A stretch of 64,000 nucleotides of DNA from Onthophagus taurus (Eukaryota > Arthropoda > Insecta > Coleoptera > Scarabaeidae): assembly GCF_036711975.1 (NCBI RefSeq), contig NC_091968.1, positions 3,472,001-3,536,000 of the forward strand, written 5' to 3'. The notes beneath the pieces are model-generated. The model was not told the origin of the DNA and ran no database searches. It worked only from the letters and a program-made list of their open reading frames with translations. Each line of letters begins with the position of its first letter. Positions within the stretch are counted from its first letter, which is position 1. Below are positions 1-64,000 of this stretch, one piece after another. Made by a program: the position numbers and the translations under genes.

Positions 1-3000
1 ATCCTTCAAGAAATTAATTTTATAGCGAATATTGCAAGTTATCGATGAAAATTGCAACATCGAAAATTTTATCAAAACTTCAAATATTGTTTTCTCAAAA
101 ACTAAATGTTATTTTTCAAAACGTGTTGGTTCATTGGAAAGAGAACACTTTTATTAGCACTTTGGGAAGTTTTCATACTCATATTCCAAGAAATCGATTT
201 TATACGAATTTTTAAAACTTAATCGGCGAAAATTGCAAAATTCGAAAAAATTGTCCATCATTCCAAAAATTTATTTCTTAAGAACTGAAAGTCATTTTTC
301 AAAACGGCTTGTTGCATTAAAAAGAGGATACTTTAATTAATAATTGGTGGTATTTCCACAACGATCCTTCATGAAATGAATTTTATAGCGAATTTTGAAA
401 GTTATCAATGAAAATTGTAACATCGAAAATTTTCTCAAAACTTCAAATATTGTTTTCTCAAAAACTAAAAGTTATTTTTCAAAACGTGTTGGTTCATTAA
501 ATAGAGGACACTTTTATTAGCACTTTGGGAAGTTTTCATACTCATATTCCAAGAAATCGATTTTATATAAATTTTTAAACCTTAATCGGTGAAAATTACA
601 AAATTCGAAAAAATTGTTGATCATTTCAAAAATTTATTTCTCAAAAACTAAAACCGATTTTTCAAAACGGCTTTTTGTATTAAAAAGAGGATACTTTAAT
701 TAATAATTGGTGATATTTCCACAAGGATCCTTTAAGAAATTAATTTTATAGCGAATATTGCAAGTTATCGATGAAAATTGCAACATCGAAAATGTTATCA
801 AAACTTCGAATATTGTTTTCTCAAAAACTAAAAGTTATTTTTCAAAACGTGTTGGTTCATTGGAAAGAGGACACTTTTATTAACATTTTGGGAAATTTTC
901 CTACTCATATTCCAAGAAATCGATTTTATACGAATTTTTAAAACTTAATCGGCGAAAATTACAAAATTCGAAAAACTTGTCGATAATTTCAAAAATTTAT
1001 TTCTCAAAAACTAAAACAGATTTTTCAAAACGGCTTTTTGCATTGAAAAGAGGATACTTTAATTAATAATTGGTGATATTTCCACAAGGATCCTTCATGA
1101 AATGAATTTTATAGCGAATTTTGAAAGTTATCGATGAAAAATGTAACATCGAAAATTTTCTCAAAACTTCAAATATTGTTTTCTCAAAAACTAAAAGTTA
1201 TTTTTCAAAACGTGTTGGTTCATTGGAAAGAGGACACTTTTATTAGCACTTTGGGAAGTTTTCATACTCATATTCCAAGAAATCGATTTTATACGAATTT
1301 TTAAAACTTAATCGGCGAAAATTGCAAAATTCGAAAAAATTATCCATCATTCCAAAAATTTATTTCTCCAGAACTGAAAGTCATTTTTCAAAACGGCTTT
1401 TTGAATTAAAAAGAGGATACTTTAATTAATAATTGGTGATATTTCCACAAGGATCCTTCAAGAAATGAATTTTCAACATAGAAAATTTTATCAAAACTTC
1501 AAATATTGTTTTCTTAAAAACTTAATGTTATTTTTCAAAACGAGTTGGTTCATTGGAAAGAGGATACTTTTATTAGCACTTTGGGAAGTGTTCATACTCA
1601 TATTCCAAGAAATCGATTTTATATACATTTTTAAAACTTAATCGGCGAAAATTACAAAATTCGAAAAAATTGTTGATCATTTCAAAAATTTATTTCTCAA
1701 AAACTAAAACCGATTTTTCAAAACGGCTTCTTGTATTAAAAAGAGGATACTTTAATTGATAATTGGTGATATTTCCACAAGGATCCTTCAAGAAATTAAT
1801 TTTATAGCGAATATTGCAAGTTATAGATGAAAATTGCAACATCGAAAATGTTATCAAAACTTCGAATATTGTTTTCTCAAAAACTAAATGTTATTTTTCA
1901 AAACGAGTTTGCTCATTAGAAAGACGATACTTTTATTAACATTTTCGGATATTTTCACACTCATATTCCAAGAACTGGATTTTATACGAATTTTTAAAAC
2001 TTAATCGGCGAAAATTACAAAATTCGAAAAAATTGTCGATTATTTCAAAAATTTATTTCTCAAAAACTAAAACCGATTTTTCAAAACGGTTTGTTGCATT
2101 AAAAAGAGGATACTTTAATTAATAATTGGTGATATTTCCACAAGGATCCTTTAAGAAATGAATTTTATAGCGAATTTTGAAAGTTATCGATTTAAATTGC
2201 AACCTCGAAAATTTTATCAAAACTTCAAATATTGTTTTCTCAAAAACTAAAAGTTATTTTTCAAAACGTGTTGGTTCATTGGAAAGAGGACACTTTTATT
2301 AGCACTTTGGAAAGTTTTCATACTCATATTCCAAGAAATCGATTTTATACGAATTTTTAAAACTTAATCGGCGAAAATTGCAAAATTCGAAAAAATTATC
2401 CATCATTCCAAAAATTTATTTCTCCAGAACTGAAAGTCATTTTTCAAAACGGCTTGTTGAATTAAAAAGAGGATACTTTAATTAATAATTGGTGATATTT
2501 CCACAAGGATGCTTCAAGAAATGAATTTTATAGCGAATTTTGAAAGTTATCGATTTAAATTGCAACATCGAAAATTTTATCAAAACTTCAAATATTGTTT
2601 TCTTAAAAACTTAATGTCATTTTTCAAAACGAGTAGGTTCATTGGAAAGAGTATACTTTTATTAGCACTTTGGGAAGTGTTCATACTCATATTCCAAGAA
2701 ATCGATTTTATATACATTTTTAAAACTTAATCGGCGAAAATTACAAAATTTGAAAAAATTGTTGATCATTTCAAAAATTTATTTCTCAAAAACTGAAACC
2801 GATTTTTCAAAACGGCTTGTTGCATTAAAAAGAGGATACTTTAATTAATAATTGGTGATATTTCCACAAGTATCCTTCAAGAAATCAATTTTATAACGAA
2901 TTCTGAAAGTTATCGATTAAAATTGCAACATCGAAAATGTTATCAAAACTTCAAATATTGTTTTCTCAAAAACTAAAAGTTATTTTTCAAAACGTGTTGG

Positions 3001-3178
3001 TTCATTGGAAAGAGGACACTTTTATTAACATTTTAGGAAATTTTCATACTCATATTCAAAGAAATCGATTTTATATGAATTTTTAAAAGTTAATCGGCGA
3101 AAATTGCAAAATTGGAAAAAATTGTCGATCATTTCAAAAATTTATTTCTCAGGAACTGAAAGTGATTTTTCAAAACAC
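1..3178. repeat. 363-bp dimeric satellite array, block 1
   Basis: A tandem array of a unit whose start (ATCCTTCAAG or close variants) recurs at 1, 364, 727, 1090, 1453, 1783, 2146, 2509 and 2872. The spacing is 363 bp except for one unit with a deletion of about 33 bp. Each unit is two related halves of about 181 bp: half A contains AAAACGTGTTGGTTCATT and half B contains AAAACGGCTTGTTGCATT. The array is therefore a higher-order repeat built on an ancestral monomer of about 181 bp. Short ORFs inside it are chance readings. It starts before the window, so only its right end is seen. The same repeat returns at about 38400-40013, again just upstream of an anoctamin copy. Confidence 0.95.
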
Positions 3179-3240
3179 ATAGTTGCCGGATATCCGTTCC
3201 ACCACTAATTTACAGTATATATTTATGTATATACAATTTA

Positions 3241-3277
3241 CATAGTTGCAGCTTTCAGACTTCAATCTGCAACTATG
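3241..3277. other. 11-bp inverted repeat (hairpin) upstream of copy 1
   Basis: CATAGTTGCAG and its exact complement CTGCAACTATG are separated by 15 bp. The hairpin lies between the satellite edge and the first anoctamin exon pieces. The satellite edge itself ends in the related text CATAGTTGCCGGATATCC, so this may be the terminus of a decayed element rather than a regulatory site. Confidence 0.5.
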
Positions 3278-3438
3278 CTTTTTTTTCCAAACAGCGACTG
3301 TATTTTATGATAGATAATCTTGTCAGTATGGTCTTTACTTAGCTATGATGTTTACATTAAAATGACAATTTAAGTCAACCATAAACGTCATAAACATAAA
3401 ATAATACTTCAAAGAAAGGGATCAAAAAGAATCTTTTA

Positions 3439-3516
3439 ATGGCCAAAAAGCAATTCGGTGTAATTTTTGAACCTGAAGTGAAAGCACCAGCAGATTTTAT
3501 TTTAATACAAAAGAAG
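3439..3516 (+). pseudogene. Orphan 5' piece of an anoctamin first exon (fifth copy remnant)
   Basis: An ATG opens 26 codons that match the start of the paralogs, with the family motif PEVKAPADFILIQKK (compare VKAPADFILVYKK in copy 4). Homology stops abruptly in A/T-rich simple sequence and the frame ends about 100 bp later. The piece is not needed by copy 1, whose own exon has an ATG at 3716 and a full motif. The opening MAK is most like copy 4. I read it as the remnant of another tandem copy. An alternative 5' exon is less likely, because splicing it to copy 1 would duplicate the motif. Confidence 0.7.
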
Positions 3517-3715
3517 TTAATAATAAAAAATATATATAATATTAATAATAATAAAAAATTTTATTTATTTATTTTAGCACATGGTTTCGAACGTTTTATT
3601 AATAAATTTCTTAATAACTAATACAATTAGTATGATTTAAAAATATTTCAATCAGATTAAGTTAACATATTATTTTAATTTTTTGTTTTTTATTAGTCAT
3701 TTTGTCATTTTAAAA

Positions 3716-6700
3716 ATGAAAACTAAAAAGGCAATCGATCGAGATGAAACGATTTTTCTACCGGAAGTAAAACCCCCGGCCGATTTCATAATCGTGCAAA
3801 AGAAGATAATATCGGAAGCTGCCGAGATGCAAAACAAGAAGTTCATATCGAACTTGAAAAAATCCGGATTGACTGTTGAATATGTTGATGGAGTGAGATA
3901 CACGGATTTAGTTTTTATTAAAATTAAGGCGCCCGATGATGTCTTAAAACGTTTGTGTGGTATTCACGGTTTATTTCCAACGTATCAACATGATAACACC
4001 ATGCCGGAGTATACAAGGTGGCTCAAATGCCTGAAAACAGTTATTTCTTTAAAACCGATTATTCAAGATCCAATATTTCAAAGATGCAGGTTTGTTATTA
4101 TTTAATTCGAATTAAATTGGAGTTAGTTTTTAATTTTTAGTCGTTCTGTGAGGGGGGAAGAAAATGTAACATTTACGAGTTGCGAAAAAATCACTTTGGT
4201 TACGTGTGTTATGGAAAGAACGTCGTATGGAAGTTCAGAATACGAAGAGGGATTAGACAATTTATTAGAGAGTAAGAATTTTGTGGATGCTTATCCTTTA
4301 CATGATGGACCAGCTGAGTGGACTACTTCCGGCCCATTAAATGACAGACAAGTTAATCATTTAAAAAAATCGTATTAAATCTAATTAACTTATTTCTTAT
4401 TAATTTAGATTTTGGCAAGATACTGGGCTAGTTGGTGGATGATATGTAAATTCCAACCGCTTCATATCATTTATAAATATTACGGATCTGAAGTTGCTTT
4501 TCATTACGCTTGGTTAGAATACTACACAAAGCTCTTGTTAATCCCACTTCTTGGTGGAATTATTGTTATTATGATTGGATATTATTATTTATATTTATCT
4601 CCAGAAATGATTGAAAGAGTGTAAGTTATAAAAACATATTAACAAGTTTTATTCCTTTTTATCATTTAACACTGTACAATAATTTTACCTAAACAAAGCT
4701 TCCCTTGTTGGTACAACCGTTCTACTATTCGTGTTATTAAGGAAAAGCTATAATTTCACAAAAGGTGGAAGTCCGGTGGATGGAACTGTGATTATCTATC
4801 TTTTTCAATTTTGCGTCGTAGATCTAAGAAATTAATAGCTGCTGATTACAGACTGATTGCTGTTGGGGAAGCCAAAGAAGATACGGTCGTTTGTTAATAG
4901 CAAAAAGAGTTTTTCATCCGGCATGCCAGCCTCAATGACTTCCATTGATGGAACTATAGTTGACTGGATTACTTATCGTCTGTTTTTGTAGATGGCAAAA
5001 TCGACAGCTCAGTGGTTGCCCATGTGTCTGGAGTTTTGCCGTGGTCTTCTAGCCCTGGCTCGGATGGTATTCCAACTTCATTCTTAAAAGAGTTTGCTAC
5101 TGAGCTGTCAACGCCACTGTCAAAGTCTTTACTTGAAGGTGTTTTCCCAAGTATGTGGAAAACGGCTTTCGTTATTCCAATATTTAAATCCGGTGATAAA
5201 CAGTTGGTATCCTATTTCTACCCTTTCAGCATCCCCAAGGTGTTTGATCGGTGGAGTCTAATCTGTTGTCCTATGTAAACTTTATTCATTCTGCTTTAAA
5301 TGAGAATACTCAGGTTGATCATACTATTCTTGTACAGAAACATATCTATCTAACGTATCTAACAGAAATCAAGCGGTCAGGATTGGTAGCTTTGTATCTG
5401 ATTATTTTTAATATTAATTTTCGTTATTATGAAGATGTTTTGTTGGGGATATTTTCCTTGTATGCATCCCGAATATGTAATAAATAAATCAATAAATAAG
5501 CAAGTTCTAGCATGCAAAAATACCAAGAAAGAGAAAAAAGGTTGTTGGTGTCAGTCGAAATGGTTCTAATTGATTAAAAATATCTTTGTGTTACTCATTA
5601 ACAGCAAGGCATGTTAATAGCATTAAAAAATATGTTTTCCAGAACTTTCAAAAACATGAAATTATGAGAAAAGTTGATTGGTTTGAATCAAAATGGTTCC
5701 AATTGGTTCTAATCTTTCTTATATTTCTCTACTTCTATAAATTCTTTTTACTAGATTACAATTGGGTTCATGCTAGGTTCATAACCCCTTAAATATTGGC
5801 TGATTAAATAAATTATTAACGAGAGAATTAAAATTTATTAATATAATTAATTTTTTTATATCAATTCATCTAATACAGTGAATTTTACTTAACCATTTGT
5901 GTCCCAAGAAGTCAAAAATGTTGAAACTTTGTGACAGAATTAAAACGCTATCAAAATACACTCAGTAAACCCCTTTGGAATCAATTTTAGCAAAATATGC
6001 AATCCCCACATTCCAGGGTACTTGAGTTGCTTTAGCAGAACAATTTTCACAACTTCCTCTTTCTTTTGAATTTGCGCTGACATTTTCGTGGACGCAGTAA
6101 ATTTGAATATTTATTTATCAGACCTGTAGCTACAGAACGACGAAAATCTGATAGAATATTGAGAAAAAACATACTGAGCAAAAACTAACATTTTCGCATA
6201 ATCTAAGTGTCAAAAAGATGCTAATTCAAAAATTCCTGGAAGCCGTGTTTATTGAAATTAAGAAATGAAACTTATTTTAAATTGAAGCTTAAAGCTTTTT
6301 GTTTAAATCGATATATAATAATCGGTCGGTTGGATTGGAAAAATATTGAAAAAAAATGTTGAAACAAAACTTACATTTTCGTATAACCTAAACGTATCAA
6401 AAAAAGATGCTAATTTAAAAATTCCTGGAAGCCGTATTTATTGAAATTTAGGAATGAGACTTGCCCTAAATTAAAGCTCAAAGTCTTCTCTTTAAAATGA
6501 TGTATAATAATTATTGGGTTGGATTGGAAAAATATTGAGAAAAAAAATGTTGAAACAAAACTTACATTTTCGTATAACCTAAAAGTGTCAAAAAAGATGC
6601 TAATTTAAAAATTCCTGAAAGCCGTATTTATTGAAATTAAGGAATGAGACTTGTTCTGAATTAAAGCTCAAAGCTTTCTCTTTAAAATGATGTATAATAA

Positions 6701-9700
6701 TTGTTGGGTTGGATTGGAAAAATATCGAGAAAAAAAATGTTAAAATAAAACTTACATTTTCGTATAACCTAAAAGTGTCAAAAAAGATGATAATTTAAAA
6801 ATTCCTGGAAGGCGTATTTATTGAAATTAAGGAATGAGACTTATTCTAAATTAAAGCTCAAAGCTTTCTCTTTAAAATGATGTATAATAATTGTTGGGTT
6901 GGATTGGAAAAATATTGAGAAAAAGAATGTTGAAACAAAATTTACATTTTCTTATAACCTAAACGTGTCAAAAAAAGATGCTAATTTAAAAATTCCTGGA
7001 CGCCGTATTTATTAAAATTAAGGAATGAGACTTGTTCTGAATTAAAGCTCAAAGCTTTCTTTTTAAAATGATGTATAATAATTGTTGGGTTGGATTGGAA
7101 AAATATTGAGAAAAAAAATGTTAAAATAAAACTTACATTTTCGTATAACCTAAAAGTGTCAAAAAAGATGATAATTTAAAAATTCCTGGAAGGCGTATTT
7201 ATTGAAATTAAGGAATGAGACTTATTCTAAATAAAAGCTCAAAACTTTCTCTTTAAAATGATGTATAATATTTGTTGGGATGGATTGCAAAAATATTAAG
7301 AAAAAAAATGTTGAAACAAAACTTACATATTCGTATAACCTAAAAGTGTCAAAAAAATTCCTGGAAGCCGTATTTATTGGAATTAAGGAATGAGACTTAT
7401 TCTAAATTAAAGCTCAACGCTTTCTCTTTAAAATGATGTATAATAATTGTTGGGTTGGATAGGAAAAATATTGAAAAAAAAAATGTTGAAACAAAACATA
7501 CATTTTTGTGTAACCTAAACGTGTCAAAAAAATATACTAATTTAAAGATTCCTGGAAGCCGTATTTATTGAAATTAAGGAATGCGACTAGCTCTAAATTA
7601 AAGCTCAAAGCTTTCTCTTTAAAATGATGTATAATGATTGTTGGGTTGGATGGGAAAAATATTGAGAAACAAAATGTTGAAATAAAACTTACATTTTCGT
7701 ATAACCTAAACGTGTCAGAAAAAGATGCTAATTTAAAAATTCCTGGAAGCCGTATTTATTGGAATTAAGGAATGAGACTTGTTCTAAATAAAAGCTCAAA
7801 GCTTTCTCTTTAAAATGATGTGTACTAATTGGTGGGTTGGATTGGAAAAATATTGAGAAAAAAATTGTTGAAACAAAACTTACATGTTCGTATAACCTAA
7901 AAGTGTCAAAAAAGATGCTAATTTAAAAATTCCTGGAAGACGTATTTATTGGAATTAAGGAATGAGATTTGTTCTAAATTAAAGCTCAAAGCTTTCTCTT
8001 TAAAATGATGTGTAATAATTGGTGGGTTGGGTTGGAAAAATATTGAGAAAAAAAATTTTGAAACAAAACTTACATTTTCGTATAACCTAAAAGTGTCAAA
8101 AAAGATGTTAATTAAAAACATCCTGGAGGCCGTATTTATTGAAATTAAGGAATGAGACTTATTCTAAATTAAAGCTCAAAGCTTTCTCTTTAAAATGATG
8201 TATAATAATTGTTGGGTTGGATTGCAAAAATAGTGAGAAAAAGAATGTTTTACACTAGCACTATCACTAGAACTAACTTGTAGCACTAGTGTTAGTTGAG
8301 TTTTAATAGTTATTTAGCCTTAGATTGTGTTATATTTTTATTGAACGAAAAGTAGAACTAACTCTAAACCTAAAATCAGAAACATTCAGGTTTAGCCGTA
8401 CGTCTCTTAAGACGGAAACTCATAGTTATCATAAGAACGTCACCTTTTCTAAGCAAAACATTTCCTTTGCAAAACTACCCAATGCCTGTACTATTAAGCT
8501 ATGTTGCATTTTATGTGGAGTTATTCATATATTATGAATTATATGAAATTCCCAGTTTACAAAGTCAATAACATCGAAATATTATAATATACAGTGTGTA
8601 CAAAAAGTATGGAATAATGGTTCTACAGCCTAAACTTCAAGTTATATTAAAGAAAGTTTCAAATAAAAGTTACTTTACACTATTTTCCGCATATCTTGGC
8701 GTAGAAATAAAATAAAAATGATGACGGCAGTCTGAGTTACGACACGGTGGGTGTGTTTTTTAAATGGAACACCCTGTATATTTTAAGGTTTTTGGATTCC
8801 TTTTGAAAAGGTGTTGCAAAATGCCAATAAGGTTTTAATGCTTTAAACTGCATAGTTTTCGAGATATTGAAACTATTATTTAAAAAGGTTTGACGTAGGC
8901 CACTTAGTTTATTTTATTTTAACACTAATGTAAAATTGCATATATTATGGGGATTTTTCGTTAGGAACACAGTTTGTAACGAAGATGTTTGGAGTCGGTA
9001 TAAGCTCCGCCCATCCCTGTGACGTCAAGGCTTAGGTTGTCTATTCCATAATTTGGTTGTCGCTACGTCAAATCTTTTTAAATAAAAGTTTCGATATCTC
9101 GAAAACTATGCAGTTTAAAGTATTAAAATCTTATAGCATTTTGCAACCTTGTCAAAAGAAATCCAAAAACTTTAAACAATACAGGGTGTTCCATTTAAAA
9201 AACACACTCACCATGTCGTAACTCAGACTGCCGTCAAGATTTTTATTTTCTTTTACGCCAAGATATGCGGAAAGTAGTTTCAAGTAACTTTTATTTAAAA
9301 CTTTTTTTAATATAAGTTGAAGTTTAGGCTGTAGAACCATTATTCCATACTTTTTGTACACCCTGTATGTATAATAATAATTATTTTTAGGAGAGAAATT
9401 TGTTTCTCAAAAATGAAAATATGTCCAGAATGTACATTTAAACAATGTTTTTACAAAAATCTTGAGGAATATTGTGATGTGGCAAAATGGTCGTTTATAA
9501 TAGATAATAATTTTACTATAGGTCTCGCTGTTTTTCTAACAATTTGGGGTAAGATATTTAATAACTTAATTATTTTTTTAATACTTGATTAATTAATGAA
9601 TTAATTTTTTTACAGGAACCGTTTTCGTCGAATTATGGAATCGGCACGAAAGCATTTTAGCATACAAATGGAATTTGCACAGATCAGCGGACCAACTTGA

Positions 9701-11605
9701 CGAATTGTATATAAAAAACAATTTCTTTTTCGTATTTTTTAATTGTATTTGGTTTTTAAGGCCTAGTTATAAAATTCGCGTTAAAAATTACAAGAGGTAT
9801 AATAAATTTACTCAGACTGAAGAATATTATACACCTATTTTTAAACGATTAGGATGGTATTTTATTTCAACTACTGTTTGTTTCTTGTTTGTAAGTTTTT
9901 TTTTTTTTGCATTTTTTAATACAACAAAACCTCGATATAACGAACCTGTGGAATAACCCGAGTTGGATTCTATCTATAATAGATAATATTTCGAGGTTTC
10001 ACTGTATCACATTCAAATTTTAAACAATTTATTTAATTTGTAGTTCCTCACTGTAATTATTACGGATGGGTTAATTTGTATCACGGAACATTACGTGGAA
10101 TATTCCATTCACAAATATGAAATATCATGGGCGTTGGATTGGTCGGGCACGATTGTCAAATTTTACAGCGCATTTACAACAATCCTTTTTATGCAGTTAT
10201 ATGCACCAGTAATTTGTTATAACAACATCATATTTATATATTTTTTTAATTTTTATTTGTAGCAATTAGATAGAATATCAGAAAAACTCACCGATAAAGA
10301 GTACCATCGCACTAGGGAAAGATATCTTAATTCGTACCTCTTTAAAAGTTACGTTATGAATTTTGCAAATAGTTACTTAATGTTGATTTATACAGCATAT
10401 TTTAAAGAAATTAATTACACGAATCCTTCAGATTCGGATGTTTATGACGACGTATTTGGTATAGCTGCTGATGTTTGTCCTCCTGGAATGGGTTGTGTTG
10501 CTAGTTTATCAGCAAATGTTACGTTTACTTTTTTGAGAGATTATATCTTAGAACTTATAGTTAATATTTATCGCGTTTTGTAAGATATTTAAAAATTTTT
10601 TTTATTTCGTTTCATTTTCTTTATTTTTGATTAGGAACTTTGTTGGAGCGTATAGAAGGATTAAAAGTGCAAAGAAAGCGAAAGGAGAGTGGAGTAATAT
10701 TCCCCAATGGGAACATGAATATTCTTTAATTCCAGCAAATACACTTTTCCTTGCAGAAAGTTATATGTCAATCGGTTGGTGAAACATTTAAATTAATTAA
10801 CTTAAAATTCACAACGAAATTTGTAGTTTTAGAGTTTGGTTTATTGACATTTTTTATTGCATCGGTTCCACTTCTTCCGATATTAGCAGTAATTAACAAC
10901 CTGATTGAATGTAGACTGACAGCTTATGCACTTGTTAGAAAAACGAGGAGAAATGTTGCGAAGAAAGTTTATGGGATTGCTGGTTGGAGGAGGGTTATGC
11001 TGATAGTCCTAAGACTTTGCTTTTTTATTGGTGTAAAAGACGCTAAGAAATTTAATTTATTTTTCTAAATCTCTTTGTTTAATTAGGGGAGTATAATTGC
11101 TTTTACATCTACATTTGTCGACAGAATGGTGTATTATTTTCAACATGATTATTGTATGAGCGGATTTATTAACCAGTCTATTTCTAGTTAGTGTTTTTAT
11201 AGATTATTAAATATTTTTAAAAATATATTTCATTTCAGTATTCTTAGTTGATGATTACAGCGATAAGATGAAAAACCGATTAAGAGCTGAATATCCAAAC
11301 GTTGAAACTTGTTTTTATACTGGACAAAAAAACAGTTTTAATCATACACAGCCCTACGAAAAATCACATAAATACTACGAACTCCTCGCACTTAGATTAG
11401 TAGTTATTGTTGTTTATATGGTAAAGTAATTCATAGAGCATTAAGAAATAATCAATAATTTCTTTTCCAGCACGTTGTTTATTTTGCCAATAGTATCATT
11501 TCATTTTTTATCCCAAAAGTGCCTACAACAATTAAGGATGCTCTCGCATACGACGATTTTATGAAGAGGACTGGGAAGGCAGCATCAAAACAAGGAAAGG
11601 TTTAA
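3716..11605 (+). CDS. Anoctamin (TMEM16) family protein, paralog 1
   Basis: Predicted multi-pass membrane protein of about 806 residues. Exons: 3716-4089, 4141-4351, 4409-4620, 9391-9548, 9616-9706, 9761-9890, 10044-10208, 10263-10579, 10635-10774, 10827-11032, 11087-11186, 11239-11420, 11471-11605. Exons 1-2 encode the N-terminal anoctamin dimer domain (PEVKPPADFIIVQKK; DGPAEWTTSGPLNDRQ). Exons 3-13 encode the transmembrane core: YWASW and YYGSEVAFHYAWLEYYT before the first helix, cysteine motif CPECTFKQC, IDNNFT and FVELWNRHE around the second helix, CPPGMGC before helix 6, and NNLIECRLTAYAL in helix 8. Ca2+-site positions by comparison with ANO1: helix 6 L and I, helix 7 S and S, helix 8 E627 and T631, so only one acid remains. 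The family includes Ca2+-gated chloride channels and lipid scramblases; the specific activity here is unknown. ATG 3716 was chosen because the upstream reading opens only with TTG. This is the most divergent of the four copies. Confidence 0.93.
4950..5505 (+). mobile_element. LINE fragment, reverse transcriptase N-terminal part (degenerate)
   Basis: Reads VDGKIDSSVVAHVSG, then SSPGSDGIPTSFLKEFA, FPSMWKTAFVIPIFKSGDK and SIPKVFDR. These are the opening motifs of a CR1/Jockey-type non-LTR reverse transcriptase. The frame breaks near 5250, the catalytic YADD region is absent, and the fragment runs out in a tail with AATAAATAAATC. It is a short inactive remnant inside intron 3. The clade assignment is tentative. 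Confidence 0.75.
6031..6192 (-). pseudogene. piggyBac-like transposase C-terminal remnant
   Basis: Nearly identical to 31051-31205, where the minus strand reads SDFRRSVDTGLINKYSN followed by closely spaced cysteines (CENCSAKA, KCTACN), like the cysteine-rich tail of piggyBac transposases. This copy has small indels. It abuts the 190-bp satellite exactly as the second copy does. Confidence 0.55.
6193..8246. repeat. 190-bp satellite array, block 1
   Basis: About 11 tandem monomers marked by CGTATAACCTAAAAGTGTC at about 6388, 6578, 6768, 6958, 7149, 7339, 7513, 7705, 7896 and 8086. Spacing is 190 bp, with one shortened unit. Each monomer also carries AATTCCTGGAAGCCGTATTT and GGGTTGGATTGGAAAAATAT. 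The left border is piggyBac-derived; the right border joins a CTAG palindrome piece. The same monomer forms block 2 in intron 9 of paralog 2. Confidence 0.95.
8247..8545. repeat. CTAG-rich palindrome repeat, decayed units
   Basis: Contains ACTAGCACTATCACTAGAAC and its rough complement, then TTTAGCCGTACGTCTCTTAA. These match the 131-bp palindromic satellite that is abundant at 53240-55830. Only one or two degenerate units are present. Confidence 0.7.
8592..9365. mobile_element. Foldback/MITE element with arms of about 310 bp, TA target
   Basis: Left end CAGTGTGTACAAAAAGTATG and right end CATACTTTTTGTACACCCTG are complementary. Inverted homology continues for about 310 bp on each side around a spacer of about 150 bp. 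TA flanks both ends. No transposase is encoded. The arms fold into a near-perfect hairpin within the pre-mRNA of paralog 1. Confidence 0.9.
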
Positions 11606-11616
11606 TATAATTTAGA

Positions 11617-11622
11617 AATAAA
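11617..11622 (+). terminator. Poly(A) signal of paralog 1
   Basis: AATAAA 12 bp after the TAA stop. It is the only canonical hexamer close to the stop codon. Confidence 0.6.
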
Positions 11623-11790
11623 GTGTTAATTTTTATTAGTAATGTTTCAACAGTGATTGTAATTCATTAAAATTTACTCTCCAAAAATGTATTTTAATTT
11701 TTACTATTTATGGATCATTTTGAACAACCTGATCTAAAATTGCTCAAAACATCTATAAAGTTGCAAAATTGTTCAAACCAGACATTTGAA

Positions 11791-14703
11791 ACCGGCGAGA
11801 CGATAGCAACAAACCGCTCAGCAACAAATTTTTTCCTTTATATTTCCACCTACTTCTAGAGCCCATATCTTCGTTATCTAGAAAGATAGCATCAATTTAC
11901 CTCAGAATTACCAAACTTCACGGCCTTGTGCAGCCGTTGCCAGATAGAAATTCAACAAATCGTTTACATATTCGGAAAGAGCTGACCTTGGACTATCTTA
12001 TTCCGAGTTTTCGTCCATCAATATCTGTCGGCGTCTGTAAAGAAAATGTTCCTGAAAAAGAGCCTACAGTTGGCAACAAACTTTACTTTTGTATTTCCAT
12101 CTATGTACTTTTCGGACGGATATCTTTGTTATTTATAACGCTAGCGGAAAACTAAGCACACGGTTGGAAAGCTTGGTCGTTACTCTATCATAAACCGAGT
12201 TTTCGTCCGCCGATATGGTGATAATGAGAGCAAGAAAAAATAAGAAACGTCGTGCTATCACGAATTTTTGGCGTGGCTAAACCACGCTTGGGTTAATAAC
12301 TCTCTTATATGACGGGGAGGAAACTCTAGAACTATATTCATCCTATGGCAAATTTTCTGCTCTTTTCATCGGTATATAACACATCTCAATCACACGTTTG
12401 CACAATCGTTTTTCAGCCCAGCAACAAACTTTTTCCTTGTATTTCCGTCTACTTCTAGGGCCAATATTTTCGTTATCTAGAAAGATAGCGAAAAACTAAG
12501 CACACGGTTGGAAAGCTTTGTCTTTTCTATATCTTAAACCATGTTTTCATCCGCCGATATATTAATAATAAGAGCAGAAAAAAATAAGAAACGAAACACT
12601 ACATTTAAATCACCTCAAAATTGACCCACTTTAAGGCTTTGTGCAGCCGTTATCAGAGGGAAATTCAACAAATGGTTTACTATTACATATTCGAAAAGAG
12701 CTAACCTTGGCCTGTCTTATTTCGAGTTTTCGTCCGGCAATATCTGCCGGCGTCTGTAAAAGAAACATACCTGAAAGACAACCTACAGGTAGCAGAACGC
12801 AATCACTTCTTATCCTAACTTTCTTATTTGATGAAGGAAAAATTGGGACAAAATTTTACCCGAGAGAGAATCCTAACTTCATTTCATGTTGACAGATAAT
12901 TTTTCATTCACTGATGATACATACACATTTGGATAAGAGAATCTGTCTCGATCTTTTAGGCGCAAAAAGGATTAATTCGGTCTTTGATGGGTTAATGTAT
13001 AGATTGTGACGTTCAAAAATATCAGCTATACTCTGAAGATCAGAGTTAATACGTTCACAAGCAGCTGTCACATCAGACGGCGGAAAGGAGCAGTACAGTT
13101 GAGTGTCATCAGCGTAAAAATGCGATCTACAATATTTTATGAAGGTTTTAAAATGACATGTATACACAGTATACAAAAGAGGCCCAAGAATGGATCCTTG
13201 TGGTACACCCGACGATAAACTCAACGCATCCGAGATACTGTCACCAACAATAACTGACTGTCGACGATTTTTCAAATAACTCCGCAGCAATTCAACGGCC
13301 CCGTCATCCAGTCCAACAAATTGCAAAATAGAACACAGTAGGTCATGGTTGATTGTGTCAAATGCTTTGGAAAAATCTACAAGACACAAAACCGTGGCAT
13401 TTCCCTTGTCTATTTCAGATACCACATCATCTATAATGGAAATCAATGCGGTGGTACAGCTGAAGCCAGGTCTAAATCCAGACTGCATTTCTGGCAAGAT
13501 ATTGTTTTTGTCTATAAAATCACGCAGTTGAAAAGCTAGAACCTTTTCAGTTACCTTCGATAGTACAGGAAGGATGCTTATGGGTCTTAAATGCATAAAA
13601 TCAATAGGGTTTTTAATTTTTGGTAATGGTCTAACCAGAGCAATCTTCCACGAATCTGGAAAGACACTCTCACTTATACAGAAATTTACAATATGAGTCA
13701 AATATAAAAGAATATGAGGACATGATAACTTAATTAAACCAATATTTAATCCATCTATATCCGTAGAATTACTTTTTATTGAAGATATGCTTTTCATAAT
13801 ATCAATATCATTAATTGGAGTAAAAGAAAAAGTTGCATTAATCAACTTATTGCTAGTATAAAACTGAAAAAGCTCATTATCCACTGATGTATTTTGCGTT
13901 ATGGAGTTTACAAAAAAATGGTTTATTTTGTCAGGATGACGGAGAGATCCAGGTATTATGCTGCGCTTAACGTTATTCAACCCAAGTGATTTCAGACCAT
14001 GCCATGCGTTATATTTAGTTTATCAATTTAAAAAACGCGTATGCAAATGCGTAAGCGAAGTGCGTCGCACATCGTTGGAAAGAGCAGAAAATTTCCCATA
14101 AGAGAAAATGAATATAGTTCTAGAGTTTTCTCCCCTTCATATAAGAGAGTTATTGACCCAAGCGTGGTTTAGTCGCGGCAAAAATTCGTGGTTTAGGTAG
14201 TTCATAGTCAGAAAAAAGGACATCGTTAGAAAGAGCAGGAAATTTCCCATAAACTGAATATAGTTGTAGAGTTTTCTCCCTGTCAAATAGGAAAGTTATT
14301 AGTGCAAGAAATATTTGCTTTTTCAGGTGCGTTTCTCTTACAGACGCTGATAGATATTGGCGGACGAAAACTCGGAGTAAGATAGTCCAAGGTCAGCTCT
14401 TTCCGAATAGGTAAACCATTTATTGAATTTCCATCGCGTAACGGCTGCACAAGGCCGTGAAGTTTGGTAATTCTGAGGTAAATTGAATGCAGCGCGACGT
14501 TTCTTATTTTTTCTTGCTCTTATTATCAACATATCGGCGGACGAAAACTGGCGGTTTAAGATAGAGAAAAGACCAAGCTTTCCAACCGTATACATAGTTT
14601 TTCGCTATCTTTCTAGATAACAAAGATATGGGCCCTAGAAGTAGGTTTAAATATAAAGGAAAAAGTTTGTTGCTGAGCGGTTTGTTGCTATCGTCTCGCC
14701 GGT
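11791..14703. mobile_element. Foldback/Mutator-like element with 9-bp target duplication
   Basis: Begins ACCGGCGAGACGATAGCAAC and ends with the exact complement GTTGCTATCGTCTCGCCGGT. It is flanked by a perfect 9-bp direct repeat ACATTTGAA at 11782-11790 and 14704-14712. Inverted homology reaches about 630 bp inward on each side. The left arm is partly duplicated: GTGCAGCCGTT at about 11926 and again near 12637. Long inverted repeats, internal direct repeats and a 9-bp duplication fit Drosophila-type Foldback or Mutator elements. No transposase is visible. The middle (about 12900-13985) is a reverse transcriptase ORF. Confidence 0.88.
12904..13980 (-). CDS. Non-LTR reverse transcriptase ORF inside the foldback element
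   Basis: Uninterrupted 358-codon ORF. Motifs in order: SDIDGLN-like opening (SNSTDIDGLNIGLIKLS), SWKIALVRPLPK, LRPISILPVLSKVTEKV, MQSGFRPGFSCTTAL, LVDFSKAFDTINHDLL, SSGVPQGSILGPLLY and the catalytic FYADDTQLY. These are the fingers and palm of a CR1/Daphne/Crack-type LINE. The endonuclease upstream and the C-terminal half and 3' tail downstream are missing, so it is truncated at both ends. It is the only long TE ORF in the window without a frame break. It may be recent, or captured by the surrounding element. It is not expected to be an autonomous retroelement. Confidence 0.9.
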   Translation of the reverse strand: MNNVKRSIIPGSLRHPDKINHFFVNSITQNTSVDNELFQFYTSNKLINATFSFTPINDIDIMKSISSIKSNSTDIDGLNIGLIKLSCPHILLYLTHIVNFCISESVFPDSWKIALVRPLPKIKNPIDFMHLRPISILPVLSKVTEKVLAFQLRDFIDKNNILPEMQSGFRPGFSCTTALISIIDDVVSEIDKGNATVLCLVDFSKAFDTINHDLLCSILQFVGLDDGAVELLRSYLKNRRQSVIVGDSISDALSLSSGVPQGSILGPLLYTVYTCHFKTFIKYCRSHFYADDTQLYCSFPPSDVTAACERINSDLQSIADIFERHNLYINPSKTELILFAPKRSRQILLSKCVCIISE

Positions 14704-15214
14704 ACATTTGAATGACATCTGGAAAGATATTGGAAGACACAAAATATCTAGAAAATGATTGAGAGATGTCCGCAATGATGTCGAGGGTTGGTACAAATGA
14801 TATTATATATAGTTAACACCTGCCACCACGTCGCAGCAATAGAAGAAAATACTGACACAATTAAAAGATAACCGATTAGTATATAAGTCACGTTTATAAT
14901 CCTTTCTATTAAGTCTTTGTTTTAGGGCCGGTTTATCAATATCTAGTTAAGTCGATTTATCTGTCGGTTAAAATTGTATCTAATAGATAACGTCGACGAA
15001 TCGTTAATCTACCCGTAGCTTAGGGTTATCTTTTAGATAAATATGACATTTGGATACCCACCAGATTGAAGTACTGGTTAAGGGTTTACCTATTAGATAT
15101 TGTCAAAAAGATATGAGCGCAAGTTTGGTTGCTTGGTGAAAGGAAATGACATCAAAACCAAAATATAACATAATTCAAAGGTCAAAGTCAAAAATAAATT
15201 AAGCTATTGTGGTG

Positions 15215-16326
15215 ATGGATAAGCAGGAGAAAGTGAAAAGATCCTCTAATTTTACTAAAGCAGAAAAAAACTTGCTGATTGATTTGGCAAACAAATACAA
15301 AAATATAATAGAAAATAAGAGAACCGACGCTGTAACATGGAAACAAAAAGATGAATGTTGGGGTAAAATTACTGCAAAATTTAATTGTTGTAGTATTGGA
15401 ATAGTAAGTAAAAACGTTGAAATAAAACAAATATAAAATAATCTGAATTCATGGCTTTAGCCAAGAACTACAAAACAACTGCGAATGAAATATGATAGGA
15501 TAAAAAAGGAAATAAAAATTATTCTGGGCACAAAAATTACTTAAAAGGCACGTGTGGTGGAAAGCCAATGAAAGAACCAGTTCCATCCACCGAAAGTGAA
15601 AAAACTTACAGATACAATTTTGTTGTCTGTAACAGGATTTATGAAAAAGGCAAATGCCTTTTCTTTTAAATTAGGTGGTATTTTTTAAAAATTCATTTGT
15701 TAGTAATGAATGGTATGGACATTAATAATATCGATACAAATGTAACAAAGGACGTCACAGAAGAAGACGTTATGTGCCACTGGAATGAATTTAAAGTTGC
15801 AATGCTACAAACCGAAAAACATCCGGCATTACAACTTCAAAGTAATTTCCAGGATAACACTTCTTCTTCTTTGGAAACACAAAATATTCCTCCAAACACT
15901 ATATCAGAAGTAGAGATTACCCCAATCATAGAAGTAATTCCTTCGGAAGTTATTACCAAAAACAATGTCAAAATGAAAATGAGTCTGATTATGCAGAGTT
16001 ATGCACGGTATGCACTACGGTGTTACTTGATGCTTATTATACTTACTTTTATAGAATGGTCGAGCCGTAGGAGACCTGTTATTAAAAAAAAGTTGTAACA
16101 AATCTGTACCAACGCAATTTGAAAACTTGGTAGAAAGAAAGGAAAGTTTATTAACAGCACTCACAGAACAGTTCAGTAAGCAAAATATTTGGACAGAAGA
16201 AGAGCATAAAGTAAAGATGGAACTACTTGGCATACAAAAAGAACAAGAAGCCGTAAAATTACGTACACTTCAAATGGAATTGGAAATAGCAAAATTGAAA
16301 TTTCCACAATATCAATCTGGGGATTA
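15215..16326 (+). pseudogene. Harbinger Myb/SANT-like DNA-binding protein (broken)
   Basis: Opens with MDKQEKVKRSSNFTKAEKN and continues ATWKQKDECWGKI-type text (TWKQKDECWGKITAKFN), a trihelix/MSANT domain as used by Harbinger elements to bring the transposase to its ends. The frame breaks after about 70 codons. Further pieces follow in other frames: LRMKYDRIKKEIK near 15490, an acidic linker 15697-16060, and a C-terminal charged helix 16127-16326 (SLLTALTEQFSKQN, EEHKVKMELLGIQKEQEAV). Several frameshifts make it non-functional. Confidence 0.75.
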
Positions 16327-16543
16327 GATCGCCATTGGATTTTTTTTATAATTTGTTATATTGTTATAACTTATCTTATAAGTGATATTTGAGTATAGTA
16401 TTTTTTATTTAAATTCAACTATTTATAGACAACGTATTTCTTAATAAACAACAATCCACATTTATACGAATTCTTTAAATTATACGAATATAATTACGAA
16501 TTCAAATAATATCTAAATAAAATTGATTATTATGTTATAAATT

Positions 16544-17256
16544 TTAATTTAGGAGGTTAGGAAAATAATTCGCGAAAAGTTGATTTCTAGCATTTCCTAG
16601 TAATTCACCATCTTCTATATCAAGGTTATCTACCTCGACAGTATTTACATTTATTCCAAGATCATATGGAGGTATTTCTTCCTTTACATTTATTGCTATG
16701 TTATGTAGCACTGCTCTAGCAACAATTACTGTCATTGCAGTTTCTAGTTTCAATCGGAGCTTGAGTGCAAGTACAGGAAATCTTCTCTTCCACATGCCAT
16801 ATTGCCGTTCCACTGGATTTCTAGTTCCTATTAAAGATTCATTATATAGTTCTTTTACTCTATTTCGGGTATTCAGCAAAGGTGTTACCAAATATTTGGT
16901 ATTACGATATCCGCTGTCACCTACTAGCAAAGCATTACCATACTCATTATTTTCAAACCTTTGCTTTAATAATGAATTATCAAAATTTTTAAATCCACCG
17001 AGGACACAGTTTAAACATTCAATGAAAAAAAGCCCTTTCGATTCCGGAATGTCTCTGCACGTGGTCCACCTATAATTATTATCCACTCATTAATATTAAT
17101 TCATATGTTTCGATTAAAAGAGATTGCTTACCTGGCGAAATAATGCTAATATGAGTACAGTCGATACTGCCTATCACCCGTGGAAATCTAGCTTTTCCAT
17201 AAAATTGTTCTTGTGATTTCTCTATTTGGTCACCAGTAGGCATACGTAGTTAGACA
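16544..17256 (-). pseudogene. Harbinger transposase (HARBI1-like DDE nuclease), broken
   Basis: Minus-strand reading from the right: TGDQIEKSQEQFYGKARFP, then RVIGSIDCTHISIISPG (first catalytic Asp region), a possible small intron, and FRNRKGFFSLNV with an in-frame stop. Next comes a deletion of roughly 15 codons where the second Asp (WPGS.HD) should be, then ALLVGDSGYRNTKYLVTPLL and RNPVERQYGMWKRRFPVLAL with the C-terminal DDE_4 signature. The stop and the lost second Asp mean no activity. Family identity is secure from these motifs. Confidence 0.85.
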
Positions 17257-17762
17257 TTATCCTTATCTTCATCGCTTTCTAATAAATACTCATGTAAGAA
17301 TTCCATTAAAGAGGTTTTCGAAAACAAAGCACACGGGAATGACAACTCACAAATCAACTTCACAAACTAAAGACAATTATTCAAATTTGACCAATCATGT
17401 TTTATTTCCGTTTCTAATGTTAACACTCAGGGGTACCAACTGTTTTCTATCTTGTTGTTTGCTGCCTGTCGGGTAGAAAGTTGCTGGATAAACGCGTCAC
17501 TGAGGTTATCTGTTAGACAAGTTTATCCATGAGTTGCGTATCTAACAGATTTAACTCGACATTGATAAACCGGCGCTAAATGTCATAAAATAAGCTTCAT
17601 TTTGACTTCGAATAAAAATCATTTTTAAAAAATTCCAAACGTTTTTGAAAGTGATAAATATATATATATGATTAAAGGGTTATCAATTTATCAAAGACGA
17701 TATTGACGGTTATCAGAGATAATATTTAACCAAACGTCAAAAGTGATTTTGAATGCATCAAA

Positions 17763-20700
17763 ATGACAGCAAATAGTAAAGATTCTTTTTATGCACCAGA
17801 AGTGAAACCCCCCGCAGATTTTATTCTGGTTCAAAAAATTGAGATATCAGATGCCCTAATATTCCAAAATACACAGTATCTAACGAATTTAAAAAAGGCG
17901 GGATTAACTGTTGAAGTTGTTGATGGCGTCAAATTCACCGATTGTATTTTTGTCAAATTAACCGCTTCCGATGAATCTTTTGCACACATAGCAAAAATAC
18001 ACGGATTGTATCCAACGTATCAGCACGACAGAACGATTCCGAAATATTCCCAATGGTTCAGTTTTTTTAAAACTAAGATATCATTAAAACCAAAGCTTCA
18101 AGATCCGATGTTTCGCAGATGCAGGTTTTTGATTTTTAATAATTAATTGAATAAATTTTATTAGAAACTTTTTAGTAATTCAGTTCGAGGACAAGCAACC
18201 ACGACGTTTACAAGCGCTGAAAGAATCGCGTTAATTAGTTGCGTTTTAGAGAGGACGCGATATGGTAGATTACAAAATGAATATGGTTTGGGAAGCTTAT
18301 TGGCCAATAAAAACTTCCACGATGCTTATCCTTTACATGATAGTCCACTAAAATGGAGCGAATCTGGACCTTTAAGCGATAGACAAGTTGATTAGTACAT
18401 TTATTAATTCGAAAATCTAAAATTGCTTCAAAGATTTTAGCTAAATATTGGGCAAGTTGGTTAAAATTTTATCAATACCAACCGATTCATATTATTTATA
18501 AATATTACGGATCGGAAATTGCTTTTTTTTACGCCTGGTTGCAGTTTTATACGATATTGCTACTTGTTCCAACATTTATGGGGTTATTCACAATATGTAT
18601 ATCGTATTTTGAATTAAATATTTCACGGAAATCAGTTCTTAGAGTGTAAGTAATAATATACAGTGATACAATAAAGTCTACATACAGTCCGGAAAATGAT
18701 AATATCTCAGTTCCCGAAATGTAATTCAATGAAATTTTTTAACAAAACATATAAGAAGTCCATATTATTTTCATATTTTACATAAAAACTATATATACAG
18801 TATTTCCCCAGATCGAGTTACAAAGAGGAAAAAAAATTTTGTTACTGATTTTTCAAACTTATCTCAGCATAAATAATGCGTCGGATATGTTCAAACTACT
18901 AAATCGCATGAATTTTATACTCTAACTATAAAAGTTAACTAATTATTCCAATTTTTATGTAAAAATTGGAGTTTTTTCTAAATTGAAAATTGAAATTGAA
19001 GTTCAATTTATAATATGTAATCATTAGGACACGGAACTTTTGTAACAAAACGACACGATTTCCCCCCTCCACTCGTTCTCAGCAGAAAATTTCATACAAA
19101 AGTTGTTCTAAATTAAATTCTAAAACAATTTTTTCAATACAAAATATACATATATATACAGGGTGACATAGAAAAAAGTACATTGCATAGTGCCACACAA
19201 TAGAGGACACTAAAATAAGAAAGAAAGTTCCTATGAACATGGGTCCGCAAGGCCTACGGTTAAAAGATACGGGGTGTTGAATTTTATTTTTTTTGTGGTT
19301 TTTTTTTTGAATATCTTTAGCCAGAGACGCAAAAAATTGATAAAATGTGGTATACAGGGGTTTTTTATCATGCTAAATTCAAATATGATCTTAGTTTTGT
19401 GATTACTGATAGAGAGCGCTACATACATACAGGGTTCCATCTCTATTGAATCGGTCCTAACTTTTTCTTTTTTGCTATACACTGTATGTCATTTTCGACT
19501 GAAAAAATTTGTTATCCATGCATCTGAAAGCCGACAATGCACGTTAATTATTCAAAAAGCGCCAAAGTAACCTTTGCAAAAACAATGATAAATAACAATT
19601 GAATAATGTGTCATAATTTAGTGTCCTCTATTGTGTGGCACTATGCAATGTACTTTTTTCTATGTCACCCTGTATATATAAACATTTTTTTGAGGTTATG
19701 TTCTTAATTATTGATCAAATCAAAAATTTTTATTAACAATATTTGTTTAGAATTACTTCTGGAACAGTGTTCGTTAATAAAATTTTTTGGTAACTTAAAA
19801 TTTTTATTTCCCTCTGAATAGTATGCTATCAAAAGTAATTATCTCAATAATTATTGTTTTTATCAAAAAATGTTTTAAATAAAATTTGTTTCAATTTCGA
19901 TTTTGAATCAATTATCTTAATACAAAAATTTTACATCTCTATTAATTAAGCGTCTAAGTGTAATTATGTATAAAAATTCAAAAATTATTATTTTGAGGTT
20001 ATCTCCTTAATTATTAATTAAATCAAAAAATTTTGTTAACAATATTTGTTAAGAATTGCCTCAGGAACAGTGTTTGTCAAAACAATTTTTTTCTAACTTG
20101 AAATTTTAATTTCCCACTGAACAGTATGCTACAAAAATTAATATTTTTGAGGTTATATCCTTATTGTTGATTTAATCAAAAAATGTTGTTAACAAAATTT
20201 GTTTAGAATTACTTCAGGAACAGTGTTTGTTAATACAATTTTTTTCTAACTTAAAATTTTAATTTCCCTCTGAATAGTATGCTACAAAAATTAATATTTT
20301 TGAGGTTATCTCCTTAATTATTAATTAAATCAAAAAATTTTGTTAACAATATTTGTTAAGAATTGCTTCAGGAACAGTGTTTGTCAAAACAATTTTTTTC
20401 TAACTTAAAATTTTAATTTCCCACTGAACAGTATGCTAGAAAAATTAATATTTTTGAGGTTATATCCTTATTGTTGATTTAATCAAAAAATTTTGTTAAC
20501 AAAATTTGTTTTGTTAACAAAATGTTTGTTATCGCAATAATTATTGTTTTTATCAAAAAATATTTTAAATAAAATTTGTTTCAATTTCGATTTTGAATCA
20601 ATTATCTTAATAAAAAAATTTTACATCTCTATTAATTAAGCATCTAAGTGTAATTATGTATAAAAGTGGAAAAATCATTATTTTGAGGTTATCTCTTTAA

Positions 20701-23700
20701 TTATTGATTAAATCAAAAAAAAAATGTTGACAAAGTTTGTTTAGAATTGTTTCAGGAACAATTTTTGTTAACACAATCTTTTTCTAACTTGAAATTTAAA
20801 TTTCCCACTGAACAGTATGCTGTTCCTTTAATTAAAACGAGTGGAGGGGGGAAATCGTATCGTTTTGTTACAAAAGTTCCATGCCCTAGTAATCATAGAA
20901 ACCATAAAACTTACAAGTTATGTTGGTGAGATTAAGTCTTTTCATGCGATGTTAACCGTGAAAGACAGAATTTATTTAATACATACTGTGCTATGGTACT
21001 AGTGAATCATGTTTTCGTGTAGTTATCAAAAATTCCAGCAAAAATATCCGGACACAAAAATATCTCATGTTGGGGCTCACAAACTTATGAAAAAAATTTT
21101 GGAAACGGGTTCTGTATTATCCATAAAGAGGCAGACAAAGAGACTAAAGGAGGAAGACGCTGCTTTTCAGATAGCTTTTCAACAAATGACATTGTTTCAT
21201 CCCAGCATTGTCGTTATTGGAGCGATGTAAATCCAATTACCCTTAAATTTTATACGGTCAATACAATTTCAGCAAGATAGTTGCCCAGCTTATCATTCAC
21301 ACATTGTGCCAAATGGTTAAATTTACAATTTCGTCAAAAATGGATTGAACGAAATGGTCCTACTTGATGGCCATCATGTAGTCCTGATCTTACAATTATG
21401 GATTTTTATTTTTGGGAACGATTGAAACAAATGTTTTACGGTGAACCATTACAAGATGATTCAGAACTGTTAAAACTAAGAATAATTAAAGCGATAGAAT
21501 CTCTACTACTGGCGGAAATTCGTACTTCTTATAAAGAATTTAGAACTCGTCTTCAAATGTGTGCCGAATTGGGAGGGAATTTGTTTGCATGAGGATTTGT
21601 TCACTTACAAATAAATAATATTTATTACTTACATAGTGCGTTATTAAAATTTACATTTAAAATATTTTATTTACAACTATTGAATTATCTATTCGTTATA
21701 CATTTGATTTTTGGCGGGTAATGACACGCATTACCCATGACTGACAAAGTGTTGAATAATGAAGCCATTATTCCACAGTTCTGACACGGCCTACTAATCA
21801 AAAAATAAAATATTAACAGAAATGAGAGCTTTCTTATATTGAGGTTATGTCTGAAATGTCTATCAAGTTTCATTTTTTTCCTTTTTTTTGATTTTTTTTT
21901 CAAAATTAAATGGTTGTAGATAAAGTATAGTATTCAACTTGCGTATAATGGATGTTACCCACTCAGATTAACTTCATCTTCGTGGGTAACAGCCGCCATT
22001 ATACGCTTGTTGAATAATATACTATTATTCAATTAGCCATATTTTAATTTGATTTGTCCGTATATTTTTCACTAACATATGTTGTAACTTTTATTTTATT
22101 TTATTGGTTTCTATGGTTACATATCGTAAATTAAACTTGAAAAATTTTTAATTTAAGAAAAGTATAATTTTTACATAAAAATGTGAATAATTAGTTAACT
22201 TCTATAGTTAGAATATAAAGTACGTGCGATTTAGGTCCAGCCTTAGGCTCGTTACTACCATCTTCTGGTTAAGCTATCTAAGGGATTATTACCACGGTTG
22301 CGGCTATTTTACGCACTCAGATTGGCTAGTAGACGGGTTTATCTGTAAGATAAATTTAACTAAAAGATGGTAGTAATGGACCTTAGTGGTTTGAACATAT
22401 CAGACGCATTATTTATGCTGAGATAAGTTTGAAAAATCAGTAATAAATTTTTTTTTCCTCTTTGTAACTCGATCCGGGGACATACTGTATAAGCTATTAT
22501 TAATTAAGTTGAACACAACATAATCATATCTTTAACTCAAAAAAGTCTACATACAGTCCTAAAAAAAGTCTATCAATGTCCGTTATAGCTCAATAAAAAT
22601 ATACAACTATCTACCGCTGAATAACAACTAAAACTGGACTAACACTAGCACTAGACCTAGAACTAAAAACATTCCGTTTAACCGTGCGTCACTTAAAACG
22701 GCTAATCTTGAATTTTTCTACTTTTAATTGTAATGTTAGTTCTAGAAACAGTTGTAACTGGCCTAGTTAGCATAAGATATCATTATGTTTCATATTTTTA
22801 TTGAACTAAAACTAGAACTAACACTAGACCTAGAACTAGAATAATTCGGGTTTAGCCGTCTTGAGGGACGTGCGGCTAAATCCGAATGTTTCTAGTTCTA
22901 GATCTAGTGTTAGTTCTAGTTTTGTACTATCACTAAAACTAACACTAGACCTAGAACTAGAATAATTCGAATTTAGCAGTCTTGAGAGACGTGCTGCTAA
23001 GCCCGAATATTTCTATAATAAAGAAAAGGTGTCGTTGAATTAAATTTATTAATTTCTTACAATGTTTAAATCAGTGCTATACGTATTTCGAGCTATAAGT
23101 TCTTCATCAGGCACGACTATAAGAGACAATTATTTTAATTAAGTTATATAAGAAATTAATTAATATTTACCGTCAATTAAGGAATAAAACGAAAGTTAAT
23201 ATGTGCACATCACAACGAAATAACATTTCAAGCGGATAATGTATAAAATCCTCTACTCAAAAGCGAGTAGCAAAAGATAAAAGCGAAAACGAAAATATTC
23301 ACAAATTATTTTATTAAGAAGACACGTGCGTGGGAGTTAAAACAGGACTGAGGTAGCTGAGGTAACAGGAAAATGAGGGCTAGTGCGTGTGTATAAAGTC
23401 AAAAAAAAGGGGGGGGGCGATTTATTAGATAAATTTAAGGAAGTTCCTGTATTTGTTGAATTCTGTTATGTCATTTAATAGCAAATCATTATCACTTTTA
23501 TTATTAATACGTATAAAATATTCCTCGTAGAGGTCCAGTTCTCTGGATTTTTTAATTATCTTGAGAAGTTTGGCGCTTTCCAAAGAAGATTTATGGTTGT
23601 TATTCCTTAAATGCTTAAAGAAGGTGGAAGACTCTTTGGTAAAGTGCTCTTTGATTCTGGTTTTAAGGCTTCTACCAGTTTGGCCTATGTGAAAATATTC

Positions 23701-26700
23701 GCATTCATTACATCTTAATTCGTAAACTCCATTAAGTTCTAACTGGTTGAATTTGTATTTGTTATTAATAATTAACTGACCTAGTTTGTTATCGGAGGTA
23801 AAAGCTGGTGTGAGATTGTTTGGAAAGGTTTTTCTTAAATTTAAACTGTAATCCAGGATTAAATGGAATTGAAATGTATTTAGGTGTTGTAAATCTTGTA
23901 AATTGTTATAAATCTTCTGTATGTCTTTAAATTTAAATCTGTTATTAAGCTTTACAAGCCAGATTAAAGTATAAGACCAATTATAAGCAACAACTGCACT
24001 CTCACCAGTAAATTAGCAAAGATACTCCAAACTTCTCTGTTCAAAACTTTTCAAAATCACTTCATATACAATATCAAAAACTCAACGGAACTTATTAATA
24101 TGACAAAAAATTTAAAAATCTTAAAGAATTATAAATTTATCTCTTTCAACATCAAAAACCTCTATACTAACATACCAATCAATTCCACCATTTCAATAAT
24201 CAAAGAACATTTAATTCAGAATAGTAAAGAATTTGAACTTAACAGCAATGAAATAAACTGCTTTTCTAAACTATTAGAAATTACATATCAACAAATCTTC
24301 TTCTTATTTGATGATAAATTCTTTTACATGAAAGACGGACTGCCCATGGGTTCGCCTATTTCCGGAATACTCGCTGACATATACATATGTTAATCATTTC
24401 GAAAAAGAACTTTTCTCAAAAAAACACGAACCTTTTACTGGTGGTATAAAATTCTACTGCAGATATGTTGACGACATCTTTGTGATTAATGACGATAACC
24501 CTGCTTTGTTACATGATTTGAGTAACCTCCTTAACAATCTAGGCGATTTGAAATTTACTAATGAGCTTGAAAAAGATGGACAATTAAACTTTTTAGACTT
24601 GAATATCAACAAAAATTTAGATAAAGAGTGTCTCGATTTTAACATTTTTAGAAAAAACACGTTCACCGACTGCATCATACCATCTGACTCATATAACTGT
24701 GCACAACATAAAATGGCCAGTTTTAAATTTGCATTCCATCGACGAACTCAAAAACATCATTAAAATAGGCCTCAATAACAGATTTAAACTTAAAGACATA
24801 CAGAAGATTTATAACACTGTTTAGAACAATCACATTAATAAACTATTATATCCTCATTACAAAACAGCACCTAAATACATTTCAATTCCATTTAATCCTG
24901 GATTACAGTTTAAATTTAAGAAAAACCTTTCCAAACAATCTCACACCAGCTTTTACCTCCAATAACAAACTAGGTCGGTTAATTATTAATAATAAACACA
25001 AATTCAACCAGTTAGATCTTAATGGAGTTTACGAATTAAGATGTAATGAATGCGAACATTTTCACATAGGCCAAACTGGTAAAAAGCCTTAAAACCATAA
25101 TCAAAGAGCACTTTACCAAAGAGTCTTCCACCTTCTTTAAGCATTTAAGGAATAACAACCATAAATTTTCTTTGGAAAGTGCCAAACTTCTCAAGATAAT
25201 TAAAAAATCCAGAGAACTGGACCTCTACGAGGAATATTTTATACATATTAATGATAAAAGTGATAATGATTTGCTATTAAATGACATAACAGAATCCAAC
25301 AAATATAGGAACTTCCTTAAATTTATCTAATAAACCCTCCCCCTCCTTTTTTTTGACTTTATACAGACACGCTAACCCTCATTTTCCTGTTACCTCAGTC
25401 CTGTTTTAACTCCCTAGCACGTGTCTTCTTAATAAAATAATTTGTGAATATTTTCGTTTTCGCTTTTATCTTTTGCTACTCGCTTTTGGGTAGAGGATGT
25501 TATACATTATCCGCTTGAAATGCTGTTTCGTTGTGTTAAGTTTCGTTTTATTCCTTAATTGACGGTAAATATTATTTTCCGTCGACCGTGTATTTATATG
25601 ATTTATAAATGTATACAAAATCATTCATTAATGACACCTATTAATAAACGATTTTAAGAAAGTCCGACCGAACTAAATAGTAATCAATTTAATAAATATT
25701 CTCCAATGAAATTTGTAATACCGACCCAACCGACCACTATATCTATGCGGTAAGACTACAAAAATAAATTATGACACATTAAAAGTGAGGTTATTTTGCC
25801 AGTGACAGAATTGGGAGATTTTTCAACGATGGATTTTCTCTATTTTGTTGAAAAGACGGTCAACGGAAATAGTATATTAAAAAACAAGTTTCGTAAGACA
25901 CGTTTGAAATGCACGAATTCAAGTTGAAAAACGAGTGGCGAAGCCACGAGTTTTTTAATGAATGAGTGCTTTAAGTCTTATGAAACGTGTTTTTTATGCT
26001 ATTTTTTGTAATTCGCGTTTTTATACTTTTTTTTAACAAAAATAAAGTAAATTTTGGCAATGTAGGGAAATAGGTATGTAGCAGTTGGTAACACCGGAAC
26101 ACTTGAAAATAGAAACTTTGAATTGACAATTAGAAACTGTCAAAACACAAAATATATTCACCTGAAAAAGAATGTTTGATGTACACCTCTCAAAATACGA
26201 GAAATTGCTCAGAGTCAATGTCCTCATCATTGTGGACCTTGTATTCGATGCTAAGAACGTGTTTAAACATCCATAGAAAAAAATTGTCACATTGACAACT
26301 ACAAAATTAATGACCCAATGTCACCAACTTGAACTGGTTCCATAAAATGTTACTAAAATCTCATTACAGCATCGGATGCTGTAATGAGCCTCATTACAGC
26401 ACCCGTTTGAGTACTGTTATAGCTTCCATTACCGTAGCGAATTACAAAAAATATTGTAACTAACTCGTATATTAAAATGCGATTAATTATCTCAATAATT
26501 AACATAATAAGTTAAGATATCTCGATATTTAATCGCCTTCATTAATAGACTTGTTGGTTAAATAACTATTAATTTCTTATACAGGATGTATCTGAATGAC
26601 TGCAACAAACTTCAAGGGGTGATTCTTTAGTGAATTTCAAGGGTACTTTGATAATATCAACCATGGGCGTCTTCGACTCCCCTAAGGAGCTACACCCCTT

Positions 26701-29700
26701 CAAAAATGGCGGAAAATTTCGGTTTAATTTTTTTTTCTCGAAAACCATAAACGCTAGGAAAATGAAATTTGGGGAATATGAACTATAATAGGGTACGTTT
26801 TGACCCTATTTGTACTTTCAACTTACCCTTCTAAACTACTAAACGTAACCAACCCAGTTCAATTTATGCCTAGATTTTTTTATGCAGATGGTAAATACAT
26901 TTAAAAAAAATTTACATAGGTAGATGAAAGTATCCTAACACTTTTTTGTCTCTCTAAAATTTTTCCAAAAACGACTAATTTTTGAGAAAAAAAATAATAA
27001 AGCAAACACTGCCCGTTAATCAACGAGGTTGTTGATCAAAAGTTGGAATGACTTTTTATTGAAAAAATCTTAGTGGGCTTTGTAATCTTTGTCAGAAATA
27101 TTTTTGACGTTTAAATGTCAGTGTTTTTCTTACTATTATCATCGTTTTTCAAAACCAGTAAGAAAACCACTGATATTTAAACGTCAAAAATATTTCTGAC
27201 AAAGATTGCAAAGCCTACTAAGATTTTTTCATTAAAAATTCATTCCAACTTTCGATTAACAACCCTACAGCTTAACAGTTAGTGTTTGCTTAATTAATTT
27301 TTTTCTCAGAAACTATTAACTTTTCGAAGAACATCAGAGAGGCAAAAAAGTTTTAGAATATTTTCATCTATCTAAATAAAATATTTCCAATGTATTTATC
27401 ACCGTCATAAGAAAAATCTAGACAAATATTGAACGGGGGTGGTTATGTTTAGTACCTTAGAAGAGTAGGTTGAAAGTACAAATAGGGTCAAAACGTGCCC
27501 TATTATGAGTTAAACATATTCCCCAAATTTCATTTTTCTAGCGTTTATGGTTTTTGAGAAAAAAAAGTTAAACCAAAATTTTCCGCCATTTTTGGAGGGG
27601 TGTAGCTCCTTAGGCGAGCCGAACTCGCCCATGGTTCATATATCAAAGTACCCTTAAAATTCACTAAAGAATCACCCCTTGAAGTTTGTTGCAGTCATTC
27701 AGATACACCCTGTATAACTTAATTAAAATAATTGTCTCTTATAGTCGTGCCTGATGAAGAGCTTATAGCTCGAAATACGTATAACACTGATTTAAACATT
27801 GTAAGAAATTAATAAATTTCATTCATCGACACCTTTTCTTTATTATTACTACTACGATGAACCCGGAGAATATCATTGCCGAATGTTTCTAGTTCTAAGT
27901 CTAATGTTAGTTCTAGAGATAGTGGTAAGTAGCGCTAGTTAGCATAAGATATGACTATGTTGTACACTTTTATTGAACTAAAACTAGAACTAACACTAGA
28001 CCTAGAACTAGAAAGTATCGAATGTTTCTAGTTCTGGGTCTAGTGTTAGTTCTAGTTTTACACTAGCACTATCACTAGAACTAATACAAGACCTAGAACT
28101 AGAATAATTCGGGTTTAGCAGTCTTAAGAGACGTACGGCTAAGCCCGAATATTTCTTGTTCTAGGTCTAATGTTAGTTCTAGTTTTATACTAGCACTATC
28201 ACTAGAATTAACACAAGACCTAGAGAACTAGAATAATTCGGATTTATCCGTTTCTACTTTGTATTAAAATAATATAGACTTCTAATATCCTTCGTTTAAA
28301 AAATCCATTTTTAAGAATAATAAGAATTCCTTACGAATTTTTTCTCATACAGTGCTTCTTTAGCTGCTTCAGTAAGGCTCATGTATTCGGCTTCTGTGCT
28401 TGATAAAGCAACGGTCCTTTGTTTTTTAGTTTCCCACGAGATTGCTGCGTTTGCCATTTTAAACAGATAACCAGTATAGGAGCGCCGATCATCTATAGAT
28501 GATCCCCAATCTGCATCTGTATAACATTCCATTTCTTTCCCTGAAGTTCTATAAGTTAGTTTCAAATTTATTGTTCCTTTTAAATACCTTAACACTCTTT
28601 TTGCGGCAATGCAATGACTCTCGTTGTAATTTGTATTAAATTGACTTAAGAAGTTAACGCTAAATGTAATATCTGGTCTTGTACCAATTGATGCATACAT
28701 TAAACTTCCGATCAGACTTTGATATGGATACTTTTTCATTATTTCTTCGTTTTTTACTTCAAGTTTTTGTAAGTTTGTATTTGGGTCCATTGGTGTACCA
28801 ATGATTGGTTTTGAGTTTTCCATACCAAATCGCTGTAGAATATCTTTTATATAATTCTTTTGTGAAATTTTGATCGTTGTCTCCCCCTCGATTTGGCTAT
28901 GTGAGAATTCTAAACCAATACAGTAGTGTATTTTTCCCAAGTCTTTCATTTCAAAACATTGAGTTAATTTCCTTTTGAAATGTTCAATTTTTTCTAAGTT
29001 TTTGCAGGCTATTATTATATCGTCCACGTAGATTGCGACGAGAAGTGGTTCCTCTTCATTTGATGTATAAATACATTGACCAGCATTGATTGGTTTTATT
29101 CCAATTTCTTTTAATTTGTTATCTAAGTTTTTATAATTACATTTCGGGAGATGAGATATTATTATTTTCTGGCGTGTATGTAGACTTTATTGTATCACTG
29201 TATGTCAAGGTGCACTTTTGAGCTGTCACAAGATAGAAATTAGAAATTTTTATAGCTTTAATAGTATGAACAGCCCTAGCAAATAGTTGATCTAACTTCT
29301 CTTATTCAACTTTTGATGAAACATCAATAAAACCATCGAGTGTGGAACTGGAATATTTTCGAGAATATTCTTTTATCTCTAGACTGACCAAAAGTGCACT
29401 ATAACTTTACGAACACATTATTATAAATTTATTGTAGTGAAGAAGTTTGTAATTCGAATAGAAAAATATGCCCAAGTTGTACCGATAAACATTGTTTATA
29501 TACAGAACTAAGCGATTATTGTTCTTTAGCTGAGACGGTTTATTATTTGGATAACAATTACACAGCAATTTTTGCTGTTTTAATGACACTTTGGGGTTTG
29601 TATTCTTTTCTTTCTTTTAATCGCTTTATTTTGAATTTGTAGCGACGTTATTTCTGGAATTGTGGAGTCGAGAAGAACAAGTTTTTAAATACAAGTGGAA

Positions 29701-32700
29701 TTTATTAAAATCAGTACCACAAATCCATGAATTGTAACTAAACCAAAAATTAATTCGCTGATTGTTCACGCTTTATTATTTTTAAGGGTTGATTATAAAA
29801 TTCGCGTGGCAAATCACACAAAATATAATAAATTTACGAAAACCGATGAATATTACACACCGTTGATGATGAAATCATACCCAATCCTTTATTCGATTAT
29901 TATTGTTTTGGCAGGAGTAAGTTAGTTAAAAAAGATTAATTCAATTTATTGTTTATAATCACGTTTTAGATCCTACTTCTTATTGTTACAACAGGGTTAA
30001 TTTTAATTTCAGAATATTTGATTACATACTATACCATAAAATATAAAGTATCGATAGCGGTGGATTATCTGGTCACTGTAATGCGAGTTTACAGTTGTTT
30101 ATGCACGATTATTATCATAAAAACGTACAATCCGGTAATGCTTAATAGGGTATTTAAAAATATTTAAATTTAAAAGAAATATTTTTGTTAGCTTATAAAT
30201 AAAATTTCTCAAGTTTTGACTGATCGGGAAATCCACCGAACCAAAAACGATTACATGAACGCGTACATCATCAAAAACTACGTTCTCAACTTTTTCAACA
30301 CTTACCTAATGTCGTTTTACAATTCTTTCATCAAAGAGGTCATGTTCACCAATCCAGGAGATTATAATATTTACAATAAGGTGTTTGGTATAGCTGCTGA
30401 TCTTTGTTCACCAGGGGTGGGATGTTATTTCGATTTATCCATGTCCACTACTTTTAATATTTTAAAAGAATACATTTTGTTATTTTTCATCAACAGCTTC
30501 CTTATGACGTAAGTATTTTTTACTCATTCCCTTTTAATTTATTAATTAATTATTCAAAATTAATTTTATTGCAGACATTTAATCACAGGCTGCAAATTCC
30601 TTTATAAATATATTTATAATAAACTACGTTTTAATTCGAGTGTTCAAACCCTGAATATTCCACAATGGGAAGAAGAATATACATTGAAGCCGATAAGTTC
30701 GACTTATTTTTGTGATGCCTTTATTGATCTAAGTAAAGCGTAAATACAGGGTGATTCACATAAGAACCGACACAGAGCAGTGACATGTAGAGGACAATAA
30801 ATTAAGATGATATAACGTAACTTACCTCTATACTAAGTTGTACGCCTGAGGAGTTATAGGCCTTCAAAATTGAGTTCTTAAATTTTTAAAAAGTTCAATA
30901 TCTTCGTAATACATTAGGCTATAAAAGCCAAATTTGGTATACGTTATGAGTGTAGCAAGGGTATTAATTGGTACCAAATTAAACTCAATTGAAGCATTTC
31001 AAAGGGTTGATTAAGCATTGCACGCAGTACATTTTGAGTGGGGTCTAGCTTTGGCAGAACAATTTTCACAACTTCCTCTTTCTTTTGAACTTGCGCTACA
31101 ACATTTTCGTAGACGCCGTAAATTTGAATATTTATTTATCAGACCTGTATCTACAGAACGACGAAAATCTGATACAGTATTGAGAAAAAACATATTGAGC
31201 AAAAACTAACATTTTCGCATAATCTAAGTGTCAAAAAAGATGCTAATTCAAAAATTCTTGGAAGCCGTGTTTATTGAAATTAAGGAATGAGACTTATTCT
31301 AAATTAAAGCTCAAAGCTTTCTCTTTCAAATGATGTATAATGATTGTTGGGTTGGATTGGAAAAATATTGAGAAAAATAATGTTGAAACAAAACTTACTA
31401 TTTCGTATAACCTAAAAGTGTCAAAAAAGATGTTAATTTAAAAATTTCTGGAAGCCGTATTTATTGAAATTAAGGAATGAGACTTATTCTAAATTAAAGC
31501 TCCAAGCTTTCTCTTTAAAATGATGTATAATAATTGGTGGGTTGGATTGGAAAAATATTGAGAAAAATAATGTTGAAACAAAACTTACATTTTCGTATAA
31601 CCTAAAAGTGTTAAAAAAGATGTTAATTTAAATATTCCTGGAAGCCGTATTTATTGAAATTAAGGAATGAGACTTATTCTAAATTAAAGCTCAAAGCTTT
31701 CTCTTTATTAGGATGTATAATAATAGTTGGGTTGAATTGGAAAAATATTGAGAAAGATAATGTTGAAACAAAATTTACATTTTCGTATAACCTAAAAGTG
31801 TCAAAAAAGATGATAACTTAAAAATTTCTGGAAGCCGTATTTATTGAAATTAAGGAATGAGACTTACTCTAAATTAAAGCTCAAAACTTTCTCTTTAAAA
31901 TGATGTATAATAATTGGTGGGTTGCATTGGAAAAATATTGAGAAAAATAATGTTGAAACAAAACTTACATTTTCGTATAACTTAAAAGTGTTAAAAAAGA
32001 TGTTAATTTAAAAATTCCTGGAAGCGGTATTTATTGAAATTAAGGAATGAGACTTATTCTAAATTAAAGCTCAAAGCTTTCTCTTTAATATGATGTATAA
32101 TAATTGTTGGGTTGGATCGGAAAAATATTGAGAAAAATAATGTTGAAACAAAACTTACATTTTCGTATAACCTAAAAGTGTCAAAAAAGATGTTAATTTA
32201 AAAATTTCTGAAAGCCGTATTTATTGAAATTAAGGAATGAGACTTATTCTAAATTAAAGCTCAAAGCTTTCTCTTTAATAGGATGTATAATAATTGTTGG
32301 GTTGAATTGGAAAAATATTGAGAAAGATAATGTTGGAACAAAATTTACATTTTCGTATAACCTAAAAGTGTCAAAAAGGATGATAATTTAAAAATTCCTG
32401 GAAGCCGTATCTATGGAAATTAAGTAATGAAACTTACTCTAAATTAAAGCTCAAGGCTTTCTCTTTAAAATGATGTATAATAATTGTTGGGTTGCATTGG
32501 AAAAATATTGAGAAAAATAATGTTGAAACAAAACTTACATTTTCGTATAACCTAAAAGTGTCAAAAAAGATGTTAATTTAAAAATTCCTCGAAGCCGTGT
32601 TTATTGATATCAACAAATGAAACTTATTTTAAATTGAAGCTTAAAGCTTTCTCTTTAAAATGATGTATAATAATGGTTGGGTTGGATCACAAAAATGTGG

Positions 32701-35700
32701 AGAAAAAGAAGGTTGAAATTAAACTTACATTTTCGTATAACCTAAAAGTGTCAAAAAAGATGTTAATTTAAAAATTCCTGGAAGCCGTATTTATTGAAAT
32801 TAAGGAATGACACTTATTCTAAATTAAAGCTCAAAGCTTTCTCTTTAAAATGATGTATAATGATTGTTGGGTTGGATTGGAAAAATATTGAGCAAAATAA
32901 TGTTGAAACAAAACCTACATTTTCGTATAACCTAAAAGTGTTAAAAAGATGTTAATTTAAAAGTTCCAGGAAGCCGTATTTATTGAAATTAAGGAATGAG
33001 ACTTATTCTAAATTAAAGCTCAAAGCTTTCTCTTTAAAATGATGTATAATAATTGTTCGGTTGCATTGGAAAAATATTCAGATAAATAATGTTGAAACAA
33101 AACTTACATTTTCGTATAACCTAAAAGTGTTAAAAAAAATGTTAATTTAAAAATTCCTGGAAGCCGTATTTATTGAAATTAAGGAATGAAACTTATTCTA
33201 AATTAAAGCTCAAAGCTTTCTCTTTCAAATGATATGTAATAACTGTTGGGTTGGATTGGAAAAATATTGAGCAAAAAACTATTGACATAAAACTTACATT
33301 TTCGTATAACATAAAGGTGTCAAAAAAGATGCTGATTATATAATTGACGAAGTATATATCTGTAAAACCACAGAAAAGCCTATACCACCACTTCTTGGAA
33401 CAGCGGTCGATTGCATATACTTGTCGAAGTTGATCTGCATGATCTACCGAACGCAGTAGTTGAAGGACAATCCTTTCACCTAATCCATAAGTTTGAAGTT
33501 TTTTTTCAGTTTCAGGAGATTTTCCCTCATACACATCAAGTTTCTATATGTACCCTTTCTTATCTGCTTAGCACCAGAGCTTATAACCATCTAACCTTTT
33601 TATGGGCTTCATGAGATTGAATTGTTTCATACTTGACCTCTCTTTGAAGACTATCATGGATTCATCCACAGCCTGATTAATTATTAATTATACAGTGATG
33701 TCGGGACCCTTTCGCGTGGAGCATTTGAATGCGAGATCCGTGATGGCCCACTTTAGTGAACTTAGCGATTATTTATTGCGGTCAGGTTGTGATGTGCTAG
33801 GTGTTTTTGAGACTTGGTTGAATGTTAATATATGTGATCAAATGATGTATGTCATAGACTACAATATTTTTAGAGTGGATAGACAAACTAGGGGTGGTGG
33901 AGTAACGTTCTTTGTACGAGATTGTTATACCTGTAGTGTAATTGCAGTGTAATTGCAGTGTAATTCGCATAACTCTTGGTGTTTTTTACAGACCTCCTAA
34001 TTATGATTTAAAGTTATTTACCGAAATATTCGAAAAATCTCTTTCGTGCATCCCTTAGTTGATGAGATGGTGGTGGTAGGTGACTTTAACGTTAACTTCA
34101 TGATTGAGAGAGGCTATCTTCTGTATCTCTTAGAAATGCATTTGCGATGTTTGACTTGCGTGAGGTAGTTGAGGTACCCACGAGGATCTCGGGCACTTCT
34201 GTATCCCTTCTTGATTTGATCTTTTTATCTGATGGTCTGCTTGTTGTTAATTGTGTTACAATTGATCCTGGCTTCTCTGACTATCTGTTACTTTTTTATG
34301 AGCTGTCATTGCATAGGGCGGGGGTTGTATCTAAGATGGTAAGATTCCGCAATTTACGAGGTATTATCATGGACGAGTTTAATAGGAATTTAGATATTAT
34401 GAATTGGGAGGCGGTGTATGACCTTTCTTCTATTGATGACAAGGTTAATTATTTTAATAAAGTTATGATTTCCTTGTTTGATGTCCATACAGCCCTCGTT
34501 ATTAGGGCTCGAAAGAGGAACTCCCTGCCGTGGATTACTGCAAATATAAAGAAGATGATAGCTTTTCGAGAGTCTGTTCTAAGGCGTTATAGGAGAACGA
34601 GAAATCCTGCACATTTTCAGTATTATAAGCAGTTACGTAATTTTGTCACGGGTGCTATTCGTCGTGAGAAAAGAGCTTTTATTGAACGGAGTTGTTTGAT
34701 GTGGAAGACTTTGAGAAAATTTAATCTTGTTAGGTCGAATATCACTAATTTACCTCCCAACCTGGCTGACACTGATAGTGTCAACTTATTTTTTTTTTAA
34801 TCTCTTGCTGATGTTGTTATTAAGCCTGACTCGAAGTTATTAACTCTCTATCATACTAATCAATTAAATCCTGACTGTACTCCTTTTACCTTCAAGAAAG
34901 TGTCGGTGGATTCTATTGAGCGGTATTTGCTTTTGTTGAAGTCTACTAGTGTTGGCTCGGATGATATTTCTCTAGATATGGTTAGGTTGTGTTGTCCTCG
35001 TATTTTGAATGTTCTCTGTCATATTTTCAACTTTTGTCTAATAATGTCGGTTTATCCTAAGGCATGGAAATGCGGTCTAGTGACTCCTGTTCCTAAAACG
35101 AAACCAGTTAAAGAGCTTAAAGATTTGAGGTCTACTACCATCCTTCCGGTTTTGTCTAAAGTGTTAGAGAAAATTATGGCGGAGCAACTAAGATCCTTTT
35201 GGATACTTATAATATACTACCAGATAAACAATCTGGTTTTAGGAGTCAGTATAACTGTGCCACAGCGCTTCTTGACTTGACTGATGATATATATAGAGGT
35301 CTTGATGCTGATAGATCTACTGTGCTTGTGTTGCTTGACTTGTCGGTGTGTCTGAGTATGCTGTTTCTTTGTCTAAGAGTTATCTGTTTGATAGAACGCA
35401 GGTGGTTAAGGTGGGGTCACAATGTTCTAATTCTATTGAATTGATCCTATCTTATTTACAGTCTATACCAGCTATTTATTCTCAAAGTTAAAGTATTGTT
35501 CTTATCATCTTTATGCTGATGATTCCCAACTGTATTTAGATCTCCTGCCTGGTGAGCAATCGGAAGCTTGTAATAAAGTAACGGAGGATTTAAATCACTT
35601 ATGTATGGAAATTAAGAGCCATGCTCTTTTGGTCAAGCCTGACAAGACTCAATGTATTTTATTTACTAAAAAGGGTAGTTTATTTGTTAATAAGGATTAA

Positions 35701-38005
35701 TATGAGGATGCTTGGAGGACAGTTAGGACTAACCAATTTGGTTAAGAGTTTAGGTCTTATTATTGATGATCAGCTTGCGTTTGGTGAACATATTAATTTA
35801 TTATGTAGGCGTGCTTATGGTTCCCTAAGAAGGCTTGACTGTAGTAAGATATTTTTATCGCAGGGTTTGAAACGACTCCTTTGTGATTCTCTTGTATTGT
35901 CTCACTTTCATTATTGTGATGTTGTATTTGGTTCATGTTTATCCCAGGAGAGTTTAAGAAGGGTTCAGGTTGTGCAGAATTCGTGTCTTCGTTTTATATA
36001 GATTTGTTATCTAGTGACTGGCTGAATATGCGACAGAGGGTTGTGGTTCACTACTTGTCTTTCATCTACGATCTTATTACATCCGTTCAGGACGGATGTT
36101 CATAAATTGAATCTGCGGCACAGCTTTTGTTTAAACATTCCTTCGCATAAGTCTTCAAAATTCAAGTGTTCATTTTCGTACCAGGTAGCTCGTTTTTGGA
36201 ATTTGATACAAGGCAAAAATTATCACCATATTGAATGATTTTGGCTGTAATCCCCAGGCGCTCATGAAAATCGATGGAATAAATATTGAAAAGTACCGGG
36301 CTAAGAATAGAGAAATTACCTCTATGATCTCGGACATAAATATCTCGATCGCGTAAGATGTTTACAATCTACGTGCCACTTTAGCTGGAAGTCCCAGGAG
36401 TTCATCTTTTGCTCCCATAAGTCCAGGTTTACCGAATTGTATGCGCTTTTCAAATCAAGAAATAAACAGGCGCAATATTGATTTTTTGAGAAAGCAAGTT
36501 AAAGCTCGGTAACCAAATCTGCTACTGCGTCCAGCGAACTAAATGGTTTTCTGAAGCCATATTGTTGACAAGGCAGGATGTTATTTTGATCTAGCCACCA
36601 TTTTTTATATATAGCCTTTTGAATTCCTTGACATAATTATCTGTAGCCCACATCTCATTATAAATACCCAATAAAAAATTTGTCCTTTACATGTCCCTGC
36701 TCTGTATCGGTTCTTATGTGAATCACCCTGTATTTATTCTTATAATAATACCAATAATAGAACCAGAAAACATGTTTTTTTTTTTAATTCTCTCTAATTC
36801 TTTTCTGTCACTTTTTCATTGATGCGCCGAGGAGCGTGGCTCTCGGTTGCAAAAGAGGTTTAGCGTTCCATATAATTTTGAGAAATCTACTAGGCTCAGT
36901 TAAATTTTAGCTTTAGCATTTTGGCCTAACTGGATAATTTTCCTATTGCCTTAGCGAATAAAAATGTTAAAATGCTTAATGATATAACATTCACGGTGGA
37001 CTATTGCTTTACTCCTGACTTGTGTATGGATCTTCTCGTCTATGTCTATACATAACGACATAAATGAAACTTGAAATTGGTGAAATAACTTGTTGTACTT
37101 AACATTATGGTGGAACATGTTTTCTATTTCTGTTTCAATCAATTGTATAAAAATTGATTCATACCATTAACATACTCAGTTTTCAAAGATAAATAACCAA
37201 AATTATCTGTTTTTCAGTGATGGAATATGGATTATTTGTCTTTTTTAGTGCAGCAGTTCCGGTACTTCCACTTCTTGTATTACTAAACAACATCGTTGAA
37301 ATAAGAATAACCGCAAGGGCACTTCTTCGCAAATCAAGAAGAAACATTCCAAAACCTGTCGTTGGTTTAGGCGCATGGAATAATGTTTTAAGAATCATAA
37401 CAAGATTGTGCTACCTTATAAGTGTAAAAAACACAAAAAATCTCAATTACTTTTTTCTAATAGTACATTTTCTTCAGGGTACAATAATATGTTTTACATC
37501 ATTTCTCATTAATCGGGGCGTCTACTACGTCAATAACGAATATTCAATGGAAGGATTTATAAATCAATCCTTAACGGGTAAATATTATAATCCAACAAAT
37601 ACCATATTAATATCATTTTTTACTGCAGCTTTTTCAGTTTATGATTTTAACAGCGAAATGAAGCAAAATTTATTAAGCAAATTTCCAGATGTGACAGTTT
37701 GTTATTTTAACGGATTGAAAAACGATTTTAACACTACACATCCTTATCAACATGGTTTTAAATATTATCACCTTGTTGGGATAAAATTCATAATAGCTGT
37801 AATTTATGTGGTAAAATTAAAACTCATTATTAACTTATTTTTATTATACTTAGTTTATTTTTAGCACGTCGTTTATTTTTTGAGCAGCATTGTAACGTTT
37901 TATATACCTAAAGTACCAAGTGAAATTGCGGAGAGTATAGCTTACGATGTTAAAGCAAAAAGAACCGAGGAAATGGAAAAACTAACTGTAGGAAACAGTG
38001 TATAA
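17763..38005 (+). CDS. Anoctamin (TMEM16) family protein, paralog 2
   Basis: About 810 residues from 13 exons: 17763-18124, 18176-18386, 18434-18645, 29438-29595, 29643-29733, 29787-29916, 29970-30134, 30192-30508, 30575-30732, 37218-37423, 37478-37577, 37629-37810, 37865-38005. Intron positions and phases equal those of paralog 1. Two introns are huge (10.8 kb intron 3; 6.5 kb intron 9), yet joining across them restores frame exactly. Motifs: PEVKPPADFILVQK, TTTFTSAERIALISCVLERT, ILAKYWASW, YYGSEIAFFYAWLQFYT, CPSCTDKHC, YYLDNNYT, LFLELWSREE, CSPGVGC, NNIVEIRITARAL, and C-terminal YHLVGIKFIIAVIYV. Ca2+-site positions: helix 6 F and S, helix 7 A and D, helix 8 E629 and T633. An A/T-rich stretch with TATAAATATATATATATG precedes the start. 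Such long introns could reduce expression. Confidence 0.93.
19159..19672. mobile_element. MITE, CAGGGTGACATAG ends
   Basis: Terminal inverted repeats of about 54 bp begin CAGGGTGACATAGAAAAAAG and end with the complement. TA flanks both sides. The interior of about 400 bp has no coding signal. Confidence 0.88.
19685..20830. repeat. 154-bp tandem repeat
   Basis: TTTTGAGGTTAT recurs at about 19690, 19993, 20147, 20301, 20454 and 20680, with a base spacing of 153-154 bp. Units share TTAACAATATTTGTT, CAGGAACAGTGTTTGT and CACTGAACAGTATGCT. The last unit runs into a stretch that is the inverted partner of 19030-19075 (GAGTGGAGGGGGGAAATCG). Confidence 0.85.
21009..21592 (+). pseudogene. Tc1/mariner-like DDE transposase remnant
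   Basis: The N-terminal part reads MFSCSYQKFQQKYPDTKISH and LMKKILETGSVLSIKRQTK, a helix-turn-helix segment of insect DUF4817-type transposases. The middle, with the first two catalytic Asp residues, is missing. The C-terminal part reads SPDLTIMDFYFWERLKQMFY and ends RLQMCAELGGN, the usual third-acid block and tail. Two frames and stops separate the parts. Confidence 0.75.
21931..22016. repeat. Small hairpin element
   Basis: TATTCAACTTGCGTATAATGG and the near complement CCATTATACGCTTGTTGAATA enclose a loop of about 20 bp beyond the pairing TGTTACCCA/TGGGTAAC. It folds on itself almost entirely. It is either a very short MITE or a decayed one. Confidence 0.65.
22245..22385. repeat. Mini inverted-repeat element inside the right TIR
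   Basis: TTACTACCATCTTCTGGTTAA and TTAACTAAAAGATGGTAGTAA form inverted ends. The piece interrupts the right arm of the 18798-22487 element relative to its left arm, so it inserted later. Confidence 0.6.
22630..23012. repeat. CTAG-rich palindrome satellite, left fragment
   Basis: Units of the type ACTAGAACTAACACTAGACC, TTCGGGTTTAGCCGTC and their complements. The array is cut by the Penelope insertion; the matching part continues at about 27876. Confidence 0.85.
23072..23117 (-). ncRNA. Hammerhead ribozyme motif of left Penelope copy
   Basis: Read on the minus strand: stem I GTGC, core CTGATGA, stem II around a short loop ending CTC, core GAAA, short stem III TACGTA, then ATA and stem I partner GCAC. 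This is the type I hammerhead with minimal stem III known from the pseudo-LTRs of Penelope-like elements. All core bases are present. Confidence 0.8.
23400..23995 (-). pseudogene. Penelope-like ORF, C-terminal part (left copy)
   Basis: The minus strand carries the end of the reverse transcriptase thumb, the linker and the GIY-YIG endonuclease region (GVYELRCNECEYFHIGQTGR-type text near 23690-23740), ending near 23430. It is the inverted partner of about 24900-25330. The 5' half is absent. Confidence 0.75.
24075..25331 (+). pseudogene. Penelope-like RT and GIY-YIG endonuclease (right copy, frameshifted)
   Basis: Reads FISFNIKNLYTNIPINSTIS (first catalytic Asp replaced: the family has FD.K/VNLYTN, here FNIKNLYTN), GLPMGSPISGILADIY, then after a frameshift FYCRYVDDIFVI (catalytic YVDD), LEKDGQLNFLDLNI, and after further breaks GVYELRCNECEHFHIGQTG from the GIY-YIG nuclease. 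Upstream RT sequence is missing (5' truncation). Penelope elements use this EN-RT pair for target-primed insertion. This copy is dead. Confidence 0.88.
25577..26566. mobile_element. Insertion of about 1 kb of unknown type in the Penelope 3' region
   Basis: Defined by comparison: the left Penelope copy has GGTAAATATTAATTAATTTC, while the right copy splits this after GGTAAATATTA and resumes at ATTAATTTC. The inserted DNA starts TTTTCCGTCGACCGTG. It includes a near-perfect palindrome ATTACAGCATCGGATGCTG at about 26364 and inverted TTTTTTGTAATTCGCG/CGAATTACAAAAAA at about 26003 and 26438. No convincing ORF. Confidence 0.65.
26582..27712. mobile_element. Large foldback element, TA target, arms of about 500 bp
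   Basis: Ends CAGGATGTATCTGAATGACT and, complemented, CAGGGTGTATCTGAATGACT. Inverted homology runs almost to the centre (AAAACCACTGATATTTAAAC-type text meets its complement near 27140-27180). The left Penelope copy shows the empty site CTTATATAACTT; here it is CTTATA, element, TATAACTT, that is, a TA duplication. Confidence 0.92.
27744..27790 (+). ncRNA. Hammerhead ribozyme motif of right Penelope copy
   Basis: GTCGTGC, CTGATGA, stem II GAGC/GCTC around TTATA, GAAA, TACGTATA, then ACAC. The core is intact. Stem I has one mismatch (ACAC instead of the GCAC seen in the left copy). Orientation matches the right copy's coding strand, as expected for a 3' pseudo-LTR. Confidence 0.78.
27876..28258. 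repeat. CTAG-rich palindrome satellite, right fragment
   Basis: Repeated ACTAGAACTAACACTAGACC, TTCGGGTTTAGCAGTC and complements. It continues the array interrupted at 23012. Confidence 0.85.
28311..29150 (-). pseudogene. Ty1/copia polyprotein fragment (RT end and RNase H)
   Basis: The minus strand reads PINAGQCIYTSNEEEPLLVA then IYVDDIIIACKN (RT active site YVDD), CFEMKDLGKIHYCIGLEF, SLIGSLMYASIGTRPDITF, RVLRYLKGT, CYTDADWGSSIDDRRSYTGY and ALSSTEAEYMSL (RNase H). Gag, protease, integrase and most of RT are absent, and no LTR was found. It is a truncated copia fragment in intron 3 of paralog 2. The remaining 238-codon frame is open. Confidence 0.9.
31015..31205 (-). pseudogene. piggyBac-like transposase C-terminal remnant
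   Basis: The minus strand reads SDFRRSVDTGLINKYSN, then RKCCSASSKERGSCENCSAK and KCTACN: a spaced set of cysteines like the zinc-binding tail after the DDD domain of piggyBac transposases. The core of the same transposase lies at about 33345-33670. The 190-bp satellite sits between the two, in the same orientation. Confidence 0.65.
31206..33345. repeat. 190-bp satellite array, block 2
   Basis: About 11 monomers with CGTATAACCTAAAAGTG at 31411, 31601, 31791, 31981, 32171, 32361, 32551, 32741, 32931, about 33120 and 33310. Spacing is almost exactly 190 bp. Units are more uniform than in block 1 (AGAAAAATAATGTTGAAACA is shared by most). The right edge runs directly into piggyBac coding sequence: the unit starts just after codons for FVNYIISI. 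Confidence 0.96.
33346..33672 (-). pseudogene. piggyBac-like transposase core fragment
   Basis: The minus strand reads AVDESMIVFKERSSMKQFNL, MKPIKR, a stop, then YEGKSPETEKKLQTYGLGER, DHADQLRQVYAIDRCSKKWW and YRLFCGFTDIYFVNYIISI. These are hallmark blocks of the DDE_Tnp_1_7 (piggyBac) domain: the DESM.KFKGR..LKQ.MP.KP.KRG block and the D..R..Y...RK.KKWW block. There are stops and frameshifts. The N-terminal third is not found. Confidence 0.88.
33695..36237 (+). pseudogene. Degenerate CR1/Jockey-type LINE (endonuclease and RT)
   Basis: In order: endonuclease start VEHLNARSVMAHFSELSDYL and VFETWLN; DLREVVEVPTRISGTSVSLL and LDLIF (endonuclease middle); linker with LPWITANIKKMIAFRESVL; RT from SDDISLDMVRLCCPRILNVL through AWKCGLVTPVPKTK, TILPVLSKVLEKI, LPDKQSGFRSQYNCATALL, HLYADDSQLYLDL-type catalytic block near 35515, then the C-terminal region to 36237 (FHYCDVVFGSCLSQESLRRV). 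At least seven frame changes. It is almost full length, but dead. Confidence 0.85.
36240..36660 (-). pseudogene. Second LINE RT fragment, opposite strand
   Basis: Minus-strand pieces in shifting frames: LDLKSAYNSVNLDLW-like text near 36420-36440, DREIYVRDHRGNFSILSP and VLFNIYSIDFHERLG near 36250-36350. The set resembles the palm region of an RTE/Outcast-like or related non-LTR reverse transcriptase. It is strongly decayed, so only the class is given. Confidence 0.6.
36731..37217. other. End of intron 9, no recognised feature
   Basis: About 490 bp of A/T-rich sequence with a T12 tract near 36780. I see no ORF with family motifs and no inverted repeat. It ends in the acceptor TTTTTCAG of exon 10. 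Confidence 0.6.
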
Positions 38006-38054
38006 GATCAACCATAACTAATATTTATATAATTTCATTCATTGTTGAATATTC

Positions 38055-38060
38055 AATAAA
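38055..38060 (+). terminator. Poly(A) signal of paralog 2
   Basis: AATAAA about 50 bp after the TAA stop, in TTCAATAAACTTTAATG. Confidence 0.65.
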
Positions 38061-38149
38061 CTTTAATGATTTTAATTGGAATGTTTCATCATCGTAAAGA
38101 AAGTGTTACTTAAGATATAATGTGATAATTTTGGTGTTACCGATAAGGT

Positions 38150-38400
38150 GCGTTTAAACTAGTGATTTTACGAAAAGCCGAATACCGGATATTCAGCATC
38201 CTATTTGGCCGGATATCCGGTTATCCGGCATATCTATTCGGCTATTACGGTTATAATTTCTGGTGCATTTCTGAAGTGATACCCTATATTGCCACATTAT
38301 TGCGATATTTGAATAAAAATGAAATTAATACGAAAGCTGATAAGATATGTGACCTTATTTGGATTCAAGATACAAAATGAACTTTTTTGATGCTGATTTA
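38150..38400. other. Stretch with CCGGATATCCGG motifs, unclassified
   Basis: Contains AGCCGAATACCGGATATTCA, GGCCGGATATCCGGTTATCC and TATTCGGCT, an interrupted inverted repeat. A similar TTGCCGGATATCCG marks the right edge of satellite block 1 near 3182. The motif therefore borders the 363-bp satellite on the left here and on the right there. It may be the terminus of a transposon that carried the satellite. The 72-codon frame here has no recognised domain. Confidence 0.5.
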
Positions 38401-40013
38401 TCTAATGAAGCCACTCTAACAAGCGGATACTTTAATTAATAATTGGTGATATTTCTACCTGGATCCTTCAAGAAGTGAATTTTATAGCGAATTTTGAAAA
38501 TTATCGATGAAAATTGTTTTCACATAAACTAAAAGCTTTTTTTCTAGACGGGTTGGTTTTTTGGAAAGAGGACACTTTTATTAGCATTTTGGGAAATTTT
38601 CATACTCATATTCCAAGACATCGATTTTATACGAATTTTTAAAACTTAATCGGCGAAAATTGCAAAAATCGAAAAAATTGTCGATCATTTCAAAAAATTA
38701 TATCTCAAAAACTAAAAGCGATTTTTCAAAACGGCTTGTTGCATTAAAAAGAGGATACTGTAATTAATAATTGGTGATATTTCCACAAGGATCCTTCAAG
38801 AAATGAATTTTATAGCGAATTTTGAAAATTATTGATGAAAATTGCAACATCGAAAATTTTATCAAAACTTCAAAAATTTATTTCTCAAAAACTAAAAGCG
38901 TTTTTTCAAAACGGCTGGTTGCATTAAAAAGAGAATATTTTAATTAATAATTGGTGATATTTCCACAAGGATCCTTCAAGAAATTAATTTTATAGCGAAT
39001 TTTGAAGGTTATCGATGAAAATTGTAACATCGAAAATTTTATCAAAACTTCAAATATTGTTTTCTCAAAAACTAAAAGTTATTTTTCAAAACGTGTTGGT
39101 TCATTGGAAAGAGGACACTTTTATTAACATTTCGGGAAATTTTCATACTCATATTCCAAGAAATGGATTTTATACGAATTTTTAAATCTTAATCCGCGAA
39201 AATTGCAAAATTCGAAAAAATTTTCGATCATTTCAAAAATTTATTTCTCAAAAACTAAAAGCGTTTTTTCAAAACGGCTGGTTGCATTAAAAAGAGAATA
39301 TTTTAATTAATAATTGGTGATATTTCCACAAGGATCCTTCAAGAAATTAATTTTATAGCGAATTTTGAAGGTTATCGATGAAAATTATAACATCGAAAAT
39401 TTTATCAAAACTTCAAATATTGTTTTCTTAAAAACTAAAAGTTATTTTTCAAAACGTGTTGGCTCATTGGAAAGAGGACACTTTTATTAACATTTTGGGA
39501 AATTTTCATACTCATATTGAAAGACATCGATTTTATACGAATTTTTAAAGCTTTATCGACGAAAATTGCAAAATTCGAAAAGAATGTCGATCATTTCAAA
39601 AAATTATTTCTCAAAAACTAAAAGCGATTTTTCAAAACGGCTTGTTGCATTAAAAAGAGGATACTCTAATTAATAATTGGTGATATTTCCACAAGGATCC
39701 TTCAAGAAATGAATTTTATAGCGAATTTTGAAAATTATCGATGAAAATTGCAACATCGAAAATTTTATCAAAACTCCAAATATTGTTTTCTCAAAAACTA
39801 AAAGGTATTTTTCAAAACGGGTTGGTTCATTGGAAAAAAGACACTTTTATTAACACTTTGGGACATTTTTATACTCATATTCCAAGAAATCGATTTTATA
39901 CGAATTTTTAAAACTTAATCGGCGAAAATTGCAAAATTCGAAAAAATTGTCGTTCATTTGAAAAATTTATTTCTCAAGAATTGAAAGTAATTTTTCAAAA
40001 CGGCTTTTTGCAT
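38401..40013. repeat. 363-bp dimeric satellite array, block 2
   Basis: Unit starts at 38463, 38791, 38971, 39334 and 39697. Spacings are 328, 180, 363 and 363 bp. The 180-bp step is a single half unit, which confirms that the 363-bp unit is a dimer of monomers of about 181 bp. Otherwise the sequence is the same as at 1-3178. It ends about 430 bp before the start of paralog 3. Confidence 0.95.
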
Positions 40014-40444
40014 GTCAATTCTGTGGTTGATAGTGCTTCGTTATGTCCGATTCTGACACCAATATTATAGATGCAAGTGTTGCATTTATTATTTTGTCTC
40101 AAACGTTTAAGAAGAAATTGAGAAGAGAACGATTTAAGAAGAGATATTTATTTAAAATAATTTATTTCTTAATGTCCAAAGAATCAATAAGGGGTTATGT
40201 TTAGGAGAGTTTGTATCACATGTATGTAGTTGTATGTATCCTTGTTTATAAATGAACCAAATCGTTTTTGATACCAAATATGCAAAGCTACAATTTGTTA
40301 TACATAGTCTGTGTAATGTGTAACTTTTAAGAAAGACATCAACTGACATCAACTAATAAAATTGACAAATATTTCAATGTCACAGAAAATGATGATTTGT
40401 TACAATAAAAAGAAATTTTAAAGAGAAAGGATTATTAAAGAAAA
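40014..40444. other. Upstream region of paralog 3
   Basis: About 430 bp between the satellite and the ATG. I see no repeat or ORF of note and no TATA box I would defend. It must hold the promoter of paralog 3 unless an untranslated exon lies further upstream. Confidence 0.4.
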
Positions 40445-43400
40445 ATGGCTACTACTTCCAATCCTGGGACTACCGATAAAGCGAGTAAAGCTGGTGTAAC
40501 TTTTGAACCGGAAGTGAGACCGCCCGCCGATTTCATTTTGGTCCAAAAAACTGAAATATCTGACGCGCTCGTTTTTCAAACCAACCAGTTCCTGAAAAAT
40601 TTGAAAAAAGCCGGATTGATCATCGAAGTTGTTCCCGGAATCAAATATACCGATTGCATATTTATTAAGCTCACAGCTACCGATGAATCTTTAAACCATC
40701 TTGCTACGGTGCACGGTTTATTCCCAACGTATCATCGCGACAGATCGATTCCGAGTTACTCGAAATGGTTTAGTTTTTTTAAATCTAAGTTATCTTTAAA
40801 ACCAAAGCTTCAAGACCCGATGTTTCGGAGATGCAGGTTTTTTAATTTTCAAAATTTTAATCAAAACATTTTTAATTCTTTTTTTAGTAATTCTGTTAGA
40901 GGAGATATAAATACAACTTTTACAAGCGCCGAAAGAATCACGTTGATTAGCTGCGTTTTAGAAAGAACAAAATACGGTAGGCTAACGGATGAGTATGGTT
41001 TGGGGAATTTATTAGCGAACAAAAATTTTGACGATGCTTATCCTTTACATGATGGTCCACTGAAATGGAGTGAATCTGGACCTTTAAACGACAGACAAGT
41101 TAATTTTTTTTATTTATCTTATTTGCATTTATATTACCCCATCGGCATTTTTTTTTTTAATATTAGCTAAAAAAATATTTTACAGGTTTTAGCTGAATAT
41201 TGGGCGAGTTGGTATAAGTTTTATCAACTGCAACCGATTCATATTATTTATAAATATTATGGATCAGAAATAGCATTCTTTTACGCATGGTTGCAATTTT
41301 ATACGATCTTGGTGTTGATTCCAGCTTTTCTGGGATTATTCGCTATATGTATGTCTTATTGTGACCTAAATCATCCATTGCTCCATCCTGTTCGTAGAGT
41401 GTAAGTATAGTTATCATTTTAAATTAAGTAAATATAAATTATACAGGGTGGTCCATTTAACGTGAGACAAGCGATTATCTCGAAAATGATGTTTGTGAAA
41501 ACATGTATGTAAGTAAAACATGAATGAAAGTTGTTTTACCATATGACGATAACATTTTTTGACCTTGACTTTATTTTCAAGGTCATATGAAGGTCACGAC
41601 CAATTTGTTAAAAGACAGCCTATGTTTTTGATTGCAAAATCTTAATCTATGGATAAAAGTAAAATAATTATAATAAAAAAAAATTACCGTGTGGTTTTGC
41701 CAGTACGACGGCGAAACATCCTTTCTAGACAAAATTTAAATAATTCTTTTATTCAAATAGTTTTAAATATTGTTTATTTATACAAAAATGATTAAACTAT
41801 ACTATTAATCAACAACAAGTATAAAATTTATAATAAATGTTCAAATATTTCCCCACCCACTTCAATACATTTATTAACCCTTCTACTAAAACTTTCTTTA
41901 CATCTTAAAAGATTTTAAATGGGTAAAATCCATGTTGCAAGATTAAATTAAATAATTTAAATAAAGCAATACGATGTAAACTTCTTTCTTGCTATATTTT
42001 TATTCAATTCCTCGGTACCGGTTTTAACCTAATTAATAAGGTCATCATCAGCCGAATCTACATGACCAAGAAATCACAATTACAAAAATTCTTCAAATAA
42101 GTCAATCGATACGAAATTAAAAAGATAAAAAATAAAATTTATAATTAGAATTTTAACTTACGGTCAAATAAAAGTCTTTACAAAATGGAGACACGAAATA
42201 CACATGTAAACATTTAAAAAAAATATAAGTTATAACATTAAAATTTCCACACACAAAAATTTTATTAAATTAGAAATCTGCAATTCGAACATACATTGGA
42301 CGTAACAAGATATAAAGTGCAGTATAATAAGATCTCTGTTATAAAATAAACAGGTTTCAAAAGAATTTTAACAGACACAAATAACCTTTTAACGAAATAT
42401 ATAAAGAAAAAGAAGCCATAAAAACCCAAAAGAATTTAATATCTAACTGGTCGTTTTTAGTTTTAATTTCGTTTTAATTTTTTGTTTTTAGTATATTTAT
42501 TAATTTCCAGAGCTTCTAAAAGATCTAATTTAGAACCTTTGTTACATCTATGCAATAATTTTACATTATCAAAATCGATCTCGTGTTCTGTTTCAATTTT
42601 ACGTTTAAAAATATTAGAATTGGTTTTATTTTTATGTTCCATTATTCTATTTTTCAATTTTCGGCCAGTTTGCCCTATGTACATGTTATTACATTCAGAG
42701 CAGTTAATCTGATAAACGCCACTCACTTTATTAATGTTATAATTATTAAAGTGCAAGATTAATATTATATTTCTGAAAAATTCTTTTACCTGATGCTGTT
42801 ATAGAGTTAAAAGGAATGGGTTTATAGTTTTTAGGTTCATTATCTTTGGAAAATAAAGGATCATGTTTTATTCTAATTTTATTAATTAAATTTTTAATTA
42901 TTTTTTCAGGAAAATTATTATTTTTTGCTAGATCAAAGATGGGTAATTAAAAATTCGTTCGATAAAATACCTGAAACTCGCTTATTTATGAGATAAGGGG
43001 TGATTAGAATCATATGGAATTATTGTATCAACTGAACTAGGTTTTCTATAAATATTAAAATTCAATCTGTTTTCAATATAGCTTATTTTAAGATACAAAA
43101 AATTTACAACTTTATCATTTTCTAACTCAATGGTGAAGTTTAATTTATTGTGTAATTGGTTGAGATGTTTATGAAATTCGTCTAAAACACTAAGATTACC
43201 TTCCCATATACAAAAAACGTCATCCACATATCTTATCCATTTAACTATATGCTTTTTGAAAAGATTTTTGGTATTCATGATATGATGGTTTTCAAAATAG
43301 TCTAAAAATATATCGGCGAGTATGCCAGATAGAGGCATGCCATAAAAATGCAATAATTTTGTGTAACTATATGTTGTTTAAATAAATTTCTTCGGTTATT

Positions 43401-46400
43401 TTTCTGATTATTGTATAAAATTTAAATTTGTTCACTTTTTCAAAATTTTTCAACATTTCAAAACGGTTTTTAAAATGATTACATCTGTTAGCTTCGCCTA
43501 TTGACATTTTCGGCTACGGATGGAGTTGTAAACTTCGAAACCGGTCCCGATTAAAATATTTACGCAAGTGCAAAGTTAACTTATTTTGTTTTATTTAATT
43601 CTATATTAGAATATAGATTCACTACATCGAAAGAAATCAAATATCTATTTGTAAGATCTATGTTTTTAACTTCTTTTATCAATTGGTTAGTATTCGATAT
43701 AGAGTATGTAGGTTTGAAGTTTAATTCTTTGAAAATATTTGACATGAAATTTGCGAGTTTATATGTTGGGGAATTATTACATGAAGTTATGGGCATATTT
43801 TGTTTGTGTAGTTTTGGTGTTTTCTGGCGTAGTCGGTACTTCGCGATAAACATTATCCTTAAGGACGCCCCACAAAAAAAAATAAAGAGGTGTTAAATCA
43901 GGTGATCTGACAGGCCAGGAAATTGGACCTCCCCTTCCAATCCATCGCCCAGCATAATCACGATCTAAAGCTTCACGTGCAATATGTAAAAGATGTAAAT
44001 ATGTCAAAAAAAAACCTAAAAAATATGTAAAAGATTCTTCCGTAGTTACAGTTGCTCGCCGAGTTCTTTTTCTTGATTCCACATTTCCAGTGTTAGTGAA
44101 ATCATTCACAACTGTGCAAAAGGTACTTCTCGAAGGCGTATTTCGATCAGGAAAACGTTCTCGATACAAATTTATACTATCAGCAACTTTTCTGTCACTT
44201 TCTTCATAAATAAAAATCATTTCGACTTTTTCTGCCACACTTAGAGTATCCATAGTTTAATGACTTACAATTAGTTTAAACACTTTGCCTTAATGTAAAA
44301 CGATGCCGATGGAATGAATTCAGAATTTGTTGCCAAGTAGTTTTTATGCAAAATTAGTTTAACCTGTTACATTTTAAAACAATTCAACCAATTAAGTCTC
44401 TGAAAGCGATATTCCGAAAATGCCGACATCAGCAGTTCCACGACCTCTTGTTTTTTATGCGTTAGATCTCTTTCCAAAGGTATTTCCGACGAGCCAGTTC
44501 ACCTGATGTACCTCTCCTGGATTTCTTTTGTTGAGCATTATTAAATAGTATTCTAAGAATTAAGAACTAAAGACAATGTATCGAAGCGGGTAGGAAAATG
44601 TTTAAAATAATAATAATAATAGTTTATTCTTCAACAATACATATATATATACAAAAACTGTATTAATTATAATTAAATTTTAAAAAACAAAAGAAACATA
44701 ATAATAATTAATGTTGAAGAATCATAAGGTCGCGAATACAGTGCCATGGCCAAAAGACCACTACTGTTCTTTCACCGCAACCTTAAATTAAAGAAGCTAT
44801 CAAAACAGGTCAGAAAATGCCTAAAAAGAACTTAAACCTAAGATTCCGTATTGTTCCTAAATTATGGATCTTAAAGAATCAAAATTTGAACCTAATGCTA
44901 TCAAATAACATAACATAAATTTAATAAATTTAATAACCTTCCGAGGTGTTCCTGAATGTTAAAATCACTGCATGTTGAAAAGGTAATTAAACAGCAAACA
45001 TACTTTTATATAATCTGGGATAGAGTTGTATAGAGAATATACACTGTAGGTAAAGGATCGCTCAAAAAGGATGGTCTTATGCTTAGGAGGATTTATAACA
45101 TTTCTACTTCTAATATTGACACTATGCAAGTCACCTCTAAAATAATCTTTCTAGCTAAGTAAGGTAGATTGCGACCAACAATCATGTTATGATAAAGTAG
45201 AAGTGACAGCATTTTAATATGAAACCTCGTATTAAGCCATCCAAGATCCTTCAATTTATAAGCTATATGGTCATATTTTCTTATGCCGAAAATGTACCGC
45301 ATACAAGCATTGCAGCATACAATTCTGACATGTTAGCAACGTCGAGACAAGGACCGAAGACTGGAGCACAATAATTAAAAATGAACAGTACAGTGTTTTC
45401 ACACAAAATTGTCTTAAGCCTGATGCTGAAAACATTCCTAAAAGGATACAAAACCTTCAGGTTTAGAAAACTCAAACCTATAAGTCTTGAAATATGCTGC
45501 CGATAATGAAATGTATTATCAATAATAAGACCCAAATTCTTCTCCTGTAGTGATATAGGAATCACATTATTGGCAATAATGATTTTAACCAGCGGTAGTA
45601 GTTGCTGAACGTGTTTCTCATTTCCAAACAAAAGAACAGCACACTTTGCCGTATTCAAAAACAAAAAATGTTCACGAGCATAAACTGACAGTCTCTGAAG
45701 ATCGCAATTAATTTTATTTACAGCATTTTCATAATCATTAAATGGAAAATCATAGTATAGTTGAGTGTCATCCGCATACATGTGGACATAACAATATTTG
45801 AAACAATTATGCAACAAGGATGTATAAATGGTAAACAGCATATATTGATCCCTATGGAACACCTTTATTAACATGTAATGGATTAGAGATCGAACCACCC
45901 AATTTGACACATTGATGCCTATTACTTAAATAAGATTTAATTAAGTCCAGGAAAGATTGATGACACCTAATTGAATCAAATGCCTTGGTAAAATCTAATA
46001 AGACCAAAATACCACAATCAGACCGATCCCTAATTCTAAGCAAATCATCTGTTGTATTCAAAAGAGCCGTAGTACAACTACGCCCAGGTACAAAACCTGA
46101 CTGACACTCAGGTAAAATGCTGTAATGTACTAAATGTTCTCTTAATTTAACGTTAATTATTTTTTCCAAAATCTTGCTAAAAGCAGGCAATATACTAATA
46201 GGACGAATATCACTATATGTTACAGGCGCATCTTTTTTAGGCAAAGGGATTACATACGCCATTTTCAAAAAGAAGGAAAATATTTCTCCTCGATACAACA
46301 ATTGAGTATATGACATATGTATGGTAAAGTAAGCAGAAGTGTAAGTTTTAACATATTAAAAGGATGCAGAATGAATGTTATCGTATTGACTATCTGGAAC

Positions 46401-49400
46401 ATTATATACAAATGCTGAGTTTATTTCATTTACGTTTCTTAAATGAACTGGAAGGCTATTGTTTTTTATTCGCAATATACGACAGTCCCTAACACATGCC
46501 AAATTCTTTTTTGATTAGAGTATTTGTGTAAATGCTCAAAATATGCTTTCCTTTCAGCATCAATAGTAAAATTAGTATAATTTCTCAATTGTTTATAACA
46601 TTTCCAATGAGACATTTGCTTGCTACGTTTATATTTTTTTTAGCTTTATCTCTCAAATTTTGTAACAACTTAATATTATCCGTTATCCAAGGTTTCCTAG
46701 GTTTCGAAATTCTAACTGTCCTCACTGAAGCATGAGTGTCAAACAAATTCATAATTGATCATTAAAAAACATTAATTTATCATCAATGGACATTGCAAAA
46801 ATAACCTGAAATGGTATCAAGCTTAATTCAGCAACGAAGGAATCATAATTGAATGAGTTGAAGTCTCTGTATGTGTAAGAAAACGAAGATGGTTTAAGCA
46901 TTACCTAGCTAAATCGATAAATTCATGATCAGAGATCTCAGGATGGAGAACCCCAGATTCCAATACTATAGAAGAATCAGACACCACAATAACATCATAA
47001 ATTTCGAAACAACTCTTCCTCATACCTAGTTTTTCCGAACACATGTTAATTACTGTTGCATCCGTGTCTTTCCGATTTACTTATAAGTTAATCAAGTTGA
47101 ATCTAATTAATAATAATTAATCTATCTTAATCTAAATTGAATCTAAGTTATCATTCCGAGTATACTGTTCTAAGTCATCCAACTTCAGCATAGCTTCATC
47201 TAACTTTTCATTCAACGTAAAAATCTCTCGAGATAATCGCTTGTCTCACGTTAAATGGATCACCCGGTATATATGATTGTATATGCGTTGAGTTATAATC
47301 ATGTGTAAAGACTACAATTGTTAACAGTTTAGAGGACACGAAATGAGTAAGGAATGAACCGTAGAAACTGTATTATTCTAAGTGTTCTATGTCAAATTTC
47401 CAAAGAATCCACCCTAAATCAATAAATATGTTGTTACAATGTATTAATCTAATAATTAAGCACAGTTAGTTATAAATAACCAAAATAATTTAAAAAAAAT
47501 GTTATAGAAACGAAATATGTGAATCAAATAAAACAATATGCCCAACATGCACGGATAAACATTGCGGATATACAACATTGAGCGATTATTGTTCTGTAGC
47601 AAAAACAGTTTATTATTTGGATAATAACTACACAGTGGTTTTGGCTCTTTTTATGACATTGTGGGGTCTGTTCCCTTTTCATAATTAAAATGTTCTTAAT
47701 ATAGAACATTAATCGTATTATATTGTCTTTCTAGCTTCGCTATTTGTGAAATTGTGGAATCGCGCAGAATGTATTTGGCAGTATAAATGGAATTTAAACA
47801 GTTGTGTACCACAAATTGATGAAATGTAAAAAAAATTAAGTTATTCGTTGATGTTGTTTTAATGTTTATTAATTTTTTTAGGGCTAATTATAAAGTTCGC
47901 GTTCGAGCGTATACAAAATACAATAAGTACACTCAAACTGAAGAGCATTACACGCCTTTTAAGATGAGATTTCCTAGAATAGTTGAATCGCTTATCACTG
48001 TTACAGCTTTTGTAATTATTGCAGAAAATTCAACCGATTTATTTCTAACTTAACACTAACCTGAAATAATTATTCTTAGGTGCTTCTTCTGGGTATTACA
48101 ACAGCGTTAATATTACTTTCGGAACATCTAATCATGTATTATTTGTTAAAATACCAAGTTACAGCGGCGGTGGATCACCTGCTCTTTATAATGAGAGTTT
48201 ATAATTGTTTCTGTACCATTATTCTTATAAAAACTTACAGCCCGGTAATTTATTTAGCCTTCAAGTTAACTTTATTTCAAGAACTATTTTGTTTTTTTAT
48301 CAGCTTATAAATCGTGTATGTAAATATTTGACCGATCGAGAAATTCATAGAACCCAAAACAATTACCTCACTGCGTACATTTTCAAAAGTTACGTTCTGA
48401 ACTTTTTCAACTCTTATCTAATGTCGTTTTACAATTCTTTTATCAAAGAATCTATGTTTACAAATCCAGGAGATTACGTGATTTATAATAGATTGTACGG
48501 CATTGGTGCAGCTCTTTGCCCACCGGGAATGGGTTGTTATCTTGGTCTATTTATGAGCATCTCTTTTAACATTATGAAAGAATATATTTTGTTGTTTTTC
48601 TTGAATGGTTATCTCATGTCGTAAGTGTCCCTTACTTTTCTTACTTAATATTTTTTAATTTAATTTTTATTCCTATTATAGAAGCTTAATCGAAGGTTTT
48701 AAAAATTTACATAGACGTATACTTGAACAATTAACGTTAAGACGAGGTATTGTGAAGGTCGATATACCCCAATGGGAAGAAGAATACGCATTGAAACCGA
48801 TAAGTTCAACTTATTTCTGTGACGCTTTTGTGGATCTTGGTAACACTATACATATAATACATATGTGGATAAACCATTAAATAAAAATCCATATCTTTTT
48901 AGTAATCGAGTATGGGCTATTCGTTTTTTATAGTGCAGCAGTTCCGATACTTCCTCTTCTTGTATTAATGAATAATATCGCCGAAATAAGAATAACCTCT
49001 CGAACACTTCTTCTAAAATCAAGAAGAAACATACCAAAACGTGTCACCAGTTTAGGAGCATGGAAAACAATTTTTATTATTGTAACAAGATTATGTTATC
49101 TTATTAGTGTAAGCAGACTCCCCAGAAAAAGACTGTTTTTCTATAATCAGCCGTATCTATATTTAGTTAAATACACCGTGTTTCCAAAATCCTAAATATT
49201 TGAAACCATAGTGTAGGGTTTTTCTGACTAATAGATATCGGAGCACTTTAACGATTATGATAGATGCCAGTGGAATAAAACATGCTCAACCATCTCGACT
49301 TCCTCCGCACATAGTCGGCATTCAACATCGTCGGTTAAACCCAACAAGTTGAGGTGTGCTTTTAATCGGCAATGCCCAGTAACGACACCCATTAGAACTT

Positions 49401-52400
49401 TTATGCTGCTACGAGCAAGTCCTAAAAAGTTCCCGGGTTTGACAGTGACGATGTTAATAAACACCTTAGCATGACTCACTCCAGGAGAACTGGTCCACAG
49501 CAGGCGAAGTCTTTCTTCATCCCACAGTCCAATCCTATGTTTGGTCATCGCAACTGATACACCAACTGCTGGTTCTGGCCCCACAAATGCTTTAGCGCTG
49601 CCCTCTCGTGCTAGCTCATCTGGCGCTTTATTGTCAGCAACCCCAGAGTGACTTAGGAACCAGATCAGAGAAACTCTGTTATCACAACTCAGTGTATTTA
49701 ATGTTCTCTTAAAATCATTAACCAAAGCTGAAAGAAAATTCGTACTGTCATGTTCTTCACCCCTCTCTCAAGAACGATTTTAGCACCCATGTCAATAGCA
49801 AATACTTCCGCCTGGAATACAGTACAGTACGTACCCAGGCTGTAAACTTGCTTAATTCGAGGTGTCTGGCAGTATACTCCTTCAAAATAATAAAATAAAA
49901 AATCTTAGAGACGATGAAAAAGTATTAAATTTTTATATTCTGTGCTACATATGTTTCGATTGAACTATACGATCTTCATCTGGCATGACTAGAGACAGAA
50001 TAAAATAAGTTTTTGTTAAGACATCACACAGTTAGAAAAATAAATTAAAATAAATTTATCGTCAAGATTGTCGATTGAAGAAACAAAGAAAATGTATAGT
50101 TAGAAGTTGATACGGTAAAAATCAGAAGGCTTGATATTAAACAAAGAAACAAATTAAAATTCCGGAAAAGATTACATGGTTACAATTATTCTTTGTTGTT
50201 ATGTTAATAGAATTAAAATACAACTTACATAGCGTTTAATTAAATAAAAAATATCACTAAACGAACATCTTAAAAATTAAATCAGACGAAGTTAAAATTG
50301 TAAAATTCAACTAAAAACTTTTTAATTTAACCGCATGGAAATGAACATAAAATAGATGTACGATTGACAAGACAGGACTGATTGTAAGTGGAATTTCAGG
50401 TGTTGGCGATGTTCATAAGCGCAAGCGCACGTGCAGGAATATAAACAGGTCAGGTGATAACAGAAAAATTAAGATGGAAAATTGTATGCAAAAACATAAA
50501 GGCACACAACACAGTACATATAATGGAACTAAAGAAAAACGTGGAAACATCTATTAATATTGAAATCGGCAATGTCGTTCTTAAGTATATTGTCATTGTT
50601 GTGTAGACCTATATTATATTCCTCATAAAGGTTCAATTCATTTGATTTCTTTAGACTTATAATCAGTTTGACATTTTGAAATTGTATTTTATATTTATGT
50701 TCTTGTATGTGTTCGATTTGATAGACGCCACTTGATTTCTCTTTTTTATGTTTGGCTTTCTTATTAATTAAAAAGTTACTAATTTTATTATTAGACACAA
50801 AAGCAGGGGGCAAATTAAATTGTTTTAAATTGTGGTTTAGTTTATTCTCCAAAATGAGGTGAAATGGAAGTATTAGCAATTTTAAGTTGCTTTTAATATT
50901 TGGATAAATGAGGTTGTTAATTCTAGAACTATGGACCTTATTATAGATATTTTGTAAAATATTAATAGAGTAAATGTTATTAATACTAATAGTAATTATC
51001 TTCTTGATTTCTACTTCTAGATCATTTTGATTCAAAGGGATGTTATAGATTCTGTTGAACATGAATCGAAAACTGGCATGGTTATGCTGTCTGGGGTTAT
51101 AAGAATTGTTGGCAATGACATTCTCAGCAAATGTAGCTTTCCTGAAGATGTTAAATTCAAGTTTTTGATCAGAAAGGTTCTTGGTAATGTTTAAGTCTAG
51201 AAAGTTAATCATATTATCCTTCTCCATTTCAATAGTGAATTCCAAGTTACTAATGTTATTAAAGATATTGTGTAATGCTATTAGATTGGCGGTATTACCT
51301 TTATAAACAATTAGTATATCATCAATATAGCGAGTATAAAAAATGATATCCTTTGTAAAAATCTTATATTTGTCAGAAAAAAGTATCTGTTCAAATTTCT
51401 TGACATATATATCTGCAAGGATCAAACATTTTAAAAAATCTATTATCAAACGTACTCTTGCTCCGACCCCTTCCGGCGTTTTTGATCCATCTGTGAATAT
51501 GCAAATATCTGCCTGAACAAGAAAATTTTCACTTTCGATCCAGGACTGCCACTCAGGCAGTACAATTTGGTATTGAGCATTAATCACTGATAGTGATCCC
51601 GCCAAATCTGACGGCATTAATAGCACAGTATCAGTGCTTATAATGTCTTCCGCAGCCCATTGGTAGGACATGTCGGAACAGTTTTGAGCATATTGCTTAA
51701 ATCTGTAAATGGTTGTTCTAGCTACTTTCTCTATATGCAAATGCAGAGGAGATAGACCAAGCAGACCCTCCATTGCTAGAGTTGGCGTTGTACTTATCGT
51801 ACCAGAGATTGACAATCCAGCTACTCGTTGAATTCGTGAAAACTTACTGATAACTGAAGTCTGTCAGACTTTCCTATACCAGGCTGCTGCTCCGCATGTG
51901 ATCATAGGTCTAACCACAGTCACATAGAGCCAGTACAGTCTTTCAGGGGTAGGACCCCAATTTTCCAGTCCACAAGGATAGTCTAGCTTTGTGCAAAACT
52001 CTCTGCAAATATCCATTCCATGATAAGGTTTTGTCTAGAATTACTCCTAGATATTTGACTTCCTTTGAGAAGGAATTTCTTCACCTTGGATAGTTAGGCG
52101 GATTAGTCCATCCAACTTTCGTGTCCTAGTGAAGGGCACAATAATTGTCTTTTGTGGGTTTATCGAGAGGTTTTCTCCCTTACACCAAGCGCAAATGGCA
52201 TCTAAGGTCACCTGGAGGATTTTAGATATCAACCACAAACTGGTTCCTTTGACCATAACGACAATGTCATCAGCGTAAGCCTGCATTTCTACGCCAACGG
52301 CTTCGACTATCGCAATCAGATCGTCAACCAGAAGGGACCAAAGCAGGAGAGATAGCATGGATGATATTATTATGTTTATGCTTTCATGATTTACTTGTTG

Positions 52401-53073
52401 TCACGCATCAATTTTAATGCATTCTTTTTAACGTTCCAAATCTGTTTATAAATAAAACGTCGCAATTTGATGATTTGAATCGAAACTCTTCCTGTTTATT
52501 TCATAGTAGTGTATTAAGTTTGATTTAAATCTATTTTTGTAGGCCGGAGTAGTATGCTTTACATCTACGTTGGTTCATCGATCGGTTTATTATTTCAATA
52601 ACGGCGAATCAATGAAGGGATTTATAAATGATACACTGACTGGTGACACATTTCATTTCCTTTTAATACGAATCGTTTATTTTATCGTACCTTTATTGTA
52701 GCATTTTTAGTCGAAGATTTCAGCGGCGAAGTGAAAGAAAATTTAGTAAAACAATTTCCAAACGTATCGGTATGTTACTTTAACGGAGCTAAAAACGATT
52801 TTGACGATGTCACACCATATCAAAAAGGTGACAAATTTTATCACCTTCTTGCAATGAAATTTGTAGCGGCCGTACTTTATATCGTAACATAAAAATAAGT
52901 TATGATGATATGGTATTAACAATTATCATTTTTAGCACGGCGTATATTTTCTTAATAGCATTGTAACTTTTTTTATTCCTAATGTACCATCTGTGGTAAC
53001 TGAAAGCGAAGCGTACGATGATATGCTGGCAAGAACTAAAGAAATGGAAAGGATAACTTCAGGCAAACGTTAA
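40445..53073 (+). CDS. Anoctamin (TMEM16) family protein, paralog 3
   Basis: About 820 residues. Exons: 40445-40836, 40888-41098, 41186-41400, 47508-47665, 47735-47825, 47882-48011, 48080-48244, 48304-48620, 48682-48839, 48903-49108, 52543-52642, 52702-52883, 52936-53073. The N-terminus is about 10 residues longer than in paralogs 2 and 4 (MATTSNPGTTDKASKAG). Motifs: PEVRPPADFILVQKTEISDA, TFTSAERITLISCVLERTK, EYWASWYKFYQLQPIHIIYK, CPTCTDKHCGYTTLSDYC, LFVKLWNRAE, CPPGMGCYLGLFMSISFNIM, NNIAEIRITSRTL. Ca2+-site positions: helix 6 F and G, helix 7 A and D, helix 8 E and T. In helix 2 the usual FLELW is FVKLW, with Glu replaced by Lys. Large introns 3 and 10 hold nested transposons, but the joined reading frame is intact. 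No canonical AATAAA was seen just after the stop. Confidence 0.92.
41837..44253 (-). pseudogene. Tc1/mariner-like (DUF4817-type) transposase, split by a Penelope insertion
   Basis: The 5' part at 43853-44253 starts MDTLSVAEKVEMIFIYEESD, continues RERFPDRNTPSRSTFCTVVN (helix-turn-helix) and, after a large internal deletion, WIGRGGPISWPVRSPDLTPL and YFFLWGVLKDNVYREVP (third catalytic block). The 3' part at 41837-41932 reads NLLRCKESFSRRVNKCIEVG and ends GEIFEHLL, the usual C-terminus of this insect family. The Penelope element lies between. The first catalytic residues fall in the deletion, so the protein is inactive. Confidence 0.85.
41936..43852 (-). mobile_element. Penelope-like element (rearranged)
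   Basis: Minus strand: PKLHKQNMPITSCNNSPTYK and YLISFDVVNLYSNIELN (RT start with FD) at 43581-43853. A block with its own ATG (MSIGEANRCNHFKNRFEMLK) at about 43380-43510 interrupts the RT. Then GMPLSGILADIFLDYFENHH, KWIRYVDDVFCIWEG (YVDD) and NFLYLKISYIENRLNFNIYR at 42982-43353, and SGVYQINCSECNNMYIGQTG with GRKLKNRIMEHKNK (GIY-YIG nuclease) at 42463-42756. The interrupting block looks like the 5' start of a second copy, so this may be a collapsed tandem pair. The 3' end is near 41940. Confidence 0.85.
44606..47160 (-). pseudogene. CR1/Daphne-type LINE, degenerate
   Basis: From the right: endonuclease end SGVLHPEISDHEFIDLA near 46910-46970; linker KPRKPWITDNIKLLQNL near 46690; RT IRPISILPAFSKILEKI, LPECQSGFVPGRSCTTALL and VLLDFTKAFDSI at 45852-46316; after a frameshift CYVHMYADDTQLYYDFPF (YADD) and QEKNLGLIIDNTFHYRQHIS at 45281-45910; C-terminal RYIFGIRKYDHIAYKLKDLG at about 45093-45302. 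The 3' tail is (ATT)n near 44606-44625. The 5' part of the endonuclease is missing. Confidence 0.85.
49880..51452 (-). mobile_element. 5'-truncated Penelope-like element inside RNase H, 5-bp TSD
   Basis: The direct repeat TACTC (+ strand) lies at 49875-49879 and 51453-51457. Deleting the element and one repeat restores the RNase H frame exactly (GARVYCQ). The 5' end starts inside RT (LILADIYVKKFEQ). RT C-terminal part FYTRYIDDILIVYKGN (YIDD), KDNMINFLDLNITKN and GVYQI are present. The GIY-YIG core after GVYQI is deleted. Confidence 0.93.
49940..49990 (-). ncRNA. Hammerhead-like motif of the third Penelope element
   Basis: Minus strand: ATGC, CAGATGA (CTGATGA with one change), stem II GATC to ATC, GAAA, CATATGTA, GCAC. 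It stands at the same 3' position as the two better motifs near 23.1 and 27.7 kb. The U4 change in the core probably weakens or abolishes cleavage. Confidence 0.55.
50529..51815 (-). CDS. Chimeric ORF: R1/LOA RNase H start fused to Penelope RT end
   Basis: A 428-codon open frame created by the insertion. About the first 120 residues come from the LINE (LAMEGLLGLSPLHLHIEKVA to IFTDGSKTPEGVGAR). The rest comes from the Penelope RT palm/thumb and linker (ILADIYVKKFEQ, FYTRYIDDILIVYKGN, YNPRQHNHASFRFMFNRIYN). The frame is open by chance of the junction. It lacks most catalytic parts of RNase H and RT, and no function is proposed. That it has no stop over 1.3 kb suggests a fairly recent insertion. 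Confidence 0.8.
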   Translation of the reverse strand: MSISGTISTTPTLAMEGLLGLSPLHLHIEKVARTTIYRFKQYAQNCSDMSYQWAAEDIISTDTVLLMPSDLAGSLSVINAQYQIVLPEWQSWIESENFLVQADICIFTDGSKTPEGVGARVRLIIDFLKCLILADIYVKKFEQILFSDKYKIFTKDIIFYTRYIDDILIVYKGNTANLIALHNIFNNISNLEFTIEMEKDNMINFLDLNITKNLSDQKLEFNIFRKATFAENVIANNSYNPRQHNHASFRFMFNRIYNIPLNQNDLEVEIKKIITISINNIYSINILQNIYNKVHSSRINNLIYPNIKSNLKLLILPFHLILENKLNHNLKQFNLPPAFVSNNKISNFLINKKAKHKKEKSSGVYQIEHIQEHKYKIQFQNVKLIISLKKSNELNLYEEYNIGLHNNDNILKNDIADFNINRCFHVFL

Positions 53074-53239
53074 AGTATTAACCAAATCAAAAATGAATGA
53101 GAATTTTAATTTTTATACAATTTAATTTATTGTTGTTTTATTAATTGTTTTACTTTTATTTTATTGTACACGATGTATTATATTATATTCGAAATCTTTT
53201 TTGATCTAAATATTTAATCTGTAAGTACGAAAGGTTTCA

Positions 53240-55830
53240 CGGTTGGTGTTAATTAAACTAAAACTAGAACTAACACTAGACCTAGAAATAGAAACATTCG
53301 AGTTTAGCCATGCATCTTCAGACGAAACTCTAAACTTTCTAGTTCTAGGTCTAGTGTTAGTTCTAGTTTTGGTACCCGGGGAATACCCCGAATTCAAGTG
53401 TAAAACTAGAACTAACCCTATACCTAGAACTAGAATCATTCGGGTTCAGCCGTCTTTAGAGACGTGCGGCTAACAAACCCGAATGATTCTAGTTCTAGGT
53501 ATAGTGTTAGTTCTAGTTTTACAGTAGCACTATTATTATGTAGAACTAATACTGTACCTAGAATTAGAATCGTTTGGGTTTAGCCGCACGTCTTTAAAGA
53601 CGGCTGAACCCGAATGATTCTAGCTCTAGATATAGTGTTAGTTCTAATTTTACTCTTGCACTGTTATTATGTAGAACTAGTACTATACTTAGAACTAGAA
53701 TCATTTGGGTTTAGCCGCACGTCTCTAAAGACGGCTAAACCCATATGATTCTAGTTCTAGCTATAGTATTAGTTCTAGTTTTACACTAGCACTATTATTA
53801 TGTAGAACTAATACTATACCTAGATCTAGAATCATTTGGGTTTAGCCGCACGTCTCTAAAGACGGCTGAACCCGAATGATTTTAGTTCTAGCTATAGTGT
53901 TAATTCTAGTTTTACACTAGCACTGTTACTATGTAGAACTAACATTATACCTAGAACTAGAATCATTTGGGTTTAGCCGCACGTCTCTAAAGACGGCTAA
54001 ACCCGAATGATTCTAGTTCTAGGTATAGTGTTAGTTCTAGTTTTATAGTAGCACTGTTATTATGTAGAACTAATACTGTACCTAGAACTAGAATCGTTTG
54101 GGTTTAGCCGCACGTCTCTAAAGACGGCTGAACCCGAATGATTCTAGCTCTAGGTATAGTGTTAGTTCTAATTTTACTCTTGCACTGTTATTATGCAGAA
54201 CTAACACTATACCTAGAACTAGAATCGTTTGAGTTTACCCGCACGTCTCTAAAGACGGCTAAAGCCGAATGATTCTAGTTCTAGGTATAGTGTTAGTTCT
54301 ACATAATAATAGTGCTATTGTAAAACTAGAACTAACACTATACCTAGAACTAGAATCATTCGGGTTTAGCCGTCTTTAGAGACGTGCGGCTAAACTCAAA
54401 CGATTCTAGTTCTAGGTATAGTGTTAGTTCTGCATAATAACAGTGCTACTGTAAAACTAGAACGTTCTAGGTACAGTATTAGTTCTACATAATAATAGTG
54501 CTACTATAAAACTAGAACTAACACTATACCTAGAACTAGAATCATTTGGGTTTAGCCGCACGTCTCCAAAGACGGCTAAACCCGAATGATTCTAGTTCTA
54601 GGTATAGTGTTAGTTCAAGTTTTACTCTTACACTGTTATTATGTAGAACTAACACTATATCTAGAACTAGAATCATTTGGGTTTAGCCGCACGTCTCCAA
54701 AGACGGCTAAACCCGAATGATTCTAGTTCTAGGTATAGTGTTAGTTCTAGTTTTACTCTTACACTATTATTATTATGTAGAACTAACACTATACCTAGAA
54801 CTAGAATCATTTGGGTTTAGCCGCACGTCTCTAAAGACGGCTAAATCCGAATGATTCTAACTCTAGGTATAGTGTTAGTTCTAATTTTACTCTTGCACTG
54901 TTCTTATACAGAACTAACACTATACCTAGAACTAGAATCATTTGGGTTTAGCCGCACGTCTCTAAAGACGGCTAAATCCGAATGATTCTAACTCTAGGTA
55001 TAGTGTTAGTTCTAATTTTACTCTTGCACTGTTCTTATACAGAACTAACACTATACCTAGAACTAGAATCATTTGGGTTTAGCCGCACGTCTCTAAAGAC
55101 GGCTAAAGCCGAATGATTCTAGTTCTAGGTATAATGTTAGTTCTACATAGTAACAGTGCTAGTGTAAAACTAGAACTAACACTATAGCTAGAACTAAAAT
55201 CATTCGGGTTCAGCCGTCTTTAGAGACGTGCGGCTAAACCCAAATGATTCTAGATCTAGGTATAGTATTAGTTCTACATAATAATAGTGCTAGTGTAAAA
55301 CTAGAACTAATACTATAGCTAGAACTAGAATCATATGGGTTTAGCCGTCTTTAGAGACGTGCGGCTAAACCCAAATGATTCTAGTTCTAGGTATAGTACT
55401 AGTTCTACATAATAACAGTGCAAGAGTAAAATTAGAACTAACACTATATCTAGAGCTAGAATCATTCGGGTTCAGCCGTCTTTAAAGACGTGCGGCTAAA
55501 CCCAAACGATTCTAATTCTAGGTACAGTATTAGTTCTACATAATAATGGTGCTACTGTAAAACTAGAACTAACACTATATCTAGAGCTAGAATCATTCGG
55601 GTTCAGCCGTCTTTAGAGACGTGCGGCTAAACCCAAACGATTCTAGTTCTAGGTACGGTATTAGTTCTACATAATAATAGTGCTACTATAAAACTAGAAC
55701 TAACACTATACCTAGAACTAGAAACATTCAACATATTCAAGACGCACGTCTCTAAAAACGGCTAAACCCGAAAGTTTCTAGTTTTAGGTCTAATGTTAGT
55801 TCTAGTGATGGTGCTAGTTCTAGTTTTATT
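53240..55830. repeat. 131-bp CTAG-rich palindromic satellite
   Basis: About 19 units between paralogs 3 and 4. A unit is itself a hairpin: AACTAACACTATACCTAGAA, CTAGAATCATTTGGGTTTAG, CCGCACGTCTCTAAAGACGG, then the complements. Centres at 53581, 53712, 53843, 53974, 54105 and 54236 are 131 bp apart. Near 54300, and again around 54500 and 55150, unit orientation flips. Spacers contain GCACTGTTATTATGTAG or its complement. No coding capacity. Confidence 0.96.
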
Positions 55831-55958
55831 TTAATATTTAATCTATTTGATCTATTTGAAACTTTTAAGGCTATAAAGAATGTCAGTCGATAAAATCAAT
55901 TAAATTGAAATTGACATTAATGTCAATACAAAATATTTAACGAAATACTTAAAAATAA

Positions 55959-58900
55959 ATGGCAAAAATAGAAGATAATGTAAAATATCCCGCCGATGTA
56001 AAAGCACCAGCAGATTTTATCCTGGTCTATAAAAAGAATAAATCGGACGCTACTTTATTTCAAAACTCGGAGTTCTTTAAAAATTTGAAACAAGCAGGTT
56101 TGATCCTTGAACCCGTCGATGGAGTCAAATATACCGATTGTGTTTTTGTGAAAATAACCGCATCCGATGCGTCTTTAGAGCATTTAGCAACTGTTCACGG
56201 TTTATACGCAACGTATCATCGTGATAGATCAATTCCACAGTACTCGAAAATGTTTAGTATTTTTAAGAGTAAGATCTCCTTAAAACCAAAGTTTGATGAT
56301 CCAATGTTTCTAAGATGCAGGTTACTGATTTTAAAACATCGATTTTTAATAAAATAAATATTTCAAATTCTTGTTTTAGCAATTCTGTTCGAGGACAAGA
56401 AAACACGACTTTTACAAGCGCAGAAAGGATCACATTAATTAGTTACGTTTTAGACAGAACGAAATATGGTGGACTGCAGGATGAATATGGTTTAGGGAAT
56501 TTATTAGCTACCAAAAATTTTGACGACGCTTTTCCGTTACATGATGGCCCGGCAAAGTGGAGCGAGACTGGGATATTAAACGACAGACAAGTTAATTTCT
56601 TTTAAATTTTCTTTTTAATTTAAACGAATGTTGAGAAATACTTTTATGTTTTTTTAACAAAAAAGATTTTAGCTAAATACTGGGGAAATTGGATAAGGTT
56701 TTATCAGTTCCAACCGATACATATTATCTATAAATATTATGGATCGGACATCGCCTTCTTTTTTGCTTGGTTGGAATTTTTTTCGAAATTGTTGGTTATT
56801 CCGACTTTTCTTGGATTATTTGCGTTTGGATGGGCTTATTTTGATTTAAATATAGCTGACAGAACTATTAAAAGGGTGTAAGTATGACAATAATAAGTAA
56901 AAACTGTAATTTAACAATTTAACTTTGCACAAGAATTTCTTAGCTCTCTCAGCTTTTTCTATTACACCTACGTTAGATTCTTTCTGCAAACTTTTGTGGA
57001 CGTTTTGTTTATTTCGATTTTTGACATTCTTCTTGCTATACTTTTGCAACGATATCACCTACACGACTTTCTTACTACTGGTATTCTAGAATGATCCCGA
57101 CATAGACAGCTACGTAGCTTACCACTTTAAGAACTTTGTAACATAAAGGATCTTCATTTCTGATTGGAACGAGATTTAAAGTAAGACATAACACTAGATA
57201 CTGGTGACAGAAGGCTAACAAAATAATAAATCTATATTTAGAAGACAACTTATTGCTTGCGGAGGTGGGTAATGTTGATAGAAGATTAAATATTGTTGAC
57301 AGAAGACAAAATACTGCTGGTAGAAGTCTAAACATTGCCAATAACACTAGATGTTGCTATGCACAATGCAATGATCCTTTTGCCATTCCGAAAATGAATA
57401 CAGAGAGCTTCATGAATACTTTAAGTTGAAATCATATGCACCTGAAAACTCTTGATAAATTTTGCACATTACATTTTATGGAGAATTAATGAAACAATTA
57501 AAAGATTTGTTGACAAGGCAAAATACTGCTGGCTAAAGTCTTAATTTTGCCAACATAAGACTAGGTACTGGTGACAGAAGGCTAGATACGGCTAACAAAA
57601 TAATAAATCCATTTTTAGAAGACTACTTATTGCTTCCGGAGGTAGGTAATGTTGATAGAAGATTAAATATTGTTGGTGGAACACAAAATATATTGCCAAT
57701 ATAAGACTAAATATTGGTGACAGAATGCAATTTTCTTCATTATTCCTTTAATTCTTGTTATTCTTCTGCTTTATTTATTGCAGAGCTTTCATTTTTCTTC
57801 AATATGCAGATAGGTGTCCTTTTTTGATAGTTCATGTTGGTGAAAATGTTGGAGAAGTGCGGAGTCTCAATTTATAAAGGCAAAAGTCTTAAAGATAATG
57901 TTTCTTTCAATTCGCGCTGATAATGACTGTGGGATTGAGCGATCTTAAAGAAATCACCATGAATTTGTTCAGATTGATGTTGATTGCTCGGGTAATCGCT
58001 ATTTAACACTTCCATAATGCAGTGATTCTTTTGCCAGTACGAAAATGAATACAGAGAGCTTCATGAATACTTTAAGTTAAAATCATAAGTAGTTGAAAAC
58101 TCGTGATATATTTTGCACATTACATTTTATGGAGCATTAATGAAATTATGCGAAAATTTGTTGACAAGACAAAATACTGCTGGTAGAAGTCTTAATTTTG
58201 CCAACATAAGACTAGGTACTGGTGACAAAAGGCTAGATACGGCTAACAAAATAATAAATCTGTTTTTAGAAGACTACTTATCGCTTGCGGAGGTAGGTAA
58301 TATTGATAGAATATAATTGATTATATAATTGATATTGTTGACAGAAGACAAAATACTGCTGGTAGAAGTCTGAACACTGCCAATATAAGAGTAGATGTTG
58401 CTGACAGAATGCAATTTTCTTCATTGTTCCTTTCATTCTTGTTATTCTTCTGCTTTATCCATTGCTGAGCTTTCATTTTTCTTCAATACGCAGATAGGTG
58501 CCCTTTTTTGATAGTTCATGTTGGTGCTGCCTAGTCTAAATAGCTTTATTGAAGAAGTGCGGAGTCTCAATTTATAAAGGCAAAAGTCTTAAAGATAATG
58601 TTTCTTTCAATTCGCGGTGATAATGACTGTGGGGTTGAGCGATCTTAAAGACATCACCATGAATTTGTTCAGATCGGTTTTGATTGCTCGGATAATCGCT
58701 TTTGAACACTTCCATAATGCAGTGATCCTTTTGCGAGTCCGAAAATGAATACAAAGCACTTCATGAATACTTTAAGTTGAAATCCTATGTAGTTGAAAAC
58801 TCTTGATATATTTTGCACATTACTTTATACATTACATTTTATGGAGAATTAATGAAGTAATTTGAAAATTTGTTGACAAGATAAAATACTGCTGGCTGAA

Positions 58901-61900
58901 GTCTTAATTTTGACAACATAAGACTAGATGCTGATGACAGAAGGCTAGATACGGCTAACAAAATAATAAATCTGTTTTTAGAAGACTACTTATTGCTTGC
59001 GGAGGTAGGTGCTGTTGATAGAAGATTAAATATGTTTGGCAGAAGATAAAATACTGCTGGTAGAAGTCTAAATATTGCCAATATAAGAATAGATAATGAT
59101 GACAGAATGCAATTTTCTTCATTGTTCCTTTCATTCTTGTTATTCTCCCACTTTATTTACAGAGAGCTTCATATTTTATACACAGTGCCGGCGCTAGCAA
59201 ATGAAGCGCCAGGGTGCGGGAACCGGAGTGCCCCCCTCCCAAGCATTTTGGGCGGAATGTGGGGGGGAGCGCCCAAAATGTGGAGAAAAATTTAAAAATA
59301 TATAATCAAAGAAATATAAATAAACTTAAAAAAGACTGGAATAATCATAATCCATACTTCAGCAAAAATTTAAGAATTGTACTTATGAAAAACCAAACTT
59401 AAGGCAATAGTCGGGAATACTCTGGTCAGAAGGTTAATTTTCAAGAAAAAGTCTGTAATTGCAATAGTTACAAACTAGACTTCAGCAAAAAACAGGAATT
59501 ACATTGTTCAAAGTCTACATCAAGTCTGAAATTACTGTTCAGAGAAAACAAAAATTGATTATAAACCAAACATGATTTTTCATGGCAATACTTATGTGTT
59601 CAATAAAAGAATGCGAAGAATATGAACAAGAAACCAATGGACTTGTCTTGTTATTGCACAGGACAGGAAATCACCAATACAGAAACTTTGCCAATGCAGG
59701 ATAACCACAAAAGCAAAGTAGCAGTTGCGGAAATCAGGTACCGAGTGGTACAAAATCCGTATAGATAATAAGAGGGCCCCAAAAAGATCTACTGCTTCTA
59801 AAAAACTAAATACTGCTTTCTGAAGACTAGATACTGCTCTGGAAGATTAAATACTGCTTTCTGAGGACTAGATACTGCCGACAGGTCTAAATACAGCATC
59901 TGGAACACTTAATACTGCTTTCTAAAGACTAAAATTGCTTTGTGGAGACTAAATATTGCTTTCTGAAGACTAAATACTGCTGACAGGTCTAAGTACTGCA
60001 AAAGAAAGATAAGATATTGTCGGAGAAAACATACATAACGTTGGCAGAAGACTAGATACTGCTTCTAGAAGACTAAATACTGCTTTCTGAAGACTAGATA
60101 CTTCCGACCGGTCTAAATACAGCGTCTGGAATACTAAATACTGCCATTTAAGACTAAAATTGCTTTGTGGTGACTAAATACTGCTTTCTGAAGACTAGAT
60201 ACTACTAACAGGTCTAAATACTGCAAAAGAAAGATAAAATATTTTGGAGAAAATATGCATAACTTTGGCAGAAGACTAGATACTGCTTCTAGAAAACTAA
60301 ATACTGCTTTCTGAAGACTAAAATTGCTTTGTAGAGACTAAATATTGCTTTCTGAAGACTAGATACTGCTGACAGGTCTAAGTACTGCAAAAGAAAGATA
60401 AGATATTGTTGGAGAAAACATACATAGCGTTGGCAGAAGACTAGATACTGCTTCTAGAAGACTAAATACTGCTTTCTGAAGACTAGATACTTCCGACAGG
60501 TCTAACTACAGCGTCTGGAACACTAAATAGTGCCTTCTAAAGACTAAAATTGCTTTGTGGTGACTAAATACTGCTTTCTGAAGACTAGATACTGCTAACA
60601 GGTCTAAATACTGCAAAAGAAAGATAAAATATTTTGGAGAAAATATGCATAACTTTGGCAGAAGACTAGATACTGCTTCTAGAAGACTAAATACTGCTTT
60701 CTGAAGACTAAATACTGCCGACAGGTCTAAATACAGCGGCTGGAACACTAAATACTGCTTTCTAAAGACTAAAATTGCTTTGTGGAGACGAAATACTGCT
60801 TTCTGAAGACTTGCTACTGCTGACAGGTCTAAATACTGCAAAAGAAAGATAAGATATTGTTGGAGAAAACATTAAAAAGGCGCCGGCTCCCCCTTTTAGG
60901 CGGCGCCCGGGTGCAGTCTCTGTTTATACATTACTTCACCCATGTTTTATACATAACATTTTATAACGATTTAATTTTATATAAACAATTAATTATATTA
61001 AAACAGAAAAGAAGTTTGTTCTTCGACAGTACAAATTTGTCCACCTTGTACTCATGAGCACTGCGTCTACGCAAATCTGAGTGATTATTGTGGGTTGGCT
61101 ATGACAACTTATTACGTCGATAACAACTACACAGTATTTTTAGCTATTGCAGTAACGATATGGGGTTAGTTATTTGTACCTATATTTCTAGAATGTATAA
61201 TATTGTTTGATTTTGTTTTTGTAGCAACGATTTTCTTGGAACTGTGGAGTCGCCAGGAAATCATCTGGCAATACAAATGGAATTTAAACAAATCTATTCC
61301 ACATATCGATGAAATGTAAAAAAATACGAATTAATTTAATTTATTCTAAATTGTTTATTTTTTAGGGCTAATTATAAAGTACGCGTTCATAACTACTTAA
61401 AATATAATAAACACACTAAAACTGAAACGCATTATACCCCGTTTTATATGAAATCGGAACGAATTCTAATTTCAATTCTTGGGGTTATTGGTGGAGTAAT
61501 TATTAGAAGAAATTTAACTAATTTTCTTTCTAAACGACTTTTTTTAGGTTATAATTGTAATCCTTACAACAGCAACGATTGTAATTTCTGAACATTTTAT
61601 CTCATACTATATTCTTAAATACCGTATAAAAATTGCAGTGGATCATCTGCTTTTGTTGCTTAGATGTTATGGTTACTTTGTAACGATTGTACTTATGCGA
61701 ATTTATAGTCCGGTAACTTGTTGATTTATAAAATTTAATTTCAATTATAATGGTTTCGCTTAGTATTTAGCAAAACTAGCTAAGGTATTGACGGATCAGG
61801 AAATTCATAGAACCAAAACTGAATATCTCAATGCGTATATTTTGAAAAGTTACACATTGGCTTTTTTTAACAGCTATATTATGACTTTTTATAATTGCTT

Positions 61901-63132
61901 TGTGAAAGAAAGCATGTATACCAATCCGGGTGATTACAAAATTTTCCATAAATATTTCGGAATCGGCGCGGTTTTATGTCCACCATCTATGGGGTGTTAT
62001 GGCAGAATATTCTTAATGACCGTTTTTAGTATATTAAAACGTTACATCTTGATGTTCTTTTATAAAAGTTACCTTGTTGAGTAAGTATTAATTCGTTACA
62101 TCGAGATTTTACTGTATTATTATTTTTAAGGCTTCTTATCATGGGTGTTAAACACCTTTATAAAATCATTTATGAAGAAATAACTTTAAACTACGATCGA
62201 GGCCCAGAACTTCCTCAATGGGAAGAGGAATATAGCTTGAAACCGATTAGTTCGATTTTTTTCGCTAACGCATTTACGAAAAGAAGTAAATTAAGCAATC
62301 TTTTTAAAACAAAGGTTTATTTAATTTTCTTTTCAGTACTGGAATATGGGTTATTAACTTTTTACAGCGCAACAGTTCCGGTGCTTCCCGGACTCGTATT
62401 ACTAAACAATATCGTTGAGCTAAGATTAACTGCGATGTCACTTATTAGACATTCGAGAAGGAATGTTCCAAAACGAGTTCTAGGGTTGGGATCGTGGAAT
62501 AATGTTTTACAGTTTGTTACAAGATTGAGTTATCTTATAAGTGTAAATTTCATTTTATTATTTGCTTTGAGACAATTCTAATTCTGATTGTTTAGGGTGC
62601 TTTAATATGTTTTACATCCACATTTGTCCATCGAGCCGTTTATTACTTCAATAATAATTGGTCCATGAAAGGTTTCGTACTTGATACATTAACTGGTGAG
62701 ATAATCAATTTTGACACATCAATTTCAATTTTAATCCTTAACTTATTGCAGCATTTTCAGTTGATGGATACACTGGTGAAATGAAGGAGAAATTACTGCG
62801 TCTGTACCCCAACGTAACTGTGTGTTACTTTTCCGGATTAAAAAATGATTATAACCAACCCAATCCTTATCAAAAATCTGACAAATTTTATCATTTGTTC
62901 GGTATGAAATTTTTTACGCTCGTTATTTACGTGGTAATTTTTTTTATTGAAAGTAGATATTTTAATGACACTAATCATTCATTAGCACATCGTTTATTTG
63001 ATTAATTCCCTCCTGAGTTCTGGTATATCAAAAATGCCATATATTGTTCAGCAATACGAAGCTTACGACACCATGTTATTAAGAACTGAGAATATGGAGA
63101 AAATAACTGGAGGGAAAAGTAAAAAAGTTTAA
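55959..63132 (+). CDS. Anoctamin (TMEM16) family protein, paralog 4
   Basis: About 811 residues. Exons: 55959-56320, 56380-56590, 56666-56877, 61007-61164, 61225-61315, 61366-61495, 61548-61712, 61764-62080, 62131-62285, 62337-62542, 62596-62695, 62752-62933, 62986-63132. Motifs: DVKAPADFILVYKK, RYCR-type exon end replaced by LRCR, TFTSAERITLISYVLDRTK, KYWGNWIRFYQFQPIHIIYK, CPPCTHEHCVYANLSDYC, YYVDNNYTVFLAI, FLELWSRQE, CPPSMGCYGRIFLMTVFSIL, NNIVELRLTAMSL, and C-terminal KMPYIVQQYEAY. Ca2+-site positions: helix 6 F and S, helix 7 A and K, helix 8 E and T. A Lys in helix 7 is the most drastic change among the copies. Exon 8 was placed at the first of two adjacent acceptors (61763), which keeps the 317-bp length found in the other three. 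Only intron 3 (4.1 kb) is large. Confidence 0.93.
57090..59170. repeat. Three copies of a repeat of about 650-710 bp in intron 3 of paralog 4
   Basis: The marker ACATTTTATGGAG occurs at 57471, 58122 and 58834. Each copy also carries GCTTGCGGAGGTAGGTA-like, CAAAATACTGCTGGTAGAAG and GCAATTTTCTTCATT text. The short motif TACTGCTGGTAGAAGTCTAA is related to the tandem units further right. Confidence 0.85.
59183..60922. mobile_element. Non-autonomous hAT-like element with 8-bp TSD and internal tandem repeats
   Basis: Starts CAGTGCCGGCGC and ends GTGCAGTCTCTG. The 8-bp direct repeat TTTATACA stands at 59175-59182 and 60923-60930. The CAG...CTG ends and 8-bp duplication are typical of hAT. Both ends are GC-rich, unlike all around them. 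The interior from about 59790 to 60870 is built of units of about 20 bp (GACTAAATACTGCTTTCTGA), organised in a higher-order repeat of about 390 bp (TTGGCAGAAGACTAGATACT at 60041, 60265, 60430 and 60655). No transposase. Confidence 0.83.
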
Positions 63133-63560
63133 TGCAGCTTAATTTGTTATAATAATTTAGAAAATATATAATTTTTTTTAATTTAAATTCAAATTTAAAA
63201 AATGTTGTCAGCACCATCTAACGGCGAAAATACAAAGCTTAAAGAAAATAATATTAAAATTTATTGTCCATTAAGTTAATTTTATAAAGTAATAATTTAA
63301 TTTAGAACAAAACATTTTTAATTATCTTTTTAAAAATAAAGTAATTTATTATTAATTATATTTATTAAGTTATTTTATCGATAAGTGGTCCAGATGTGCA
63401 AAAGATGGCGTAATAATCATCTGTCATTATTTTATCTTGTCAGTATACGTGAGGTTATGTTCGCGTTCACATCAAAATGAAGGTTAAAAAGTTTCACAAG
63501 TAAAAAGAAAATGTGCCGTTTTAAAACGATGTGAGAAGTAAGACTTTTTCGTTTAAATTT
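63133..63560. other. Intergenic region after paralog 4
   Basis: AATAAA at 63335-63340 may serve as the poly(A) signal of paralog 4. Otherwise A/T-rich with no recognised element. The part from about 63440 to 63560 is less A/T-rich (GTGAGGTTATGTTCGCGTTC) and may be the 5' region of the next gene. Confidence 0.4.
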
Positions 63561-63786
63561 ATGAAGATGTCGACACACGACGACGATGAAATCGAGTGAG
63601 TGCTGGTGTTTTTCTAACAATAATATTAAGGGGCCAAAAATCGGGCGCTTCCGGTGCATTAAATTCTGGGGTTTTTATTTTGGGTTTTTACAGCAACATC
63701 GATAATTACGACTGTTATGGACAAACACCGCCTCGGACACGAATTTCGAGGAAAATACGAGAGAGGAAACAGCGTGACAGCTACGG
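63561..63786 (+). CDS. Possible first exons of an unrelated gene (partial)
   Basis: ATG at 63561 opens MKMSTHDDDEI, ending at a good donor (GA, then GTGAGT) at 63595/63596. Using the acceptor TTTTTACAG at 63693, a second exon 63694-63786 continues in frame with DNIDNYDCYGQTPPRTRISR and KIRERKQRDSYG and ends at a GT. A further acceptor at 63972 precedes GGTGTTCTAATTTTAATTAT, which would read as a membrane helix (GVLILIIGV), but the phase does not match this exon pair (it gives a stop). The exon structure is therefore unsettled. No family recognised. Confidence 0.35.
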
Positions 63787-64000
63787 GTATTATAAATACT
63801 TGTCTATCTCTTTGTATATCTTTAAAAAAAATCAAATGGTTATCGCGTTAAATCATTTTTATCTGTATTTACTCGTTTCTGCTCGTAGCACTTGTCAATC
63901 GTTGTTTTTACGATAAATAATTATTCCCGCTTAAAAAGTTTGCTTAAGAAATGTGCTTATCCTTTTTTTAGGGTGTTCTAATTTTAATTATTGGTGTTGG

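Follow-up and report, generated by a model that had tools for sequence, protein, structure and literature searches.

Four intact, full-length anoctamin genes lie in the window, a 64,000-nucleotide stretch of the Onthophagus taurus genome (contig NC_091968.1), and their predicted products have lost the canonical calcium site of the family. Anoctamins are membrane channels and lipid scramblases that are normally opened by calcium. Our preferred reading, to which we give a probability of roughly 0.5, is that the four genes represent an insect anoctamin lineage without Ca2+ gating, encoding Ca2+-independent transporters with a re-engineered gate. Calcium-free working appears probable because the proteins lack most of the Ca2+-sensing residues and have charged or polar side chains at the gate.

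All four genes are encoded on the + strand, as are all features below, and have 13 exons each: copy 1 (3716–11605, 806 residues), copy 2 (17763–38005, 810 residues, with introns of 10.8 and 6.5 kb), copy 3 (40445–53073, 820 residues), and copy 4 (55959–63132, 811 residues). In the predicted gene models, 12 of 12 introns in each copy have GT-AG borders, the intron phases are identical across the four, and there are no internal stops. For copies 3 and 4, a second spliced aligner gave near-identical models except for trimmed ends and one junction; at the copy 4 exon 7/8 junction the second alignment is offset by 7 bases. The dN/dS values of the window copies are 0.25–0.33, and the genes are therefore taken to be under purifying constraint. 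The span covered by the earlier note on this DNA (10263–62542) starts in exon 8 of copy 1 and ends in exon 10 of copy 4.

By homology, the window genes belong to the anoctamin/TMEM16 family. All four proteins match the Pfam anoctamin domain PF04547 (265 bits for copy 1, cut-off 28) and the N-terminal anoctamin dimerisation domain PF16178 (112.7 bits for copy 1, cut-off 22), and these two were the only Pfam families matched by the four proteins at E values up to 0.01, with no match to the TMC or OSCA/TMEM63 families. In a profile search of solved structures, the best matches were mouse ANO1/TMEM16A (E 6e-102) and ANO6/TMEM16F (E 7e-98), aligned over nearly the full length (positions 34–797 on ANO1 and 10–797 on ANO6, of 815), with a core identity of 23–29%. 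Identity with Axs, an ANO10-like gene of the fly, was considered and rejected, because ANO1 and ANO6 match far better than ANO10 and because the beetle has an ANO10-like gene at a separate locus (C6:30429 kb) with its acids intact; the ANO10-like call is our own, made from the sequence pattern and from grouping with the paralog C7.

The earlier note had described the Ca2+ site as degenerate in all four copies, and for the main site this is borne out. The mouse ANO1 ligands that it used (N650, E654, E702, E705, E734, and D738) agree with PMC8480199. Two ANO1 numberings are in use, and E654/E702/E705/E734/D738 of that note are E650/E698/E701/E730/D734 in the features given below, where the gate and hinge positions 547, 637, 640, and 705 are likewise in ANO1 a-numbering. 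Counted over five acids (one on TM6, two on TM7, and two on TM8), copies 1–4 retain 1, 2, 2, and 1, respectively; E734 is kept and D738 is replaced by Thr in every copy, and none of the four has the main site of a TMEM16 channel or scramblase activated by Ca2+. Aligning helices 7 and 8 to conserved anchors requires no gaps, and a MAFFT alignment returned the letters read earlier, namely S/S, A/D, A/D, and A/K on helix 7, and on helix 8 the retained Glu followed by Thr in place of Asp. TM7 is split by intron 9 in each gene and lies at 10759–10834 in copy 1 (E698 = S595, E701 = S598, Q705 = E602), at 30717–37225 in copy 2, where this intron measures 6.5 kb (A597, D600, E604), at 48824–48910 in copy 3 (A608, D611, E615), and at 62270–62344 in copy 4 (A596, K599, E603). 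The natural Lys of copy 4 at the E701 position can be compared with E701K in ANO1, which abolishes Ca2+ binding according to PMC8640346. TM8 retains N726 and E730 throughout and lies at 10895–10921 (D734 = T631), 37286–37312 (T633), 48971–48997 (T644), and 62405–62431 (T632) in copies 1–4.

For helix 6, the letters of the earlier note (L/I, F/S, F/G, and F/S) stand in the ungapped ANO1 register (shift 0) but not in other registers. The helix carries a 3-residue gap in both the HMMER and the 6-row MAFFT alignments, and compared with ANO1 it is shorter by one residue both in ANO6 and in the beetle's normal paralogs. In the ANO6/normal-paralog register, the N and E positions read E/N, L/N, L/N, and M/K in copies 1–4, so that the N position of copy 1 is acidic. 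Across shifts from −4 to +4, an acid falls at E654 in none of copies 1–3 and in copy 4 only at +4; none of the helix 6 register tests restores the main Ca2+ site. In the ANO6-type register, TM6 lies at 10527–10565 in copy 1 (gate T536 for I637, hinge R539 for G640, N548 for E650), at 30456–30494 in copy 2 (N532, K535, N544), at 48568–48606 in copy 3 (N543, K546, N555), and at 62028–62066 in copy 4 (S532, K535, K544).

As judged from the alignment, the third Ca2+ site (TM2/TM10) is damaged too. Its four residues E425, K428, D879, and D884 read E/E/K/E, N/S/N/S, S/T/T/S, and K/K/N/K in copies 1–4, so that the complete site is present in none of them, with the qualification that D879 is also non-Asp in ANO6 and in the normal paralogs. 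D884 corresponds to K778 (11516–11518), K780 (37910–37912), N791 (52981–52983), and K779 (63031–63033), and the E425 position of copy 3 is K331 (47749–47751).

At the TM4 gate position I547, part of the hydrophobic latch between TM4 and TM6, the window copies have Q443 (10194–10196), K439 (30120–30122), K450 (48230–48232), and R439 (61698–61700). The window genes are part of a larger array, and in a site table of 17 sequences, array genes B, C, D, and 1–4 read K/K/K/Q/K/K/R at this position, a pattern absent from the other ten rows. The hinge Gly, G640, is Lys or Arg in the same seven genes and in none of the ten other rows, and position 705, one helical turn from the lost E701, is Glu in 7/7 and Gln in 10/10 of the others. 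These new residues are conserved although gene B and copy 2 are only 38% identical. Together with the damage to the third site, the changes at gate, hinge, and position 705 go beyond what the earlier note described. TM8 is similarly stable, with E730 retained in six of the seven and N726 in all. TM6 position 641 is D/D/E/E in gene D and copies 1, 2, and 3, and N, N, and R in B, C, and copy 4. In a scan of 553 columns, 15 had switched charge class yet were conserved in the seven array genes, and four of these (547, 640, 734, and 884) fell within 19 named ungapped gating positions (hypergeometric p 0.001, to be read with the fact that we set the charge-scan threshold and the gating list after inspecting the table). 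Out of 275 columns that are hydrophobic in both ANO1 and ANO6, five, including 547 and 640, are charged in at least three window copies. The Lys/Arg residues of TM4 and TM6, together with the shared Glu of TM7, would line the gate with charge and may contact one another. Several observations run counter to the preferred reading. Copy 1 has an uncharged Gln at 547, the HMMER posterior at this position is ~0.5 against ANO1 (~0.9 against ANO6), and at 23–29% identity to ANO1 and ANO6 much else differs too.

Whether the loss of acids exceeds the background was assessed with two controls. In the first, which took the acids that ANO1 and ANO6 have in common (7 Ca-site columns, main and third sites combined, versus 25 others), the window copies kept 9/28 Ca-site cells and 33/100 other cells, i.e. 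there was no excess loss, which likewise counts against the preferred reading. The second control was restricted to 15 columns with an acid in ANO1, ANO6, and the paralogs C11, C6a, and C16, with third-site positions 425 and 884 placed among the 10 others. Here the window copies kept 6/20 Ca-site cells versus 24/40 others (p 0.054). For the seven array genes the figures were 8/35 versus 44/70 (p 0.00016, from cells that are not independent); by column, p was 0.06. Two distant normal paralogs kept 10/10 Ca-site acids.

The genome holds at least 15 anoctamin genes. Ten have lost the site partly or wholly, eight of them in the array and two on another contig, and they form a single clade. The five normal paralogs (C16, C6a, C11, C6b, and C7), unlike the expanded genes, all have an acid at E650, E698, E701, E730, and D734. 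C16 branches as sister to the expanded clade (support 95.7/94) and shares 5 of the 12 copy 2 introns, as does C6a. Beyond the window, Thr also occupies the D738 column in array genes C and D, gene B has Ser, and gene A has Asn; since the ten deficient genes in addition form one clade, the loss is older than the duplications, as the earlier note had argued from the shared Thr. Gene A keeps part of the Ca2+ site and a hydrophobic gate, and, if the genes do conduct or scramble without Ca2+, its comparison with B–D and 1–4 would suggest an order of steps. No relatives were found in bacterial, archaeal, and viral contig collections, which by their content are silent on other insects. We put forward, tentatively and at somewhat less than even odds, that at least seven genes form an insect subfamily in which Ca2+ gating was swapped for a charge-lined gate, a natural counterpart of the laboratory mutants that open TMEM16 proteins without Ca2+; its tandem expansion would then have served some specialised task.

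An artefact, with misalignment, wrong splice sites, or pseudogenes mimicking loss, is very improbable. It could draw on the fact that helix 6 can be aligned in more than one register, but the shared phases, uniform GT-AG borders and lack of internal stops, the near-exact recovery of copies 3 and 4 by the second aligner, the dN/dS values, and the gap-free helices 7 and 8 all speak against it, as does the recovery of the acids in five normal paralogs by an identical procedure. More serious, if still unlikely, is a non-conducting scaffold or tether, in which dimerisation or membrane contact would have preserved the fold while the Ca2+ site and gate decayed once transport was unneeded. Yeast Ist2, a TMEM16 homolog, offers a precedent, being described as an ER–plasma membrane tether (PMC3814000) with all three Ca2+ motifs strongly altered (PMC5812556); it is a fungal gene, likened to the window genes by description only. 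The first control, where Ca-site acids were lost no faster than other acids, also fits a scaffold. One would expect the residues of a gate without a use to drift, and the conservation of K/R/Q at 547, K/R at 640, and Glu at 705 across seven divergent array genes therefore counts against it; the gate residues favour a Ca2+-independent or differently gated protein over a scaffold.

We regard as less likely again a relocated cation site, in which E705, the retained E730 and N726 of TM8, and in some copies a TM6 acid would still allow Ca2+ or another cation to gate. The invariance of E705 and the near-invariant TM8 residues would suit such a site, as would the acid at 641 in four of the genes, and in other families of the superfamily a search has been made for substitute ligands at a distance of one or two turns (PMC5868767). 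However, at most three acids lie at the shifted level, 641 is not acidic in B, C, and copy 4, Lys or Arg at 640 lies alongside, and the partner of E705 may rather be K640 or K547.

Under the preferred reading of Ca2+-independent transport, the pore would no longer wait for Ca2+ to pull TM6 onto TM7 and TM8; a TM4–TM6–TM7 charge network would set the gate instead. Ions, and perhaps lipids, would then pass with no need of Ca2+, whether as a leak or upon a stimulus that breaks the network, for which voltage, membrane tension, pH, and a partner are candidates. ANO1 I547K, ANO6 M522K, and the deafness mutant TMC1 M412K all place Lys at the same TM4 position (PMC11534332); Lys occurs there naturally in genes B, C, and D and in copies 2 and 3, and Arg in copy 4. 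According to the same paper, I547K and M522K lead to phosphatidylserine (PS) exposure, and to currents, with no Ca2+ stimulus, and in ANO1, I637A/K and G640A/P probably promote the open state (PMC8640346). These TM4 mutants are, however, single changes in otherwise unaltered gates, with the Ca2+ site intact in ANO1 and ANO6, and the literature matches consulted contained no test of I547K or M522K in a broken-site background. According to PMC6478717, most polar gate mutants of ANO6 are inactive once the Ca2+ site is broken, only F518K and Y563K remaining active, and constitutive mutants are toxic to cells. The literature consulted also describes no obvious PS exposure for the matching A476K in TMEM63A, and none that is spontaneous for OSCA1.2, which has a natural TM4 lysine (K435).

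Compared with ANO1 and ANO6, the window copies thus share the dimerisation and anoctamin domains and the TM8 NN and E730, and differ in the lost main and third Ca2+ sites, the charged or polar TM4/TM6 gate, the replaced hinge Gly, and Q705E. TMC and OSCA/TMEM63 proteins are relatives of TMEM16, and TMC1 does not have the TMEM16 Ca2+ ligands (PMC6067890); the window proteins differ from both in matching anoctamin Pfam families only. Among the literature matches listed, in a search that covered a minority of subscription journals, none reported that an expanded group of insect anoctamins had lost its Ca2+ site.

Knowledge of TMEM16 gating comes largely from laboratory-made mutants. If the window proteins do conduct or scramble without Ca2+, they would be a natural experiment on the changes that free the fold from its sensor; if they are non-conducting, they would be a case of a channel fold put to a different purpose. 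In both cases, the annotation of an insect protein as an anoctamin should not imply that it is calcium-activated.

At least 15 anoctamin genes were found in the 290.8 Mb genome (33 contigs), with models built at the loci returned by an anoctamin family search; a protein search of the genome with copy 2 revealed no further anoctamin locus. The four tandem genes of the window (C3:3472001–3536000; copies 1–4) follow genes A (minus strand), B, C, and D, located upstream of it at C3:3413851–3471337, so that contig C3 carries eight anoctamin genes within ~120 kb. A pair, C10x and C10y, lies at C10:1281953–1288065 and 1290779–1301326, and normal paralogs occur singly on C11, C16, and C7 and as two genes on C6 (C6a and C6b). 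For C6b and C7 the models are confined to the core, the small exons of C7 being doubtful; gene A is missing its N-terminal region in the model, and in C10y the short exons around TM6 are doubtful.

Copies 1–4 are intact plus-strand anoctamin genes, whose spliced models each have 13 exons, no internal stops, and 12 GT–AG introns with common phases (2,0,2,1,2,0,0,2,1,0,1,0), giving proteins of 806, 810, 820, and 811 residues. A second spliced-alignment script, using another copy as query, re-found copies 3 and 4 with trimmed ends (802 and 800 residues), one junction of copy 4 being shifted by 7 bases on both sides between the two scripts. All four proteins contain the Pfam anoctamin and anoctamin-dimerisation domains, and their joint profile matches ANO1 (345 bits) and ANO6 (332 bits) over nearly the whole length, far above ANO10 and the fungal TMEM16s (≤66 bits). 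Pairwise Nei–Gojobori dN/dS values of 0.25–0.33 (dS 0.89–1.62) indicate that the proteins are constrained.

Seven satellite-like tandem arrays lie between and within the genes (window 1–3176, 6155–8249, 19687–20511, 31178–33331, 38624–40013, 53407–55804, and 59790–60872), and a similar 190-base unit recurs in copy 1 (intron 3) and copy 2 (intron 9). Transposable-element remains, all on the minus strand, occur in intergenic stretches and within intron 3 of both copy 2 and copy 3 (12907–14019, 16547–17086, 23428–24012, 28314–29186, 43780–44256, and 45855–46355), with RVT_1 and RVT_2 reverse transcriptase, GIY-YIG (which we take to be of Penelope type), DDE_Tnp_4 transposase, and DUF4817 helix-turn-helix domains. 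In copy 3, intron 10 (3.4 kb) holds a 444-residue open frame (50532–51863, minus strand) that matches reverse transcriptase weakly, at 19.4 bits against a cut-off of 29.6. Matches to PF02949 (7tm_6), presumably the insect odorant receptor family, occur ~65–80 kb downstream of the window (C3:3600411–3614693). Genome-wide, this family has 134 matches, against none in the 14 control genomes, which points to an insect genome.

The earlier note had described the Ca2+ site as degenerate in all four copies, and this observation is right, with helix 6 needing correction. In ANO1 a-numbering, which runs four below the ac-numbering used there, the main site comprises N646, N647, E650, E698, E701, N726, E730, and D734, according to PMC8640346. 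Copies 1–4 have S/A/A/A at E698 and S/D/D/K at E701, keep N726 and E730, and replace D734 by T; the Lys of copy 4 matches E701K, which the same paper describes as used to abolish Ca2+ binding. The alignment of helix 6 is ambiguous: HMMER and a six-row MAFFT alignment place a three-residue gap there, and the helix is one residue shorter in ANO6 and the normal paralogs than in ANO1. The residues originally assigned match the ungapped ANO1 register, but the register of ANO6 and the normal paralogs reads N/N/N/K at E650 and E/L/L/M at N646. Across register shifts of −4 to +4, copies 1–3 never have an acid at E650, and copy 4 has one solely at +4.

In an IQ-TREE phylogeny (LG+F+G4; 17 rows, 569 core columns, Ca2+-site columns included), all ten site-deficient genes, namely the C3 array and the C10 pair, form one long-branched clade (100/100) with C16 as sister (95.7/94), within which B–D and copies 1–4 group together (100/100). 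All ten share a phase-0 intron at ANO1 position 869, which no normal-gene model contains; in this comparison the C6b model stops short of that point and the end of C7 is doubtful. Every one of the five normal genes has an acid at each of the five main-site positions. Gene A retains E698, E701, E730, D884, and a hydrophobic residue at I547, with N replacing E650 and D734 and H replacing N726. In the C10 pair, E730, D734, and N726 are K, E, and R, respectively, a degenerate site differing in pattern from that of the window genes, and in gene B all five acids are lost. Since position 734 is T in C, D, and copies 1–4, and S in B, the proposal that its change predates the duplications holds.

Two controls for excess loss of these acids agree only partly. 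When the comparison set is the acids that ANO1 and ANO6 have in common, no excess is seen (9/28 kept at Ca2+ sites, 33/100 elsewhere), whereas against acids conserved in ANO1, ANO6, C11, C6a, and C16 the seven array genes B–D and 1–4 keep 8/35 and 44/70, respectively (Fisher p 0.00016 with non-independent cells; p 0.06 by column). The window copies alone are borderline in the latter control (6/20 versus 24/40, p 0.054), and for C6b and C7, the distant paralogs, the counts are 10/10 versus 9/13. The Ca2+ site is thus at least without the special constraint found elsewhere.

The changes extend to the third Ca2+ site, where copies 1–4 have K/K/N/K at D884, N/S/N/S at K428, E/E/K/E at E425, and S/T/T/S at D879; since ANO6 and the normal paralogs likewise lack D at 879, the informative residues are D884 and K428. 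At the gate and hinge positions named in PMC8640346, they have Q/K/K/R at I547 (ANO6 M522; Lys in B, C, and D), T/N/N/S at I637, and R/K/K/K at G640. The HMMER posterior at the TM4 gate position is ~0.9 against ANO6 but only ~0.5 against ANO1; in MAFFT, TM4–TM5 is gap-free across the 17 rows, save for a two-residue insert before TM4 in ANO6 and C7. A scan of 553 ungapped core columns for those whose charge class is the same across five normal sequences but has changed, and stayed conserved, in six or more of the seven array genes yielded 15 columns (321, 327, 383, 431, 451, 535, 547, 573, 600, 617, 640, 705, 734, 811, and 884). Four fall among 19 ungapped gating positions, part of 21 named from papers; charge classes and cut-offs were chosen after the table was seen, making the p of 0.001 a guide only. 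Position 705 lies one helical turn (four residues) from E701; every one of the seven array genes has Glu there, and the other ten rows, which include those of gene A and the C10 pair, have Gln (codons at window 10832–10834, 37223–37225, 48908–48910, and 62342–62344 in copies 1–4).

In the gating model outlined in PMC8640346, Ca2+ pulls TM6 towards TM7/TM8 about G640, after which the TM4/TM6 interface opens or the pore widens. We suggest that this Ca2+-pulled gate may have been swapped for a charge network of K547 (TM4), K/R640 (TM6), and E705 (TM7), which would either keep the path open or permit opening by another stimulus. According to PMC11534332, the mutants I546K and I547K of ANO1 and I521K and M522K of ANO6 need no Ca2+ stimulation to expose phosphatidylserine or to pass currents at depolarised voltage. 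A plain leak, with the network leaving the path constantly open, sits poorly with what has been reported: constitutive mutants damage cells, a TM4 lysine is tolerated in related proteins, and a working Ca2+ site is still required by most ANO6 mutants with a polar gate residue (PMC6478717).

The options offered in the earlier note (Ca2+ independence, different gating, or a scaffold) were partly right but too narrow. A scaffold role, for which yeast Ist2 is a precedent, would leave the conservation of the new charges unexplained, and we consider it rather unlikely. Still more doubtful is a cation site relocated to E705/E730/N726, which, if real, would put other acidic residues at the positions of the site, the finding that the earlier note itself had named as counting against its claim. 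A charge network is the preferred reading; the window genes are anoctamins by homology and, as judged from their sequences, probably not by Ca2+ activation.
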